DNA from: Paludibacteraceae bacterium
Lineage (GTDB): Bacteria; Bacteroidota; Bacteroidia; Bacteroidales; Paludibacteraceae
DNA length: 64,000 bases
Direction: 5' to 3'
NCBI GenBank assembly: GCA_017478725.1
Contig: JAFVDD010000012.1
Span: forward strand, 62,001-126,000
Positions 1 through 64,000 of this stretch are shown here, piece by piece. Positions within the stretch are counted from its first letter, which is position 1, and the number at the start of each line of letters is the position of its first letter. The notes under the pieces are model-generated. The model searched no databases. It was given only the letters and a program-made list of their open reading frames with translations, and was not told the DNA's origin. The position numbers and the translations under genes are program-made.

Positions 1-1039
1 CGGCTTGCTCAAACAGATAGCACATGTCGTACTCCTCTGCAAAATAGCACATACCTTTGCAGCGGATTACGTTCTTCGGCCAGTGAGCCGCTACAAACTC
101 GTCAAACAGCCCGAGGTCAAACGGACGGCGCGCATAATAGACAAACGTCTCAATGTCGTATTCCGCCAAATGGTCATGCTCGCCATGCTCATGGTCATGG
201 TGATGATGCCCGTGGTGATGCTCATGTTCATCATGCTCGTCATGCTCATCATGATCTCCATGCTCGTCGTCATCATCATCGTCATCGTCATGATCATGGT
301 GATGACTTGCGTCTTCCACTTCCTGAATCCATGCAGCTGATGTAGCCGTACGGTCGAAATCAAACAAACCGGTGTTCAGTATCTTGTCAAAATCTACGTC
401 GCAGTAGTTCGTCTCAATAATTTCAGCGGTCGGCTGAATGGCGCGAATAATAGCCTTGACATGCTCCAGCTCGCCTTCGCTGACTTCTGCAGCCTTGTTA
501 AGCAGAATAATATTGCAGAACTCAATCTGCTCAGTCACCAGTGCTGCCAGATCCTCTTCCTTGGTCACATGGCCCAGTTTGTCGCCGTTGCCGAACTCGT
601 CACGCAGACGCAGCGCATCCACTACCGAGCAGATGCAATCCAGCACAGGCAGACCGTCTTGGGCATACTGAGGAACCATTTGTGCGTACGAACAAAGTGT
701 CTGGGCTATAGGGGCCGGCTCACAGATACCGGAAGCCTCAATCACGATGTAGTCATACGCTTTTTGCGCCGCCAGATCATGCAACTGGTTGATGAGATCG
801 GTTTGCAGCGTGCAGCAGATACAGCCGTTCTGCAATGCCACCAGACTGTCATTCTGCTGGCTCACTACTCCGCCCTGCTGGATCAGCGATGCATCAATAT
901 TCACCTCGCCGATATCATTGACGATTACGGCGAAGCGGATTCCGCGGTTGTTGGTAAGGATTCTATTCAAAAGGGTTGTCTTGCCGCTGCCCAGATAACC
1001 CGTCAGCAGCAAGACAGGAATTTTATTAACGGTTAACAT
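1..1039 (-). CDS. CobW/G3E-family GTPase with His/Asp-rich loop (C-terminus cut by window edge)
   Basis: This gene reads off the left edge, so only the first 346 codons are visible. It starts at the ATG at 1039-1037 and overlaps the end of the DUF2723 gene by 14 bp, which suggests translational coupling. The N-terminus carries a Walker A loop (GYLGSGKTT, about residues 13-21), and further on the CxCC metal-binding motif (NGCICCTL) that defines the CobW/YeiR/ZNG1 group. Around plus-strand 180-310 the protein has a striking stretch of alternating His, Asp and Glu, followed by the start of the CobW C-terminal domain (AEYDIETFVYYARRPF). Family members are GTP-driven metal insertases or metallochaperones; the His-rich loop is usually read as a zinc or nickel buffer. 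The metal here is not determinable. Confidence 0.9.
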   Translation of the reverse strand, partial: MLTVNKIPVLLLTGYLGSGKTTLLNRILTNNRGIRFAVIVNDIGEVNIDASLIQQGGVVSQQNDSLVALQNGCICCTLQTDLINQLHDLAAQKAYDYIVIEASGICEPAPIAQTLCSYAQMVPQYAQDGLPVLDCICSVVDALRLRDEFGNGDKLGHVTKEEDLAALVTEQIEFCNIILLNKAAEVSEGELEHVKAIIRAIQPTAEIIETNYCDVDFDKILNTGLFDFDRTATSAAWIQEVEDASHHHDHDDDDDDDDEHGDHDEHDEHDEHEHHHGHHHHDHEHGEHDHLAEYDIETFVYYARRPFDLGLFDEFVAAHWPKNVIRCKGMCYFAEEYDMCYLFEQA

Positions 1040-4000
1040 ATGTTGCGTAGTCATTATAATATTTGTCCACAATCTCATTGGCGCCGTTGCGTTCGCAGGT
1101 CTGCAGCACATAGCTCAATATAGCGGCTTCGCGACCGGTTGTCTGATCCATGGATGCACGGCGGCTCTTGCTCAGCGAACGTGCAAAACGCAGATACTCG
1201 ACGCAGCCTTGTGCCACTTGATCCATGATGGCATCAGCCTTCTCGTCCTCGCCGAGCAGGTAATACATCGAGGCCATCGAGGCGGATGTATAGTCATACG
1301 GCACATTATAGCCCGGCAACTGCTCCTCGGCAAAATCCAAAACCTCCACTGCCTTTTCGTTCTGATGTTCGCGGATGAGTTGTTCTGCCAACTGGGCGAA
1401 CATCATTCGGTGAGTGCGGCACATGCGCATGAGGTTCTCATCGATATAGATGCCCGGCAGGTTCATGTTGCCGTAAGCAAACTTATGAAGCATATTGTCA
1501 TACATCTTCTCGCTGTTCACGCGCGGCTGGCCGTCTGCACTGCGGGTCGGCATGATCTGATAGGTCAAGCCCGTCAACTCCATCCACGGCTCAAGCCCCA
1601 GATAGTAGTCGTTGCCCACTGTTGCGCAGAAATACATCGGGCGTTGGAAATCATTCTGCTCGATCATCTCCATGATCATCATCTCCGAGCGGGTGTACAT
1701 GCGTTTTTTCTTGAACAGCATCTGCTGTCCGTCCGGCATTTCCACATACAATTGGTCGGATGGCAGGTAGTTGTCGCCTTCGCGCGTCTTGGTACGCGGA
1801 TCATCCGAACGCAGGAAATTGAAGGCTTTCTCTACGCTGATCGGTTGTCCCAGACGGTTATCCACGCGCGCAATCTCGTTCTTGCCGGGCATGAAATCCT
1901 TGTACTCCCACGAAATCGGCAAAGCCTTCGACTCATAGTAGGGCCGTTTCATCTGACTGATGTACCAGTCGGTCTGCAGATAACTCAGGTTGCACACACG
2001 TTTGTCAGTGCCCACTTCCTCCACTTCTTGGTTGTACCACAACGGGAAGGTGTCATTATCGCCGTTGGAGAACAAGATGGCCTCATCCTCGCACGACTTC
2101 AAATAGTTGGCTCCGAAATCACGGCATGAGTATCTGTTCGAACGGTCATGGTCGTCCCAGTTCTGCTGGGCCATCAATGCCGGTACACCCAAGCACAAGA
2201 TAGAGATAGCAATCGCAATTGAAGTCTTGGTGGCTGAATTCTGACGTCTGACGGCTGACAGCTCATTGATAAAATCAATGATACCTAACACGCCTAAGCC
2301 GATCCAGATACAGAAGGCATAGAACGAACCTGCGTACGCATAGTCACGCTCACGCGGCTGATAAGGCGTCTGGTTCAAATAGATTACGATAGCCAGGCCG
2401 GTGAGGAAGAACAGCAGGAACGTCAGTGTAAAACTCTTCCATCCTTCGCCGCTACTTTCGCCATTCGCTTTTTGCCGTTCGCCCTTATAACTGCATTGCC
2501 ATACAATGCCGATGATGCCCAGCAGCAGCGGCAGCATGTAATAAGCGTTATGACCTTTGTTCTCCTTAAGTTCGGTCGGCAGCAGACTCTGGTCGCCCAG
2601 CATCGCATTGTCGATGAACGGAATACCGGTGATCCAGTTGCCCTTGGTAATATCGCCGTAGCTCTGCAAGTCATTCTGACGACCGGAGAAATTCCACATG
2701 AAATACCGCCAGTACATGAAATTGACTTGATAGCGGAAGAAGAAACGCATGTTCTCCACAAACGTCGGACAGTACTCCGTTTTCTGCTGGCCGCAGTAGT
2801 CGTATTTGACGCGCTTGCCCTTGACATCCGCCCATTCTTTATAGGCCTGTACATGCGAGCCCTGCGATGAATACATACGCGGGAATAGCATGCAGAACTG
2901 AGGCATGAATTTATAGCTCGTCTTGTAGCCGGTGATGACATAATGGTCTTTCTCGCCCTCTACTTGAGGAGCCGGAGCGTACTGCGCATGACCTTGTTTC
3001 TCTACAGGAATGCACATATTGCCCTCTATCCGCAACTCTACCGGCGCGTTGTAGGTCTGCCCGTAGAACAAAGGACGGTCGCCATACTGTTCGCGGTTCA
3101 GATAGTATTTGAGCGAGAACACATTATCCGGACTGTTCTGGTCCATCGGAGTGTCTGCATTGGAGCGGATGACCAAAGCCGCATAACTGCTGTAGCCGAT
3201 CAGAATGACGGTCAGCATCAGCACACCGGTGTTCAGCCATCGCCACAGCTGATTGCTGACAGCCGACGGCTGATTGCTCTCTGCTTCTGCACGCTTGTGG
3301 GTAAACACAATGGCCCATGTCAGCAGCGCTGCCGTCAGTACCAGGCATACAGCCAGCCCCGTATTGAACGGACAGCCGAACACATTCACAAACAGCAACT
3401 CAAACCAGCCGATCAAGGTCGGGAAACCGGGTATGATGCCGTACAGGATTACCAGCAGAATAGCGCACGCAGCCAGAAAAGCATAGATCACACCCTTCCA
3501 CGAGAACTTGTATCTGCGGAAATAATATACCAGCACAATAGCCGGAATGGTCAGCAGGTTCAGCAGGTGAACGCCGATTGACAATCCCATGAGATAAGCA
3601 ATCAGAATCAGCCATTTGTCGCTGCCTTCTTCATCTGCCTGCTCGTCCCATTTGAGGATTAGCCAGAACACCACAGCGGTAAACAGCGACGACGACGCAT
3701 ACACCTCGCCTTCCACAGCCGAGAACCAGAACGTGTCGCTGAACGTGTAAGCCAATGCACCCACCATTCCTGCACCGAGAATGCCGATGCCTTTCCACAA
3801 CTCCATCTGATATCTGACGGCTGATGACTGATGGCTGACAACCAGTTTCCTCGCCAGCGCCGTAATCGTCCAGAACAGGAACAGAATCGTAAACGCACTT
3901 GCCAACGCGGACAGCGCATTCACACACATCGCCACATGGCTGGCATCACTGGCAAACAAACTGAAGAAATGCCCCATTAACATAAAAAAAGGCGCTCCGG

Positions 4001-4157
4001 GCGGATGGCCTACATCCAACTTCCAAGCGCTGGAGATGAACTCGCCGCAATCCCAAAACGAGGCGGTCGGCTCAATCGTCAGGAGATACGTCACAGCAGC
4101 GATGGCAAACGCCACCCAGCCGCAAATCGTATTCCAAAGCTTAAAATTTTTCATCAT
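1026..4157 (-). CDS. DUF2723 (TMEM260-like) multi-span membrane protein
   Basis: The 1043-residue product begins with a membrane-inserted region containing the family motif TASFWDCGEFISSAWKL and the loop GHPPGAPFF, followed by many hydrophobic segments to about residue 660 and then a soluble C-terminal part. This is the DUF2723 family, related to GT-C-fold glycosyltransferases. Human TMEM260 is an O-mannosyltransferase; in Bacteroidota a role in protein O-glycosylation or an envelope glycan has been suggested, which I treat as inference. A consensus promoter lies upstream at 4218-4248. Oddly, four loops are encoded by heptanucleotide arrays (2234-2261, 2457-2483, 3249-3276, 3807-3841); see the repeat entries. 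ATG at 4157 is chosen; the next ATG, one codon later, is equally possible. Confidence 0.88.
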   Translation of the reverse strand: MMKNFKLWNTICGWVAFAIAAVTYLLTIEPTASFWDCGEFISSAWKLDVGHPPGAPFFMLMGHFFSLFASDASHVAMCVNALSALASAFTILFLFWTITALARKLVVSHQSSAVRYQMELWKGIGILGAGMVGALAYTFSDTFWFSAVEGEVYASSSLFTAVVFWLILKWDEQADEEGSDKWLILIAYLMGLSIGVHLLNLLTIPAIVLVYYFRRYKFSWKGVIYAFLAACAILLVILYGIIPGFPTLIGWFELLFVNVFGCPFNTGLAVCLVLTAALLTWAIVFTHKRAEAESNQPSAVSNQLWRWLNTGVLMLTVILIGYSSYAALVIRSNADTPMDQNSPDNVFSLKYYLNREQYGDRPLFYGQTYNAPVELRIEGNMCIPVEKQGHAQYAPAPQVEGEKDHYVITGYKTSYKFMPQFCMLFPRMYSSQGSHVQAYKEWADVKGKRVKYDYCGQQKTEYCPTFVENMRFFFRYQVNFMYWRYFMWNFSGRQNDLQSYGDITKGNWITGIPFIDNAMLGDQSLLPTELKENKGHNAYYMLPLLLGIIGIVWQCSYKGERQKANGESSGEGWKSFTLTFLLFFLTGLAIVIYLNQTPYQPRERDYAYAGSFYAFCIWIGLGVLGIIDFINELSAVRRQNSATKTSIAIAISILCLGVPALMAQQNWDDHDRSNRYSCRDFGANYLKSCEDEAILFSNGDNDTFPLWYNQEVEEVGTDKRVCNLSYLQTDWYISQMKRPYYESKALPISWEYKDFMPGKNEIARVDNRLGQPISVEKAFNFLRSDDPRTKTREGDNYLPSDQLYVEMPDGQQMLFKKKRMYTRSEMMIMEMIEQNDFQRPMYFCATVGNDYYLGLEPWMELTGLTYQIMPTRSADGQPRVNSEKMYDNMLHKFAYGNMNLPGIYIDENLMRMCRTHRMMFAQLAEQLIREHQNEKAVEVLDFAEEQLPGYNVPYDYTSASMASMYYLLGEDEKADAIMDQVAQGCVEYLRFARSLSKSRRASMDQTTGREAAILSYVLQTCERNGANEIVDKYYNDYATYVNR
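2234..2261. repeat. Heptanucleotide array inside the DUF2723 gene (copy 1)
   Basis: Four 7-bp units read CTGAATT, CTGACGT, CTGACGG and CTGACAG on the plus strand. They encode part of a hydrophilic loop (about residues 633-642) and match the units between the C1 peptidase and yigZ-like genes at 49520. Confidence 0.8.
2457..2483. repeat. Heptanucleotide array inside the DUF2723 gene (copy 2)
   Basis: A TTCGCC-like core recurs exactly every 7 bp, at 2457, 2464, 2471 and 2478 (TTCGCC, TTCGCT, TTTGCC, TTCGCC). It encodes about residues 559-568 (KGERQKANGE region), a loop between membrane segments. Confidence 0.75.
3249..3276. repeat. Heptanucleotide array inside the DUF2723 gene (copy 3)
   Basis: Four units read CTGATTG, CTGACAG, CCGACGG and CTGATTG. 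They encode about residues 295-304 (SNQPSAVSNQ), a loop between predicted transmembrane helices. Confidence 0.8.
3807..3841. repeat. Heptanucleotide array inside the DUF2723 gene (copy 4)
   Basis: Five units read CTGATAT, CTGACGG, CTGATGA, CTGATGG and CTGACAA. They encode about residues 106-117 (SHQSSAVRYQ), a loop between predicted transmembrane helices. Confidence 0.8.
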
Positions 4158-4217
4158 TTATATTTCTTTAAAAATATTCGTTTGTTCTCTATTCGCCATT
4201 AAGGCGGAATTAACGTG

Positions 4218-4248
4218 CAAAATTACGAAAACATTTTCATCCGGCAAA
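4218..4248 (-). promoter_or_regulatory. Bacteroidota-type promoter for the DUF2723/CobW operon
   Basis: Read on the minus strand: TTTG (4248-4245), 19 bp, TAATTTTG (4225-4218). It lies about 60 bp upstream of the DUF2723 start. Confidence 0.75.
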
Positions 4249-4317
4249 ACTACAGGCAAACTATTTCAATATTTTTCAGCCAAATCAGCACTTTTTATAA
4301 AATAATGTACCCGCGCA

Positions 4318-4349
4318 CTTGCGTATATGGAAAAATTGTTGTATCTTTG
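4318..4349 (+). promoter_or_regulatory. Bacteroidota-type promoter for the polysaccharide locus
   Basis: CTTG (4318-4321), 20 bp, TATCTTTG (4342-4349), placed 33 bp before the ATG at 4383. Its position inside the upstream open frame argues against any start codon before 4383. Confidence 0.8.
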
Positions 4350-4382
4350 CACGATTTTTTGAATATTTGTCTAAAACAAGAT

Positions 4383-5138
4383 ATGATTAACGTTGGAATT
4401 ATTGGATGCGGCTTCGTCGGCGGAGCTTTGAAAAACTGGCTTGAGAACAACAATCCCGAGTGCAAATTATTCATCAGCGATCCGCCCAAAGGCTATAACG
4501 ATGATTTATCCGGCATTGACATCGCATTTCTGCAAATCCATGTCCCCACGGAGGAAGACGGCACACAGGATCTGACGCTCATGAAAGAGTTGATCTCTAA
4601 TCTGCCGGACGTACCTGTTTTTGTGCGTACCACTATTCTCCCGGGCACCAGCGAACTGCTCTCCCGCGAGACGAAACACCACGTCTGTTATATGCCTGAA
4701 TTTCTCACCGAGCGTACGTTCATCGAGGATTTCAACAAACAGACCATGGTCTTCACCGGTGCGCAGGACCTGCTGACGAAGATTTTTGTGGGCAAAAAAT
4801 TCACCGTCATGACGCCGCTTGAGGCGGAACTGACCAAATACATGCACAACGTCTTTGGTGCATACAAGGTGACGTATTTCAACGCCTGTCGCGAGTATTG
4901 CGAAAAAATGGGAGCCGACTGGCGCAAGGTTCATACCGGCGTGCTTCTGTCCGGCTATATCAACGACACCCATACCTATGTCCCCGGCCCGGACGGCAAG
5001 TTCGGCTATGGCGGCAAGTGCTTCCCGAAAGACGTCAACGCCTTTGCCAAAATGACCGAAGGCACCTCTCTCGGAACACTCCTGGAGCACCTGCACGAAC
5101 TCAATGTCCATTTCCGCGGAGTAGAAGAACATATATGA
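4383..5138 (+). CDS. Short UDP-glucose/GDP-mannose dehydrogenase-like protein
   Basis: The 251-residue product opens with a Rossmann NAD-binding motif ([12 protein letters not shown]), then a middle domain with the family signature ending [11 protein letters not shown], which contains the Cys expected to act catalytically. It stops soon after this motif. Typical members are about 390-440 residues and have a further C-terminal nucleotide-sugar-binding domain, which is absent here. The start at 4383 is set by the promoter at 4318-4349. Its stop overlaps the start of the full-length dehydrogenase next door (ATGA), so the two are probably co-translated. It could be a regulatory or partner subunit, or a dehydrogenase acting on another substrate; activity alone is uncertain because the substrate domain is missing. 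Confidence 0.8.
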
Positions 5139-6373
5139 GAATCGCAGTTGCAGGAACAGGATATGTAGGACTCAGCATCGCTACCCTATTGGCACAACAT
5201 AATGAAGTAACGGCTGTGGACATCATCCCCGAAAAAGTGGAGATGATCAACAACCGCCGTTCTCCTATTCAGGACGAGTATATCGAGAAATACCTTGCTG
5301 AAAAACCGCTCAACCTCACAGCCACACTCGATGCCGAGGCGGCTTACAAAGATGCCGAATACGTTGTTATTGCGGCACCGACCAATTATGACAGCCAGCG
5401 CAATTATTTCGACACCTCCGCGGTAGAGAATGTCATTGAGACCGTGCTTCGCGTGAACCCGCAGGCAATTATGGTTATCAAATCTACTATTCCCGTGGGC
5501 TACACCGAGTCTGTCCGCCGCAAATATAACTGCGACAACATCCTCTTCTCGCCGGAGTTCCTGCGCGAATCCAAAGCGCTCTACGATAACCTCTACCCGT
5601 CCCGTATCATCGTCGGAACGGTCATAGGCGACGAACGCCTTACCCAAGCCGCTGTACAGTTTGCTGCCCTGCTCAAACAGGGTGCCATCAAAGAGGATAT
5701 CGAGACCCGTATCATGGGACTCACCGAGGCGGAGGCGGTCAAACTCTTTGCGAACACCTACCTCGCCCTCCGCGTCAGCTATTTCAACGAACTGGACACA
5801 TACGCCGAGATGAAAGGTCTTGATACACAATCCATCATCGATGGCGTGTGTCTTGACCCGCGTATCGGCACGCACTACAACAACCCCTCGTTCGGCTACG
5901 GTGGTTACTGCTTGCCCAAAGACACCAAGCAACTCCTCGCCAACTACCAAGACGTGCCCGAGAACCTCATTGAGGCAATTGTGGAATCCAATCGTACACG
6001 CAAGGATTTCATCGCCGACCGTGTACTGGCTAAAGCCGGCTACTATGATTATTTCAACAACGGACAATACAACGCCTCCGAGGAGCATCCTTGCACGATT
6101 GGCGTTTATCGCCTGACGATGAAATCCAACAGCGATAATTTCCGCCAGTCGTCTATTCAGGGCATCATGAAACGCGTGAAAGCCAAGGGCGCACAGGTGA
6201 TTATCTACGAACCCACTCTCACCGACGGCACCACGTTTTTCGGCAGCCTCGTTGTGAACGACCTCACCCGTTTCAAATCCCTTTCCGACGCCATCATCGC
6301 CAACCGTTACGACGCCTCCCTTGACGACGTCCAAGACAAAGTATATACAAGAGATTTGTTCAGAAGAGACTAG
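5135..6373 (+). CDS. ugd: UDP-glucose 6-dehydrogenase
   Basis: The 412-residue product is a full-length UDP-glucose/GDP-mannose dehydrogenase. It has an N-terminal [11 protein letters not shown] motif, the [15 protein letters not shown] linker-helix region, the catalytic motif [12 protein letters not shown] and the complete C-terminal domain with IGVYRLTMK. Such enzymes oxidise UDP-glucose to UDP-glucuronate with two NAD+; here this would supply uronic acid for the neighbouring polysaccharide. The ATG at 5135 overlaps the previous stop by 4 bp, and a start here removes a long N-terminal extension in the same frame that would run antisense-like through the preceding gene. Length and domain layout resemble the short bacterial (E. 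coli-type) enzymes. Confidence 0.92.
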
Positions 6374-6429
6374 ATTGATTGTTATACCCTCGGCATACAT
6401 TCCGAGACACATATATAGCAAACAAAATA

Positions 6430-7593
6430 ATGAGCAACCGGAGAATAACATATAAATGGTATATTCAATTATGCATGATTGCTGTAGCATTATGCGGCTG
6501 CATTGCTATGCTATTCAACGATGGAGACATCGCTGATAATGGAGGTTCTGTATATAGATATGCCTATTTAGCGACATTTATGATTTCTATTCCTGGAGCA
6601 ATCTTATATTATATACGTCCTGCGTATAATACCTCTAAACGATTATTTAGACTCGTCTGGATGTTATTCATGTGGATTGCGTTAATCACTATTTTGTATA
6701 ACAAATCCAATTTAAATGGACTAATTTTCAATTTGACTAATGTCTTAATGCCATTGTCCATAATGCACTGCACGTACTATTTTGTACAAAAATATGGCTA
6801 TAAAAAAGAATCTATTGCTTTCACAGCATTTGTAATGATGCTTCTTTTGCTTATTCAGTATTTGGGCATATACAATATTAGTGAAAGTCATTTGATTTCT
6901 TCATATTATCCTTTGTTTTTACTACCATTAGTGTTACTCCATCCTTCCAAAATCATTCGATATAGTTCTATTATATTAGTTACTGTTGCTATCTTCTCAT
7001 CCTTAAAACGTGGTGGACTAATCGCTCTAGTTGCAGGATTGATTATTTATCTTATTTGCTATCGGCGAGTTGGGTCTCAGAAAAAAGGGATATTCATATA
7101 CACCATCTTGGCACTATGCGTTTTAGGAGGCATCTTTTATTATTTAGCTTCAACGGAATACACTGAAATCATTGAGCGACTGATGAATATTCAAGAAGAT
7201 GAAGGGAGCGGACGTACTGACGTATGGGCCACCACATGGCAAATGATTTCAGATTCCGAGTTTTTCCCATATATATTGGGGCACGGTAATAATGCGGTAT
7301 GGAACGATTCTCCTTTAGATTTGTCTGCTCATAATGATTTTTTAGAGGCGTGGTATGATTTTGGATTTATTGGATTTGCATTCTATGTACTCATGCTTCT
7401 CTCGCTCCTTCGATATACGATACAACTCATTCGAAACAAATCCTCTTATGCGCCGTCAATGGCAATGTTGCTCACAATAACATTGATTCTAACAATGATC
7501 TCGCATGTGCTGATATATTATTTCATTAATTTTGTATGTTTGACCATTGCGATTACATCTGGATATATTGATAATAATGAACGCAACGAATAA
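6430..7593 (+). CDS. O-antigen polymerase/ligase-like membrane protein (Wzy/WaaL family)
   Basis: The 387-residue product is almost entirely hydrophobic helices, with one larger loop near the C-terminal third that holds RTDVWATTW and GHGNNAVW followed by SAHNDFLEAWYDFGFIG. That arrangement is the hallmark of the O-antigen polymerase/ligase superfamily. It would act in the inner membrane, joining undecaprenyl-linked repeat units or transferring glycan to an acceptor. ATG at 6430 gives a conventional charged N-terminus (MSNRRITYKW) before the first helix. The 3' end overlaps the Wzx-like gene by 17 bp. From here to about 13264 the DNA is clearly more AT-rich than the dehydrogenase genes before it. 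Polymerase is favoured over ligase by its neighbours but is not proven. Confidence 0.85.
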   Translation: MSNRRITYKWYIQLCMIAVALCGCIAMLFNDGDIADNGGSVYRYAYLATFMISIPGAILYYIRPAYNTSKRLFRLVWMLFMWIALITILYNKSNLNGLIFNLTNVLMPLSIMHCTYYFVQKYGYKKESIAFTAFVMMLLLLIQYLGIYNISESHLISSYYPLFLLPLVLLHPSKIIRYSSIILVTVAIFSSLKRGGLIALVAGLIIYLICYRRVGSQKKGIFIYTILALCVLGGIFYYLASTEYTEIIERLMNIQEDEGSGRTDVWATTWQMISDSEFFPYILGHGNNAVWNDSPLDLSAHNDFLEAWYDFGFIGFAFYVLMLLSLLRYTIQLIRNKSSYAPSMAMLLTITLILTMISHVLIYYFINFVCLTIAITSGYIDNNERNE

Positions 7594-9109
7594 AATCATA
7601 CTCAACACGATCATCTTATACGCTAAGATTTTGATCGTGATGCTCGTTAACCTATGGACGGTGCCTTTATTGCTACGAGCATTGGGGCAGAACGACTATG
7701 GTTTGTATCAATTGGTGGCTGGCGTAATTACAATGCTGACATTTATCAACGCCGCCATGACTATTTCTACTCAACGCTACATGTCAGTAGCAATGGGCGA
7801 AAAGAATGGAGAAGAAAAACTGAATACGATTTACAATGTTAGTCTCATACTGCATTTATTAATCGGCATTGTTATTGTAGTGGCCCTGGAAATACTTACT
7901 CCATTTCTATTCCATGGTTTTCTCAATATAGAACCGGACCGCATCACCGCCGCAGAATGGATATACCAATTCCTTATTATCAGTACTTTCTTTACGATTC
8001 TATCGGTGCCTTTTGATGCAGAACTGAATGCCTATGAGAACATGGCCGTATTCGCAATAATCAGCATTTTGGATTCCTTATTGCGATTGGCTCTCGTATT
8101 GGTATTGCCTTATATGGCTGGAGATTTATTGATTATCTATGGTATCGGCATGGCTTCCATTGCCATTCTAAACACATTTATAAAATATGTCTATACTCGC
8201 AAGCGTTACAAAGACATGTATCCCTGCAAAAATCATTTTGATAAAAAGACTTTCAAAGAGATGTTTGGTTTTGCTGGATGGAATACATTCAGTGCATTTG
8301 CCATGACCGGGAGAAATCAAGGTATAGCTATTATTCTCAATCTGTTTTTAGGGACTATTGTTAATGCGGCATACGGTATCGCAAACCAAATAAACAGTTT
8401 ATTAATGTATCTCAGCGCTACTCTTCGAAAAAGTTATAATCCGCAACTAATGAAAAGTGTAGGAATGAATGATAATGACAGAATGCTTCGATTTGCTTTT
8501 TCCCTTTCAAAAATGTCCGTTTTAGCTGTTGCCATCACCTCTATTCCATTACTTATTGAGATGCCCTATGTGCTTTCTTTATGGCTGGGTGACAATATTC
8601 CTGAAAACACTATTGAATTTTCCAGATACATTTTAATCTTATCCATCCTATATCAGTTCTCTTCCGGTTTAATGTCGGCGATTCAATCACATGGTATTAT
8701 TCGTAATTATACCTTAACCATGGGATTCATTCTTCTCATGAACCTTCCATTGACATATTTATTACTTTGGTTTGGATGTCCTGCTTATTATGCTATCATC
8801 GGGATGATTCTTATAGAGATCATTTGTTTAGTAGCGCGTCTGTGCTATGCACATTCATTGTGCCAACTCCCCATCTTAAACTTCATCAAACAGATTATCC
8901 TCCCTATTTCTATTATCACAATAGCATCATCCGTCCTGCTCTTGTCTATAACCTATTTCATTCCCAGTTCTTTTGTACGCCTGTCTATCATATGTTGTTT
9001 AGATATACTTCTTTTTTTACCACTTTCTTATTATTTTGTATTTTCAGAAGAGGAGAGACAAAGTATTGTGCGATTGATTTCCCCCATTACTAATCGTTTC
9101 AAAAAATGA
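7577..9109 (+). CDS. Wzx-like polysaccharide flippase
   Basis: The 510-residue product consists of roughly 12-14 hydrophobic segments with the N-terminal pattern [20 protein letters not shown] that marks MOP-superfamily polysaccharide transporters. These proteins flip undecaprenyl-pyrophosphate-linked oligosaccharides across the inner membrane. The ATG at 7577 lies inside the 3' end of the polymerase-like gene; overlap and frame fit translational coupling. The stop overlaps the next ATG (ATGA at 9106). Together with the polymerase-like gene and the PglC-like transferase at 25588 it completes a Wzx/Wzy-dependent assembly set. Confidence 0.88.
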
Positions 9110-9651
9110 AAGGTTTCGATATACATAGTTGGCGCCGTTCTCGTGAATGGATATTTATCGCCATTTTAAAACGCATACCTTCCCGCAGGCTGCGTATAGC
9201 CTTATTGCGCCATCGAGGTGCCAGGATTGCAAAGAATGTAGCCATGTACGCCAGTGTTGAGATCAGAAATCCACACGGATTATCCATTGCCGAGGGGTGC
9301 AGTATTGGTCCGAAAGTACTGTTAGACGCCAGAAAAGGATTGGAAATCGGAAATAATGTCACCATCGCCTATGACGCTATCATATGGACCTTACACCATG
9401 ATATGAATGCTCTGGATTTCCATACCATTGGAGCCAAGACAACGATCGGTGCATATGCATGGATCTGTTCCCGTGCCATTTTGCTTCCCGGTGTGAATAT
9501 AGGGGAAGGTGCAGTTGTAGCCTCAGGGGCTGTTGTCACAAAAGATGTAGCCCCCTACACTGTTGTTGGCGGCATTCCTGCAAAACCAATAGGAAAACGT
9601 AATAAAATTGACTTCACCTATTCTCCTTACATAAAATTACATTGCGTATGA
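9106..9651 (+). CDS. Hexapeptide-repeat O-acetyltransferase
   Basis: The 181-residue product has the irregular hexapeptide repeats of a left-handed beta-helix acyltransferase (for example [15 protein letters not shown] and [20 protein letters not shown]) and ends in the usual [17 protein letters not shown] His in WTLHHDMN matches the catalytic position of the WcaF/Maa/LacA group. It would use acetyl-CoA to O-acetylate a sugar of the exported glycan or a lipid-linked intermediate. The start overlaps the flippase stop by 4 bp, and the stop overlaps the following start. The acceptor cannot be told from sequence. Confidence 0.85.
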
Positions 9652-10874
9652 AAATCGGACTTTTAGCATATCATTCGGCATGTAATATGGGCGCGACGTT
9701 ACAGTTGCTCTCATCGTATTGTTATTGGCAGAAAGCCGGATATGAACCCATTGTCATCAATTGGATTCCGCAAGACTTGGAGAATTACTATATCAATTCG
9801 ACTCCTCAACAGCAACGCGAGCTTCAAATCAATTTGCGAAAACAACTTTGGAAAGAGACCGATTTGTGCAGAACGAGTGAAGAGGTTGCCCGTGTGATTG
9901 AAAAAGAAAAGATTGAAGCGGTTGTAGTTGGCAGCGACGCAATCGCGCAGAATCATCCATGGTTAACAAGATTAAGTTTAGACAAGAAGAAACTCGTTCG
10001 ATATCAGCAATACACGCACGATCGTATGTTTCCTAATCCCTTTTGGGGAATTTTTAACGACTATTTAGCAAAACCTGTTCCTGTAGCCATCTTATCCGCC
10101 TCTTCGCAAGATTCGGCATATCATCTTTTTAGTTTACTCACCCGGATTGAGATGTCTAAGCGTTTACAATCATTCTGCTATGTTTCTACCCGTGATAGTT
10201 GGACCCAAAAGATGATACAAACTATCACTCTCGGTCGTGTAAATCCGCCTGTTACCCCCGATCCGGTGTTCGGATTTAATTACAATGTGGGCGAAATGAT
10301 TTCTTCACGCGAAGAAATCTTGCGTAAGTTTAATTTGTCGGATAGATATATACTATTGAGTTTTATACATCGTTTTACAGTCTCTCAAGAATGGATTGAG
10401 CGATTCGCAGTTTTGGCCAACGCAGAGGGATACGAGTGTATTATGTTGCCTTTTGCCAACAAACCCACATTTGGATGTTTGCCACATACGATTGACCTGC
10501 CACTATCTCCGCTAGATTGGTATGGACTCATCAAGTATTCATCAGGGTATGTCGGACATAATATGCATCCGTTGATTGTTTCAATCCATAATGGCGTCCC
10601 ATTTTTCAGTTTTGATAATTACGGTCAGCGTCGATTAAATGGTCTCTTGCCGGACGATTCGTCGAGTAAGATAAAGCACATCTTGAGTATTGGTGAATTG
10701 GAAGCATATCGAATATCATGTTTGTCCCATATGTTTCATGCACCAGAACCCGAGTATGTATTGGATAAAGTGCTTCATTTTGACACGGAAAAAGAGAAAC
10801 GGTTTGCTGCGCAGTATTACGAGAAATACAAAGAGATGATGTTGAATATCGAAAAATCTATTAATCATGCTTAA
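9648..10874 (+). CDS. Polysaccharide pyruvyl transferase-family protein
   Basis: The 408-residue product begins [19 protein letters not shown], a pattern of the polysaccharide pyruvyl transferase family, in which the N-terminal domain starts with a loop that senses a glycan. The C-terminal half contains [23 protein letters not shown], the family pattern around a conserved His followed by an invariant small loop. Family enzymes move pyruvate from phosphoenolpyruvate to a sugar to form a ketal; some relatives have other activities. The ATG at 9648 (after a TTG two codons earlier) overlaps the previous stop. It ends within the first codons of the next glycosyltransferase gene (8-bp overlap). Confidence 0.8.
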
Positions 10875-12018
10875 AGTTGCATATATATCTCCCACTTATT
10901 TCTCAAACGTCGACATACCTTTTATCGAGGAGATGCGACATCTGTGCGAAATACATTATTTCCCGATTGTACCATCAAGCGGGAAAGGTTATGCTATTAA
11001 CCTCACACATTTACCCTCTAAAGCAGATATATATAGCGGAACAGATTTTGACGAATTAAAGAAGTTTAAAGACCTTATAGATTTATCCAAAACGCATGTT
11101 GTGTATCGCAAGGCTGTACATTCATGGGAATGGAGTAATTGGAAAGTTTCTTTTCAATTGGTTAGGATACTAAAAAAAGAGCATTTTGATGTGATTCATA
11201 TCACTGATTCATGGAGATATTTCGAATGGCCTCTATTAAGATTAAGGAATAAGACTATTCTATCCGTTCATGATCCATTTTTGCATTCCTCCATGCAGAA
11301 TAAGTTTGCGCACCTATATCGCTGGATATCCTTCCACTCTTTTCAGCATTTTATCTTATTTAACAAGGAACAATTTCAATCATTCATTGACACGTATCAC
11401 CTGCAAGACAAAAATGTCTATTGCAGTCAATTGAGTGTATATTCATACCTTTCATCATATGCAAAACCACAGCATCAAGATCGACCATATGCGCTATATA
11501 TAGGAACTATTCGTCCATATAAAGGGTTGGAATATCTTTTTGCTGCTATGGAAAAAGTGCATCAAAAACATCCCACGTATCAACTGATTGTGGCCGGAAG
11601 TGGGAAATACTATTTTGACATTGAGATATATAAAAATTGCGATTATATTAAAATCATCAATACATTTTTATCAGACGAGGAGCAAGCTCCTCTAATTGCA
11701 AATTCAGATTTTGTAGTCTGTCCATACAAAGATGCTACTCAAAGCGGTGTTATCATGTCTGCATATGCATTTGAAAAACCTTGCGTTGTTACACGGACCG
11801 GAGGACTACCGGAAATGGTTGGTAACGGAGATTATGGACTGATTGTGCCGCCCTGTGCTGTAGACGAGTTGGCAGATGCCATGTGTCAAATGATAGAAAA
11901 TCCAACTTTGCGTAATCAATTTGCAAAAAAAATTCATGATAATTATTATCTAGGGGAAAAGTCTTGGTCAACTATTGTAAGTGATATAGTTGCCCATGTT
12001 TATTCAAAAATTAATTAA
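10867..12018 (+). CDS. GT4-family glycosyltransferase
   Basis: The 383-residue product has the GT-B layout: an N-terminal domain with HVVYRKAVH and FDVIHITDSW, and a C-terminal nucleotide-sugar domain starting YIGTIRPYKGLEYLF, with the late motif VVCPYKDATQSGVIMSAYAFEKPCVVTRTGGLPE. In GT4 enzymes the Glu/Gly-rich last motif contacts the donor; here the usual E-x7-E spacing is replaced by a Ser/Ala-rich version, so donor preference is unclear. It is translationally coupled to the pyruvyl transferase-like gene (8-bp overlap). It probably adds one sugar of the repeat unit on the cytoplasmic face. Confidence 0.85.
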   Translation: MLKVAYISPTYFSNVDIPFIEEMRHLCEIHYFPIVPSSGKGYAINLTHLPSKADIYSGTDFDELKKFKDLIDLSKTHVVYRKAVHSWEWSNWKVSFQLVRILKKEHFDVIHITDSWRYFEWPLLRLRNKTILSVHDPFLHSSMQNKFAHLYRWISFHSFQHFILFNKEQFQSFIDTYHLQDKNVYCSQLSVYSYLSSYAKPQHQDRPYALYIGTIRPYKGLEYLFAAMEKVHQKHPTYQLIVAGSGKYYFDIEIYKNCDYIKIINTFLSDEEQAPLIANSDFVVCPYKDATQSGVIMSAYAFEKPCVVTRTGGLPEMVGNGDYGLIVPPCAVDELADAMCQMIENPTLRNQFAKKIHDNYYLGEKSWSTIVSDIVAHVYSKIN

Positions 12019-12091
12019 TCAGAACAGCTATATTTGTCCCTTATCAATCACTTCAAAAGAAGGACATTTTTAGGTATAAAAAAGTTATAAT

Positions 12092-13264
12092 ATGAATATT
12101 CTCATTATTTCTCGCGGTATTCCAACATCACAAGATCCTCAGTGGGGATCATTTGAATTCGATCAAGCTAAAGCATTAGCCAAATTAGGTCATTCGGTTT
12201 GTATTGCATCTGTTGATTCTCGTTTTAGATTATTTTGGAGAAAACTAGGATTGACTATTGAGGAGCGAGAGGGTGTAAGATGTTATAACTATTTCTTATG
12301 TCCAGGTATAATCACTGGTATATTAGGTAGCAAATTTAAGAATAATGTTAAAAGTTGGCAATGGCAACAAATTATTCAAGAGATAAATAAGAGAGAGAGG
12401 AAAATTGACGTTATATATTCTCATTATCTGTCCAACTCTTACTATGCTGTCCACTTTTTAAAAAACATTCATGCGCCTATTGTATCTATTGAACATTGGT
12501 CAAAATTAAACATAGAGCCTCTTCCGTCTGATATACACAAAATGGCTATTGAAACGTATCCACAAGTTCAACAAGTAATTACAGTAGCAAAATCATTGCA
12601 AGACAGACTCGAGAATTTATTTGGAATCAAAGCCAAAGTAATATACAATCTTGTAGGCGATGAATTTCATTATTCACCAACTAAGTCAAATAATACAGTT
12701 CATTTTATCACAACGGGTAGTCTTGTATACCGCAAAGGGTTCGATTTATTTGCCAAAGCATTTGCAAAGTTAAATCTCCCAAAAGAACAATGGGAACTAA
12801 ACATCATCGGTGAAGGAGAAGAGCACCAACATTTGCGACAACAAATCATTGATGCAGGCTTACAGGATAATATCCATCTTGTTGGTTCGAAAAATAAAAT
12901 AGAGATCGCAAAATTATTGAATGAAAGTGATGTGTTTGTACTACCTTCACGCAATGAGAATTTTTCTGTTGCCGTTTTGGAGGCATTGGCATGCGGTTTG
13001 CCGGTGGTAGCCAGTATCTGCGGAGGGATACGCGAATGTATTGACGAAAAGAATGGTCTTTTGTTCGAGGTAGATGATGTAGAGGGATTAGCAAAATGCC
13101 TGAAACACATGTATGGGCATTATCAGGAATACGACCGCCAAGCCATCGCAGACAATTGTCAGTCACGATTCTCTTCCGAAGTTATTGCAAAGCAATTGAC
13201 TGAAATTTTTGAAGAAGTTGTATCTAAGCACGCAAAGAAGCAAAAAGCGGACAAAACACACTAA
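12092..13264 (+). CDS. GT4-family glycosyltransferase
   Basis: The 390-residue product is a retaining GT-B glycosyltransferase. The N-terminal GIPTSQDPQWGSFEFDQA loop is typical of bacterial GT4 enzymes, and the C-terminal domain has GSLVYRKGFDLFAKAF and SRNENFSVAVLEALACGLP, in which the two Glu residues (ENFSVAVLE) are the GT4 E-x7-E motif. It closes the first polysaccharide block; 73 bp without a recognisable promoter separate it from the previous gene. The last codons run into a Lys-rich tail and share the phrase GGACAAAACACA with the repeats downstream at 13361. Confidence 0.87.
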   Translation: MNILIISRGIPTSQDPQWGSFEFDQAKALAKLGHSVCIASVDSRFRLFWRKLGLTIEEREGVRCYNYFLCPGIITGILGSKFKNNVKSWQWQQIIQEINKRERKIDVIYSHYLSNSYYAVHFLKNIHAPIVSIEHWSKLNIEPLPSDIHKMAIETYPQVQQVITVAKSLQDRLENLFGIKAKVIYNLVGDEFHYSPTKSNNTVHFITTGSLVYRKGFDLFAKAFAKLNLPKEQWELNIIGEGEEHQHLRQQIIDAGLQDNIHLVGSKNKIEIAKLLNESDVFVLPSRNENFSVAVLEALACGLPVVASICGGIRECIDEKNGLLFEVDDVEGLAKCLKHMYGHYQEYDRQAIADNCQSRFSSEVIAKQLTEIFEEVVSKHAKKQKADKTH

Positions 13265-13306
13265 AATCGAAGAAAATATAGAAATGTGTATTTTTTTACA
13301 AAAATA

Positions 13307-13338
13307 TTTGTATATATCAAAAAAAAGTAGTACATTTG
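13307..13338 (+). promoter_or_regulatory. Bacteroidota-type promoter for the DUF4143 ATPase
   Basis: TTTG (13307-13310), 20 bp, TACATTTG (13331-13338), about 100 bp upstream of the ATPase start; the leader that follows contains the 33-bp repeats. Confidence 0.75.
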
Positions 13339-13354
13339 CGACTGATTTTGTTGA

Positions 13355-13439
13355 AAAAACGGACAAAACACATTAAAACAATATTGGAAAAACGGGCAAA
13401 ATACACCTAAACGATATTAGAAAAACGGGCATAACTATG
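13355..13439. repeat. 33-bp imperfect tandem repeat running into a start codon
   Basis: Two full 33-bp units (13355-13387 and 13388-13420) and a partial third (13421-13439) each begin AAAAACGGRC and keep GATATTAG/CAATATTGG near the end. The third unit merges into the ATG of the ATPase at 13437. A related GGACAAAACACA phrase occurs at 13249-13260 in the end of the upstream gene. Confidence 0.8.
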
Positions 13440-14780
13440 CTTAATAGACACATTGACAACGTAATAAAGCGACATTATTCTATCACCAACAAAGCTTTGC
13501 TGCTTTCTGGCGCACGGCAAGTAGGTAAGACCTATGCCATCCGGCGGTATGCAAGAGAGGCAGGACTGGATCTTGTGGAGATGAATTTTCTTCTGCAGCC
13601 GGAGACGAAACGAATTCCGGAAGGTGCGGCAAATGTGCAGGAACTGCTGTTGCGTATCTCAGCATATGCCAATAGACCGTTAGAATCCGGCAAGACGTTG
13701 ATCTTCTTTGACGAAGTTGAGGAGTATGCGGATATTTTGACATGGGTAAAAGCACTGGTAGATGAGGGGCGATTCCAGTATGCGCTGAGCGGCTCGCTAC
13801 TCGGTTTGGAGTTGAAGAACGTGCGCTCCGAACCAGTGGGGTATATGTCTGAGTTTCAGATGTTCCCATTGGATTTTGAGGAGTTTATTCGCAACTTAGG
13901 CGTATCGGACGAAGTGCTTGCTTCGGTGCGAGAAGCGTGGGAGCAACACAAGCCGGTGGATGCATACATCCATGAGAAACTGCTCCGTTTGTTCAACCTT
14001 TACCTGATAGTAGGAGGCATGCCACAAGCCGTACAGACGTATGTGGACACGAATGATTTGCAGCGCGTACTGCTTGAGCAACAGGCTATACTGGCGTTGT
14101 ACAAAAAGGATATTGCCAGATATGACCCGGACGGCAAACTCTATATCAACGACATTTTTGAGTTGATTCCGTCCGAACTGAATGCAAAAAACAAACGGTT
14201 CATCCTCAAGAACCTGAACGAGCATATCAAGTTCTCACGGCATGAGAATAGTTTTGTTTGGTTACGCGACGCGGATATGGCACTACCAACTTATAATGTG
14301 GAGGAGCCGCGTGTGCCGCTGAAACTGAACGAATTGCGCAATCTGTTCAAGTTGTTCCAAAACGATGTAGGGCTGCTGGCATCGCAGTATGTGGGAGGTA
14401 TTCAGCTGAAGATACTGCAAGGCGATGTAAACATCAACAACGGTGCAATCTATGAGAATGCCGTGGCGCAGGAACTGCATGCACACGGGTGGAAATTGCG
14501 GTATTTCAACAGTAAGAAGCAAGGCGAGGTGGATTTTGTGCTGGAGCAAGATGGCGAAGTTATTCCGCTAGAGGTGAAGTCTGGTAAAGACTATCAGCGT
14601 CACGTGGCACTCAGCAACATACTAAGGAACAAGGAGTATGGTATTTGCCGTGCGGTGGTGCTGAGCAATGAGAATATGTCGGAGCGCGACCAAGTGCTTT
14701 ACGCACCGGTTTATATGACGATGTTTATGCATCACCGTAAACCGCAAGGACCAATGGTGTATAGGCCGGAGTTACCATAA
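13437..14780 (+). CDS. Solitary AAA-type ATPase with DUF4143 C-terminal domain
   Basis: The 447-residue product has Walker A near the N-terminus (LLSGARQVGKTY), Walker B (LIFFDEVEEY), a sensor-like ALSGS segment and a C-terminal DUF4143 region. That region includes GAIYENAVAQELHAHGW and KQGEVDFVLEQ...PLEVKSGK, a restriction-endonuclease-like (D-x-n-E-x-K) arrangement. Such proteins are abundant and often in multiple copies in Bacteroidota; their role is unknown. The gene has its own promoter and a repeat-filled leader, and it interrupts the polysaccharide locus, which suggests insertion of an independent unit. Its base composition differs from the AT-rich glycosyltransferases just upstream. 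Confidence 0.88.
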   Translation: MLNRHIDNVIKRHYSITNKALLLSGARQVGKTYAIRRYAREAGLDLVEMNFLLQPETKRIPEGAANVQELLLRISAYANRPLESGKTLIFFDEVEEYADILTWVKALVDEGRFQYALSGSLLGLELKNVRSEPVGYMSEFQMFPLDFEEFIRNLGVSDEVLASVREAWEQHKPVDAYIHEKLLRLFNLYLIVGGMPQAVQTYVDTNDLQRVLLEQQAILALYKKDIARYDPDGKLYINDIFELIPSELNAKNKRFILKNLNEHIKFSRHENSFVWLRDADMALPTYNVEEPRVPLKLNELRNLFKLFQNDVGLLASQYVGGIQLKILQGDVNINNGAIYENAVAQELHAHGWKLRYFNSKKQGEVDFVLEQDGEVIPLEVKSGKDYQRHVALSNILRNKEYGICRAVVLSNENMSERDQVLYAPVYMTMFMHHRKPQGPMVYRPELP

Positions 14781-14832
14781 CCAATAAACACGCCCCAAAG
14801 CACGTTTGTTGATTTTCAGTGTAATTAGTTTA

Positions 14833-14887
14833 CACCCTTTCGGGTATAAATGCATTCATATTTTCCATTTTTATACCCTATCGGGTG
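14833..14887. repeat. Nested inverted repeat
   Basis: CACCCtttcGGGTATA (14833-14848) and TATACCCtatcGGGTG (14872-14887) are inverted copies of each other, and each is itself a small hairpin (ACCC/GGGT). It lies about 50 bp after the ATPase stop and could serve as a terminator, although no T-tract follows. Confidence 0.65.
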
Positions 14888-14906
14888 CTATTTCAAACAA
14901 TAACGG

Positions 14907-14914
14907 TATCTTTG
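14907..14914 (+). promoter_or_regulatory. Possible promoter -7 box in the repeat-rich gap
   Basis: TATCTTTG matches the -7 box used elsewhere in the window, but no TTTG-like -33 box lies 19-21 bp upstream. If active it would transcribe the direct repeats at 14916-15001, where no protein is evident. Confidence 0.35.
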
Positions 14915-14915
14915 T

Positions 14916-15001
14916 GTTGAGCTTTTGCTGAAAGAAAAAGCGAATAAGCATACAGCGAAGCAGATCGTTGAGCTTTTTGCCGAAAGAAAAAAGCGAATAA
15001 G
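14916..15001. repeat. Pair of imperfect direct repeats
   Basis: Copies at 14916-14948 and 14967-15001 share GTTGAGCTTTT, GCYGAAAG and AAGCGAATAAG. Each can fold through GCTTTT and AAAAGC. No coding potential was recognised in this 514-bp gap (14781-15294). Confidence 0.7.
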
Positions 15002-15035
15002 AAAAAAAAGTACCAAAAAGAATATTACAAAAAAG

Positions 15036-15078
15036 AAAGGTGTTATAATTACGTACGTACATTAAATGTAACACCTTT
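15036..15078. repeat. Inverted repeat (10-bp stem, 23-nt loop)
   Basis: AAAGGTGTTA at 15036-15045 pairs with TAACACCTTT at 15069-15078; TGTAACACC is then repeated directly downstream. Function unknown; it could be a terminator-like or RNA element. Confidence 0.6.
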
Positions 15079-15122
15079 TGTAACACCAGTTATTTTTTCA
15101 TTGGGTCTTCATTGAGACGATG

Positions 15123-15183
15123 TCGTAACATGGTCGCGTGATGGTCGTGTGCAGAACCCGACCATCACGCGACCATCTTCCGA
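15123..15183. repeat. 11-bp-periodic element in inverted duplicate (18-bp perfect stem)
   Basis: TCG recurs at 15123, 15134 and 15145, and CGA at 15159, 15170 and 15181, always 11 bp apart. The two halves are inverted: 15130-15147 is the perfect reverse complement of 15159-15176 (CGACCATCACGCGACCAT), with an 11-nt loop. The same 18-mer occurs at 46934-46951 and, with two changes, at 63351-63368. Confidence 0.85.
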
Positions 15184-15241
15184 GAAACTTTTAATGTAAT
15201 TATGGAAAATTTATTAATAACCATGATTTTTTTCTTTTCCT

Positions 15242-15273
15242 CTTGCATATATAAAAAAAAAATTGTAACTTTG
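15242..15273 (+). promoter_or_regulatory. Bacteroidota-type promoter for the acyl cassette
   Basis: CTTG (15242-15245) followed by CATATA, 20 bp spacing, TAACTTTG (15266-15273). It sits 21 bp before the PglD-like start and probably drives the long co-directional run up to at least 20420. Confidence 0.8.
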
Positions 15274-15294
15274 CACGCGATTTCAAACAAGGAC

Positions 15295-15924
15295 ATGAAA
15301 CAACTGATTATCATAGGGGCAGGTGGCATGGGCAGGACGCTCTACGACATGGTTCGCGAGAGTATCGGCTATAACGAAGAATATACAATCAAAGGGTTTA
15401 TCGATGACAACCTCGCGGCATTAGACGGATTTGAGAATTATCCGCCTATGCTGGGCACTATAAGTGGCTACAAGCCACAGGAAGACGAGGTATTCGTCTG
15501 CTCAATCGGGGGTAGTGCGCGTCGCAAGTGCATGGAAGAGATTATCGCCAAAGGCGGTTCGTTCCTCACGATGATTCATAAAACCGCCCGACTGGGAACA
15601 AATGTGCAGGTGGGAGAAGGGTCGGTTATAGGTGCTTTCACCACCATTGGAGCAGATGCACATGTAGGCAAATACAATCTCATTCAATCCTACACCGTCA
15701 TCGGTCACGACAGTCGCATTGGCGACTGGAACCGGATTGATACACATGTGACATTAGTGGGCGGTACGATTGTCGAAGACGAGACGGACATCCATACGAG
15801 TGCTATGATCAGTCATAATGTAATAGTAGAATCCCGTTCACGCGTGGCAGCGTGCAGTTTTGTGATAAGAAGAGTAAAATCAGGGACAACCGTAATGGGG
15901 AATCCCGCAAAGAAACTATTATAA
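15295..15924 (+). CDS. PglD/NeuD-like sugar N- or O-acyltransferase
   Basis: The 209-residue product has the two-part layout of PglD/NeuD enzymes: an N-terminal Rossmann-like domain (IIIGAGGMGRTLYDM) and a C-terminal left-handed beta-helix (VGEGSVIGAFTTIGADAHVG). The His in VIGHDSRIGDW matches the catalytic base of C. jejuni PglD, and it ends with GTTVMGNPAKKLL. PglD acetylates the 4-amino group of UDP-4-amino-sugars. Here the gene shares a start/stop overlap with an acyl carrier protein gene, so an acyl-ACP rather than acetyl-CoA may be the donor (inference). ATG at 15295 is fixed by the promoter at 15242-15273. Confidence 0.87.
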   Translation: MKQLIIIGAGGMGRTLYDMVRESIGYNEEYTIKGFIDDNLAALDGFENYPPMLGTISGYKPQEDEVFVCSIGGSARRKCMEEIIAKGGSFLTMIHKTARLGTNVQVGEGSVIGAFTTIGADAHVGKYNLIQSYTVIGHDSRIGDWNRIDTHVTLVGGTIVEDETDIHTSAMISHNVIVESRSRVAACSFVIRRVKSGTTVMGNPAKKLL

Positions 15925-16148
15925 TGGAGAAATTTATTGAATTATTCGCGGAGCAATTTGATGAAATGGATGTTGCCCGCCTCAATCCGGAAACCCGTTT
16001 CCGTGAGTTGGAAGAATGGAGTTCGTTGGTTGCACTCCTCGTCATCACGATGGTGGATGAAGAATACGGGGTTGTGCTACCTCCGGAAGAGATGCGAAAA
16101 GCCCAGACTATTCAGGAATTATTCGACCTCGTGCAAAGCAAACTTTGA
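15924..16148 (+). CDS. Acyl carrier protein (first of two)
   Basis: The 74-residue acidic protein has the four-helix acyl-carrier pattern ending in FDLVQSKL. The usual phosphopantetheine site D-S-L appears as EEWSSLVALLV, so the expected carrier Ser is Ser34 and the preceding Asp is replaced by Ser. Because that Asp helps recognition by holo-ACP synthase in many ACPs, this may be a specialised carrier served by its own partner enzymes. Its ATG overlaps the PglD-like stop by one base, and its stop codon starts a heptanucleotide array that fills part of the gap to the next gene. Confidence 0.82.
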   Translation: MEKFIELFAEQFDEMDVARLNPETRFRELEEWSSLVALLVITMVDEEYGVVLPPEEMRKAQTIQELFDLVQSKL

Positions 16149-16168
16149 TAGTTGATAGTTGATAGTTC
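16146..16168. repeat. Heptanucleotide array TGATAGT x3 starting at a stop codon
   Basis: Perfect TGATAGT units at 16146, 16153 and 16160; the first three bases are the ACP stop codon. The next reductase begins at 16200. Confidence 0.8.
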
Positions 16169-16199
16169 TTAGCCCTAAAGGCACGATTATTTGATATTT

Positions 16200-16946
16200 A
16201 TGTACAATCCTTTCTCATTGGAGGGTAAGACCATCTTGGTCACCGGTGCTTCCTCAGGCATCGGCAGAGCGACTGCAATAGAGTGCTCCCGTATGGGCGC
16301 AACCGTTTTTTGTACCGCGCGTAATGAGCCGCGCCTGCGTGAGACGCTCACCATGATGGAAGGAGAGGGACATCACTTTATCGTGGCGGATTTGACCAAC
16401 GAAGAGGATATCATCGCTTTGGTGGAGCAATTGCCGCAGTTGGACGGAGTGGTTTGCGCTGCCGGAGTCAGTGCACTCAAACCTATTCAGACGGTAAAGG
16501 AGCAGGATATACGCACCGTTTTTGACACCAATTATACGGCACCGGTCTTACTCACCAAAACGCTCGTTAAAAAACGTAAATTAGATCCGGAATCCTCGAT
16601 CGTGTTCATTTCTTCGATCTCTGGCAATGGAAACATCGCTACTGCGCTTTCGCTCTACGGATGTTCCAAAAGCGCTCTTAACAGTTTTGCCAAATATGCA
16701 GCATTGGAGGTGGCAAGCAGAAAAATCCGATGCAACACCATTTGTCCTGGGCGCATAGAAACAGGTCTTTTGCAAAACCAAACGATGAGTGCGGAAGATA
16801 TAGAGAAAGATATTGCAAAATATCCTCTTCATCGATATGGGCGACCGGAAGAAGTGGCACAAGCTGCTGTGTATCTGTTGTCTGATGCTTCAAAATGGAT
16901 TACAGGGACGAGTATAACAATAGATGGAGGAAGAACGATTGTATAG
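16200..16946 (+). CDS. Short-chain dehydrogenase/reductase (FabG-like)
   Basis: The 248-residue product is a classical SDR. It has the NAD(P) motif TGASSGIG (about residues 15-22), a modified NNAG motif (CAAG), the catalytic Ser cluster FISSISG, and Tyr152-x3-Lys156 in YGCSKSAL, then the ICPGRIETG loop and the terminal GTSITIDGG. In this setting it most likely reduces a 3-ketoacyl-ACP made by the KAS III enzyme to the 3-hydroxy form. ATG at 16200 is preferred to a TTG nine bases earlier because it gives the standard spacing to the glycine-rich loop. Confidence 0.85.
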   Translation: MYNPFSLEGKTILVTGASSGIGRATAIECSRMGATVFCTARNEPRLRETLTMMEGEGHHFIVADLTNEEDIIALVEQLPQLDGVVCAAGVSALKPIQTVKEQDIRTVFDTNYTAPVLLTKTLVKKRKLDPESSIVFISSISGNGNIATALSLYGCSKSALNSFAKYAALEVASRKIRCNTICPGRIETGLLQNQTMSAEDIEKDIAKYPLHRYGRPEEVAQAAVYLLSDASKWITGTSITIDGGRTIV

Positions 16947-16956
16947 TTAATAATTT

Positions 16957-17703
16957 ATGGAACGATTATTGGAGAATAAGATTTGCATCATTACCGGTGC
17001 TGCGCAGGGTATAGGTAGAGAGATTGCAAAACGGTTTGCAGAAGATGGCGCTGTTGTTTATGCATGCGACCGACAAGAATTAGATGATTCAAAAATTCAA
17101 GAATTTGAAGATTTGAAGATTCACTATTTGTCATTCGACTTAACCGATGCCGCCGCCACAAAAGCCGCGATGATGCAAGTATTCAAAGCCGAAGGACGGA
17201 TAGATGTGCTGGTAAATAACGCCGGAGTGGTATTCAATCGCAAGATTGGCATGATCCTGCGTGAAGAGACCGAACTGATGTTCCGCATCAATGTGATCGC
17301 TGTGTTGGAGTTGATTCAGTTGGTTAGTCGTCTTATGGCGCGTAATGGCGGCGGCAGTATCGTCAATATCGCCTCTGTTACTGCAGTACTTGGCTCGCCC
17401 GGACAAGTTGCTTATTCGGCTACCAAAGGTGCGATTATTGCCCTGACCAAATCAGCCGCTAAAGAGTTAGCACCGCAGGGCATTCGCGTGAATGCCGTAG
17501 CGCCGGGAATTGTCAAAACAGAGCGGTTTGCAGAGTTATACGAAGTCAATGGCGAGAAAATCGATTCGCGCATCAGCCGCATTGCTTTAGGTCGATTAGG
17601 CACACCAGAAGATATAGCGAATGCCTGTTCGTTCTTGGCTTCCGACCGCGCAAGTTATATCTCCGGACATGTTTTGGGTGTAGATGGATGCGCTTCGATT
17701 TAG
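16957..17703 (+). CDS. Short-chain dehydrogenase/reductase (FabG-like)
   Basis: The 248-residue SDR has TGAAQGIG (residues 13-20), NNAG (87-90), the catalytic Ser140 (NIASVTA), Tyr153 and Lys157 (YSATKGA), and VAPGIVKTERF before the C-terminal ISGHVLGVDGC. It is closer to standard 3-oxoacyl-ACP reductases than the SDR ten bases upstream. Two different reductases in one cassette suggest either two reduction steps at different positions or opposite stereochemistry. Its TAG stop is followed directly by a heptanucleotide array leading into the next ATG. Confidence 0.86.
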   Translation: MERLLENKICIITGAAQGIGREIAKRFAEDGAVVYACDRQELDDSKIQEFEDLKIHYLSFDLTDAAATKAAMMQVFKAEGRIDVLVNNAGVVFNRKIGMILREETELMFRINVIAVLELIQLVSRLMARNGGGSIVNIASVTAVLGSPGQVAYSATKGAIIALTKSAAKELAPQGIRVNAVAPGIVKTERFAELYEVNGEKIDSRISRIALGRLGTPEDIANACSFLASDRASYISGHVLGVDGCASI

Positions 17704-17731
17704 TTGACAGTTGATAGTTGACATTTCATAT
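17704..17731. repeat. Heptanucleotide array filling an intercistronic gap
   Basis: Units TTGACAG, TTGATAG, TTGACAT and TTCATAT run from the base after the SDR stop (17703) into the ATG of the AMP-ligase at 17730. Confidence 0.8.
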
Positions 17732-19082
17732 GTTGTTAGGTTTAGAACATATTGACCCTGCAAGGTTAGCGGCGATTGATAGCGAAGGCGGGAAACTGAC
17801 TTATGGGCAGATAATCGAGCGGGCTAAAGCAATTGAGGCACTTGTGCCGGAACGCGCATTGTGTTTCATGTTGGTGGAGAACAACGTGACGTGTGTGGAA
17901 TGGGTTATGGCATCACTCATCAGCCGGAGATTAGTTCCGCTGATTTTGAATGCCAAAATCGATGAGACACTTTATGCCAATTTGTTAGAGACGTATCTAC
18001 CTGCGTACATCTGGGAGAAAGGCGAACTCACGCGCACGGAGCATCCCATTACTCCACTCTATCCCGAATTAAGCCACCTGCTTCCCACATCGGGAAGTAC
18101 AGGAAGTCCTAAACTGGTTCGGCATTGTTACGACAATATCGAAGCAGCGGGATTGAATATATCAACCTTCTTTGAACTCAAAGAGTCCGATCGGCCACTG
18201 ATGGTGCTTCCCCTCTATTACACGATGGGACTTTCGATGGTATTCAGCCATTTCAAAGTGAGTGCGACCGTGCTCATTACAGGACGCAATATGACAGACC
18301 CTGTATTCTGGAAGTTCCTCAAAGAAGAGCGTGCCACGTCCTTCACCGGCGTTCCCTACTCCTTCCTGATTCTGAACATGATGCGTTTCTTCCGCATGGA
18401 TCTGCCGGATATGGAGCTGCTGACGCAAGGGGGAGGAAAGATGGAGCGCGGCTTGAACCTGAAGTTCGCTGAGTATTGTCGTGACAACAACAAACGCTGG
18501 ATTGCTACGTATGGACAATCGGAATGTACCGCACGCATGGCATACCTGCCGACTAAATGGGCTATCGAGAAAGCAGGCAGTATCGGTATCGCGGTACCTA
18601 ATGGAGAACTATCTCTTATAGACGAGAACGGCAATCCGATTACCACTCCACACACAGAAGGAGAAATGTGCTACCGCGGCAAGAACGTGACGATGGGATA
18701 TGCCACCTGCGCTGAAGACTTGCTCAAAGGCGATGAGCGGCATGGATTCATCCGCACAGGAGACTTGGCTTATTTCGATGAAGACGGTTGCTACTATATC
18801 GTAGGACGCATGGGACGGTTCCTCAAGCTATTCGGTATGCGCGTCGGGTTGGATGAGTGCGAACAGATTATAGCCACAAATTGCCAAACCGAAAGTGCAT
18901 GTGTGGGCACGGACGAGAAAATGATCGTCTATATCACCGATGCCGCAAAAACGCAAGCCGTCAAAGACGCACTTGTAGAAAAAACACACATTGTGGCTAC
19001 CTCGTTTGAAGTACGTGTTATACCGGAGATACCGAAGAACGAAGCGGGAAAGAAGTTATTTAGTAAATTAGAAAACAAATAA
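17730..19082 (+). CDS. AMP-dependent acyl ligase (acyl-ACP/acyl-CoA synthetase family)
   Basis: The 450-residue product is an ANL-superfamily adenylating enzyme. It has the phosphate-binding loop LLPTSGSTGSPK (about 117-128), the adenine-binding motif TYGQSECTA, RTGDLAYFDEDGCYYIVGR in the hinge, and the terminal catalytic Lys in PKNEAGKKLF. It is somewhat shorter than typical acyl-CoA synthetases (about 500-550 residues). Flanked by two ACP genes, it most likely activates a carboxylic acid with ATP and loads it onto one of them. ATG at 17730 is preferred to a TTG four codons upstream that lies within the repeat array. Confidence 0.85.
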   Translation: MLLGLEHIDPARLAAIDSEGGKLTYGQIIERAKAIEALVPERALCFMLVENNVTCVEWVMASLISRRLVPLILNAKIDETLYANLLETYLPAYIWEKGELTRTEHPITPLYPELSHLLPTSGSTGSPKLVRHCYDNIEAAGLNISTFFELKESDRPLMVLPLYYTMGLSMVFSHFKVSATVLITGRNMTDPVFWKFLKEERATSFTGVPYSFLILNMMRFFRMDLPDMELLTQGGGKMERGLNLKFAEYCRDNNKRWIATYGQSECTARMAYLPTKWAIEKAGSIGIAVPNGELSLIDENGNPITTPHTEGEMCYRGKNVTMGYATCAEDLLKGDERHGFIRTGDLAYFDEDGCYYIVGRMGRFLKLFGMRVGLDECEQIIATNCQTESACVGTDEKMIVYITDAAKTQAVKDALVEKTHIVATSFEVRVIPEIPKNEAGKKLFSKLENK

Positions 19083-19085
19083 GTT

Positions 19086-19325
19086 ATGACAAATATAGAA
19101 AAGTACAACGACATTTTTGTACAGGTTTTTGGTGCAGATGTTGCGCAATTAGGTGATAACTACAGCAAGGAGACTGTCTCCGAATGGGATTCAGTACACC
19201 AATTGAATATCATCTCTTTGATGGAGGAAACATTCGATTTGATGCTTGATCCGGAAGATATCATGGCATGCACTAGTTATAATGCCGGCAAAGCGATCCT
19301 CGCGCGCAACGGAATCGAATTGTAA
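19086..19325 (+). CDS. Acyl carrier protein (second of two)
   Basis: The 79-residue protein has the carrier motif SEWDSVHQLNII, with the expected phosphopantetheine-bearing Ser36 following the normal Asp, and a C-terminal helix with EDIMACTSYNAGKAIL. It is only distantly like the first ACP (which has SSL), so the two are probably not interchangeable. It begins three bases after the AMP-ligase stop. It probably carries the starter or the finished acyl chain for the KAS III enzyme next door. Confidence 0.85.
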   Translation: MTNIEKYNDIFVQVFGADVAQLGDNYSKETVSEWDSVHQLNIISLMEETFDLMLDPEDIMACTSYNAGKAILARNGIEL

Positions 19326-19355
19326 ATGGAAAATGATTAAATCGTACATGATTTT

Positions 19356-20420
19356 ATGGCTCGTTGGACAATAAAAAATGTTCGTATAGCAGGTGTAAGT
19401 GCATGCGTTCCTAACAGAATTGTTAAGACCGCAGAATTAGGGATACTGAACGAAGAAGAGTCACTCACTTTTGACAACACAGTCGGTATCAAGGAACGCC
19501 GGTTAGGTCCGGACAGTTTATGCGCTTCTGATATGTGCCAAGCAGCCGCCGAGAGACTCATCTCGGAATTAGGATGGGATAAAGAGAGCATTGATGCACT
19601 CATTTTCGAATCCGTCACCGGAGATTACTATCCTACCCCTCCTACATCTTGTCTGCTCCAAGACCGCTTAGGACTTTCTTCCAATTGTTTTTGTCTGGAT
19701 CTTCCGATGGGCTGCTGTGGTTCTTTATACGCCATCAACGTGGCAGGAAACATGCTGTCTGCCGGAAATATTCACAGAGCTTTATTGCTTGTGGGGGATA
19801 CTGCTTTGCGAATGGGTTCTATGCGAGATAAGAGTCGTGTGCCGCTTTTTGGTGATGCTGGTACGGCTATAGCCTTGGAGTATGATACGAACGCTGATGA
19901 TATCGTTATTGAGTTCCATACGATGGGTTCCGGCTACAAAGCGCTGATGACCCCTCATGGCGGTTTTAGAAATCCAACTACTCCAGATTCTTTCGAATAC
20001 GAGGACTTCGGCAACGGAATCATTCGCCGTAAACGAGATACGCTTATTGAAGGAATGGATGTGTTTACGTTTGCCATCTCCCGTCCTCCGAAATCGTTTG
20101 AGCAGTTCATTGCTGATTATCATTTGGATAAGGAGAAAGATATTGACTATTACTTGATCCATCAGGCGAATAAAATGATTGTCGATCGTATTGTCAAGAA
20201 ACTCAAACTACCTATTGAGAAAGTACCCTATAATTTGGAGCAATTTGGCAATACCGGTGGAGCGAGTGTGCCGATGCTAATGGTAACACGTTTGCGCGAA
20301 CAGTTACAGCAAGATAAACCACATCGTCTCCTATGTTCCTCTTTCGGTCTCGGACTGAGTTGGGGCACAATGATGTTGAATGTAAAAAATGTAGTTATTC
20401 CTGAATTGATTGAAATATAA
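19356..20420 (+). CDS. 3-oxoacyl-ACP synthase III-like ketosynthase
   Basis: The 354-residue product is a thiolase-fold KAS III (FabH-like). The catalytic Cys120 lies in LDLPMGCCGSL (aligning with the AACAGF of FabH, with a second Cys in place of Ala), His269 in YYLIHQANK, and Asn299 in QFGNTGGAS. These form the Cys-His-Asn triad of decarboxylating condensing enzymes. It would extend an acyl-CoA or acyl-ACP primer with malonyl-ACP. Its presence in a glycan locus with two ACPs, two reductases and a ligase points to dedicated synthesis of a short hydroxy-acyl substituent. The Cys-Cys sequence is unusual. Confidence 0.88.
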   Translation: MARWTIKNVRIAGVSACVPNRIVKTAELGILNEEESLTFDNTVGIKERRLGPDSLCASDMCQAAAERLISELGWDKESIDALIFESVTGDYYPTPPTSCLLQDRLGLSSNCFCLDLPMGCCGSLYAINVAGNMLSAGNIHRALLLVGDTALRMGSMRDKSRVPLFGDAGTAIALEYDTNADDIVIEFHTMGSGYKALMTPHGGFRNPTTPDSFEYEDFGNGIIRRKRDTLIEGMDVFTFAISRPPKSFEQFIADYHLDKEKDIDYYLIHQANKMIVDRIVKKLKLPIEKVPYNLEQFGNTGGASVPMLMVTRLREQLQQDKPHRLLCSSFGLGLSWGTMMLNVKNVVIPELIEI

Positions 20421-20427
20421 ATAGAGA

Positions 20428-21515
20428 ATGAAAACACAAACAAATAGAGTTGCTTATTTAGACATGCTCAAATGTCTGGGTATGTTTATTGTTGTCCAAG
20501 GACATATTCACCCTGATTACGGGTGGTTTTCTCTTCCTATTCATAGTTATGTTATTCCACTCTATTTCCTGCTTTCCGGTCTAACATTTCGTAGGGAAAA
20601 GTTTCCCACATTTGGAGCATTCGCAGCCCATCGCGCCAAAACATTATTGCTCCCATATGCTATGTTTTCTGTGCTCACTTGGATCTTTTGGGCTGCATAT
20701 AACACAGTATTACATAATTCTGTTGATTTGTGGGGACCGCTTTTGCAAACTCTGTTTGCTCAAGGGTCCGGAAAATTTTTAGTACACAATGTGCCTCTTT
20801 GGTTCATTCCTTGCTTGTTTGTGATAGAATCCATGTATTACTTCATTGATAAATTATCTGTTCGATGGAATGTATTGACTTGCGTAATATGCGCTTTTAT
20901 CGGCGTATGGATGATTACCGGGCCTTATTCAAGAATTCTCACATTACTACCATGGAGCATAGAAAGTGCATTTACTGCAATTATCTTTTATTGCGCAGGT
21001 AATGTACTGACAAAATACCATTCTCTCAAGCAAATAGAAGATATTATTATTGCAAAAAAGTGGCTTGCTATTGCAAGTATCGTAATTTAACTCCGATATT
21101 GGTTTATTCCGCGCATTGGAACGGCCATATATCACTTGGTTCTGATCTTTTAGGACGTTCTCCTATTTTATTTTATGTGAATGCCTTTGTAGGTATTATC
21201 ACCATCTTTTTGTTCTCAGTCCTCATATGCAATATAAAATGGGAGAATAAAATCTGGAAAAGGATTATGGATTTTCACTTGTTCTTCGGTCGGAATAGTT
21301 TCTATATTATGGCAACCCACGTTCCTGTCAAAGGTATAATCATTGTCATTTTGGCTGGTTTATTGCATAAATCCGTTGTGTTCGTGTCATATGATTATCT
21401 TTGCTGCGCATTAGTATTTTTGGCAACATGTGCGATTTGTTCCATATTGGCAATACTTATCAACAAGCAAAAGCAAATCGATCATCAACGCGTAGAGAAC
21501 TGGAAAAACAAATAA
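20428..21515 (+). pseudogene. Acyltransferase-3 family membrane protein with a frameshift
   Basis: Two overlapping frames together make one acyltransferase-3 (OafA/NodX-like) protein of about 360 residues. The first part (20428-21090) has the typical opening RVAYLDMLKCLGMFIVVQGH and several hydrophobic helices; the second part, in another frame, continues from TPILVYSAHWNGHIS to about 21515. Adding one T to the run at 21087-21089 would join IVI to LTPILVY without a gap, so a single-base loss is the simplest cause. It could be a real inactivating mutation, a phase-variable state or a sequence error. The intact enzyme would O-acylate a sugar on the membrane. Confidence 0.8.
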
Positions 21516-21519
21516 ATTG

Positions 21520-22647
21520 ATGAAAACAAATATTCTCATATTAGGAGGAGGATTGCAGGCTCTATCTACAGCGTATTCGCTGTGGAAAGAAGGAATTTAT
21601 GCGGTATGTCTTGCAGATAAAGAGGAAGAAATACGTCAATCCCGTTTCATCAAGCGTTTCTATCCGCAACAAAAAGGGAAGATATATGAGCAGATATTAG
21701 CGATTATACAATCAGAACAAATTGGTCTGATTATTCCAATGAGCGACTATTTTTCGGAATTACTCAGTAAACATAACGTTGAATTGGAATCCGAATATAA
21801 TTGTCATGTTCCCGTTCCAAATCATGAGATATTCATTCAAGGGGCAGATAAAGAGAAACTGATGGCATTTTGTGAACAAAATGGCTTTCCGCATCCCCGG
21901 ACAAGAGCATTAAATGCCACAAATATCGAAGAAGTAGCTCAATACGTTCAATTCCCTGCGCTCATTAAGCCAAACCGCTCTGTTGGTGCAAGAGGTATAA
22001 AATTGGTGCATTCGCTTGATGAGTTAAAACGAGACTACCCTGTTATTTATAAAACATACGGTGATGCCACGCTGCAGGAATACGTAGATTCTAAAGATGC
22101 CCCCTATTATAATGTGATGCTCTATCGTTCGAAAAACGGACAAATAATAGGATCTGCTATCATTGAGATATTGCGTTTTTTCCCTATCAAAGGAGGTAGC
22201 AGTTCTTTATGCAGGACAATAGAAGCACCCGAACTAAAGGATATATGTGAGAAGGTTTTGCATAAACTGAATTGGGAAGGAATGGCCGATTTCGATGTTC
22301 TCAAAGCCCCTGACGGAGAATATAAAATCATTGAAATCAATCCGCGTGTACCCGCTTCATTACGTGCTGCAGATATAGCGGGAGTCAATTTCCCGATGAT
22401 TATGTTGGAGCAAGAGCACTATATTCCTACTTCCTATAAAGTTAACCAATATTTGCGTTATTTCGGATTGGATATTATGTGGTTCTTGAGTTCTCCAAAT
22501 CGGTTTAAAGCAAACCCCGCTTGGTTCTTCTCGATAGGACGTAATGTCTATTTCCAGGATATATATGCCAAAGACCCATCCACTTGGTTCTCCTGGCTGA
22601 TTAACGGTTTTAAACGGTTCATACATAAACGTAAACATATACAATGA
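21520..22647 (+). CDS. ATP-grasp family ligase
   Basis: The 375-residue product starts with a dinucleotide-fold-like ILILGGGLQALSTAYSLW and continues into an ATP-grasp domain: PALIKPNRSVGARGIKLV (ATP-lysine and loop), LQEYVDSKDAPYY, and the metal-binding end FKIIEINPRVPAS-like segment (IIEINPRVPASLR). Relatives in polysaccharide clusters are of unknown substrate; the fold joins a carboxylate to an amine or similar through an acyl-phosphate. ATG at 21520 is favoured over TTG one codon earlier. The stop overlaps the deacetylase start (ATGA). It may attach an amino acid or other acid to a sugar; this is inference. Confidence 0.78.
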   Translation: MKTNILILGGGLQALSTAYSLWKEGIYAVCLADKEEEIRQSRFIKRFYPQQKGKIYEQILAIIQSEQIGLIIPMSDYFSELLSKHNVELESEYNCHVPVPNHEIFIQGADKEKLMAFCEQNGFPHPRTRALNATNIEEVAQYVQFPALIKPNRSVGARGIKLVHSLDELKRDYPVIYKTYGDATLQEYVDSKDAPYYNVMLYRSKNGQIIGSAIIEILRFFPIKGGSSSLCRTIEAPELKDICEKVLHKLNWEGMADFDVLKAPDGEYKIIEINPRVPASLRAADIAGVNFPMIMLEQEHYIPTSYKVNQYLRYFGLDIMWFLSSPNRFKANPAWFFSIGRNVYFQDIYAKDPSTWFSWLINGFKRFIHKRKHIQ

Positions 22648-23525
22648 ATATACTAACGTTTGACATAGAGGAATGGGCATTGGAAGCAGGTCGTAAAGGA
22701 GGTGCGCGTCCGGAAAAAATTGCAGAATATGATCGGCTGTTAGACCAATTGTTGGAGATACTATCAGCCCGAAAAATACATGCTACCTGTTTCTGTACCG
22801 GTCTCATGGCGACAAAATATCCACAAATTCTTCATCGTTTAGTAGAAAACGGACACGAAATTGCATGTCACTCTAACGTTCATACTTGGTGCAATAAGAT
22901 GTCACGCGAAGAGATGCAGGAAGATACTCACGCTGCGGTTGATGCCTTGGAACAATGCATCGGAGAAAAAATCAAAGGATATCGCGCGCCTGCTTTCTCT
23001 ATTACAGCGCAAAATCCATATGCATTTGAGATTTTGGCACAAAATGGCATTGAGTATGATGCCTCCATTTTCCCGGCAGAAAGGGACTTTGGCGGATTCC
23101 CTTCATTCGGATATGATGTGCCGACACGTGTGCAATATAAAGGTATTGAGATAAAAGAATATCCCATTCCGCTATTACATTTCGGGAAATGGAAAACTGC
23201 CTATTCAGGTGGAGGATATTTCCGATTATTCCCCTATTATCTAATTCGCAGGACGATGAATAAGGCTGACTATGCAATGACCTATTTCCATATCAATGAC
23301 TTGATTAGTGAGCCTACCAAGTTAATGTCACGCGAAGCATACGAGTCATATTTCAAAGAACCCGGCACGCTGATTAATCGCTATAAACGTTTTATCAAAA
23401 GCAATATTGGTACTGGCGATGCAATGACAAAACTTATCCGGCTACTACGACAGAATGACTTTGTAACCATTGCTCAAGCTGACATGAAAATCAATTGGAA
23501 CGAAGCTCCTGTTATAAAGTTATAA
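22644..23525 (+). CDS. Polysaccharide deacetylase (NodB-like) family protein
   Basis: The 293-residue product begins FDIEEWAL (general-base Asp position), then HEIACHSNVH (the paired metal-binding His) and GYRAPAFSI, the ordered motifs of carbohydrate esterase family 4. The later part, SGGGYFRLFPYYLI and FHINDL, matches the subgroup found in exopolysaccharide loci. No signal peptide is visible, so it should act in the cytoplasm on a nucleotide-linked or lipid-linked sugar. It is coupled to the ATP-grasp gene by a 4-bp overlap; removing an acetyl group and then ligating a new acid to the freed amine is one way the two could cooperate. Confidence 0.86.
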   Translation: MNILTFDIEEWALEAGRKGGARPEKIAEYDRLLDQLLEILSARKIHATCFCTGLMATKYPQILHRLVENGHEIACHSNVHTWCNKMSREEMQEDTHAAVDALEQCIGEKIKGYRAPAFSITAQNPYAFEILAQNGIEYDASIFPAERDFGGFPSFGYDVPTRVQYKGIEIKEYPIPLLHFGKWKTAYSGGGYFRLFPYYLIRRTMNKADYAMTYFHINDLISEPTKLMSREAYESYFKEPGTLINRYKRFIKSNIGTGDAMTKLIRLLRQNDFVTIAQADMKINWNEAPVIKL

Positions 23526-23539
23526 TATGAACGGACACA

Positions 23540-23944
23540 ATGAAATTTAAACACATCATAGCATTATTCTTTACCCTTAATTTCGCGTGGTTTGGGGCTG
23601 CTCAAGATCATATTTTTGTACAATTACATTCCGGTGAAATCATTTATTATAAATTAGCGGATAATCCTACTATTACATATACATCTGCAGAAATAAACAT
23701 AAGTGCAGCAACGGGTTCACAAAAGAGTATCCCTATTAAAAATGTCAAACAAATCCAATACACATATCCCAAAAGCATATCCGTTGCAGACGGCATACAA
23801 GTTGGACTTACCGCTGTTTACTCAGCATCCGGATATTATATAACTACAATAAAAGAATTTGAGGATATATATAAACTGAATTTACCATTTGGAGTTTATA
23901 TCCTTCAATCAAAAGATACGTCAAAAAAAGTATTATTGTTGTGA
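23540..23944 (+). CDS. Small exported protein of unknown function
   Basis: I do not recognise a named family. The 134-residue product has a signal peptide (KHIIALFFTLNFAWFGAAQ) and then a short motif VQLHSGEIIYYKLADNP, followed by beta-rich sequence. The C-terminus, PFGVYILQSKDTSKKVLLL, resembles the last strands of type-9-secretion sorting domains, but the domain is too short to call. The opening motif echoes the N-terminus of the next protein (LIHHKDGRVFAIASDKIDS), so the pair may share an adaptor module. It overlaps the next gene by 4 bp (GTGA). Confidence 0.7.
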   Translation: MKFKHIIALFFTLNFAWFGAAQDHIFVQLHSGEIIYYKLADNPTITYTSAEINISAATGSQKSIPIKNVKQIQYTYPKSISVADGIQVGLTAVYSASGYYITTIKEFEDIYKLNLPFGVYILQSKDTSKKVLLL

Positions 23945-25578
23945 TACATCGTTATCTAAACATATTATTTACCATGATCTTCTGCACTACCCATATAGCA
24001 GCTGAAGATTATACAACTCTTATTCATCACAAAGACGGAAGAGTATTTGCTATTGCATCGGATAAAATAGATTCGATTACTCATATTGATGGAGTTCTTG
24101 ATGACTCCTATTATGATTTAACAGATTCTATCATAAGTCCGCCATATATGTATGTAATTACTGACATACTGCAAAAACTCTCTTTAGGCGTACCTGATTC
24201 TCTCCTTTGCACAGAAGAAAACATAGACGCTCTGTTTTCTCATAATGCACGATTCGAACGAGCTGGTGAACCTTGGACACATACCGCCATGTTTTCTTTC
24301 ATTGATGATGATGTTATAGATGAATTTATTCCATCAAGTTATTCTGGGCAAAGCATTAGCAATTCAGATAAAAAGGTTGGCGGATATTTTTCCTTGCTTT
24401 ATCCAATGATACGTTCTTTAGAAGTGAAACATAATATTTCTTTATCATGTGGGTTAGCAACTGAAGGTCACCGCATCGGTTTGACTCGATATTGGTCTGA
24501 ATCTGATGAATGCGCCATAAATGAAAATGGACTGCTTTTGAAACAATTGTTAAAGCATACTAATTGGGAATGCCTGTGCCACTCAATGACGGCCAGACTA
24601 TCTCCGGAAGGTAGTATGTATATTGTAGACAGCCTCAATTCTACGGATGCAAAAGATATATTGAAATATGGTAACTGGAATGGAAAGTATTCTTTTTATA
24701 CCACCGAAGTATACGATCGAAAAACGCAAAAAAACTATACCATTTCCCAAGATAAAAACACATGGACAGAAACTCCGTTGAAATATATTCAACCATATTG
24801 TATGGATAACAAAACAGGCAAATGGATTTATAACGAGAGTTATCCTCTTGACTACCAAATAGGGGAATGGAAACGCAGAGCTACATACTTGGGAATTCCA
24901 TATTCAGACATTATGGTATGTTGGGGATCTACCGCATCTGGAAGAATGTTTAACAAAATTAGAGAATACATTCCAAATGCTATCGGTTCTAACATGAACA
25001 AAGGAGTTAACAATGTGCCTCTTTCGACTTCGATTCATAGAATTGGTACTATTCATGGCAATGACAACGCTTTTATCAAATGGTACTTTGAATTACTCAA
25101 ATCAGCTGTAGACCAAGCTATAGAAACAAACGGATGGATAGTGTTTAAAAGCCATTTTTATCTCATCAATTATTATAACGGCTACCTGGATGGAGTAACC
25201 TATCCGGAAAAGGAAGAAAACTATAATCCTGAATGGATTAATCCGCTTCTATCCGAAGAACTTCAAAGCATGAATGAAAACAACTATTGGGATAACCCTC
25301 CTACTAGATTAGGTATTGACAATTGGGGAGAATGGAGACCTGCAAAAGGCACTCAACTATGGGGAACATACCAGATACTCGAATATGCTATCTTGAAGCA
25401 TATGCAAAACGTCAGTCCTTCAGAAGGTTTCAAAATAATGGGAAATAAGGTCAATATCGGCGTTTATCGGGAATACGGGCTTTATAACAAAGAAAAAAAA
25501 ATGGATGTTAACCCTATTGACAAATGTTATTTTGTAGTAGGAGCTGATGGAAGTATCAAGTATCATTCAGAAAAATAA
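23941..25578 (+). CDS. Exported protein with deacetylase-like features
   Basis: The 545-residue product starts at a GTG within the previous stop and has a signal peptide ending near TTHIAAEDY. The mature part begins with a motif common in Bacteroidales exported proteins (HHKDGRVFAIASDKIDSIT), then MFSFIDDDVIDEF and LCHSMTARL. In order and type these resemble the Asp-Asp and His motifs of polysaccharide deacetylases, although the match is loose. Its location after a cytoplasmic deacetylase and before the priming transferase suggests action on the finished glycan outside the inner membrane. A deacetylase or hydrolase role is inference; the protein may be inactive. Confidence 0.65.
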   Translation: MIHRYLNILFTMIFCTTHIAAEDYTTLIHHKDGRVFAIASDKIDSITHIDGVLDDSYYDLTDSIISPPYMYVITDILQKLSLGVPDSLLCTEENIDALFSHNARFERAGEPWTHTAMFSFIDDDVIDEFIPSSYSGQSISNSDKKVGGYFSLLYPMIRSLEVKHNISLSCGLATEGHRIGLTRYWSESDECAINENGLLLKQLLKHTNWECLCHSMTARLSPEGSMYIVDSLNSTDAKDILKYGNWNGKYSFYTTEVYDRKTQKNYTISQDKNTWTETPLKYIQPYCMDNKTGKWIYNESYPLDYQIGEWKRRATYLGIPYSDIMVCWGSTASGRMFNKIREYIPNAIGSNMNKGVNNVPLSTSIHRIGTIHGNDNAFIKWYFELLKSAVDQAIETNGWIVFKSHFYLINYYNGYLDGVTYPEKEENYNPEWINPLLSEELQSMNENNYWDNPPTRLGIDNWGEWRPAKGTQLWGTYQILEYAILKHMQNVSPSEGFKIMGNKVNIGVYREYGLYNKEKKMDVNPIDKCYFVVGADGSIKYHSEK

Positions 25579-25587
25579 CAACACACT

Positions 25588-26196
25588 ATGTACGCACAAT
25601 TTTTTAAACGCATATTTGATTTTACAATAGCATTAATTGCTATTTTGTGTTTGAGTCCGCTGCTGATTATTGTTACTATCTGGCTGCATTTTGCCAATAA
25701 GGGCGCAGGGGCATTTTTTACACAAGAACGGCCGGGGAAAGGAGAGAAGATTTTCCATGTAGTGAAATACAAATCCATGACGGACGAACGCGATGAAAAA
25801 GGAAATCTCCTTCCTGATGAGAAACGGCTGACTCCTATCGGTAATTTTATCCGCAAAACTTCGATAGACGAGTTGCCACAGTTGTTCAACGTGTTGAAAG
25901 GCGATATGGCTTTAATAGGTCCGAGACCCCTACTCGTTCAATACTTGAAGATATACACACCGGAACAACATCGTCGTCATGAAGTGCGTCCGGGTATAAC
26001 CGGTTGGGCACAAGTGAACGGACGCAATGCCATCACCCATACCAAGAAATTCGAATACGATGTTTGGTATGTCGATCATCTGAGTTTGGGATTGGATATC
26101 AAAATCATCTTTATGACCATTCACAACGTGCTTCATCGCAAAGACATCTCCCACGAAGGCGAGGCTACAGCAGAAACATTTAATGGAAGTAATTGA
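25588..26196 (+). CDS. PglC-like phosphoglycosyl transferase (initiating sugar transferase)
   Basis: The 202-residue product is a small monotopic phosphoglycosyl transferase. It has one N-terminal membrane segment (FDFTIALIAILCLSPLLII), then FFTQERPGKGEKIFHVVKYKSM, the catalytic-type region RKTSIDELPQLFNVLKGDM (Asp-Glu pair), and GPRPLL and VRPGITGWAQVNGRN further on. Size and motifs match PglC, which moves a phospho-sugar (diNAc-bacillosamine in Campylobacter) to undecaprenyl phosphate. With a PglD-like and a PglE-like gene nearby it defines the first sugar of the glycan. A 14-bp tandem repeat and a new promoter follow it. Confidence 0.9.
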   Translation: MYAQFFKRIFDFTIALIAILCLSPLLIIVTIWLHFANKGAGAFFTQERPGKGEKIFHVVKYKSMTDERDEKGNLLPDEKRLTPIGNFIRKTSIDELPQLFNVLKGDMALIGPRPLLVQYLKIYTPEQHRRHEVRPGITGWAQVNGRNAITHTKKFEYDVWYVDHLSLGLDIKIIFMTIHNVLHRKDISHEGEATAETFNGSN

Positions 26197-26232
26197 CTTA
26201 AACGCGCAAATTATCCAAAAAAGATAATCCGA

Positions 26233-26264
26233 TTTGGATAATTCAAAAAAATGTTGTATCTTTG
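26233..26264 (+). promoter_or_regulatory. Bacteroidota-type promoter for the second solitary ATPase
   Basis: TTTG (26233-26236), 20 bp, TATCTTTG (26257-26264), immediately before the 14-bp repeats. Confidence 0.8.
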
Positions 26265-26267
26265 CAG

Positions 26268-26309
26268 CGCAAATTGTGAAACGCAAATTGTGAAACGCAA
26301 ATTGCGTGA
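26268..26309. repeat. 14-bp tandem repeat (2 x 7) in a leader
   Basis: Units CGCAAATTGTGAAA at 26268 and 26282, and CGCAAATTGCGTGA at 26296. The period is twice seven, in keeping with the heptanucleotide arrays elsewhere. It begins at the expected transcription start of the ATPase message. Confidence 0.85.
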
Positions 26310-26338
26310 TGTGTAATAGACATGAATTACAATTAGTT

Positions 26339-27463
26339 ATGAATACATCACAGAATCCTTTTGTCCTCTTTGGGTATGAGTCACCTGAATATTTCTGTGA
26401 CAGGGAAGAAGAAAGCCGTGAATTGATTTCTACGCTTCGCAACGGTAGGAACGTTACACTGCGTAGTCCACGTCGAATTGGAAAAACCGGCTTGATACAT
26501 CATGTGTTCCATCTAATTGAACAAACCTACCCTAACGAAAAATGTTTCTATATTGACCTTTTCCCAACCCACAGCCTTGATGATATGGTTAAAGAGTTGG
26601 CAAAAGTGATTATCGGACAATTAGATACTCCTTTGCAAAAGGTAGAAGGGTATATGGCACAATTTTTCAAGAGTTGCAGAATCTACTTTTCCGCAGATCC
26701 ATTGACCGGAAGTCCGCAATTGGGAGTGGATTTTATTAACAATAACCCTATTGCAACATTGGAGGAGATTTTTGCTTATATTCGCAAATCAGAACGACAA
26801 TGTTATATCGCCATAGATGAATTTCAGCAAATAGTAGAATACCCCGAGACTAATGTAGAGGCTTTGCTACGCACACATGTCCAGCAATGTCCTAATGTAC
26901 ATTTTGTATTCTCCGGCAGTAAGCAGCATCTAATGTCAGATATCTTCAACTCACCTAAAAGGCCTTTCTATCGCAGTACTGACAAAATAACGTTGGACGT
27001 CATTCCTGAAAAATCCTATTATGCCTTTGCCAACAAATGGATGCAGCAAGCAGAGATAAGTCTATCTTCAGACTTATTCCACATGTTGTATTCGATGGTG
27101 AATGGCTATACATGGTACGTACAATACATATTAAATCGCATATACGAGTTGCACCAGCAGGTCGTGGCAGAAGAGACTATTTTGAGTTGCGTAGATGACA
27201 TCATTCGTCGCGAGCAGGATGACTATCGGCATTTGTATAACTTGCTCACAAGCAATCAGGCTCAGGTATTACGTGCCATTGCCAAAGAAAAAATTGCAGG
27301 GGCACCTGCTTCCAAAGAATTCCTTAGCAAATATAATCTGCCTGCAGCCAGCAGCGTAAAGCGAGCAATAGACTACCTGAAAGAGAAGGAATATATCTAT
27401 CCAGCAGAAGACGGATATATTGTATATGACCGATTTATGGCAATCTGGTTGCAACGATTATAA
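26339..27463 (+). CDS. Solitary AAA ATPase (archaeal-type ATPase family)
   Basis: The 374-residue product has a degenerate-start Walker A (RSPRRIGKTGLI), Walker B (CYIAIDEFQQI), an arginine-bearing sensor segment (VFSGSKQHLM) and a C-terminal winged-helix region (ASSVKRAIDYLKEKEYIYP). This is the stand-alone P-loop ATPase type common in Bacteroidota and archaea, distinct from the DUF4143 protein at 13437. Function is unknown. ATG at 26339 fits the promoter at 26233 and gives the family's usual QNPFVLFGYESPEYFCDRE opening. It separates the PglC-like and aminotransferase genes, again as an apparent insertion. Confidence 0.85.
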   Translation: MNTSQNPFVLFGYESPEYFCDREEESRELISTLRNGRNVTLRSPRRIGKTGLIHHVFHLIEQTYPNEKCFYIDLFPTHSLDDMVKELAKVIIGQLDTPLQKVEGYMAQFFKSCRIYFSADPLTGSPQLGVDFINNNPIATLEEIFAYIRKSERQCYIAIDEFQQIVEYPETNVEALLRTHVQQCPNVHFVFSGSKQHLMSDIFNSPKRPFYRSTDKITLDVIPEKSYYAFANKWMQQAEISLSSDLFHMLYSMVNGYTWYVQYILNRIYELHQQVVAEETILSCVDDIIRREQDDYRHLYNLLTSNQAQVLRAIAKEKIAGAPASKEFLSKYNLPAASSVKRAIDYLKEKEYIYPAEDGYIVYDRFMAIWLQRL

Positions 27464-27488
27464 ACAAAGAATAAACATACCAAACTTT

Positions 27489-28763
27489 ATGGAACGGAAA
27501 ACAATATACCTGTGTCTGGCTCATATGTCCGAAGAGGGACTGGAGCAAAAATACGTGAAAGAGGCGTTTGACACCAATTGGGTAGTGCCTCTGGGACCGA
27601 ATGTAAATGCATTCGAAGAGGACCTAAAGACATTCGTTAACTCGCAGGAAAACGGAAGCGAAAATCCCAATAGAGAAATAGTCGCTCTATCTGCCGGAAC
27701 GGCGGCGATTCATCTTGCGTTGATTGCTTGCGGAGTACAAGCAGGCGACGAGGTGATTTGCCAATCGTTCACTTTCTGTGCGTCCGCCAATCCTGTGACC
27801 TACATCGGAGCTACGCCTGTGTTCATCGATTCGGAGAAAGACAGCTGGAACATGGATCCGGCTATGCTGGAGCAAGCCATTTTGGACCGCAAAGCCAAGA
27901 CCGGCAAGTATCCCAAGGCTATCATTCCTGTTGCCCTATATGGCATGCCGTATCGTATCGAAGAGATAATGGCTATTGCCAATAAATACGGCATTCCTGT
28001 CATTGAAGATGCAGCAGAAGGTATGGGCAGTCGATGGAAAGGACGGGTTATAGGAACCTTCGGCAATTATGGTGTACTCTCATTCAACGGCAACAAGATG
28101 ATTACTACTTCCGGCGGAGGAGCATTGATATGCAAGGATGCAGAAGCAAAAAACAAGATCATGTGGCTGGCAACTCAGGCGCGTGAAGCATATCCATATT
28201 ATCAGCATGAGACTATCGGATTTAATTACCGTCTGAGCAATATATGCGCCGGTATAGGTCGCGGACAAATGACCGTTCTGAATGACCATCTGGCCCACCA
28301 TAAGCATGTGCAAGCCCGTTATAAGGAATTGCTAAAAGACGTTCCCGGGATTCATTTGCACGAAGCACCGAACGCTGATTTTGATGCCAACTATTGGCTT
28401 TGCACCATTACGATTGATCCGGAAGTACGTATCAAAGGACAAGAGAATGCTTACAAAGAGACGGTGAAATCTGCAGTGGGCGGTGCCGCTGGAGTCATTC
28501 ACATGGTGGATTCTCCGACAACTGACTGCCAACCCAATGAGAACGTAGAGGCACTACGCGTATATATGTTAGAGCATAAGATTGAAGCCCGACCTGTATG
28601 GAAGCCTATGCACAAACAGCCAGTTTTCAAAAATTCCCCTGCCTACATCAATGGCGTCAGTGAGGCGATATTCAAAATAGGTATGTGCTTACCTGCCGGC
28701 CCAATGGTAAGTGATGAGGATATTGAGTATATCGTAGAGACGATAAAAAGTGCTATTGTATAG
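27489..28763 (+). CDS. DegT/PglE-like sugar aminotransferase
   Basis: The 424-residue product is a PLP-dependent aminotransferase of the DegT/DnrJ/EryC1/StrS family. It has SAGTAAIHLALIA (cofactor phosphate site), VIEDAAEGMGSRW (Asp174), LSFNGNKMITTSGGGAL with the PLP-binding Lys203, and FNYRLSNICAGIG. These enzymes put an amino group on a 4-keto (or 3-keto) nucleotide sugar. With the PglC- and PglD-like genes it matches the UDP-bacillosamine-type pathway, but no 4,6-dehydratase is in the window. ATG at 27489 is used; upstream in-frame codons lie in the end of the ATPase gene. Confidence 0.87.
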   Translation: MERKTIYLCLAHMSEEGLEQKYVKEAFDTNWVVPLGPNVNAFEEDLKTFVNSQENGSENPNREIVALSAGTAAIHLALIACGVQAGDEVICQSFTFCASANPVTYIGATPVFIDSEKDSWNMDPAMLEQAILDRKAKTGKYPKAIIPVALYGMPYRIEEIMAIANKYGIPVIEDAAEGMGSRWKGRVIGTFGNYGVLSFNGNKMITTSGGGALICKDAEAKNKIMWLATQAREAYPYYQHETIGFNYRLSNICAGIGRGQMTVLNDHLAHHKHVQARYKELLKDVPGIHLHEAPNADFDANYWLCTITIDPEVRIKGQENAYKETVKSAVGGAAGVIHMVDSPTTDCQPNENVEALRVYMLEHKIEARPVWKPMHKQPVFKNSPAYINGVSEAIFKIGMCLPAGPMVSDEDIEYIVETIKSAIV

Positions 28764-28767
28764 ATTT

Positions 28768-29988
28768 ATGCAACGGGAATTTATATTAATCAACATTATC
28801 GGTTTTGACAAACCGGGTGTAACAGCCGCCGTGACGGAGGTGTTGGGCAAGTACGGTGCGTACGTGCAAGATATCGGTCAATCGAACCTGCATCACCAAC
28901 TTAATCTGAGTATATTGATTCGCGTGGATGACGCATCCAAGAGCGGCGATATGATCAAAGAAGTGCTCTTCTGCTGCTCACGGCTGGAGATGATTGTACG
29001 ATTCACACCTCTGAGCGAAGAGGAATACTCCGCATGGGTGGGCAGACAGGAACAAGAGCGATACGTAGTGACGCTTCTTGCCCGCGAACTGAACGCCCGG
29101 CACATAGCAAGGGTAACAGCCCTGCTGGCAGAACGGCAACTGAATATCGACAATATCCTGCGACTGAGCGAGCGTCCGGGCATAGACCTGCCGATAGAGA
29201 AAAGACATTCGTGCATTGAGTTTTCACTCCGAGGCAACCTACCCGACCGCGAGGCTTTGCAAAAGAAACTGATGGAAGTGTCACATGAGGAAGGGATAGA
29301 TATTTCATTCCAGCGCGATGATATGTTCCGCCGCAACAGACGATTGATCTGCGTAGATATGGACTCCACTTTCATCCAGACCGAGGTGATCGACGAGTTG
29401 GCACAACGGGCAGGTGTGGGCGATGAGGTCAAAGCCATCACACTCTCCGCCATGCGCGGCGAGATTGATTTCAAGGAGAGTTTCACCCGACGAGTAGCTT
29501 TGCTGAAAGGATTGGATGCCGGCGTACGGCAGGACATTATTGACAAACTGCCTATTACCGAAGGCGCCGACAGGCTGTTCGGCGTACTGAAGAAATGCGG
29601 TTTCAAGATTGCTATCCTCTCCGGCGGATTCATGTTTGTAGGCAAATACCTGCAAGAACGTTTCGGCGTGGATTATGTGTATGCCAACGAACTGGAGATA
29701 CAGGACGGCAAGTTCACAGGCCGGTATATAGGCGATATAGTTGATGCACGGAGAAAAGCCGAACTGCTGGAACTGATTGCCCAGGTTGAGCACATCGATC
29801 TGGCACAAGTGATAGCCGTAGGCGACGGCGCAAACGACCTGAATATGCTCGGCAAAGCCGGTCTGGGAATCGCGTTCCATGCCAAACCCAAAGTACAGGC
29901 GAGCGCCCAGCAATCCATCTCGACAGTCGGACTGGACGGCATTCTGTATTTCCTGGGATTCAAGGATGCGTTCCTTAGGGAAAATTAA
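28768..29988 (+). CDS. serB: Phosphoserine phosphatase with N-terminal ACT domains
   Basis: The 406-residue product has a pair of ACT-like domains (ILINIIGFDKPGVTAAVTEV and a second at about residue 95) followed by a HAD phosphatase. The HAD motifs are DMDST with nucleophile Asp197, ILSGGFMF with the motif II Ser, and GDGANDLNML. It removes phosphate from phosphoserine in the last step of serine synthesis; ACT domains usually bind serine. ATG at 28768 follows the aminotransferase stop by four bases. It marks the change from the glycan locus to housekeeping genes with more balanced composition. Confidence 0.93.
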   Translation: MQREFILINIIGFDKPGVTAAVTEVLGKYGAYVQDIGQSNLHHQLNLSILIRVDDASKSGDMIKEVLFCCSRLEMIVRFTPLSEEEYSAWVGRQEQERYVVTLLARELNARHIARVTALLAERQLNIDNILRLSERPGIDLPIEKRHSCIEFSLRGNLPDREALQKKLMEVSHEEGIDISFQRDDMFRRNRRLICVDMDSTFIQTEVIDELAQRAGVGDEVKAITLSAMRGEIDFKESFTRRVALLKGLDAGVRQDIIDKLPITEGADRLFGVLKKCGFKIAILSGGFMFVGKYLQERFGVDYVYANELEIQDGKFTGRYIGDIVDARRKAELLELIAQVEHIDLAQVIAVGDGANDLNMLGKAGLGIAFHAKPKVQASAQQSISTVGLDGILYFLGFKDAFLREN

Positions 29989-30015
29989 AATTACGAATTA
30001 AGAATTGCAAATTGC
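29988..30015. repeat. Heptanucleotide array filling the serB-ftsY gap
   Basis: Units AAATTAC, GAATTAA, GAATTGC and AAATTGC start at the last base of the serB stop and end 4 bp before the ftsY ATG at 30020. Confidence 0.8.
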
Positions 30016-30019
30016 GCTT

Positions 30020-30982
30020 ATGGCATTTTTCGGATTATTTAACAGAGAGAAGAAAGAGACCCTGGATAAGGGTTTGGAGAAAAGCAAAGAGTCGGTGCTG
30101 AGCAAGATCGGGCACGCTATTGCCGGTAAATCCACCATAGATGACGATGTGCTGGATGATTTGGAGGAGGCGCTGATTACATCGGATGTAGGCGTGGAGA
30201 CTACACTACGTATTATAGAACGCGTGCAAGAGCGCGCGAAACGCGACAAATACCTCGGCACCGCGGAGTTGCGACAGATACTGGTGGAAGAGATTGCAGA
30301 TCTGCTGCAAGAGAACAACACCGCGGATGTATTGGATTTTGCAGACAAGTTGCCCGCCAAGCCCTATGTGATCATGGTAGTGGGCGTGAACGGCGTAGGC
30401 AAAACAACCACGATCGGCAAGCTGGCATACCAATACAAACAGGCAGGCAAGAAAGTGTATCTGGGTGCAGCCGACACATTCCGCGCGGCAGCCGTGGAGC
30501 AACTCTGTATCTGGGGCGAGCGCGTAGGCGTGCCAGTGATCAAACAGCAACAAGGCAGCGACCCGGCATCTGTGGCGTTTGATACCCTGCAATCCGCAAA
30601 AGCCAATGATGCAGACGTGGTGCTGATTGACACAGCCGGCCGCCTGCACAACAAAGTGAACCTGATGAACGAGTTGACGAAGATCAAGAACGTGATGCAG
30701 AAAGTAGTACCGGACGCTCCTCACGACGTGATGCTGGTGCTGGACGGTTCTACCGGACAGAACGCATTTGAGCAGGCAAGGCAGTTCACCGCCGCCACAC
30801 AAGTCAGCTCGCTCGCTATCACCAAACTGGACGGTACTGCCAAGGGCGGCGTAGTCATCGGCATCAGCGACCAATTCAAGATTCCGGTAAGGTACATCGG
30901 GCTGGGCGAACAGATGACCGATTTGCAGGTTTTCAACCGCAAGGAGTTTGTAGATTCGCTGTTAGGAGCGGTGGCGAAATAA
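30020..30982 (+). CDS. ftsY: Signal recognition particle receptor FtsY
   Basis: The 320-residue product has the short N domain (ALITSDVGVETTLRIIERV) and the G domain with GVNGVGKTTTIGKLA (about 121-135), DTAGRLHNK, TKLDGTAKGG and the C-terminal GLGEQMTDL. FtsY is the membrane-associated SRP GTPase that receives ribosome-nascent chain complexes. The long acidic N-terminal A domain of E. coli FtsY is absent, as in most Bacteroidota. The ATG at 30020 is chosen over an upstream TTG that falls in the repeat array. Confidence 0.95.
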   Translation: MAFFGLFNREKKETLDKGLEKSKESVLSKIGHAIAGKSTIDDDVLDDLEEALITSDVGVETTLRIIERVQERAKRDKYLGTAELRQILVEEIADLLQENNTADVLDFADKLPAKPYVIMVVGVNGVGKTTTIGKLAYQYKQAGKKVYLGAADTFRAAAVEQLCIWGERVGVPVIKQQQGSDPASVAFDTLQSAKANDADVVLIDTAGRLHNKVNLMNELTKIKNVMQKVVPDAPHDVMLVLDGSTGQNAFEQARQFTAATQVSSLAITKLDGTAKGGVVIGISDQFKIPVRYIGLGEQMTDLQVFNRKEFVDSLLGAVAK

Positions 30983-30999
30983 GATAAGCCCCACCCCAG

Positions 31000-31018
31000 C
31001 CCTCCCCCGTAGGGAGGG
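31000..31018. terminator. GC-rich hairpin after ftsY
   Basis: CCCTCCC (31000-31006) and GGGAGGG (31012-31018) form a 7-bp stem with a 5-nt loop. The flanking CCCCACCCCAGCC phrase suggests a dispersed Bacteroidales repeat used as a terminator. No T-tract follows. Confidence 0.55.
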
Positions 31019-31031
31019 AGAAGATGCCAAA

Positions 31032-31059
31032 AGTTGATAGTTACAATTGAAAGTTTAAA
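31032..31059. repeat. Degenerate heptanucleotide array before aspA
   Basis: Units AGTTGAT, AGTTACA, ATTGAAA and GTTTAAA recur every 7 bp and end 11 bp before the aspA start. Confidence 0.55.
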
Positions 31060-31070
31060 TATCTGATATT

Positions 31071-32468
31071 ATGGAACAAAAGTATCGTATAGAATCTGAT
31101 TTGCTGGGCGAGTTGCAAGTGCCTGCCGAAGCATATTACGGGGTACAGACACAACGCGGTATCAACAATTACAAGGTATCCAACCTGAAGATGTCCGATT
31201 TCCCCGAGTACATCATAGCTATTGCATACATCAAACTGGCAGCCGTAGAAGCCAACCATGAGCTGGGTGTGATCAATAACGAGATACACGCAGCCATTGC
31301 GCAGGCCTGCCGCGAGATTATCGACGGCAAGATGCATGACCAGTTCCCGACAGACATGGTACAAGGCGGCGCCGGCACTACCGTCAACATGAACGCCAAC
31401 GAGGTAATTGCCAACCGTGCACTGGAGATTATGGGTCACCAGCGCGGCGAATACCAGTACTGTTCGCCCAATGACCACGTGAACTGTGCGCAGAGCACCA
31501 ACGATGCCTACCCTTCCGCATTCCGCTATGCATTTATCCGGATGAACCGCGGATTGGAGGCGGAGTTGAAAGAGCTGATTGCATCCCTCAGAAAGAAAGG
31601 CGACGAATACAACGACTCCATCAAGATGGGCCGTACACAACTGCAAGACGCTGTACCGATGACCAGCGGACAGGAGTTTCATGCGTTTGCCAACAACCTG
31701 GAGGAGGAAGTAGCCAATCTGGAGCGCAACGTCAAACTGCTCTATGAGATCAATATGGGCGGAACGGCCATCGGCACCGGTCTGAACGCTGTAGCCGGAT
31801 ATGCAGAGTTATGCACCAAGAAAATGTGCGAACTAACAGGCGAGCCATTCCTGAAAGCCAGCGACCTGGTAGAAGCGACACCGGATACCGGCGCCTATGT
31901 GAGCTACTCGGCTGCACTGAAACGTCTGGCTGTCAAACTGAGCAAGACCTGCAATGACCTGAGACTAATGGCCAGCGGTCCGCGCTGCGGTCTGCATGAG
32001 ATCAATCTCCCGCCAATGGCTCCCGGAAGCTCGATTATGCCGGGTAAAGTGAATCCCGTTATACCCGAAGTGACCAACCAGGTTTGCTTCAAAGTAATTG
32101 GTAACGACACGGCTGTATGCTTTGCCGCGGAGGCAGGCCAATTGCAACTGAATGTGATGGAGCCGATCATCACCGAGTGTATCTTCGAGTCCATCACATG
32201 GCTGAAGAATGTGATGAAGATTCTGCGCGAGAAATGCATTGACGGCATCACTATCAACCGCGAGCACAATGCTCTGATGGTGAAGAACTCCATCGGCATT
32301 GTAACAGCGCTCAATCCTGTGATTGGCTACAAAGCGTCCACCAAGATAGCCAAAGAAGCTTTGGAAACCGGCAAAGGCGTATATGATCTTGTGTTAGAGC
32401 ACGGATTGATGAGCAAGGAGCAATTGGATCAGTTGCTGGACCCGGAAAACATGTTGGCAGCACACTGA
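31071..32468 (+). CDS. aspA: Aspartate ammonia-lyase
   Basis: The 465-residue product belongs to the fumarase/aspartase superfamily. It has the signature GSSIMPGKVNPV, the conserved TNDAYPSAFR and MGRTQLQDAVP segments, and an opening (IESDLLGELQVPAEAYYGVQT) typical of AspA rather than FumC. It interconverts aspartate with fumarate and ammonia, feeding the fumarate-reducing branch common in Bacteroidales. FumC is the alternative; the SPNDHVNCAQSTNDAYP segment favours aspartase. It ends before a strong bidirectional terminator. Confidence 0.9.
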   Translation: MEQKYRIESDLLGELQVPAEAYYGVQTQRGINNYKVSNLKMSDFPEYIIAIAYIKLAAVEANHELGVINNEIHAAIAQACREIIDGKMHDQFPTDMVQGGAGTTVNMNANEVIANRALEIMGHQRGEYQYCSPNDHVNCAQSTNDAYPSAFRYAFIRMNRGLEAELKELIASLRKKGDEYNDSIKMGRTQLQDAVPMTSGQEFHAFANNLEEEVANLERNVKLLYEINMGGTAIGTGLNAVAGYAELCTKKMCELTGEPFLKASDLVEATPDTGAYVSYSAALKRLAVKLSKTCNDLRLMASGPRCGLHEINLPPMAPGSSIMPGKVNPVIPEVTNQVCFKVIGNDTAVCFAAEAGQLQLNVMEPIITECIFESITWLKNVMKILREKCIDGITINREHNALMVKNSIGIVTALNPVIGYKASTKIAKEALETGKGVYDLVLEHGLMSKEQLDQLLDPENMLAAH

Positions 32469-32500
32469 TTCGGACAGTTGGCATTGCATTAGAACCAATC

Positions 32501-32532
32501 AAAAAAGGAGACCCATATAAGTCTCCTTTTTT
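32501..32532. terminator. Bidirectional intrinsic terminator
   Basis: AAAAAAGGAGAC, 8-nt loop, GTCTCCTTTTTT. The A- and T-tracts allow it to end transcription from aspA (plus) and from the convergent gene ending at 32550 (minus). Confidence 0.9.
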
Positions 32533-32549
32533 GATGTATTATCTGCGGC

Positions 32550-33803
32550 CTATCTGCGAACCGAGCCTCCTGAACTACGGGTTGCGCCACCGCCTCCGGA
32601 GTAACTGCTGCTTCCCCTGCTAACGGATCCTCCGCCGGAATAGCTGCTTCTGGAGGAAGATGAGCCTCCGTAATAACTGCTGCTTCTGCTGCTACTGCCC
32701 GACGAGGCTGCTGAAGAACGGGCTGTTGCGCCGGATGAATATGTCGCGCCTGTAGAACGGGTTGATGTTGCAGCAGAGCGTGCGGTTGAGGAGGTTGATC
32801 GGGTCGTTGCGGCTGAAGACGAGCGGCTTGCCTCGGAAGAAGAAGCTGATCTGCCTGAACCCGTTGAACGTTGAGCCGTAGCAGTACGCTGAGTGACCGC
32901 CGAAGATGTTCGCTGATTATCAGCTGAACCGGTGCGTTGCGCAGCTGTTGTGCGGCTACCATACGTACGCTCAGATGCAGAAGCAGTACGAGTAGATACG
33001 CCTGCGCTGCGCGTTGCCACATTACGGTCGGTTGACGTTGAAGCACTGCGGGTTGTCACGCCTGTGGTGTTGCGAAGCTGACCGGCGTTGGTTACACCGC
33101 TATTACGTTGCGCGAACGAAGTATTGGGATTAGCCGCTGCGTAGTCGCGACGCGATACTCCACTATGCATTTCCACATAACCGTTGCGAACACTGCGTCC
33201 GGGACGGAACGAGCAGTAATGATGGTGATGGTGGAAGGCATAGCAATGTGCCCAATAGCGATCGCAAGCCCAGCAACCATGTACGTACCACCAGCCGGGA
33301 TAATACCCCCAATACCAGGGCGATGCCCATGCCACCCATGCGGGACCCCAGAACCAATCATATATAACAGGACGATAGATATAAACAGGCTCAATGATAT
33401 AATTGGTGCCGTAAATATACTCATCTCCCACTATCTGGACAGAGACTTTGTTTGCCTCGTCTTTGACCACATAGATGGATGCCACATCCTGGTATATATC
33501 TTTTGCCAAGATAGCCTGAAGCACAATCAGACGTTTGTTGCCCTCGCCTGTTTCCACAACGCGCAGATAATCCACCTGTCCATCCCCATTGAGGTCAAGG
33601 TTGCAGAATGCACTATCCGGATTGTTGAGCTTCATCTCGAACTGCTCCAGGTTTTCAGCTTCCGCAAAAAGCTTAGCTACCACCTTCAGATCCAGTCCCT
33701 CAGAGATGTCTGAACTGTTGGCGGAAACCGTGATTCTCTCATCCGCCCATAACGCCGTACTCATGAGCATAAGCGTCATCAGAAGTGTAGTTAATCGTTT
33801 CAT
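32550..33803 (-). CDS. Exported protein with EF-hand-like motif and Ser/Arg-rich tail
   Basis: The 417-residue product has a signal peptide (KRLTTLLMTLMLMSTALWA), an EF-hand-like loop (CNLDLNGDGQVDYLRVVE, about 67-84) and an aromatic stretch (residues about 137-196) with repeated Trp/Tyr/Pro and a run of five His. The second half is low complexity, with repeated Thr-Arg-Ser-Ala and then Ser-Ser-Arg-Ser/Tyr-Gly-Gly patterns. I do not recognise a characterised family; similar proteins are common in Bacteroidota. A calcium-binding or structural envelope role is inference. An 11-bp-periodic array lies 60 bp upstream. Confidence 0.8.
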   Translation of the reverse strand: MKRLTTLLMTLMLMSTALWADERITVSANSSDISEGLDLKVVAKLFAEAENLEQFEMKLNNPDSAFCNLDLNGDGQVDYLRVVETGEGNKRLIVLQAILAKDIYQDVASIYVVKDEANKVSVQIVGDEYIYGTNYIIEPVYIYRPVIYDWFWGPAWVAWASPWYWGYYPGWWYVHGCWACDRYWAHCYAFHHHHHYCSFRPGRSVRNGYVEMHSGVSRRDYAAANPNTSFAQRNSGVTNAGQLRNTTGVTTRSASTSTDRNVATRSAGVSTRTASASERTYGSRTTAAQRTGSADNQRTSSAVTQRTATAQRSTGSGRSASSSEASRSSSAATTRSTSSTARSAATSTRSTGATYSSGATARSSAASSGSSSRSSSYYGGSSSSRSSYSGGGSVSRGSSSYSGGGGATRSSGGSVRR

Positions 33804-33862
33804 AATTGTAAAATTTTAAAGGTTCATTACTATTCCTTCAAATATCATGCCAAAATGTTCTC

Positions 33863-33922
33863 CCGATATTGATCCGATATTGATCCGATAAAACCCCGAT
33901 ATGCCCCCGATGTACTTCCGAT
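33863..33922. repeat. 11-bp-periodic CCGAT array (6 copies)
   Basis: CCGAT starts at 33863, 33874, 33885, 33896, 33907 and 33918, exactly 11 bp apart. On the minus strand it reads ATCGG towards the exported-protein gene that starts at 33803. Confidence 0.9.
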
Positions 33923-33934
33923 AAAGATTCAGGG

Positions 33935-35191
33935 TCAGACGAGTTTGAGATCATGATGCATTTTTTCCTTTTTGGTGCGCATATAACGCTCGTTCCATCG
34001 GTTAGGCTGTATTTCGATAGGCACATTCTCCACAATCTCGATGCCATAAGACTCCAGTCCGACACGCTTAACGGGGTTGTTGGTCATGAGACGGAGCTTG
34101 AGGGCTCCCATTTCCCGCAGAATCTGGGCACCTACGCCATAATCGCGTTCGTCAGGACGGAAACCGAGGTGAACATTGGCCTCCACCGTATCATCGCCTT
34201 CTTCCTGGAGTTTGTATGCACGAATCTTATTCATGAGCCCTATTCCGCGTCCTTCCTGGTTCATATAGACAAGAATACCTCTTCCTTCCTCCTCAATCAT
34301 CTGCATGGCTTTGGCGAGTTGTTCGCCGCATTCGCATCTGCGTGAACCGAATATATCGCCGGTGAGGCAACTGGAGTGAACCCGGCATAAGACAGGCTCG
34401 TCCGGCGCCCACTCGCCTTTGGTGAGCGCCACATGCTCCAAACCGGTGGTCAGATCGCGGAAAGGAGTAAGCATAAACTCTCCGTTCTGAGTAGGCAAAA
34501 ATACCGTTTCGCCTCTCTCGATGAGCGCAGACGGCAATTTACTGTCAGAGGATTCGGATTCCTCATGCGCGTCATAATGCCCTTCCTTCTCCAGACGATA
34601 TGCAATAAGGTCTTTGATGGTGATGAGTTTGAGGTCAAACTCGCGCGCCACCTCCTGGAGTTGCGGCATACGCGCCATCGTTCCGTCGGGATTCATGATC
34701 TCAATGAGTGCCGCAGCCGGTTGCAGTCCAGCCAGACGCGCCAGATCCACACCCGCCTCCGTATGTCCTGCGCGCTGGAGCACTCCACCCGCTTTGGCAT
34801 AAAGCGGATTGATATGCCCCGGACGTCCGAACGTCTCAGGCCGGCTCTTGGGATCAGCCAACGCGCGGATTGTAGCAGCGCGGTCGGCGGCAGAGACACC
34901 CGTAGTACACCCTTCGAGTTTGTCCACCGTTACCGTGAAAGGCGTACCGAGCATGGAGGTGTTGTTCGCCACCTGGTGCATCAGATCCAATTCAGCACAA
35001 CGCTGCTCGGTAATCGGGCAGCATAGCACACCGCGGCCATGTTTGAGCATGAAATTAACATTCTCCGGCGTTATTTTCTCGGCGGCAATGATGAAATCCC
35101 CTTCGTTCTCACGGTCTTCATCGTCAGCCACAATAACGAATTTTCCTTGGCGGAAATCGTCTAATGCTTCTTCTATAGTGTTGATTCTCAT
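33935..35191 (-). CDS. ribBA: Bifunctional riboflavin synthesis protein RibBA
   Basis: The 418-residue product fuses two enzymes. The first, to about residue 205, is 3,4-dihydroxy-2-butanone-4-phosphate synthase ([49 protein letters not shown]). The rest is GTP cyclohydrolase II with the zinc-binding Cys of [19 protein letters not shown] and the [18 protein letters not shown] motif. They make the two precursors of riboflavin. The gene starts three bases after the permease gene ends and is the last gene of the cdd operon. It ends close to the CCGAT array, which here lies beyond its stop. Confidence 0.95.
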
Positions 35192-35194
35192 ATG

Positions 35195-36658
35195 CTAATC
35201 TTTTCTTATTTTGCGATAAATCTTCTTCAGTTTGATAGTCCACACCTCCGGATTCAACAAAGGCGAATCGGTAGCAGCCTTATAGGTGAGAAATATACCG
35301 ATTGGCAACAGGATAAAGGAACTGAGCCACATTCCCGCCCAGCAGGGCCATAGTGCCTCACGCGCCATTTTGTAGCCGGTATTGTCAATAATGTAATAAA
35401 TGATGAACATGATTACCGAAATGACCACCGGTGCCCCTAATCCTCCTTTGCGGATGATGGCACCCAGCGGCGCACCGATGAAAAAGAAGATAAGGCATGC
35501 AAAAGCCAGCGTAAACTTGCGGTGCATTTCTATCTCGTGTCTCCGTATATAACGCTGGGCGTCCTCCAGCAAAAGCGCATTGTACTCAATCTGGTCACGG
35601 TAGGTGCGGGCTTTCTCCTCTGCAATCGTATAAACCTGGCGCTGACGCGAAACACCCAGCGAAGCCCACAGCGTGTCCAGATTATAGATTACGTGATCTT
35701 CAGGCGTCAGACGCTCCGGCAGGACATTTCCCATTCGTTCCTCACGCCCGAAATAGCGGTCATTGACCAGTTTGGTGCTTTGCTCGGCACTGCGCTGCAA
35801 TGACACCACATGCACCGAATCAATGGAATGTTTGAGTTGGGCGACATTTTTGCTGACATGCTGGTCTTGCAGCACCGACTCATCGTAACGGTTGAAATCA
35901 GTAGCAAAATCAATCAGAATTTGCTTGTGGGAAAAAGTCTCGCGGCGATAAGGGATATTCTTGGTGGAACCGGTGGCACGCTGCTGCTTCTGGTTGAGAT
36001 TTTCGAATGCCTCCCCGTTAATCAGATTAAGCACCAAATAGCGTTTGTCGGCGCTGGCAGCCATCCGTCCTGTATCCGCCACCATCACTTTGGCATTCTC
36101 AAAACCGCCCGAGTAGTCGTATATCATTATATTAAGCAGCTCTCCTTGGGAAGTTTTGCCCCGAACATAGATATGGTATCCGCTTATTTCATCGTAGAAC
36201 TCCCCCACGGGAATATCCAACTCAGGACTTTTCTGGCGGAGCGAGAAAATCAGCGCCCATAACTTCATCTGCGATTTGGGCAGGACATTGTTGCTGAAAA
36301 AAAACGCTCCTACAGACAGTATTGCCACCGTAACAGCCAAAGGCCTCATAATGCGGAAAAGCGATATCCCCGCAGCTTTCATCGCCGTCAGTTCGAATTT
36401 CTCTGCCAGATTGCCAAAGGCTATCAGCGAACTGAGTAGAATAGCCAGGGGCAGAGCCAAAGGAATAACCGAGGCCGTAGCATATACAAAAAACTCAGAC
36501 AGCACGCCCAGGCCGATGCCTTTGCCTACCAGATCATTGACGTGCATCCACATGAACTGCATCAACAGGATGAATATGGCAATAAAGAACGTAGCCACAA
36601 AAAGCCCCAGAAAATTCCGGAGCAGATATATGTCTATTTTCTTTATCAGTTTAGCCAT
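35195..36658 (-). CDS. LptF/LptG-family permease (YjgP/YjgQ)
   Basis: The 487-residue product has three N-terminal hydrophobic segments (about residues 1-110, starting KIDIYLLRNFLGLFVATFFIA), a large periplasmic domain, and three C-terminal membrane segments including FIGAPLGAIIRKGGLGAPVV. That is the layout of the LptF/LptG subunits that pull lipopolysaccharide from the inner membrane. The periplasmic domain is longer than in E. coli, as usual in Bacteroidota. Whether it is F or G is not clear. It sits 13 bp after cdd and 3 bp before ribBA. Confidence 0.9.
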   Translation of the reverse strand: MAKLIKKIDIYLLRNFLGLFVATFFIAIFILLMQFMWMHVNDLVGKGIGLGVLSEFFVYATASVIPLALPLAILLSSLIAFGNLAEKFELTAMKAAGISLFRIMRPLAVTVAILSVGAFFFSNNVLPKSQMKLWALIFSLRQKSPELDIPVGEFYDEISGYHIYVRGKTSQGELLNIMIYDYSGGFENAKVMVADTGRMAASADKRYLVLNLINGEAFENLNQKQQRATGSTKNIPYRRETFSHKQILIDFATDFNRYDESVLQDQHVSKNVAQLKHSIDSVHVVSLQRSAEQSTKLVNDRYFGREERMGNVLPERLTPEDHVIYNLDTLWASLGVSRQRQVYTIAEEKARTYRDQIEYNALLLEDAQRYIRRHEIEMHRKFTLAFACLIFFFIGAPLGAIIRKGGLGAPVVISVIMFIIYYIIDNTGYKMAREALWPCWAGMWLSSFILLPIGIFLTYKAATDSPLLNPEVWTIKLKKIYRKIRKD

Positions 36659-36671
36659 ACAGCCGATAGCA

Positions 36672-37154
36672 TTATCCGTTCAAGTTCTCACTCACAAAAA
36701 TCAACGGTAGCAGATCAGCCGCCGAATCGAAAACAAAAGTCTCGTTCTCGCCATACAGCAGCACCTGCATTTTTCCTCCGTACCGGTGCTCGGTCTCAAT
36801 CATCACCTGACGGCATCCTCCGCAAGGCGAACCGGGCTCCTTAGTGAAATGTCCTCCCGTAAAACAAGCAATTGCCAATTGTTCCACAGCCTCGTCAGGG
36901 TACTGCGCGCCGGCAGCAAACAACGCACTGCGCTCGGCGCACAACCCGCTGGGATAAGCGGCGTTCTCCTGGTTGCAGCCGCGTATGATCACGCCGTTGG
37001 CAAGACGGGCAGCCGCTCCCACATGATAATGGCTATAAGGGCAGTAACTCCGACTGGTTTGCTCCTTGGCAATCTCAATCAATGCTCGTTGGTCTTCATT
37101 CAATTCGTCCCAGGTGTAGGCGCGCATAGGGACAGACAAATTGTACTCTTTCAT
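36672..37154 (-). CDS. cdd: Cytidine deaminase
   Basis: The 160-residue product has the zinc-site motifs of homotetrameric cytidine deaminases: CAERSALFAAG (with catalytic Glu) and PCGGCRQVM with the paired Cys. YCPYSHYHVGAAARLANG forms the substrate loop. It hydrolyses cytidine and deoxycytidine to uridines in pyrimidine salvage. Its promoter is at 37201-37232, and the gene leads an operon with the Lpt-type permease and ribBA. Confidence 0.93.
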   Translation of the reverse strand: MKEYNLSVPMRAYTWDELNEDQRALIEIAKEQTSRSYCPYSHYHVGAAARLANGVIIRGCNQENAAYPSGLCAERSALFAAGAQYPDEAVEQLAIACFTGGHFTKEPGSPCGGCRQVMIETEHRYGGKMQVLLYGENETFVFDSAADLLPLIFVSENLNG

Positions 37155-37200
37155 ACTATAGAAGTGGTTAAATGTTTGTCAATAGTGTATAAAATGCGTA

Positions 37201-37232
37201 CAAAGGTACGACATTTTTTGCATATATGCAAA
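37201..37232 (-). promoter_or_regulatory. Bacteroidota-type promoter for cdd
   Basis: On the minus strand: TTTG (37232-37229) followed by CATATATG, 20 bp, TACCTTTG (37208-37201). Its -33 box is only 5 bp from that of the divergent mtaB promoter. Confidence 0.82.
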
Positions 37233-37237
37233 TTTAA

Positions 37238-37269
37238 TTTGTATATTTGGATTTTTTGTAGTAATTTTG
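37238..37269 (+). promoter_or_regulatory. Bacteroidota-type promoter for mtaB
   Basis: TTTG (37238-37241), 20 bp, TAATTTTG (37262-37269). The mtaB ATG follows 10 bp after the -7 box, so the message should be leaderless or nearly so. Confidence 0.82.
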
Positions 37270-37278
37270 CAGCCGATT

Positions 37279-38547
37279 ATGAAAATTTCATTCACGACAT
37301 TAGGCTGCAAGCTCAATTTTGCCGAATCAAGTGCGCTTGGCAAAGCCTTGTTGGAGCGCGGACACGAACGCGCCGCCAGAGGCGAACAAGCCGATATATG
37401 TGTTATCAACACCTGCTCTGTAACCGATGCCGCCGATCATAAAGACCGGCAGATGATTCATCGCATCCGCCGGCAGAATCCCGACGCCATACTGATTGTA
37501 ACAGGCTGTTATGCCCAACTCAAGCCCGCTGAGATTGCACAAATCGACGGTGTGGATTACGTGTTGGGGCAGAACGAGAAATTCAATCTGCCCGATTTCA
37601 TCGGGAATCTGGAGCAGCATGTTGCACAAATTCATACCTCAGCCATCCGTGAGATAGATGATTTTCACAGCGCATACAGCAAGGACGACCGCACGCGTTG
37701 TTTCTTGAAAGTGCAGGACGGATGCAACTATTTCTGTACTTATTGCACCATCCCGTTGGCCCGTGGCAAGAGCCGCAACCCATCCGTTGCAACGATTATC
37801 AAACAAGCGGAGGAAGCCATAGCCGGCGGAGCCAAGGAAATGGTATTGACAGGGGTCAACATCGGCGATTTCGGGCGCAGCACAGGCGAGAACTTTATTG
37901 ATTTGCTGCATGCATTAGACAATATCGGGAACTATGATTTCAGGGTACGCATCTCCAGTTGCGAGCCCAACCTTTTGAGCGATGAAATCATTGATTTTGT
38001 AGCCCAAAGCAAACATTTTGCTCCGCATTTCCATATTCCGCTGCAATCCGGCAGCAACGAGGTGCTGCGAATCATGAAACGCCGCTACACTCGGGAGTTG
38101 TTTGCCGGGCGCGTGGCGCATATCAAACAAGTCATGCCGAATGCGTTTATCGGAGTGGACTGTATGGTAGGCGTTCGCGGCGAGACGGAAGAATGCTGGC
38201 GCGATTATGTCACATTCATTGAGAGTCTGCCGGTTTCGCAACTGCATGTGTTCACCTATTCCGAACGAGCCAACACACGAATGCTGGAACTGGATCTCCC
38301 TATTGTGCCGCAAAAGGAACGGGAACGGCGAAGCAAAGAACTGCACGCCGTGAGCGAGCGCAAGACTGCTCAATTCTACCGGGAGCATGAAGGCGAAACA
38401 GCCACCGTGCTATGGGAAGCCAAACGAATCAAGAATGCTGACGGGACCGACACGATGGAGGGATTTACCGAAAACTACATCAAGATATCCTGTCCGTACG
38501 ACAAAACAAAAATCAATACGTTTGAGCGCGTCCGCATAGCGTTTTGA
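37279..38547 (+). CDS. mtaB: tRNA (t6A37) methylthiotransferase MtaB
   Basis: The 422-residue product has the three Cys of the first Fe-S cluster (Cys10, Cys46, Cys77), the radical-SAM motif GCNYFCTYC (Cys149, Cys153, Cys156) and a C-terminal TRAM-like region. It installs a methylthio group on N6-threonylcarbamoyladenosine at position 37 of tRNA. The short N-terminal domain and the opening ISFTTLGCKLNFAES fit MtaB better than MiaB or RimO. ATG at 37279 is fixed by the promoter. The last 35 bp overlap the convergent AddB-like gene. Confidence 0.93.
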   Translation: MKISFTTLGCKLNFAESSALGKALLERGHERAARGEQADICVINTCSVTDAADHKDRQMIHRIRRQNPDAILIVTGCYAQLKPAEIAQIDGVDYVLGQNEKFNLPDFIGNLEQHVAQIHTSAIREIDDFHSAYSKDDRTRCFLKVQDGCNYFCTYCTIPLARGKSRNPSVATIIKQAEEAIAGGAKEMVLTGVNIGDFGRSTGENFIDLLHALDNIGNYDFRVRISSCEPNLLSDEIIDFVAQSKHFAPHFHIPLQSGSNEVLRIMKRRYTRELFAGRVAHIKQVMPNAFIGVDCMVGVRGETEECWRDYVTFIESLPVSQLHVFTYSERANTRMLELDLPIVPQKERERRSKELHAVSERKTAQFYREHEGETATVLWEAKRIKNADGTDTMEGFTENYIKISCPYDKTKINTFERVRIAF

Positions 38548-41329
38548 ACGGACAAAAAGAGGGGCAGTCGCTCTCGGCACAGCGCGGGAACGATGTGGCG
38601 GTTAGTATCTCATGCACCTTGGCGGAAAGGGCTTTCAGAAAATCATTTTGCAACACCCGAACGTCTGAAACAGGCTGATTGTCAATAGATATAGTAGTAT
38701 CTATGTCCGTCAGCTTACGGCGGCAGAAATACAGATTCGGCTCAACCGGCAGATTCTCCTTGGAATGCCGCGCCACAGCACAACTGTACATCATTGTTTG
38801 ACGCACATAACCCTTCTCCGGCAACGAGAACAACTCCTCTGAAGCGGCAGACATTTTCTTGTCATGCGTCTTGTCGTTGTAGGAACCTGATTTATAGTCA
38901 ACAACGCGCAGGCGTTGATTCCCCTCCTCTCCCTGTATGTCCAAGCGGTCAATCGTCCCGCCTGTCTCCACCGTACCGATTCTTTCCACTTCCAGCGGCA
39001 GCGTACGCTCCTGCTCCAGAAGACAGATCTGCAGTCCGGTGAGTGCATCCGCCGCATCGCGTTGCAGCACATTATCCACATAGCCCAGAATAATGATATT
39101 CTCGGACGGATGATGAGAAATCCGGTAGTGCTCCGGTTCGTCCGGATGGTCGCAAAGCCACTCCCGGTTCATGGCATCATAGGCAGCCTCGAGAGCCTGC
39201 TGCAACCGGTTCTGGTCCGCACGCACCGACTCAATCTGCTCATGTGTCACTTTCCGCGGGGCCGAATTATCACATGCCATATAGGTGCGATAAATATATT
39301 CCAGCGTATGATGGACAAACGAACCGAGGGTATTGGGAGCATAAAGCGCGTCTTCCTTTTCCTGCGGTTGCAATCCCAGAATGTATTGCAGATAGAAATT
39401 ATACGGACAGGTGATATAGGTATTCAGCGCACTTGGGGATAGGCGATAAGGTCTGCCCGAAGAACGCAACACCCGTCCGCGGGTATCTACGTGCAACTGA
39501 CTGAGCAATGAGTCGGAAGCATGTGTATCATCTGTCAGCGGAGTATGGGAAACGATACCGGGTTCCTGCAAGCGGAACTTGGTCACCCGGAACTCAGGCG
39601 AAACGAGTATCTGCATGACAAACCGCGAAAGCCCTTTGCCGCCGTCGGCTGTGTCTGCGGAGGTGAAGAGCATAGTGGTCTCGCCGGCGCGACTAAGCAA
39701 ACGGAAGAAATTATAGGCATATACTGTGGCGCGCTCGTCAGCTGTCTGCATATGATAGGCTTTCCGCAGATAGAACGGGATAAAACTGATATCCTGCTGG
39801 CGTTGCGGTATCACGCCTTCCTCCACATGGAGCAGTAGGAGTTTGTCAAAATCCAGCATTCGCGTCTCCAGCACACCCATTACCTGGATATCCGTCATCG
39901 GTTCGCCGTGGAAAGGCATCGTGACACTCTCCATGGTGCGACGCATCAACAGCCGCAGCAACTTGAGCGTAAACGGCACATCGTCCAGACCTGTAGCGAT
40001 CAGAAGACGCATCTGGTTGATGATCTTGCGTACCTGGTATTCCGACTCCAGAATGAGCAACTCCTGCCAGGAAAGCGACTCGGTGGTTTCCGGCGTGTCT
40101 GGCAGATCGGCGGTTTCAAACAAATAGGCCGATAATTGATCGATGAAATCAGGCGAAACGATAGTCTCGGCATTGCCACGTGCCCGGTCGGAGAGCCAAG
40201 AGAGAGTTTTTGCAAACACCTGGGTGTTGCGCAACGGGAAACCTTTGGTGATATTCACTGGCTCCGGCTGTCCGCCGTCTATAGTGATTGCCGGCAAGGC
40301 ATAAATCACCGACTCCAGCATGTTCTCATCGCAGATAACCACTCCTACCCGTTCGCCCTTGGCGGTATAATTGTCACGCAGCCATTGATGCACATACTGG
40401 GCTTGGGATTCGCGCGAGACGCAGGAGCCGACTGCTATGCTCGGGAAATGCTTCGCTCGTTGCGGCTCAGGCGGCATGGCATTGCCAAGCAGCGCACTGT
40501 TCCGTTCGGCAAAAGAGAAGGCTTTTTCGTTTGTACGGAAACAGGGCACGTAATCCCAATAGAAGAGTGCCTGTTGATTGTCGCGCAACAACTCCATCAG
40601 TTCGCGCTCAACCGGCAGCAGGTAATTGAACCCCACAAAAATAAATGTACGTCCGGCTATTTGCTGTTGCACCGGATCATCGTTCCAATGCTCAATCACG
40701 CTCCGTTGGCGCATTCCGCTATAGCCTTTCCGCTCCGACTCCATTTCTGCATGCAGAGCCTTGTATAGTTCGTACAGCTGATGCCATATATATTCGTATT
40801 GCTGCCGCACGGAATCCTCGCTTGCTTTTCGCAATTCGTTGTTGGTCAGGAGTCCGCGCAGCCTGGTTTCCGTCTCCGGCTCCAACTGCCATTGGCTCAG
40901 TTCGTGTGCCGCAATCGTGTTCGCAAAGAAATTCGGAACCTCCTCCGCGTGCATCGAGGCGTCAATATTGGTAAAGTCCGCCAGCATCTGCCTGCCCCAC
41001 CCGTAGAACATATCCAGAGGCATGAGGTCATTGCCGGACTGCCGGCTGTCGGCTGCCGGCTGTTGGCGATAGAGCCGATAGAGCCGTACGATAGTCATCA
41101 GTTCGTCTTCCGGATAAAGCGGACTGAGGGCGTCCTGCAACTGCTGCAGGGTGAGCACTTGCGGTGCCCATACCGCCTTTTGTCCTGCCTGCTGCTGGAG
41201 CGAGAGCAGTTCGTTTTTCAGTACTACTCCGGCTCGATGGCTGGGTAAAACCAACGTCGTGCGGTTCAACTGCTGCCAAGGTATATGCGTCGTAATCGAA
41301 ACGGCTGTCTGATGCAAGAAACTGTCCAT
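38513..41329 (-). CDS. addB: AddB-like PD-(D/E)XK nuclease/helicase subunit
   Basis: The 938-residue product lacks an obvious Walker A but has the helicase-fold remains of AddB (LVLPSHRAGVVLKNEL). The C-terminal nuclease domain has LSPSALNTYITCPYNFYLQYI, GSFVHHTLEYIY and VVDYKSGS (Asp-Lys-type catalytic residues). Three Cys near the end (RCAESDCPSFCPFKTLCG) plus the earlier Cys form the AddB iron-sulphur site. With the upstream AddA-like gene it would process double-strand DNA ends for recombination. It begins 13 bp after AddA ends. Residues about 88-97 are encoded by a heptanucleotide array. Confidence 0.85.
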   Translation of the reverse strand: MDSFLHQTAVSITTHIPWQQLNRTTLVLPSHRAGVVLKNELLSLQQQAGQKAVWAPQVLTLQQLQDALSPLYPEDELMTIVRLYRLYRQQPAADSRQSGNDLMPLDMFYGWGRQMLADFTNIDASMHAEEVPNFFANTIAAHELSQWQLEPETETRLRGLLTNNELRKASEDSVRQQYEYIWHQLYELYKALHAEMESERKGYSGMRQRSVIEHWNDDPVQQQIAGRTFIFVGFNYLLPVERELMELLRDNQQALFYWDYVPCFRTNEKAFSFAERNSALLGNAMPPEPQRAKHFPSIAVGSCVSRESQAQYVHQWLRDNYTAKGERVGVVICDENMLESVIYALPAITIDGGQPEPVNITKGFPLRNTQVFAKTLSWLSDRARGNAETIVSPDFIDQLSAYLFETADLPDTPETTESLSWQELLILESEYQVRKIINQMRLLIATGLDDVPFTLKLLRLLMRRTMESVTMPFHGEPMTDIQVMGVLETRMLDFDKLLLLHVEEGVIPQRQQDISFIPFYLRKAYHMQTADERATVYAYNFFRLLSRAGETTMLFTSADTADGGKGLSRFVMQILVSPEFRVTKFRLQEPGIVSHTPLTDDTHASDSLLSQLHVDTRGRVLRSSGRPYRLSPSALNTYITCPYNFYLQYILGLQPQEKEDALYAPNTLGSFVHHTLEYIYRTYMACDNSAPRKVTHEQIESVRADQNRLQQALEAAYDAMNREWLCDHPDEPEHYRISHHPSENIIILGYVDNVLQRDAADALTGLQICLLEQERTLPLEVERIGTVETGGTIDRLDIQGEEGNQRLRVVDYKSGSYNDKTHDKKMSAASEELFSLPEKGYVRQTMMYSCAVARHSKENLPVEPNLYFCRRKLTDIDTTISIDNQPVSDVRVLQNDFLKALSAKVHEILTATSFPRCAESDCPSFCPFKTLCGRAQTY
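41039..41066. repeat. Heptanucleotide array inside the AddB-like gene
   Basis: Units CTGCCGG, CTGTCGG, CTGCCGG and CTGTTGG recur every 7 bp. They encode a short variable segment (QPAADSRQSG) in the N-terminal half. Confidence 0.78.
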
Positions 41330-41342
41330 GGGGAGTGATTTA

Positions 41343-44300
41343 CTAATTAGGAATTACAGGTATCAATTGTTGTCCTTGCGGCTTGTGGGCGAACCATAGA
41401 TATCCGCGTACAGACGCATAACCGGCCTGACGCAGAGCCTCCATATATTCCCGAACCTGATCAATATATTTGTTTTCCCAGTGCCCGAATTTGTAATCCA
41501 GCACAATAGCTTCGCCGGTAAGCGGATTGATCATCACGCGGTCGGGTCTTAGTTCGCGCTTGTTCAGGAACAATGATTCCTCCAGTTTGAGTTGCCACGG
41601 GTCGGTAAACCAGCTGTTCATCTGCGGGCTGCCTTGCCATGCCGAGGAGATCAGAGTTCTCAGTTGGTCCCGCTGGGCGGCGTCGCGGATCTCTCCGCGG
41701 CTCTGGAATGAGTCCAGTACGTCCTCCAGTTGGTCTTTGGTCCGCAGTTCGGCAAAGACGGCGTGGCACAATGTGCCTTCCTCTATGCGTGCCACACGCC
41801 GGTAGGCTTCTTCTCCGTAATCCGTGTACATAGCCCCTTCCTGGGATTGTACGAACCGCACCTGGCTGCTGTCGCTCCATAGGCGGGCTGTTTCTGTCGG
41901 CACGGCTCCGAAATCAAAAGGCTTGCTATCAGCCTCAGCGGCAGGTTTCTTGTCTGCCTGCTTGATCACCGGCACGCCGGCTGCATATTCGGCATAGGCA
42001 GCATCATCCCGGGTCACGGGTAACGAGTTATCCAAGATGGACTCGGACAAATCCGTGTATCCGAGCAAATACTGCCCTACATGATTGCATGCGCCAAGCG
42101 CGTTTTTGGTTGTCACAGGAAAATCGGCGGAGATATACAGATTGTCCTCCGCACGCGTCAGAGCCACATAGAGCATATTCAGATTGTCAATCACCATATT
42201 TATATGCTCACGCGCGTAATCCTGCTCGTAATCGGATGCCTGCATCGCATCCCCGTCCTCGATAGGCAGGCACTTGAGGTCGGTGGCGGCGACAGTGTTC
42301 ATGGTAGCGGACGCTTCACACCATATTTTCTCATGGTGGTGTCCGGCTTCGCGTGTCCAGGTACAGAACGGCACAAAGAGTGTTTGCGCCTGCAATCCTT
42401 TGCTGGCATGGACAGTAAGAATACGGATTGCGCCGGTAGCGGAAGCAGGTATCGATTTGGCATGCAATGTATCATCCCAATAAGTTAGAAAATCCGCTAT
42501 GTTGCTGCCGTACGCGCTTACGTAATCACGCGTACGGTCCAGCAGATTGTTCAGATAGGCGGTTTCAGTACCTGTGTATTCGCCGTTGGCATCCGTGAAA
42601 AGCACAGACACTGTTTCCGAGAGCGCCTCGTATAAGGGTGTTTTCCTGTTCACTTTGGCTGTCACCTTTTCCGTCCACGCGCTGTCACCCAGTCTCATCT
42701 CCACATATTTGGCAGCCACCGGATCACCCGTATGCAGCCATCGCAGAGCATCAATTACTGTGCGGACATCCGCGGACGCTTCCAACACGAAACTCTCCGC
42801 GGATACCATAGGCGCATGGCTGAGATGACGAAAACGATCGGATGATTCTTCGGAAAGCTGCGAATGCAAATCCGTTATATAGGCGGCGTCACGTTTCTCA
42901 CGCACAAGTACCATCATTTGCGACGGCTGCGCACCTTGTGCCAGAAGCGACTCCATGGCATCAAACATATCCATCGCCATGGCCTCTTTCGTCGGGACAA
43001 CACCGGCTGCTTCTTCATCGGGCGAGGCGGTGTTCTTGCGTTTGGGGAACGCACGGAAGCGGACATAACCGCCGCGTTTCTTGTCAGACTGATAGAATTC
43101 ATCCTGCTTGCCGGGTGCAAAGCCTTCGTTGTAGATAGCGCGGATGAGGCTGTTCACCTCGTCCGGCCATTCGTTGTGGGACATGATATAGTCAAACAGC
43201 GACAGATTGAAATGGACTACTTGTTCGCTGCTGCGGAAATTGCGCACCAGCTGCGGAAAGTCGGGATTGATCTGCCGGCTGTAATGCTCCTCGTCGCTGC
43301 CTATTTCCGCCATGATATGCCAGTCGCCGTTGCGCCAGCGGTAGATCGACTGCTTGATATCCCCTACTATCAGCAGCGTGTTCCCCTCCCCTGCCAGCAC
43401 GTCATTGAGCAACTGGCGCATTACGCTCCATTGCAAACGGCTGGTGTCCTGAAACTCGTCCATCAGAATATGGCGGTAGCGTATGCCTGCTTTCTCCAGT
43501 ATAAAATCCGCATCGCCTTGTTTGAGCGCTCTGCAGAGTGTATTGGCTGTTTGTGCCAGCAGGGCGCAGTTGGCTTCCGCCAGATTGCGCCTGATCAGTG
43601 TCTGGAGCGAAGCCATCAGTTGCATATCGCGGCTGAACTGAATAGTCAGACGGATGGTGTTGTATCGTCTCAGGCATCGCGCTGCAAGTTCGGTAGCCTC
43701 TGCCATCTCCTCGGCGTTACACGATTTGCCGCTCACTCCTCTGAAACGGTCGGCCGGCGGCATCTTGTCCGGCTCTTTGACGCTTCGGCAAAGACGGTCA
43801 TAGGCATAACGGGTGAAACGGTTGTAGGCTTCCGGATTGCAGCGCCCGAGCAGCGAACGCAGTTCGCCAAGCGTCTCATCCGCTTGCCAGGATTCTTCCA
43901 GTCGCTGCCGTGCATGCTCTATCGCCGCTGCGTCAAACAGGATCCGCCCGTCCGCATCCAGCATCTGGACGGACTCGTTGTACATCTCTTTCGCCATCGC
44001 GCATAGGCTTTGGCGGATATCCCATTGGCTCTCCTGGTCCAGTTTGAAGAGCATGTACTGCTCCAGTATCCCGCGGTCGGCGTCCGTCAGATCGGTGGTC
44101 AGCAACTGATCTACAGCCTGCGAGATAATATGCTCCACATCCAGTTCGGTATTCAGTCCGGCACTCATCCGCAGTACGCCTGCCAGCCCGGCGAGAAGTG
44201 TTTGCAGAAACGAGTCAATGGTTTGCACCTGCACATTGTCGTAGTCCAGCAGCATGGCACGGAAACACTCCCCTGCCCGTTGGCGCAAGGCGTCATCGTC

Positions 44301-44585
44301 AGGAGTACGGTCAGGCGTGCCGGCTGAAGGAATCATGAACTGCTTGGCACGCGCCAGAAACGCCTCTTCGCCGCCGTTGGCTATGCCGTACAGATACGTC
44401 ATGATTCGCTCGCGCATTTCCGCGGTGGCTTTGTTGGTAAAAGTGACCGCTAAAATAGAGCGGTAACTGACGCCGGATAACAGCAAACCTATATAATAGG
44501 CTGCCAGTGTAAAGGTCTTGCCCGTGCCGGCAGAGGCACGGCACACGTTAAGCGGACGTTGGATATCAATCAGGCTGTTGCTCAT
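41343..44585 (-). CDS. addA: AddA/RecB-like UvrD-type helicase-nuclease
   Basis: The 1080-residue product is a superfamily 1 helicase. It has Walker A (CRASAGTGKTFTL), the Q-like motif FTNKATAEMRERI, Walker B with LMDEFQDTSRLQW, motif III/IV VGDIKQSIYRWRNGD and motif V/VI TVHASKGLQAQTLF. A C-terminal nuclease domain contains IVLDYKFG. Such enzymes unwind and trim double-strand breaks for RecA. A longer frame adds 13 codons upstream, but the ATG at 44585 fits the promoter at 44594-44625, giving a message with almost no leader. Confidence 0.88.
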   Translation of the reverse strand: MSNSLIDIQRPLNVCRASAGTGKTFTLAAYYIGLLLSGVSYRSILAVTFTNKATAEMRERIMTYLYGIANGGEEAFLARAKQFMIPSAGTPDRTPDDDALRQRAGECFRAMLLDYDNVQVQTIDSFLQTLLAGLAGVLRMSAGLNTELDVEHIISQAVDQLLTTDLTDADRGILEQYMLFKLDQESQWDIRQSLCAMAKEMYNESVQMLDADGRILFDAAAIEHARQRLEESWQADETLGELRSLLGRCNPEAYNRFTRYAYDRLCRSVKEPDKMPPADRFRGVSGKSCNAEEMAEATELAARCLRRYNTIRLTIQFSRDMQLMASLQTLIRRNLAEANCALLAQTANTLCRALKQGDADFILEKAGIRYRHILMDEFQDTSRLQWSVMRQLLNDVLAGEGNTLLIVGDIKQSIYRWRNGDWHIMAEIGSDEEHYSRQINPDFPQLVRNFRSSEQVVHFNLSLFDYIMSHNEWPDEVNSLIRAIYNEGFAPGKQDEFYQSDKKRGGYVRFRAFPKRKNTASPDEEAAGVVPTKEAMAMDMFDAMESLLAQGAQPSQMMVLVREKRDAAYITDLHSQLSEESSDRFRHLSHAPMVSAESFVLEASADVRTVIDALRWLHTGDPVAAKYVEMRLGDSAWTEKVTAKVNRKTPLYEALSETVSVLFTDANGEYTGTETAYLNNLLDRTRDYVSAYGSNIADFLTYWDDTLHAKSIPASATGAIRILTVHASKGLQAQTLFVPFCTWTREAGHHHEKIWCEASATMNTVAATDLKCLPIEDGDAMQASDYEQDYAREHINMVIDNLNMLYVALTRAEDNLYISADFPVTTKNALGACNHVGQYLLGYTDLSESILDNSLPVTRDDAAYAEYAAGVPVIKQADKKPAAEADSKPFDFGAVPTETARLWSDSSQVRFVQSQEGAMYTDYGEEAYRRVARIEEGTLCHAVFAELRTKDQLEDVLDSFQSRGEIRDAAQRDQLRTLISSAWQGSPQMNSWFTDPWQLKLEESLFLNKRELRPDRVMINPLTGEAIVLDYKFGHWENKYIDQVREYMEALRQAGYASVRGYLWFAHKPQGQQLIPVIPN

Positions 44586-44593
44586 ATCGGCTG

Positions 44594-44625
44594 CAAAGAT
44601 ACAAAAAAAAAATGACATATACAAG
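44594..44625 (-). promoter_or_regulatory. Bacteroidota-type promoter for the AddAB-like operon
   Basis: On the minus strand: CTTG (44625-44622), 20 bp, TATCTTTG (44601-44594). Only 8 bp separate the -7 box from the ATG, so the message is probably leaderless. Confidence 0.8.
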
Positions 44626-44651
44626 AGTATATGCCACTTTTTGTATATTTG

Positions 44652-45518
44652 TTAATGATGCGAGCGGCGGTAGGCGGTTGGAGAGGAACCTGTCTGGCGA
44701 GTGAAAAACTTGCCGAACAGGAGCTGGTCGTCGAAATGCAGGAACGCGGCTATGTCTTTGACGGGCATGTCGGTTTCCACCAGTAGTTGCTTCGCCTCGC
44801 GTACAACATAATGGTTAATCCACCAGTTGGCGGTTTTTCCTGTGGCGGATTTGACCTCGGTGGACAGATATTTGGGCGTAAGCGACAGCAAATCGGCGTA
44901 ATACTTGACTCCTCTGTGCTCGCGGTAGTTCTCTTCTACCAGCCTGGAGAACCGGAGCATGATTTTCTCTTCGCGCTTGTCGGTCGGTATTTCCAGCATG
45001 TTGCGGAACAGCCTGTCCGGCGCAATCAGACGGAACACAACCGACAGAATCATGGGATAGACGTCCGTCATTTCGTTGGTGCGCGGGTTAAGGAGTGTCT
45101 GTTTGCAGAGCTCCAAGGCGTTGCGGAGAACGGCCAACTCAAAATTTCCCAACTGTATCATGGGACACTGCTGGAGTTCGCGGATGATGGTATAGGAAGA
45201 TTTGGAAAACACCCTGTCACCTATTTTCTGCGAGAAGAAAAGGAGCACACTCTCCAGATCATCGCTGCAATCATAAATCACCGGCAACTGCCTCGGCAAA
45301 ATAACCATCATGGTGCCGGCAGTCAGGCGGAAAGAGTTGCCGTCTATCTCCGCCCGCAGCGAACCGCGGGTAACGATCATATATCCGAAATGCTGAATCT
45401 TGGCGGCTTCGGATGGCCGGATACAAAAACGGGGATTCTCTACAAAAAAGAAATCAGACCCCGAATGGTACAATTCGCCCGCGGAAAAGACATGCGGGAA
45501 AAATTCTGAAGCAAGCAT
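44652..45518 (-). CDS. AraC-family transcriptional regulator
   Basis: The 288-residue product has a cupin-like sensor domain and a C-terminal pair of helix-turn-helix units: YYADLLSLTPKYLSTEVKSA and DIAAFLHFDDQLLFGKFFTR, ending SSPTAYRR. AraC proteins bind direct repeats near promoters in response to a small ligand. It is divergent from a glycosyltransferase gene, with both promoters in the 206-bp space, which suggests it may control that gene as well as itself. The ligand is unknown. Confidence 0.87.
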   Translation of the reverse strand: MLASEFFPHVFSAGELYHSGSDFFFVENPRFCIRPSEAAKIQHFGYMIVTRGSLRAEIDGNSFRLTAGTMMVILPRQLPVIYDCSDDLESVLLFFSQKIGDRVFSKSSYTIIRELQQCPMIQLGNFELAVLRNALELCKQTLLNPRTNEMTDVYPMILSVVFRLIAPDRLFRNMLEIPTDKREEKIMLRFSRLVEENYREHRGVKYYADLLSLTPKYLSTEVKSATGKTANWWINHYVVREAKQLLVETDMPVKDIAAFLHFDDQLLFGKFFTRQTGSSPTAYRRSHH

Positions 45519-45567
45519 AAGGATAATTCGTTGGCTGGTTGTATATTGGAGCGTCTAATATCGGCTG

Positions 45568-45599
45568 CAAAGTTACAACGTAAATTTGACATATGCAAG
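45568..45599 (-). promoter_or_regulatory. Bacteroidota-type promoter for the AraC regulator
   Basis: On the minus strand: CTTG (45599-45596) followed by CATATG, 20 bp, TAACTTTG (45575-45568). Confidence 0.8.
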
Positions 45600-45648
45600 T
45601 ATTTCCCATACAATCGGAACTATTTCCATACGAATACGACTTATTGTA

Positions 45649-45680
45649 CTTGCGCATATACAATAAATTGAGTAATTTTG
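45649..45680 (+). promoter_or_regulatory. Bacteroidota-type promoter for the GT4 gene
   Basis: CTTG (45649-45652) followed by CGCATAT, 20 bp, TAATTTTG (45673-45680). It faces away from the AraC promoter 50 bp away. Confidence 0.8.
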
Positions 45681-45724
45681 CAGCGGAAAATAAATCTTGC
45701 ATTTCAAATCCCCGATTCAGAACC

Positions 45725-46903
45725 ATGAAGATTCTTTTTGTCATTGACACCTACGACACCGGCAACAACGGCACCAGCATCTCCGCCCAGCGTTTTGCTG
45801 CCGAGTTGCGCAGTCGCGGACACGAAGTGATGATCCTTACTACCGGAGAGCCCGGAGAGCACCGTTTCAACGTGCCCGATTTCCACATGCCTCTTTTCCA
45901 GCCGTTGATGGACAAGCATGACTTCAACTTCGCCAAATTCTGGGGAGACAAGGCATTGGATATTATCCATAAAGCTGTTGACAGGGCGGATATAGTGCAT
46001 TGTTTTCTGCCCTTCGCGCTGGAAACGACTGCGCAACGGTATGCGCAACGCACAGGCAAACCTTGTACGGGAGCCTTCCATATCCAGCCGGAGAATATGA
46101 CCTCGTCCGTCAACTTGGGTAAAGTAACATGGGTGAACGAACTCTTCTACCAGCAGTTCCGATTCAATATGTACAATAATTTCAGGCACGTCCACTGCCC
46201 CTCGCAGTTCATGGCGGACATGGTGATAGAGCGTGGCTATACCGCCAAAATGCACGTCATCAGCAACGGCATACAGGATGCGTTCCTCGAAGCCGGCAAG
46301 CATCATATCGACTGCGGCAAACCTGCTCGACGACCGGAGTTCGAGGGCAAGAAAGTGATTATGATGGTGGGGCGGCTGAGTCAGGAGAAACGGCAGGATG
46401 TGATTATCAATGCAGTGCAATACAGCCGCTATGCCGACCAAATACAACTCGTCTTCGCCGGCAACGGCCCGGAGAAAGAGAAATACGAGGAACTGGGCAA
46501 AACGCTCAAGTACCCGCCTATGTTTGTCTATCTGAGCCGCGAGCAACTGATTGACATGCTGGGACAAGTGGATGTCTATGTGCATGCCTCGGATATGGAG
46601 AGCGAGGCTATCAGTTGCATCGAGGCTTTCGCTACCGCTCTCGTGCCCGTGATCGCCAACAGCGAAGTGAGTGCCACGCCGCAGTTCGCACTCGACGGAC
46701 GTAGTCTGTTCCTGCCCGGCAATCCGAAAGACCTGGCAAGGGCGTGGGATTACTGGCTCGACCACCCCAACGAACGCAAATACATGGAGCAACTCTATTA
46801 CCAATCCGCCCAACGCTATAGCCTCAGCAACTCCGTTACGCTGTTCGAGGCTATGCTCCGCGAGGAAATCGACGACTGCCGCCGCATCGCCATGACACCA
46901 TAA
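45725..46903 (+). CDS. GT4-family glycosyltransferase
   Basis: The 392-residue product opens with ILFVIDTYDTGNNGTSISAQ, the donor loop of GT4 enzymes of the diacylglycerol/mannosyl type. The second domain has VGRLSQEKRQDVII and HASDMESEAISCIEAFATALVP, in which Glu-Ser-Glu-Ala-Ile-Ser and the later Glu form the E-x7-E-like donor site. A lipid or surface sugar acceptor is likely. It is the only gene after its promoter and ends before a repeat and terminator. ATG at 45725 is preferred; the upstream part of the frame contains the promoter. Confidence 0.85.
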   Translation: MKILFVIDTYDTGNNGTSISAQRFAAELRSRGHEVMILTTGEPGEHRFNVPDFHMPLFQPLMDKHDFNFAKFWGDKALDIIHKAVDRADIVHCFLPFALETTAQRYAQRTGKPCTGAFHIQPENMTSSVNLGKVTWVNELFYQQFRFNMYNNFRHVHCPSQFMADMVIERGYTAKMHVISNGIQDAFLEAGKHHIDCGKPARRPEFEGKKVIMMVGRLSQEKRQDVIINAVQYSRYADQIQLVFAGNGPEKEKYEELGKTLKYPPMFVYLSREQLIDMLGQVDVYVHASDMESEAISCIEAFATALVPVIANSEVSATPQFALDGRSLFLPGNPKDLARAWDYWLDHPNERKYMEQLYYQSAQRYSLSNSVTLFEAMLREEIDDCRRIAMTP

Positions 46904-46933
46904 CGGCGTCATTTGACCTTCGGGTCAAGAACG

Positions 46934-46958
46934 CGACCATCACGCGACCATGTTACGA
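46934..46958. repeat. 11-bp-periodic dispersed repeat
   Basis: CGA recurs at 46934, 46945 and 46956. The first 18 bp (CGACCATCACGCGACCAT) are identical to 15159-15176, and the extension GTTACGAC matches the reverse complement of 15122-15129. Confidence 0.85.
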
Positions 46959-47090
46959 CGACAACATAGGAACGGTATTGGAGCAATAAAAAAACGCCCG
47001 CACATATAGTGCCGACGCTTTCTTACCATGTCGTCATATCGTCATGTCATCATGTCTGACTTCTGACGGCCGATGCAGGTCTGACCTGGC

Positions 47091-47120
47091 AAAAAAAAGC
47101 GCTTTTCGGCGCTTTTTTTT
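47091..47120. terminator. Intrinsic terminator with a perfect 12-bp stem
   Basis: AAAAAAAAGCGC, loop TTTTCG, GCGCTTTTTTTT. It separates the GT4 gene from prfB; its last T residues form part of the prfB -33 box. Confidence 0.88.
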
Positions 47121-47149
47121 GCATATTTGAAAAAAAAGCAGTACCTTTG
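47118..47149 (+). promoter_or_regulatory. Bacteroidota-type promoter for prfB
   Basis: TTTG (47118-47121) followed by CATATTTG, 20 bp, TACCTTTG (47142-47149). The -33 box overlaps the terminator's T-tract. Confidence 0.8.
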
Positions 47150-47180
47150 TAGCCGATTTAGATTGGCTTATTATAGACTT

Positions 47181-48287
47181 ATGATTACAATAGAACAACT
47201 CAAAGACATCCAGCAACGCGCGGACAAGCTCAAAGCGTACCTGCAGATTGACGAAAAACGCATCCAGCTGGAGGAAGAAGAACTGCACACACAGGCACCC
47301 GGTTTCTGGGACGACGCCAAGGCCGCCGAGGCGCAGATGCGCAAAGTAAAGAGTATCAAACGATGGATAGAAGGATACGAAGGCGTGCGCTCGGCCGTGG
47401 AAGAACTCGCGCTCGCGTTTGATTACTACAAGGAGGAATTGGTGACCGAGCAGGAAGTGGACGCCGCCTACTCTCACGCCCTGGCGGAAGTAGAAGATCT
47501 CGAAATGAAGAACATGCTCTCGCACGAGGAGGATCAGATGCCGGCCGTGCTCAAAATCGTCTCCGGCGCCGGCGGCACCGAGGCGCAGGACTGGGCGGAG
47601 CAACTCATGCGTATGTACCAGCGGTATTGCGAGAAACATGATTACAAAGTGACAATCGCCAACCTCCAGGAGGGCGATGAGGCAGGTATCAAAACCGTCA
47701 CTTTCAATATAGAAGGCGACATGGCGTACGGTTATCTCAAATCCGAGAACGGCGTTCACCGTCTCGTCCGCGTCAGCCCCTATAACGCGCAGGGCAAACG
47801 CATGACTTCGTTCGCGTCCGTCTTCGTCGTGCCGCTCATCGACGACACTATCGAAGTGGAAGTCAACCCTGCCGGCATCAGCTGGGACACGTTCCGCAGC
47901 TCCGGAGCCGGAGGACAGAACGTCAACAAAGTGGAGTCAGGCGTGCGGCTGCACTATAAGTTCGTCAACCCACTCACCAACCAGCCCGACGAGATTGTCA
48001 TTGAGAACACCGAAACACGCGACCAGCCCAAGAACCGCGAGAACGCTCTCCGCCACCTCCGTTCGCAACTCTACGAACTGGAGCTGGAGAAACGACGCCA
48101 GGCACAAGCCAAAGTGGAGGCTGGCAAGAAAAAGATTGAATGGGGCAGCCAGATACGCTCCTACGTCTTTGACGACCGACGCGTGAAAGACCACCGCACC
48201 AACTATCAGACCTCCAACGTCAACGCCGTCATGGACGGCGACATCGACGCCTTTATCAAAGCTTACTTAATGGAATTCTCGGATTAA
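47181..48287 (+). CDS. prfB: Peptide chain release factor 2
   Basis: The 368-residue product has the catalytic GGQ loop (SSGAGGQNVNKV, Gly244-Gln246) and the stop-codon-reading tripeptide as Ser-Pro-Tyr (199-201) where most RF2 proteins have Ser-Pro-Phe. It releases peptides at UAA and UGA codons. The frame is uninterrupted from ATG 47181, so the programmed +1 frameshift of many prfB genes is absent. It leads a co-directional run with the C1 peptidase, YigZ, acyltransferase, coaD and S41 genes. Confidence 0.94.
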   Translation: MITIEQLKDIQQRADKLKAYLQIDEKRIQLEEEELHTQAPGFWDDAKAAEAQMRKVKSIKRWIEGYEGVRSAVEELALAFDYYKEELVTEQEVDAAYSHALAEVEDLEMKNMLSHEEDQMPAVLKIVSGAGGTEAQDWAEQLMRMYQRYCEKHDYKVTIANLQEGDEAGIKTVTFNIEGDMAYGYLKSENGVHRLVRVSPYNAQGKRMTSFASVFVVPLIDDTIEVEVNPAGISWDTFRSSGAGGQNVNKVESGVRLHYKFVNPLTNQPDEIVIENTETRDQPKNRENALRHLRSQLYELELEKRRQAQAKVEAGKKKIEWGSQIRSYVFDDRRVKDHRTNYQTSNVNAVMDGDIDAFIKAYLMEFSD

Positions 48288-48311
48288 CGAAATTCAACAC
48301 TACTTACAGAT

Positions 48312-49523
48312 ATGAAAAAGATTGTAACAATCATGGCGCTTGTCGCGCTGACAATGAGTGCATTTGCACAAACAGACAGCACTGAAGTGAAAAAAGACAG
48401 CGTGGAGGAGGGTTTCCGCTTCACCACAATAGACAGCGTGGCTATCACGCGTGTGAAAGACCAGAACCGCAGCGGCACTTGCTGGGCGTTCTCCACATTA
48501 GGATTTCTGGAGTCGGAAGTGCTGCGCATCAAGGGCATAGAGGTGGAGTTCGCGCCTATGTTCGTGGCCAGCAAGACGATGATTGACCGCGCCACCTACT
48601 GCGTGCGTATGTACAACGAGCCTAAGTTCGCTGAAGGCGGTTCTGCCTACGATGTCATCTATTGTATGCAGCACTACGGACTGGTGCCCAAGAGCGCCAT
48701 GCCGGGTATCCGCTACGGTTGGACAGAGGCCGACACACTGCCCGTTTTCGGCGAACTGAGCGCAGTAGCCGGAGGGTACCTGAACGGGCTGACTAAGCAG
48801 AAGAAACTCAGCCCGGTATGGAGGGAAGGATTGCAGGCGATATACGACACCTATCTGGGCAAATGTCCCGAGGAGTTTGAATACGAGGGCAAGACATACA
48901 CGCCGCAGTCGTTCGTCAAGAGCCTCGGCCTGAATGCCGACGACTATGTGTCACTCACCAGCTACACCCACCACCCCTTCTATGAGCGCTTCGCACTGGA
49001 GGTGCCCGACAACTGGCGCATGGACCAGATGTACAACCTGCCTATTGACGAACTGATGGCAGTGATCGACAACGCTATCGCCTCCGGATATACGCTCGCA
49101 TGGGGCGCTGACGTCAGCGAGTTGGGCTTCACGCGCAAGGGCATAGGCGTTGTGCCGGATGCCGACAAGGGCGCCGACCTCACAGGAAGCGACATGGCCA
49201 AATGGGTGGGCTACACGGCGGACAAGAAAAAAGAAGAACTGACCAAACGGCCCCTGCCCGAGAAGGAAATCACCCAGCAAATGCGCCAGGACGCCTACGA
49301 CAACTGGGAAACCACCGACGACCACGGCATGCAGATATTCGGTATCGCGCACGACCAGAACGGCAAAAAATACTATATGGTCAAAAACAGTTGGGGCACC
49401 ATGCGCTCCGATTACAAGGGTATCTGGTACATCAGCGAGGCTTTCATGCGCTACAAGACTAACGACGTTCTCGTCCACAAGAACGCTATCCCCAAAAACA
49501 TACGCAAAAAACTCAGCCTCTGA
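48312..49523 (+). CDS. Exported C1 cysteine peptidase (bleomycin hydrolase-like)
   Basis: The 403-residue product has a signal peptide (MKKIVTIMALVALTMSAFA) and the C1 triad: Cys57 in NRSGTCWAFST, His338 in DDHGMQIFG and Asn359 in VKNSWGT. The long inserts between them match aminopeptidase C/bleomycin hydrolase. Unlike those cytoplasmic enzymes it is exported, so it probably trims peptides in the periplasm or at the surface. Its stop codon lies in a heptanucleotide array that continues to the next start. Confidence 0.9.
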   Translation: MKKIVTIMALVALTMSAFAQTDSTEVKKDSVEEGFRFTTIDSVAITRVKDQNRSGTCWAFSTLGFLESEVLRIKGIEVEFAPMFVASKTMIDRATYCVRMYNEPKFAEGGSAYDVIYCMQHYGLVPKSAMPGIRYGWTEADTLPVFGELSAVAGGYLNGLTKQKKLSPVWREGLQAIYDTYLGKCPEEFEYEGKTYTPQSFVKSLGLNADDYVSLTSYTHHPFYERFALEVPDNWRMDQMYNLPIDELMAVIDNAIASGYTLAWGADVSELGFTRKGIGVVPDADKGADLTGSDMAKWVGYTADKKKEELTKRPLPEKEITQQMRQDAYDNWETTDDHGMQIFGIAHDQNGKKYYMVKNSWGTMRSDYKGIWYISEAFMRYKTNDVLVHKNAIPKNIRKKLSL

Positions 49524-49561
49524 TGGCTGAATACTGACGGCTGAATACGAATGGCTGCCGA
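49520..49561. repeat. Heptanucleotide array filling the gap between two genes
   Basis: Units CTGATGG, CTGAATA, CTGACGG, CTGAATA, CGAATGG and CTGCCGA run every 7 bp. The first contains the peptidase stop, and the fifth contains the ATG of the YigZ-like gene (49551). Confidence 0.85.
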
Positions 49562-49913
49562 AGGCATATATAAAGACCGCGGGTCGAAGTTTCTCGCCTT
49601 TGCCGAGCGAATCAAAGACGAGGACGAAGCCAAAACGCGCATAGCGTGGTACAAGAAAAAATACCACGACGCCCGCCATGTGTGCTACGCCTACCGCCTG
49701 GGCGCCAACCTCTGGCGCACCAAGGACGACGGCGAACCTCACGGCACGGCAGGCGCACCTATCCTCCGCTCCATTGACGCCCGCGGGATGGATAATATGC
49801 TGGTAGTCGTAGTACGCTATTTCGGCGGCACACTGCTCGGCACGGGCGGACTGATGGTAGCCTACCGCGAAGCCGCCAAAGCCGCATTGGACAAAATGAA
49901 TGACGAAAACTAA
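49551..49913 (+). CDS. YigZ/IMPACT-family protein
   Basis: The 120-residue product has the IMPACT N-terminal signature GSKFLAFAERI, HDARHVCYAYRLG, DDGEPHGTAG and VVRYFGGTLLGTGGL. These small proteins are conserved; E. coli YigZ and eukaryotic IMPACT are linked to translation control, but the bacterial role is unclear. It lacks the usual C-terminal ferredoxin-like domain. The N-terminus is shorter than in relatives by about ten residues because the start codon is inside the repeat array and an in-frame stop (49542) lies just upstream. Confidence 0.88.
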   Translation: MAAEGIYKDRGSKFLAFAERIKDEDEAKTRIAWYKKKYHDARHVCYAYRLGANLWRTKDDGEPHGTAGAPILRSIDARGMDNMLVVVVRYFGGTLLGTGGLMVAYREAAKAALDKMNDEN

Positions 49914-49932
49914 AAAGTGAAAGGCAACTGTT

Positions 49933-50937
49933 TTGGATAATCAATATAAGGACATAGCCTGTTACCACACGGCGGCATTGCTGCCGGTAAGCGACTTGCT
50001 GTTTGTGTTTCCATACTTGCAATACCTGCAATGCAAAACCACCAAGAGCCTACGGCTGGACTACCTGGGCGACCGCAAACAGATTGAACGGGACATCCGT
50101 CACGGCGCTTTTTTCATGACCAACCACCGCGACATTGTGATGGACGCGGCATGGCTGTCGTTCCTGTTGCGCAAACGCTATCTCATCCGCCCGTATATGG
50201 GCGTGGGAGACAATCTGTTCGCAAAAAAATGGATAGAAGTGGCAATGCGTTTCAACCGCTGTTTCGCTGTCAAACGCGGCTGCGGAGCACACGCACAACT
50301 GGAGAACGCCAGAAAACTGTCCGCTTACATCCGCTACCTGCGCGGACGGCATAAATCTATCTGGCTGGCACAGCGTGAAGGGCGCGCCAAGGACAGCAAC
50401 GACCTCACACAGACTTCTGTTCTGCATATGCTCACCATGGACAACCCGGATTTCTTTGAGGCCGTCAAAACGCTCAATATCTGCCCGGTAAGTATCTCGT
50501 ACGAATACGACCCGTGCGATTTTCTCAAAGCCAAAGAGATGCAGTTCCGTCGCGACAACCCGCGCTGGCACAAAACAAAACGCGACGACGTCGAGTCGAT
50601 GGCTACGGGTATCAAGGGCTACAAAGGCCGCGTGGTCTATCGCCTCACGCCGAGCATCAATACGGAGATAGACGCTATGCTCGCCGCACACCCCGAATAC
50701 CGCACGCTGCCGCACAGCGAACAGGCGCAACAGGTGTGCAACCTGATTGACAGGCATATTCATTTGGGCTACGAGATATTCGATCGTGGCACAGAATTTG
50801 ATTCCTATATCGAAAGCCGAATCGCCAAGATTGACATCCCTGACAAGGACGAAGCCTTCTTGCGTGAGAAACTGTACGAAATGTACCGCAATCCGGTCAT
50901 CAACCATCAGAAAGCGGTGCAAACTGCAAACTGTTAA
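49933..50937 (+). CDS. PlsC-like glycerolipid acyltransferase
   Basis: The 334-residue product has the acyltransferase motif FFMTNHRDIVMD, in which His and Asp are separated by five rather than four residues, and LAQREGRAKDSND in place of the usual EGTRSR. It is a soluble or peripheral form without clear membrane helices. It most likely acylates a lipid precursor (1-acyl-glycerol-3-phosphate or a lipid A-like acceptor). The start is a TTG at 49933, the only plausible codon after the in-frame stop at 49918 that keeps the N-terminal DIACYHTAALLPVSD. Confidence 0.75.
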   Translation: MDNQYKDIACYHTAALLPVSDLLFVFPYLQYLQCKTTKSLRLDYLGDRKQIERDIRHGAFFMTNHRDIVMDAAWLSFLLRKRYLIRPYMGVGDNLFAKKWIEVAMRFNRCFAVKRGCGAHAQLENARKLSAYIRYLRGRHKSIWLAQREGRAKDSNDLTQTSVLHMLTMDNPDFFEAVKTLNICPVSISYEYDPCDFLKAKEMQFRRDNPRWHKTKRDDVESMATGIKGYKGRVVYRLTPSINTEIDAMLAAHPEYRTLPHSEQAQQVCNLIDRHIHLGYEIFDRGTEFDSYIESRIAKIDIPDKDEAFLREKLYEMYRNPVINHQKAVQTANC

Positions 50938-50966
50938 TTGCTAATTGATAATTCTTAATCATAATG
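50933..50966. repeat. Heptanucleotide array filling the gap before coaD
   Basis: Units GTTAATT, GCTAATT, GATAATT and CTTAATC, then ATAATGA, run every 7 bp. The first contains the acyltransferase stop TAA (50935), and the last contains the coaD ATG (50964). Confidence 0.85.
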
Positions 50967-51413
50967 AAAAAAGCTATTTTCCCGGGATCCTTCGATCCGT
51001 TCACCATAGGCCATTACGACATTGTGAAACGCGGCCTCCAGTTGTTTGACGAAATCATTATTGGCATCGGTCGCAACAGTACGAAAAAAGAAACCTTCCC
51101 TATCCGCGAGCGCGAGGAAGCTATCCGCAAAATCTTTGCCGACGAACCGCGCGTCAAAGTGGTTATCTATGACTGCCTGACGGTGGATTTCGCCCAAGCA
51201 AACGACGCCAGGTTCATCCTTCGCGGTATCCGCTGCGTAGAGGATTTCGAGTATGAGCGCAATATGGCAGAGGCTAACAAGCAACTCACCGGCATTGAGA
51301 CGATTATCCTCTATACGCGCCCTGAGTATGCACACATCTCCTCTACCCTGGTACGCGACCTGTATTCGTACGGCAAGGATGTCAGCGCCTATGTGCCGAA
51401 CAAACTACGGTAA
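50964..51413 (+). CDS. coaD: Phosphopantetheine adenylyltransferase
   Basis: The 149-residue product has the nucleotidyltransferase motif PGSFDPFTIGHYD and the late ISSTLVRDLYSYGKDV. It transfers AMP from ATP to 4'-phosphopantetheine in coenzyme A synthesis. Size and motifs are those of the standard bacterial enzyme. Its start lies inside the heptanucleotide array that spans the gap to the acyltransferase. Confidence 0.95.
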   Translation: MKKAIFPGSFDPFTIGHYDIVKRGLQLFDEIIIGIGRNSTKKETFPIREREEAIRKIFADEPRVKVVIYDCLTVDFAQANDARFILRGIRCVEDFEYERNMAEANKQLTGIETIILYTRPEYAHISSTLVRDLYSYGKDVSAYVPNKLR

Positions 51414-51448
51414 ACAGAATCAGCAACGCTAAAAGATTAAAGACCACA

Positions 51449-53089
51449 ATGACCGGTAAGCCACAACACATTTTCATCCTTGTTCTTTGCTCCTTGTTCC
51501 TTACTCCTGCACAGGCGCAGGAGAGGCAGGCTACTTCGCGGGCTGAAGAGTGCATTAATATCTTCACCGACGTGCTGCGCCAGGTGGATGTCAACTACGT
51601 GGACACACTCAATTATGAGCAGCTCACCGAGACGGCTATCAACGCCATGCTCCGCAAGATAGACCCCTATACCGTCTATTATCCTAACAAAAACGACCGC
51701 GACCTGCGGATGATGACCACCGGCAAGTACGGCGGTATAGGTTCGATCATTCAGCAGCGCCCTGCGCCCGCCAAAGACACCAAGGCGAATGGACGGAAAA
51801 CCAAAGTGTCGAAAGACAGCCTCTGGACCTACGCCGTCAATCCCTACGAAGGCAAGCCTGCGCAGCGTGCCGGAGTACAGGCAGGCGACCGTATTCTGTC
51901 GGTGGACGGCAAAACCACTCGCGGACTGAGCGTGAGCGAAGTGAGCAACAACCTCCGCGGCATTCCCGGCACGACGGTCGTACTGGAGTTGCAACGCGAG
52001 GGAGTGGACAAACCCTTCAAGGTAGAAATCGTGCGCGAGGATATCCATTTGGACCCCATACAATACTATACGGCTATCAGCGCTGACACGCTGACCGAGA
52101 AAGTGGGATATATATCGTTTGGCGAATTTACCGAAGGCTCTGCCCAGGAGTTCAGCAACGCGCTGGATGACCTCTATTACAACCAAGGCGCACGGCGGCT
52201 GATCATTGACCTGCGCGGCAACGGAGGAGGCATAGTGGACGAAGCGATGCAGATGGTCAACCTCTTTGTGGATCGCGACCAGCTGGTGGTGGAAACCAAA
52301 GGCAAGACATCCAACAGCAACCGCACTTACCGCACGCGCAATAACCCGCGCTACAAAGACCTGCCGCTCATTATTCTGGTGGACAAGAACTCCGCCTCTG
52401 CCAGCGAAATCGTTTCCGGCGCATTGCAGGATTTAGGCCGGGCCAAACTGATCGGTCAACGCACTTTCGGCAAAGGCTTGGTACAGAACGTACGCCCTGT
52501 GGTGTACGGCGGGCATGTCAAAGTGACTACCAGCAAGTATTACCTTCCTTCCGGCCGTTGCATTCAGGCAATCGACTACAGCGAGGCGCAGAAAGGCCAC
52601 GAACTCAAACGCGACACAGCCGGAGGAATCCTGCCGGATATAGTGCTGGACGACAGCGCTAAAGTGGACATCACCTATTCGCTCTACATCAACAACTATT
52701 TCTTTGATTACGCCACGCGCTACCATCGTCTGCATGCCGAAATCGCCGCGCCTGAGGTGTTTGAGCTGAGCGATGCGGACATCGAGGATTTCTGCCGATA
52801 CCTGGACGAACGCGAATTTAAATACGAAACCGAGACTGGCAAGTTCTTCTCCGATATGATCCGGATGGCGGAGCACGAAGACATCGACACCGCTACCCTC
52901 GCCCGTCTGAAAGCCATGGAGGCCGATCTGACACCGGATTTCCGTGAAGCTGTTGCACGCAACAAAGAGGAAGTAAAAAATCTGCTTGGCAGCGAGATAG
53001 TGCTTCGTTATTACTACCAGCGCGGCCAAGCAGCCTATCAGTTGCGCTACGACAAAGAACTTCACCGCGCACTACAGGAGTTCAAGTAA
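51449..53089 (+). CDS. S41-family C-terminal processing peptidase
   Basis: The 546-residue product has a signal peptide (IFILVLCSLFLTPAQAQ), a PDZ domain (AGVQAGDRILSVDGKTTRG) and the S41 catalytic core: Ser315 in DKNSASASEIVSGAL and Lys342 in RTFGKGLVQ. These serine-lysine peptidases cut proteins near the C-terminus in the periplasm. It ends 37 bp from the convergent hppA gene. Confidence 0.93.
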   Translation: MTGKPQHIFILVLCSLFLTPAQAQERQATSRAEECINIFTDVLRQVDVNYVDTLNYEQLTETAINAMLRKIDPYTVYYPNKNDRDLRMMTTGKYGGIGSIIQQRPAPAKDTKANGRKTKVSKDSLWTYAVNPYEGKPAQRAGVQAGDRILSVDGKTTRGLSVSEVSNNLRGIPGTTVVLELQREGVDKPFKVEIVREDIHLDPIQYYTAISADTLTEKVGYISFGEFTEGSAQEFSNALDDLYYNQGARRLIIDLRGNGGGIVDEAMQMVNLFVDRDQLVVETKGKTSNSNRTYRTRNNPRYKDLPLIILVDKNSASASEIVSGALQDLGRAKLIGQRTFGKGLVQNVRPVVYGGHVKVTTSKYYLPSGRCIQAIDYSEAQKGHELKRDTAGGILPDIVLDDSAKVDITYSLYINNYFFDYATRYHRLHAEIAAPEVFELSDADIEDFCRYLDEREFKYETETGKFFSDMIRMAEHEDIDTATLARLKAMEADLTPDFREAVARNKEEVKNLLGSEIVLRYYYQRGQAAYQLRYDKELHRALQEFK

Positions 53090-53126
53090 TACGCCGTCTG
53101 TCCGGTTGTCCTTCCCTGCTCTTGGA

Positions 53127-55340
53127 TTAGAGTAAGTGATAGCTGACCGTCAAACCGGCCATGACGATGCTTACCATCGACATCAGTTTGATCAATATAT
53201 TCAAACTCGGTCCGCTCGTATCTTTGAACGGGTCACCTACGGTGTCACCAACTACGGTTGCCTTGTGGCAGTCGCTGCCCTTGCCGCCGAAATGACCTTC
53301 CTCCACATACTTCTTCGCGTTGTCCCACGCACCGCCGGCGTTCGCCATGAACACTGCCAGCACAAACCCCGTGGACAATCCGCCGATCAGCAATCCCAAT
53401 ACGCCTGCTACGCCGAGCACCAAACCGGTGATAATCGGTACGATAATCGCCAAAATACTCGGCAGCAGCATCTCATGCTGCGCACCGCGGGTGGAAATCT
53501 CCACGCAGCGTGCGTAGTCGGGATCAGCCTTGCCTTCCAATATACCCTTTATTGTCTGGAACTGACGGCGCACTTCCTCCACCATCTTCTGCGCCGCACG
53601 GCCTACTGCGTTCATCGTCAGACCGCAGAACAGGAACGCCATCATCGAGCCGATGAAGATACCTACCAGCACGATCGGGTTCATCAGATTGACGTTATAC
53701 GCATCCATGAAATCCACCAGCGTTGCCTTGGCAGCCTCTACGCCGTTAGGCAGTGCCTCGCCGGTGCGGATCAACGCAATCTTGATTTCCTCTACATACG
53801 AAGCCAACAAAGCCAATGCCGTCAGAGCAGCCGAACCGATGGCAAAGCCCTTGCCGGTAGCAGCAGTCGTGTTTCCGAGTGCATCCAGCGCGTCCGTGCG
53901 TTGGCGTACCTCTGCCGGCAGACCGCTCATCTCCGCATTACCGCCTGCATTGTCGGCTATCGGACCGTAAGCATCTGTGGCAAGCGTGATACCAAGCGTC
54001 GAGAGCATGCCGACTGCCGCGATACCTATGCCGTACAAACCCATACTGAGGTTGGCGGCGCTGAACTCTACATGGAAACCGTTGGCGCACAAATACGCCA
54101 AAATAATCGCCACACCTACCGTAATCACAGGAACAGCCGTACTCAGCATACCTAATCCTAAACCGCTGATAATCACCGTTGCAGGACCGGTCTGCGAACT
54201 CTCGCTCACTTTCTGCGTCGGCTTGTAACTCTGCGAAGTGTAATACTCAGTGCTCTGACCGATGATGACACCGGCAAGCAAACCGACAACCACCGAAAGA
54301 CTAACCTGCCACCACTGGCTTGTTTCCGTGCCGAACAGCCACGCGAAAATACCGAACGTAGCCACGGCTATCAGGCAAGCCGCCGTGTTGGTGCCTATGC
54401 TCAGCGCACGCAGCAACTCTTTCATGCCGGCGCCCTCTTTCGTCTTCACCAGATAAATACCTATTATACTCAGCAGCACACCGCAAGCCGCTATCAGCGA
54501 TGGCGCCAGAACGGCTTTCAACTGCATACCTTCTACCGCCGCACCCGCAAAGGCAGATGCGCCCAAAGCCATCGTCGCTAAAATACTGCCGGCGTAACTC
54601 TCATACAAATCGGCGCCCATACCGGCTACGTCACCTACGTTGTCACCCACATTATCCGCAATCGTGGCAGGATTACGCGGATCGTCCTCCGGGATGTTAT
54701 ACTCGGTCTTACCTACCAAATCGGCGCCCACATCAGCAGCCTTGGTGTAAATACCACCGCCTACACGGGCAAACAGAGCCTGGGTCGAAGCACCCATTCC
54801 GAAGGTCAGCATAGTGGTCGTGATAGTAATAAGGTCCGCGTCTGCGCCCACGAGCGCGAGAAGACCCGTTTTCTGCAAAATCAGGAACCATCCCGCGATG
54901 TCCAGCAGCGCCAGACCTACCACCGTCAGACCCATTACGGCACCTGAACGGAAAGCCACCTGCAGACCTGCGTTCAGGCTCTGACGAGCCGCATTAGCAG
55001 TACGCGCGGACGCATAAGTCGCGGTCTTCATGCCGAAGAAACCTGCCAGACCGGAGAAGAAACCGCCGGTAAGGAAAGCGAACCAGACGATTCCGTTCTG
55101 CAAATTGAAATAAGCCATTACGGCGAACACGGCAGCCAGCACAACGAAAACAATCGTCACTACTTTGTACTGCTGTTTCAAATACGCCATCGCACCCTGA
55201 CGGACATGCGATGCAATCTTCTTCATCAATTCGGTGCCTTCGTCTTTGCCCAGCATCGAACGGTAGAAATAGTACGCGAACCCCAACGCCAATACCGACG
55301 CCGCCAGTACTACGTACATCAATGTAGTTAAGTCAGTCAT
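53127..55340 (-). CDS. hppA: K+-stimulated membrane-bound pyrophosphatase
   Basis: The 737-residue product has about 16 hydrophobic segments and the pyrophosphate-site motifs [18 protein letters not shown] and [18 protein letters not shown]. The segment [17 protein letters not shown] has Ala where K+-independent enzymes have Lys, so it should require K+. It couples PPi hydrolysis to pumping of Na+ and/or H+; Bacteroides enzymes of this type pump both. Its message has a leader of about 165 nt that contains five 22-bp repeats. It is divergent from ppdK, another PPi-linked enzyme. Confidence 0.94.
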
Positions 55341-55391
55341 AATTATTTTGTGTTTTTATGGTTGATATATCCTTTTGGAAGAAAGCACATC

Positions 55392-55501
55392 CTCTTTTTC
55401 GTGGGAACTTGTACCCTTTTTCGGAGGAACACCTACCCTTTTTCGGGGGAACTTGTACCCTTTTTCGGAGGAACACCTACCCTTTTTCGGGGAAGCCTGT
55501 G
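55392..55501. repeat. 22-bp tandem repeat in the hppA leader (5 units)
   Basis: Units start at 55392, 55414, 55436, 55458 and 55480. They share CTTTTTCGGRGGAAC and alternate CTTGTA and CACCTA ends, giving a 44-bp higher order. Because 22 is not a multiple of three and no gene overlaps, it is non-coding. It is transcribed as part of the hppA leader on the minus strand. Confidence 0.88.
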
Positions 55502-55512
55502 CAATCAGTCTG

Positions 55513-55544
55513 CAAAGATACAACAAAATTTCTACATACACAAA
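55513..55544 (-). promoter_or_regulatory. Bacteroidota-type promoter for hppA
   Basis: On the minus strand: TTTG (55544-55541), 20 bp, TATCTTTG (55520-55513). It is followed by the 22-bp repeats and the gene at 55340. Confidence 0.82.
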
Positions 55545-55578
55545 TTTTCCTCTAATTTTTATATTTTTTACACATATA

Positions 55579-55610
55579 CTTGCATATATGATTTTTTTTT
55601 TGTACCTTTG
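55579..55610 (+). promoter_or_regulatory. Bacteroidota-type promoter for ppdK
   Basis: CTTG (55579-55582) followed by CATATAT, 20 bp, TACCTTTG (55603-55610). The leader of about 205 nt contains the 11-bp TCGG array. Confidence 0.84.
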
Positions 55611-55666
55611 CACTCGAATTGTTCGCTGACTTCCCTTGCGGCAATTTCAAACACGCCAGAATCAGT

Positions 55667-55726
55667 TCGGGAGCGCATCGGGCTCGCCTCGGAAGCGCAT
55701 CGGGTCCGCATCGGGTCAATATCGTA
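55667..55726. repeat. 11-bp-periodic TCGG array in the ppdK leader (6 copies)
   Basis: TCGG (TCGT in the last) starts at 55667, 55678, 55689, 55700, 55711 and 55722, exactly 11 bp apart. It is the same type as the array at 33863, in the same orientation relative to the downstream gene. Confidence 0.9.
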
Positions 55727-55823
55727 TCATACCCAACCTTATAATATACATAGTATATTATCCCGTGATTTTAGAAAAACACCTTAAAAATGTCTAATAT
55801 TTAACTCATTAATATATATTAAA

Positions 55824-58553
55824 ATGGAAAAGAAGAAAAGAGTTTATACCTTTGGCAACGGTAAAGCCGAGGGTAATGCACAAATGCGCGAGCTGCTGGG
55901 CGGCAAGGGCGCTAACTGTGCCGAGATGAACCTCGTAGGCGTTCCTGTGCCTCCCGGTTTCACCATCACTACCGAAGTTTGTAATGAATACTACCAGGTT
56001 GGTCAGGAGAAAATCGTTGCTGAACTGACAGAAGAAGTAGAAGCAGCTGTTAAGCATGTAGAGGAACTGATGAACTGCAAGTTCGGCGATCCGAAGAACC
56101 CGCTGCTCGTTTCCGTTCGTTCGGGTGCACGTGCATCCATGCCGGGTATGATGGATACCATCCTCAACCTCGGTCTGAACGACACCGTAGCTGAAGGTAT
56201 GGTGGCTAAGACCAACAACCCGCATTTCGTATATGACTCCTACCGCCGTTTCGTACAGATGTACGGCGACGTCGTGCTGGGCATGAAGCCGGTCAACAAG
56301 ACCGACATCGATCCGTTTGAGGCGATCATCGAGGAAGTAAAAGCCATCCGTGGCATCAAACTGGACAAGGACCTCAACGTAGATGAGCTCAAGCTCCTCG
56401 TAGCCCGCTTCAAAACGGCTATCAAAGAGCAGACGGGCAAGGATTTCCCGAACGACCCGATCGAGCAACTCTGGGGTGCCATCTGCGCAGTATTCCGTTC
56501 TTGGATGAACGAGCGCGCTATCCTCTATCGTAAGATGGAAGGAATTCCTGACGAGTGGGGAACCGCCGTTAGCGTTATGGCAATGGTCTTCGGTAACATG
56601 GGCGAGACCTCCGCTACCGGTGTTTGCTTCTCTCGTGACGCCGCTACGGGCGAGAACCTCTTCAACGGCGAGTATCTTGTCAACGCACAGGGCGAAGACG
56701 TGGTAGCCGGTATCCGTACTCCGCAGCAGATCACCCTCGAGGGCAGCCGCCGTTGGGCAGCGCTCCAAGGCATCAGCGAGGAAGAGCGTGCTACCAAATA
56801 TCCGTCTATGGAAGAGGCTATGCCGGCGCTCTACGCCGAACTCAACGCCATCCAGCAGAAACTCGAGGACCACTACCGCGACATGCAGGATATGGAGTTT
56901 ACGGTGCAAGAAGGAAAGCTCTGGTTCCTCCAGACTCGTAACGGCAAACGTACCGGTACTGCCATGGTGAAGATTGCTATGGATCTCGTTCGCGAAGGTG
57001 TTATCTCCGAGAAGGAGGCCATTCTTCGCTGCGAACCGCAGAAACTGGATGAACTGCTCCACCCTGTTTTCGACAAGGACGCTTTGAAGAAAGCCAAGGT
57101 CATCACCCAGGGTCTGCCCGCTTCGCCGGGTGCAGCTTGCGGCCAGATCGTCTTCCATGCGGACGATGCACAGGAATGGCACCAGAACGGTCACAAGGTA
57201 GTGATGGTACGTATCGAGACCAGCCCTGAAGACCTCGCAGGTATGTCGGCAGCCGAGGGTATTCTCACCGCTCGCGGTGGTATGACCTCGCACGCAGCTG
57301 TGGTAGCTCGTGGTATGGGTAAGTGCTGCGTTTCCGGCGCAGGTGCTATCCAAGTGGACTACAAAGCCAAGACCGTTAAGATTGAGGGCGTTACCTACAA
57401 AGAGGGTGACTACATCTCTCTCAACGGTTCGACAGGACAAGTTTACGCAGGTGAGATTCCGACCAAGGCTGCTGAGCTTAGCGGTGACTTCAAGGACCTC
57501 ATGGACCTCTGCGACAAATATACACACCTTCAGGTGCGTACCAATGCCGACACACCGCACGACGCTGCTGTCGCACGTGCTTTCGGTGCCAAGGGTATCG
57601 GTTTGACACGTACCGAGCATATGTTCTTCGACGACCAGAAGATTATCGCTATGCGTGAGATGATTCTTGCCAAGGACAGCGAGGGCCGCGAGAAAGCACT
57701 CGCCAAACTGCTGCCCTACCAGAAGGCGGACTTCAAGGGTATCCTCGAGGCGATGGACGGTTGTCCGGTCAATATCCGTCTGCTCGATCCTCCTTTGCAT
57801 GAGTTCGTACCCCATGATCTCGCAGGCCAGCAGGTGATGGCTAAGGAGATGGGCGTTTCCGTAGAAGAGATTCAGACACGTGTTGCTCAATTGGCAGAGA
57901 ACAACCCGATGCTCGGTCACCGTGGTTGCCGTCTGGGTATCACCTTCCCGGAGATCACCGCTATGCAGACCCGCGCTATCCTCTCCGCTGCTTGCGAACT
58001 CAAGAAAGAGGGCAAGAACCCGATGCCGGAGATCATGGTACCGCTGATCGGTATCCTCTATGAGTTGAAACAACAGAAAGAGATCATCCAGCGCGTGGCG
58101 AAAGAAGTATTCGCTGAGTATGGCGTAGAGGTAGAGTTCGAGATCGGTACGATGATTGAGATTCCGCGTGCAGCCCTGACTGCTGACCGCATCGCTACCG
58201 AGGCACAATACTTCTCCTTCGGTACCAACGACTTGACGCAGATGACCTTCGGTTACAGCCGTGACGACATCGCTTCGTTCTTGCCGGCTTATCTGGAGAA
58301 GAAGATTCTGAAAGTCGATCCGTTCCAAGTGCTTGACCAGAATGGTGTTGGCCAGCTCATTAAGATGGCGGTAGAGAAAGGTCGTGCCGTTCGTCCGGGA
58401 CTCCGTACAGGTATCTGCGGCGAGCACGGAGGAGAACCCTCCAGCGTCAAATTCTGTGCCCGCGTCGGCATGAACTACGCCTCCTGCTCACCCTTCCGCG
58501 TCCCCATCGCCCGCCTCGCCGCCGCCCAGGCAGCTGTCGAGGATGATAAGTAA
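55824..58553 (+). CDS. ppdK: Pyruvate phosphate dikinase
   Basis: The 909-residue product has the nucleotide-binding N-terminal domain (LLGGKGANCAEM, PPGFTITTEVC), the swivelling phosphohistidine domain (GGMTSHAAVVARGMGK, with the catalytic His), and the C-terminal PEP domain (GTNDLTQMTFGYSRDD; GICGEHGGEP). It interconverts pyruvate, ATP and phosphate with PEP, AMP and PPi. Codon use is strongly biased, in keeping with high expression, and a very long antisense open frame results. A terminator lies 24 bp after the stop. Confidence 0.96.
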   Translation: MEKKKRVYTFGNGKAEGNAQMRELLGGKGANCAEMNLVGVPVPPGFTITTEVCNEYYQVGQEKIVAELTEEVEAAVKHVEELMNCKFGDPKNPLLVSVRSGARASMPGMMDTILNLGLNDTVAEGMVAKTNNPHFVYDSYRRFVQMYGDVVLGMKPVNKTDIDPFEAIIEEVKAIRGIKLDKDLNVDELKLLVARFKTAIKEQTGKDFPNDPIEQLWGAICAVFRSWMNERAILYRKMEGIPDEWGTAVSVMAMVFGNMGETSATGVCFSRDAATGENLFNGEYLVNAQGEDVVAGIRTPQQITLEGSRRWAALQGISEEERATKYPSMEEAMPALYAELNAIQQKLEDHYRDMQDMEFTVQEGKLWFLQTRNGKRTGTAMVKIAMDLVREGVISEKEAILRCEPQKLDELLHPVFDKDALKKAKVITQGLPASPGAACGQIVFHADDAQEWHQNGHKVVMVRIETSPEDLAGMSAAEGILTARGGMTSHAAVVARGMGKCCVSGAGAIQVDYKAKTVKIEGVTYKEGDYISLNGSTGQVYAGEIPTKAAELSGDFKDLMDLCDKYTHLQVRTNADTPHDAAVARAFGAKGIGLTRTEHMFFDDQKIIAMREMILAKDSEGREKALAKLLPYQKADFKGILEAMDGCPVNIRLLDPPLHEFVPHDLAGQQVMAKEMGVSVEEIQTRVAQLAENNPMLGHRGCRLGITFPEITAMQTRAILSAACELKKEGKNPMPEIMVPLIGILYELKQQKEIIQRVAKEVFAEYGVEVEFEIGTMIEIPRAALTADRIATEAQYFSFGTNDLTQMTFGYSRDDIASFLPAYLEKKILKVDPFQVLDQNGVGQLIKMAVEKGRAVRPGLRTGICGEHGGEPSSVKFCARVGMNYASCSPFRVPIARLAAAQAAVEDDK

Positions 58554-58576
58554 TCCTTAAAGTCCTTATTCACAAA

Positions 58577-58608
58577 ATCAACGCACTCTCAATCTGGAGT
58601 GCGTTGAT
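58577..58608 (+). terminator. Hairpin terminator after ppdK
   Basis: ATCAACGCACTC and GAGTGCGTTGAT form a perfect 12-bp stem with an 8-nt loop, followed by GGTTTTA. Confidence 0.75.
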
Positions 58609-58624
58609 GGTTTTACCCGTCGCT

Positions 58625-58660
58625 TACGAGCGACATACGGGACGGATACGAGACGATAAT
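58625..58660. repeat. 11-bp-periodic TAC element
   Basis: TAC recurs at 58625, 58636 and 58647 within units such as GGGACGGATAC, between the ends of two convergent genes. It is a weaker example of the 11-bp class. Confidence 0.5.
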
Positions 58661-58689
58661 GGAATGTTGGGATTATTGATTCCCTATAC

Positions 58690-58722
58690 CGAAAGCAAGC
58701 AACCTATGGCCGCTTGCTTTCG
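58690..58722 (-). terminator. Hairpin after the BspA-like gene
   Basis: CGAAAGCAAGC (58690-58700) and GCTTGCTTTCG (58712-58722) form an 11-bp stem with an 11-nt loop, 26 bp beyond the BspA-like stop. No T-tract; a terminator role is likely from position. Confidence 0.6.
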
Positions 58723-58747
58723 CTTATTGTACATCACTCTTCGTACT

Positions 58748-61700
58748 TTACCTCACTTCTTGTCCTTGCATCGTATAGGTCTTGTCGCCGCGGAGGATAT
58801 AGATTTGACCGTTTACTACTATTTTGCGTGGAGATGAATCAATTGTCTGGTTAATCAAATCAGTCGAAGCGTCCTCACCTGTAGAGAAAGACCCCTCTTG
58901 AGATTCGATGACTTCATTATTATCATCTAAAGCAGTCCAATCATAATAGTATATATTATTAGGATCCAATCCGGTTATAGTGAATAGCAGTCCCGTTTGA
59001 CCTTGAGAGGTTACCTCCTCATCTGCGGCTCGTTTCATCGGAGCGTGTGAACGAGCAGGAGCATGATAATACGACTCAAAGTCAATATTCAGTAGAATAC
59101 CTGCCGCACTAAACGTGAGTGTACAAATACGTTGCGTATGATATATATCCGCCCAAATAGTTAGCTTGTAAGAATAGGAGCCAAAGATTATCGGCCACAA
59201 GAACGTTGCAGAAGTTGGCGTGACGGATACTTCTACATTCTCCTGAGGGGTTGTTGTGCAGTCGTTATACTTGATTCTAAAGATATCCACGGAATCACAC
59301 CCATAATACATGGTATCTGTAGTAGCTGCGTAATAAATATTCTCTTTGTAAACAAACGCTTCACCTTGACACATTTCAAACTCATGTCTCAATGTATCTG
59401 GTTTACCGACTTGGATGGTAAATGTGAAATCATCTGGCTCATATAACACAAACGGACATTCTTTATGAGCATAAATCCTTGCTTGAACATTATAAGTACC
59501 TGCATGCACGTAGGTATGCGCTGTTTGAATATAGCCATTCTCAATTTGCGTACCATCATCGAAATTCCAATCTATTCTATCTATGATATTTGTTCCAATT
59601 TGTGCGTTGAATACAAGCGGCTCATCAACACAGAAACGATTATCCACGCTTGCATCATCCACAACTGTTTGTGTTCCGACCTCAATTCCTTGGGTAATGG
59701 CCGCGGCTCCAACAGCATAAGAGTAACTCTCATCGTAGCCATGACCATAAACATGCGCAATAAAGCCGTTCTCGTTCGTTAGACGGAATACTTTCTCGCT
59801 CATGGGATTCGTATCATCGGCTAAGAATTTCCGCGCGTATGAATATTGCGGATTACCAGGCACAGGAGCGAACTCCAAAGAAATATCGTGTTGCAGCGCA
59901 GACGAAAGTTTAGTGAGTGGCGCATCTTCCGTGCGGCAAACCACATTGACAAAATGACGTGTTGTTTTATCCGTTCCGCAAATACCAAATGTAATATCTT
60001 TCATCCGTTGCTCTATCGGAGAAATCCACACCATAGCTGGATCTCCATAGGATTTTGAAGAATCACCTGATACAGGAATAGATTCTGACTCTTGAGCTTG
60101 ATACTTACATCCCACATCGTATAAATATACAGCAACAGGGCAAGTACTTTCAAGATAGGAAGCATTTTGCTGGACGACAGCGGGAATAGGTTTTCCTAGA
60201 TTGTTGTATGTCCTGGTCATATCCCCTATACTGAGTTCAAACTCAAATGTTTCCCCTCTATTGATAGTAGCCATGTATAATCCATCAATGCTCAATTCTG
60301 TGCCATCTTCCTGCGCCATTACACGTATACGATTTGCATCTTTTTGGAGCGAACGCGTAATTACAAATTGAGTTCCCCAATAGTCAAGCGGCATAGCTTG
60401 TTCATAGAGACAGTCACGATTTCCTCGTCCTCCATTGGGGATGCGAGTGAAGGTATTTCCTTGGAAAACTGCTATCTTCTTACCATTTTGCGCTATGACA
60501 TGACTTCCTGCTAGTGAGTTTTCACTCTTAGAAAGAACATAATATGTCTGTCCTTTATTTAACGTTACTACGTATTTTTCGTTCTCAATGTGATTATCTG
60601 CAGTTGTAGATGTAGGAGTAATTTCGATGTTTGTATCATCTTCAGTGGCAAGGATTGTAAACTCTGTATAAGAGGAACCATTATTATTGAAAGGAGGATA
60701 GTCCTGTGTATAATATTCAGATTGAAGAACTGGTGTGGGGAGAACAAATGCCGCATCATATGAATAAGGTCTTCGCTGGGCTGCAAACACTGAAACATCT
60801 TTGTCCGTAGTCAGATGAATACCCAAATCGAGCGTCTTTCCAGCAATTGATTCCACCGCAGAGAATGAATTTGAATGCGTGGGATACCAATAGTTCAATG
60901 GAATGTCATCCGTTGTAAACATTATCCACTCATTTGCCCCGACTTCTCGACGTATTTCCCAATCTGGGATATTTGGATTGTTAATCGTAATTGTAGTTTG
61001 CTCTTTCGTAGAAACAGCAATAAACGGAGTAACAGCACCACTAGCATCGGGATCTACAGCCAATGTGAGTGCCACCCAGAAATCGCGTCCTTCAGTGGAT
61101 AGCTGCGAGGACGCATAATGTTGCTCTGTTTCTCTCCTATGCACAAGGAAAGTATCTGCAAACACATCCCCACACTCTGTGACCGCACTATATTTCACCC
61201 ATGCAGAAGTGTATTCTCCGGAAGGTAAGAATTCCGATGACACATAGGTATTCGCCGTTTTGTCTATTCCTATTGAATATGACCATTTTATAGAAGTAAT
61301 TTCAGGTGCGAAACGATTTGCATCTGCAAATGCCTTTTGTAAAGCCTTTTCTGCATTCACATAATAGATTCTACCAGCTTGCATAATTGGGTAGTCCGAC
61401 TCTGCAAGCGTTGGTCGCATGTTCGTTTTTACAAACAAATAATATTTGCCGATTACTGTATCCTTCGTAATGACATATTCCTGTCCATCTTCTGGAGATA
61501 CAAATGCTTCTCCTTTACATACAATTCTTTTCACGCCCTCAATGTATTCCGGGACAACCTCAAAGTGATTGCCTTCTACCAATTGTACTGTACGAGGGTT
61601 ATCTATATTGCCGTCACTCCATTGAGTGAAGAAGTATCCAGCCCGTTCTTCGGCTTGGAAGATAAGAGTACTATTATTCAGACAAGTAGGTTCTTGTGAG

Positions 61701-62923
61701 ACAAATGCATCGCCCACAGAGTAATCGAAAGCGCCTCCGACGGGTGTCCAGTATTTCCAGATATACGCAGTAGTATATGCCTGCTCGGAGCCACACGGTA
61801 CATGCAGGGCAAAGTTATATGAGCTAGTAAAGAAACGACTCTCGCGCTCGTTAGTTGGCGGGACAACGGCATAGCAGGTCACAGTAGATAAGTTTGCACA
61901 ATCATAAAACGCACTCGCTTCTATCGTCGTAACGCTGCTTGGGATGGTTAAAGAAGTGATTGCCGCACGTCTGAATGCCTCTTGTCCGATACTGGTTAGC
62001 GTATTCGGCAAATAGATAGAAACTATCGTGCTACAGTTTCTAAATGCATAATTCCCGACCCTTGTTACTCCTTCTTCTATCACAACAGAGCGGATAGGCA
62101 GATATCCTTTTGCTCCCATGTGACTATCGTTATTATACCAAGGTGTGTTTTTCTCGCTGCCATAGTCCGCCATTGCACCTTTTCCGCTGATAGTCAGCAC
62201 TCCGTCACAATCAAGCGACCAATTCAGGCTGTCTCCGCAAGTGCCTGTTTTAGGTTCTTGAACTCCGAAATTAGCTATCAACTCTACATCGCTAGTTATT
62301 CTGTAACTACGAGAAACAGAACCTTGGCAGAAATATCCATTACCATCGCTCCAGCTGAGAACCGAATATCCTTCTTTTGCGACAGCCTCCAAATTCACAT
62401 AGGTTCCATATTCATATTCTCCATTTATTTCAGTATTTACAGTTCCTTTGGTTTCATCGGAAGAGGAAATTGTAAGTGTGTATATATTCGGAGCGAACTC
62501 CGCTGTAAAAGTAGTGTCTTGAGTCAATACTATCGTACGCGGATTATCCGTCACACTATCCAACCATTGTACAAAATGATAACCATTATATGGAAAAGCT
62601 TCAATAGTAATCGTTGAGCCTTCTTGATAAAAGCCACTTCCGTTGATATAGCCATTCCCGTTTGTATTCAAAGAAACAGTTCTGCAATCGTACATCAGCG
62701 TAAGTGCCAATTCATATACCGAATCGCAGCCTTCCACCGTCTTCAGACTATCGTAATATACACTGTCAATTGAATAATAATTGCCACGCCAATAATAGCT
62801 GTTTCCCTCGCAAATAAATGCTTCTTCTTGAAACAAATAGTCGTGGCATGTTGGCTCGTCATTAGCCAATAGAGTTCCTGCGCTCACGACAAGCATAATA
62901 AGAAGAGTACTGATTTTTTTCAT
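58748..62923 (-). CDS. BspA-like leucine-rich-repeat surface protein
   Basis: The 1391-residue product has a signal peptide (KKISTLLIMLVVSAGTLLA), two InlB-type beta-grasp repeats (about 80-220), a BspA-style leucine-rich block (about 225-350: GTCGDSLNWSLDCDGVLTIS, then IGQEAFRRAAITSLTIPSS), an IgGFc-binding-like region from about 605, a PKD domain (about 1111-1155, DWNFDDGTQI) and a C-terminal RKIVVNGQIYILRGDKTYT tail found in many exported Bacteroidales proteins. It is probably a cell-surface adhesin or host-interaction protein. A long structured leader precedes it. The ATG at 62923 gives a clean signal peptide; an ATG ten codons upstream is less likely. Confidence 0.87.
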   Translation of the reverse strand: MKKISTLLIMLVVSAGTLLANDEPTCHDYLFQEEAFICEGNSYYWRGNYYSIDSVYYDSLKTVEGCDSVYELALTLMYDCRTVSLNTNGNGYINGSGFYQEGSTITIEAFPYNGYHFVQWLDSVTDNPRTIVLTQDTTFTAEFAPNIYTLTISSSDETKGTVNTEINGEYEYGTYVNLEAVAKEGYSVLSWSDGNGYFCQGSVSRSYRITSDVELIANFGVQEPKTGTCGDSLNWSLDCDGVLTISGKGAMADYGSEKNTPWYNNDSHMGAKGYLPIRSVVIEEGVTRVGNYAFRNCSTIVSIYLPNTLTSIGQEAFRRAAITSLTIPSSVTTIEASAFYDCANLSTVTCYAVVPPTNERESRFFTSSYNFALHVPCGSEQAYTTAYIWKYWTPVGGAFDYSVGDAFVSQEPTCLNNSTLIFQAEERAGYFFTQWSDGNIDNPRTVQLVEGNHFEVVPEYIEGVKRIVCKGEAFVSPEDGQEYVITKDTVIGKYYLFVKTNMRPTLAESDYPIMQAGRIYYVNAEKALQKAFADANRFAPEITSIKWSYSIGIDKTANTYVSSEFLPSGEYTSAWVKYSAVTECGDVFADTFLVHRRETEQHYASSQLSTEGRDFWVALTLAVDPDASGAVTPFIAVSTKEQTTITINNPNIPDWEIRREVGANEWIMFTTDDIPLNYWYPTHSNSFSAVESIAGKTLDLGIHLTTDKDVSVFAAQRRPYSYDAAFVLPTPVLQSEYYTQDYPPFNNNGSSYTEFTILATEDDTNIEITPTSTTADNHIENEKYVVTLNKGQTYYVLSKSENSLAGSHVIAQNGKKIAVFQGNTFTRIPNGGRGNRDCLYEQAMPLDYWGTQFVITRSLQKDANRIRVMAQEDGTELSIDGLYMATINRGETFEFELSIGDMTRTYNNLGKPIPAVVQQNASYLESTCPVAVYLYDVGCKYQAQESESIPVSGDSSKSYGDPAMVWISPIEQRMKDITFGICGTDKTTRHFVNVVCRTEDAPLTKLSSALQHDISLEFAPVPGNPQYSYARKFLADDTNPMSEKVFRLTNENGFIAHVYGHGYDESYSYAVGAAAITQGIEVGTQTVVDDASVDNRFCVDEPLVFNAQIGTNIIDRIDWNFDDGTQIENGYIQTAHTYVHAGTYNVQARIYAHKECPFVLYEPDDFTFTIQVGKPDTLRHEFEMCQGEAFVYKENIYYAATTDTMYYGCDSVDIFRIKYNDCTTTPQENVEVSVTPTSATFLWPIIFGSYSYKLTIWADIYHTQRICTLTFSAAGILLNIDFESYYHAPARSHAPMKRAADEEVTSQGQTGLLFTITGLDPNNIYYYDWTALDDNNEVIESQEGSFSTGEDASTDLINQTIDSSPRKIVVNGQIYILRGDKTYTMQGQEVR

Positions 62924-62984
62924 AATGTATATTGTTTTAAAGTTATTATACAAAAAATGGACGTTCCTTATCCATTTCGAGGCT

Positions 62985-63075
62985 GTGAGAAATGCCTATG
63001 TACCGATAAGTCACGTCCACGTTTGGAGTGGACGCTTGTGACTTATTATTGGTACATTCTCAAAACTTCTCACAT
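62985..63075. repeat. Long imperfect hairpin in the BspA-like leader
   Basis: Arms GTGAGAA / TTCTCAC (outer), TGTACC / GGTACA (middle) and AAGTCAC / GTGACTT with TCCAC / GTGGA (inner) pair around a short GTTTGGA loop. It lies between the promoter at 63213-63244 and the start at 62923. Confidence 0.7.
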
Positions 63076-63212
63076 TCCGAAATGCCAATAAATCGCAACG
63101 CGTATATTTCAATTATGTAGCTGCACACCTGCAGCGTCTCTATTTTCCGTCCGAAGTAGGACGCTATTATTCTTTATGCATGCAATTTACATATGCATGA
63201 CTATTTTGCCTG

Positions 63213-63244
63213 CAAAATTACTATATTTTTTTGACATGTGCAAG
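63213..63244 (-). promoter_or_regulatory. Bacteroidota-type promoter for the BspA-like gene
   Basis: On the minus strand: CTTG (63244-63241), 20 bp, TAATTTTG (63220-63213). The distance to the start codon gives a leader of about 280 nt. Confidence 0.8.
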
Positions 63245-63350
63245 ATTTAGAGCCTATTTCTGCCGAAATTATGTTTTTCTTACGAAATTATGCACTAATC
63301 TGTATGTTGCCGGAATGGTAGTATCCTGTTATTTTGACCTATCTATAACT

Positions 63351-63375
63351 TGACCATCACGGGACCATCTCCCGA
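63351..63375. repeat. 11-bp-periodic dispersed repeat (diverged copy)
   Basis: TGACCATCACGGGACCAT at 63351-63368 differs by two bases from the 18-mer at 15159 and 46934; the downstream CCCGAGAACG matches CCGAGAAAC after the 15159 copy. It lies just beyond the stop of the oxidoreductase gene. Confidence 0.8.
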
Positions 63376-63392
63376 GAACGATTTAAGGACTT

Positions 63393-64000
63393 TTAGCGAA
63401 TAAAAGACATCGCCTGCCGTTCTTCCCTTTTGGGCACCGCAGGTGCATGCTCGCTGCGCAGCCCCTTGAGCATCCATGCCATGTTATGGGCGAGGGTGCG
63501 CATGGTCTGCATGCCTTCGGCATCCTGCGCCGCCTCACCGGCTTCGCGGCCGTAAGCGATATTCCAATACTGGGACGTCACTACCGGCATATTCATCATC
63601 TGGAGCGGCATCTGGAGACATTGGAAAGCAGCCGTGGCACCGCCGCGACGGCATATTGTAACAACAGCGGCGGGTTTGTTCTGCACCTTGGCGCCGTTGG
63701 AGAAGAAAGCACGCTGGATAACCGCCATGAGCGCGCCGTTAGGCTGGCCGTAATAAACAGGCGAGCCGAACACAAAGCCGTCCGCCTCAGCGAATTTCTC
63801 AGAGATACGGTTGCATACATCATCGTCAAAGACGCACTTGCCGTCGCCGTTGGCGATGCATCGTCCGCAGGCTATACAGCCGCGAACAGGCTTGTTGCCG
63901 ATCCATACGATTTCCGACTCGATACCCTCGGATTGAAGGGTATTGGCGATTTCACTCAATGCAATAAACGTGTTGCCCGATTTACGCGGACTACCATTGA
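63393..64000 (-). CDS. Flavodoxin-fold NAD(P)H-dependent oxidoreductase (N-terminus beyond window)
   Basis: The frame continues past the right edge, so the start is not visible; 202 codons remain. The segment NGSPRKSGNTFIAL near the edge is the FMN-phosphate loop of the NADPH-dependent FMN reductase/iron-sulphur flavoprotein family. It is followed by CIACGRCIANGDGKCVFDDD (Cys pattern typical of this group) and FGSPVYYGQPNGAL. These proteins are small redox flavoproteins with various electron acceptors. No function can be fixed from sequence. Confidence 0.88.
   Translation of the reverse strand, partial: NGSPRKSGNTFIALSEIANTLQSEGIESEIVWIGNKPVRGCIACGRCIANGDGKCVFDDDVCNRISEKFAEADGFVFGSPVYYGQPNGALMAVIQRAFFSNGAKVQNKPAAVVTICRRGGATAAFQCLQMPLQMMNMPVVTSQYWNIAYGREAGEAAQDAEGMQTMRTLAHNMAWMLKGLRSEHAPAVPKREERQAMSFIR

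Follow-up and report, generated by a model that had tools for sequence, protein, structure and literature searches.

Tandem arrays with steps of 7, 8 and 11 bp and species-specific units in a genus of the Paludibacteraceae

Short tandem arrays that keep to a discrete set of periods, 7, 8 and 11 bp, are dispersed through the sampled genome of a gut bacterium of the Paludibacteraceae and its relatives, and the sequences of their units differ between species. Five features were observed directly: which periods occur, how units are dispersed through a genome, how they differ between species, the turnover at orthologous sites and a filter on reading sense in coding DNA. On balance, they seem rather likely to reflect a genome-wide process of fast turnover, in which arrays arise, grow, shrink and are overwritten, and survive where change is tolerated. 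In such a process, arrays with 7-, 8- and 11-bp steps would expand and contract by replication slippage or unequal recombination, while selection would purge them from most coding DNA and promoters. The survivors would be those in intercistronic gaps and protein loops, in C-terminal tails and across stop codons. No account of a discrete set of 7, 8 and 11 bp with species dialects was found in the literature searched.

The arrays are real. In the window (the whole stretch of 64,000 nucleotides that was analysed), the initial annotation had reported heptamers in five gaps between co-directional genes, filling them from stop codon to start codon. Lag-7 self-matching, compared with 2000 dinucleotide shuffles, upheld four of the five (0/2000 shuffles in each), and the fifth was recast as a 14-bp repeat; all five lie on the forward strand. 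TGATAGT occurs three times with a decaying end at 16146..16172 (lag-7 score 16). This array opens on the stop of the ORF 15852-16148, which is acyl-carrier-like (PF00550) and was missed by our custom gene caller. The gap is not filled: heptamers are lacking from the approximately 27-32 bp that precede the ATG at 16200. An SDR gene (16957-17703) precedes the array at 17702..17731 (score 13), which runs from that gene's stop into the start codon, ATG, of the AMP-binding gene 17730-19082, and a degenerate RAATTRC-like array at 29989..30015 (score 12) is flanked by SerB-like (28768-29988) and FtsY-like (30020-30982) genes. The recast repeat, at 49520..49557, follows a peptidase C1-like gene (48312-49523) and runs into the start codon of a UPF0029 gene (49551-49913), with 14-bp units at 49520-49548 and 49523-49557. 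Its gap (49521-49553) scores 5 at lag 7 (p 0.12, not significant) and 12 at lag 14, and can be read as the heptamer pairs GGCTGAA TACTGAC GGCTGAA TACGAAT. The array at 50918..50959 (score 21) opens among the final codons of the acyltransferase gene 49978-50937, 17 nt inside the coding end, includes the stop and ends 4 nt ahead of the CoaD-like gene at 50964-51413, whose start codon is ATG. Where a gap appears filled, most of its length would be array, and without the array only a few bases would separate the genes. Under the stricter genome-wide scoring (mismatch -2, score at least 10) three of the five gaps pass, and those at 29989 and 49520 fail. In phase-variation (contingency) repeats, a change in unit number switches the expression of a surface or similar gene; the neighbours of arrays here include housekeeping genes (FtsY-like, CoaD-like and SerB-like). 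Rfam gave no match at the gathering threshold within the window.

Further repeats in the window cover all three periods. The 14-bp repeat TCCTTGTTCCTTAC (2.3 copies, 51477..51508, forward strand) lies at or near a gene start, with candidate starts at 51449 and 51494. On the reverse strand, two heptamer arrays are found in a TMEM260-like gene (1026-4157): TCTGACG (as read on the forward strand) at 2240..2259, in a stop-free orientation and in a loop that varies from species to species, and CTGACGG (likewise) at 3814..3839, which encodes VVSHQSSAVRYQ. A period 7/14 repeat lies inside the coding sequence 38513-41329 (41032..41067, reverse strand). The genome's main 8-bp family is represented, in reversed orientation, by CATGTCGT at 47027..47056, which shares a 277-bp gap with the period-11 repeat ACGCGACCATC (1.9 copies, 46931..46951). 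Another period-11 array, CCGATATTGAT (2.5 copies, 33863..33890), occupies the gap 33804-33934, and the divergent gap 55320-55823 holds both 22-bp (2 x 11) repeats at 55394..55494 and period-11/22 repeats at 55667..55724.

An excess of 7-bp periodicity extends well beyond the window. The sample of the own genome comprised 750,364 bp, or 35% of the genome, with genes called by a custom script, not a standard program. In 368 co-directional gaps of 5-400 bp, drawn from 517 co-directional pairs, lag 7 yielded 32 segments, whereas 20 shuffles averaged 0.20 (maximum 1), in agreement with the initial annotation. Further enrichments had gone unnoticed in it: lag 8 gave 19 segments (0.30 in shuffles) and lag 11 gave 20 (0.10), and coding DNA (660,561 bp) also contained 48 period-7 segments compared with 3 in one shuffle. 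Tandem units of 5-11 bp beyond chance, with 7 bp prominent, are a property shared with the heptamer class of prokaryotic long simple sequence repeats. Across 107,911 bp of gap sequence from eight genomes (own, G003, G006, G032 and G062-G065), the summed counts for lags 7 to 13 were 82, 55, 6, 2, 59, 0 and 3, although G062 and G063 were sampled in overlapping homologous regions and are therefore not independent. Periods 9, 10, 12 and 13 are thus nearly empty in the own genome and in seven kin genomes. G014, assigned to the same genus, has lags 9, 10, 11 and 22 instead. Periods 7 and 8 are found in short gaps and period 11 tracks gap length. All analyses after that of the 368 co-directional gaps used gaps of 5-600 bp.

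Each genome is dominated by one or a few unit families, although a single genome can hold several unrelated families across the three periods (low-complexity units left out). Units are shared within genomes more than between them by factors of 2.7 (period 7), 7.0 (period 8) and 24.7 (period 11), against maxima of 1.55, 3.82 and 10.96 with shuffled labels; low-complexity units, and stretches of the own genome picked for holding two families, were left out of this test. GGCTGAC2 has 93 overlapping matches here and at most 25 in any of 60 other genomes, and ACGACATG2 has 125 here, 40, 22, 14 and 10 in four others and no more than 4 in the remainder. Neisseriaceae uptake sequences are single 10-12-bp words, not tandem arrays. 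They are described, in the source as available, as dispersed short sequences with species-specific versions (PMC3630211), and provide an analogy for the word 'dialect' only.

Judging from the shared units themselves, the sharing probably results from copying between loci; template switching or ectopic conversion may be envisaged as the route. A larger mobile element carrying arrays as cargo was rejected, since the flanks beyond the array are not shared: flank pairs of same-unit arrays with a common 10-mer numbered only 38/1482, 20/2550 and 12/506, and among up to six examples per family these 10-mers were mostly array-like, one being a repeat of one locus region. A reverse transcriptase as general engine was also rejected. 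RVT_1 was found in 9 of 37 same-genus genomes and was absent from the array-bearing G003, G006, G032 and G021 (= G062), in a search of incomplete drafts with Pfam RVT_1 only.

Orthologous gaps gain, lose or exchange arrays over 5-10% divergence. Between G062 and G063, 95.6% identical in the P0001 region, 15 of 43 orthologous gaps have an array in at least one genome; the sequence is identical in 3, differs in 8, and in 4 the array is present in one genome only. One of the differences is a single base and another is two substitutions; elsewhere, between identical flanks, one genome has an AATTAAA array and the other AATTGAT/C. In two gaps the 8-bp arrays differ by exactly 16 bp, or two units, which bears out the whole-unit turnover between relatives foreseen in the initial annotation. 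Some of these changes are explained by whole-segment recombination, since the coding flanks, too, have diverged at two or more of the differing gaps. Length changes affected 12 of the 15 array gaps and 13 of the 28 other gaps, a difference of borderline significance (p 0.052). Among kin, the acyltransferase-coaD gap carries a period-7 array in 7 of 24 rows, with differing units, and none in 17. The serB-ftsY gap, compared as a close-neighbour pair in three genomes only, is 12 bp and bare in L288 and has TAATCC-type 8/7-bp units in L279. Copy-number change among relatives is again a property shared with prokaryotic long simple sequence repeats.

Such whole-unit changes would also be expected from local slippage alone, with each array arising in place from the sequence around it, polymerase contacts favouring 7-bp steps and no copying between loci. 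Among repeats with units of 5-11 bp, heptamers have been reported to be the most frequent class in many genomes, and their excess in many bacteria has already been explained by slippage (Mrazek 2007, as cited in PMC4679880 and PMC4692102; PMC4060949). Nevertheless, slippage alone is an unlikely account, as it leaves unexplained why dozens of unrelated loci share a unit that is absent from kin, and why 8 and 11 are used but not 9, 10 and 12.

A somewhat less probable alternative is that a protein which binds RNA or DNA recognises the units, a role also proposed for TAACTGA units (MacGregor 2015, PMC4679880), with a species-specific protein specificity producing the dialects. The dominance of one or few families per genome is consistent with this suggestion, as are two orientation biases, both uncorrected with several families tested: the 8-bp family ACGACATR runs 18:5 along the gene direction (p 0.011), and AAAGGTG is oriented 12:0 in co-directional gaps, eight of these arrays overlapping or abutting the stop. 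However, the GGCTGAN family shows no orientation preference in co-directional gaps (about 8:7), several unrelated families with three periods occur in one genome, and a divergence of 5-10% suffices for orthologous gaps to lose or exchange arrays. Moreover, the units have no conserved positions (18, 11 and 13 arrays). For the same reason an anchor-plus-spacer heptamer, with four fixed and three free bases, was rejected; substitutions are spread as by chance, although the arrays are few and power is limited. The unit-position test, and the counts of stop codons by strand given below, omit loci L048, L050, L052 and L070, whose genomes are already in the set.

The initial annotation had suggested that the arrays are spacers for re-initiation, setting distance or structure between the genes of one operon, and this now appears improbable. 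A preference for the upstream stop was borne out, with 43 of 65 period-7 arrays at the stop against 29.4 expected from random placement (positions and gap types were counted for the first array per gap and period only). Together with the preference for short gaps, and with arrays that contain the next start codon (at L052, and in the window at 17702-17731 and 49520-49557), this is in keeping with a spacer role. Yet arrays are not operon-specific, as period-7 arrays occur in 65/684 co-directional, 6/66 convergent and 7/78 divergent gaps, even though per kb they are rarer in divergent gaps (0.40 vs 1.02, and 0.17 vs 0.72 for period 8). Starts exert no attraction: array ends fall within 10 nt of the start in 31 of 65 cases compared with 36.9 by random placement, and mRNA folding energy around starts showed no difference (77 vs 233 gaps, p 0.59). 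Period-7 arrays thus favour stop codons, not starts, and reinitiation spacers are therefore unsupported; the bare orthologous acyltransferase-coaD and serB-ftsY gaps, and the presence of arrays of the same families inside genes, also argue against them.

Arrays within genes are mostly oriented so as to be free of stops. Among 97 in-gene period-7 arrays, stop codons occur on the antisense strand only in 56, on the sense strand only in 12, on both in 4 and on neither in 25 (56:12, p 6e-8), and GGCTGAN is oriented 29:1 in coding DNA. One loop of the TMEM260-like protein, a membrane protein, carries TCAGCCG-like units here, AAAAATT-like units in L255, AAAGGTG-like units in L259 and GGACAAT-like units in L254, and is without an array in the other five of nine orthologues (read by eye). 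Under the fast-turnover reading, the preference of period-7 arrays for stops would reflect weak constraint, which among transcribed DNA is weakest in a gene's final codons and in the bases that directly follow it. Pure tolerance does leave some data unpredicted, namely the stop excess, the preference for short gaps, the orientation biases and the deficit in divergent gaps. Orientation was rejected as proof of function for period 7, as the sense bias of 40:7 in stop-covering arrays is uninformative, such arrays containing a stop by definition, and inside gaps the ratio is 13:7. It is very improbable that arrays are cassettes supplying one stop per unit, and so stops in three frames after a gene since none of the three periods is divisible by three: 40 of 73 stop-covering period-7 arrays have sense-only stops and 26 have stops on both strands, but arrays wholly within gaps show no significant sense bias (13:7, 12:5 and 10:10 for periods 7, 8 and 11), and periods 4, 5, 10 and 13, equally suitable, are nearly absent.

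The likeness to known heptamer repeats drawn in the initial annotation was upheld, although its statement that no described system is placed so exactly between genes was too strong, given start-adjacent TAACTGA arrays (MacGregor 2015, PMC4679880). The cyanobacterial STRR heptamers of Calothrix and Nostoc are, in the accounts available, likewise short intergenic arrays of heptamers. In Xanthomonas and Nostoc, GGGNATC repeats are dispersed intergenic heptamers that vary in length and sequence across related species at the same gene pairs, as here; they are G-rich and quadruplex-capable (Rehm 2015, PMC4692102), whereas the main units here are not G-tract repeats. The available portions of work on long simple sequence repeats (Mrazek 2007; Mrazek and Huang 2014, PMC4060949) describe neither a 7/8/11 set nor species-specific units. 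TAACTGA repeats, known from Beggiatoaceae, Cyanobacteria and some Bacteroidetes, lie a few nucleotides upstream of start codons and form two sets in Paludibacter propionicigenes, of the same family by NCBI taxonomy (MacGregor 2015, PMC4679880). According to the available part of that source, they too are intergenic heptamer arrays of few units, often start-adjacent, with one dominant unit per genome, 7-nt-step indels between related strains and a stop-free orientation when inside ORFs. Unlike the TAACTGA system, the present one has many units, differing between species of one genus, and adds periods 8 and 11. TAACTGA is not the main repeat here, with one perfect TAACTGATAACTGA in this genome and TAACTGA2 matches in 11 of 61 genomes, the most (12) in G058, from another family; nor are arrays concentrated just upstream of starts (31/65, as above).

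Studies of bacterial tandem repeats usually deal with single loci or with phase switches. In the present case, a large proportion of the gaps throughout a genus carry arrays, which keep to three discrete step lengths and show dialects of units. It thereby becomes testable why 7-bp repeats dominate in bacteria, given that 8 and 11 accompany 7 and 9, 10 and 12 do not, and whether prokaryotes copy short arrays between loci. C-terminal tails and loop inserts of the proteins predicted for these bacteria need not be functional, since they can be debris of repeats, and array gaps could act as fast strain-tracking markers in rumen metagenomes. We regard it as a minor but real possibility that a dedicated or highly specific DNA-synthesis or copying activity writes arrays in fixed steps of 7, 8 or 11 bp and carries the unit current in a species from one locus to the next, overwriting gaps, stop codons and protein loops; if so, intergenic DNA and loop peptides would take on a dialect particular to each species.

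The arrays at issue lie in five co-directional gaps of the window (at 16146, 17704, 29988, 49520 and 50933), which the initial annotation described as filled by 7-bp repeats. Four of the five exceed all 2000 dinucleotide shuffles at lag 7, the lag or period being the spacing in bp at which tandem units match themselves; the fifth, at 49520, repeats in steps of 14 bp, readable as paired heptamers. Filling of the whole gap does not hold at 16146, where ~30 bp fall outside the array, and under stricter genome-wide scoring three of the five gaps reach threshold. The array at 50918, in the acyltransferase-coaD gap, begins inside the final codons of the upstream gene. The genes flanking the five arrays are ordinary (an acyl-carrier-like ORF, two SDR genes, and AMP-binding, SerB-like, FtsY-like, C1-like peptidase, UPF0029, acyltransferase and CoaD-like genes). 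A co-directional run at 4383-29988, including acyl-carrier, SDR and AMP-binding genes, has a GC content below the rest of the sample, and presumably resembles a fatty-acid-like or aryl-polyene-type cluster.

The arrays are dispersed through the genome and fall on a discrete set of periods. In a sample of 750,364 bp (35% of the 2.16-Mb draft genome, genes called with our own script), a genome-wide excess at lag 7 is present, with 32 segments in 368 co-directional gaps against 0.20 expected, together with 19 at lag 8 (0.30 expected) and 20 at lag 11 (0.10 expected). Remaining lags were low (in co-directional gaps 3, 4, 2, 1 and 3 segments at lags 5, 9, 10, 12 and 13). Convergent gaps (n=44) held 5, 3 and 3 segments at lags 7, 8 and 11, and divergent gaps (n=33) 5, 3 and 2. 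Summed across eight kin genomes, lags 7 to 13 gave 82, 55, 6, 2, 59, 0 and 3 segments. Among the closest relatives of one window protein, the named genomes are uncultured Bacteroidales and Paludibacteraceae, many labelled rumen or gut. Samples from four other families of the order yielded a single lag-7 segment in total (in genome G044) and none at lags 8 or 11; seven loci of Tannerella, Prevotella and other Bacteroidales showed a few segments at 7 and 8. In 50 kb of E. coli K-12, lags 4 to 24 were all empty. Two results argue against a genus-wide 7/8/11 rule. G014, a genome of the same genus (L111-L117), carries repeats at 9, 10, 11 and 22 bp in place of 7 and 8, and periods 7 and 11 but hardly 8 occur in a set of 13 kin loci with 61-64% identity. 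Judging from G014, clades may differ in the period set itself. At L025 and elsewhere in the own genome, some 15-bp repeats seem to alternate between an 8-bp and a 7-bp unit (AAATGACT AAATTGT), as if periods 7 and 8 were mixing, judged by eye from a few arrays (e.g. C12:67258, C4:29432).

The units are species-specific. Unit sharing within genomes exceeded that between genomes 2.7-, 7.0- and 24.7-fold for periods 7, 8 and 11 (shuffled maxima 1.55, 3.82 and 10.96), with own-genome stretches chosen for their repeats left out, and whole-genome pattern counts, overlapping matches included, agree. GGCTGAC2 (two tandem copies) has 93 matches here and at most 25 in each of 60 other genomes; ACGACATG2 has 125 here, 40, 22, 14 and 10 in four kin, and at most 4 elsewhere. 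The pattern AATTGATAATTGAT has 22 matches here, 123 in G021, 222 in G063 and 6 in G064. AATTGAT2 also has 115 in G052, a genome of another family, and a reversed control pattern has 113 in G011, apparently a separate dialect.

Arrays turn over at orthologous gaps. Of 24 kin rows covering the acyltransferase-coaD gap, 7 carry a period-7 array, with units including AAACTGA, AGTTTAA, AGTTTAG and AAATTGT, and the two gaps upstream carry period-7 or -8 arrays in 10/26 and 4/9 rows. Between L052 and L073, loci of ~90% identical genomes, one array is swapped for another unit while the following codons are identical; C-terminal residues vary along with the array. In one case the start codon itself is part of an array. 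The gap upstream of the heptamer array in L070 and L073 (136 and 131 bp) is ~114 bp longer than in L052, and the extra sequence, which has inverted ATACTCT..CGGAG / CTCCGAGAGAGTAT at its boundaries, resembles a small inserted element or stem-loop. Across 43 orthologous gaps of G062 and G063, at least one genome has an array at 15, of which 3 are the same, 8 differ (in one case by a single base and in another by two substitutions) and 4 are present in one genome only. One gap has AATTAAA units opposite AATTGAT/C units with identical flanks, and two differ in length by exactly two 8-bp units; coding flanks have diverged as well in at least two differing gaps.

Among 684 co-directional gaps of the eight genomes, 65, 46 and 37 hold arrays of period 7, 8 and 11, respectively. 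Period-7 arrays start from -12 to +3 nt of the stop in 43 of 65 cases against 29.4 by random placement, a number reached in 0/2000 placements, and show no attraction to start codons (31 against 36.9). Those of period 11 keep away from starts (2 against 7.5) and track gap length, and those of periods 7 and 8 occupy short gaps, with medians of 53 and 65.5 bp. The per-gap frequency of period-7 arrays hardly varies with gap type (9.5% for co-directional, 9.1% for convergent and 9.0% for divergent gaps); per kb they are rarer in divergent ones. ACGACATR (18:5) and AAAGGTG (12:0) run mostly or wholly with the genes.

Inside genes a coding filter is seen. The 97 coding period-7 arrays comprise 56 in the stop-free orientation, 12 in the opposite one, 25 with no stop on either strand and 4 with stops on both, and the GGCTGAN family is oriented 29:1 in coding DNA against 8:7 in co-directional gaps. 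That the arrays are not made for operons is indicated most clearly by a TMEM260-like protein (PF11028), in which, by eye across nine orthologues, heptamer arrays occupy the same loops and are unlike between species; extra residues in one loop are absent from five of the nine. In L255 (G021) the first loop carries a palindromic insert, CCTCCCC TAAA GGGGAGG, where the window's genome has a heptamer array, and the site is therefore a tolerated one also used by other small repeats.

Intergenic heptamer arrays have been described in MacGregor 2015 (PMC4679880) and Rehm 2015 (PMC4692102). The former reports arrays adjoining start codons, between-strain indels of 7 nt and ORF arrays in the stop-free orientation, so the kind of array is not new. 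G058, a genome of another family of the order, has 12 perfect matches to TAACTGATAACTGA, a unit known from Beggiatoaceae. As far as our paper searches show, the novelty lies in the discreteness of the 7/8/11 period set and in how many species-specific units occur inside one genus. Unit number would change by slippage or unequal recombination, units common to several loci may have been copied between them, and selection would set where arrays remain.
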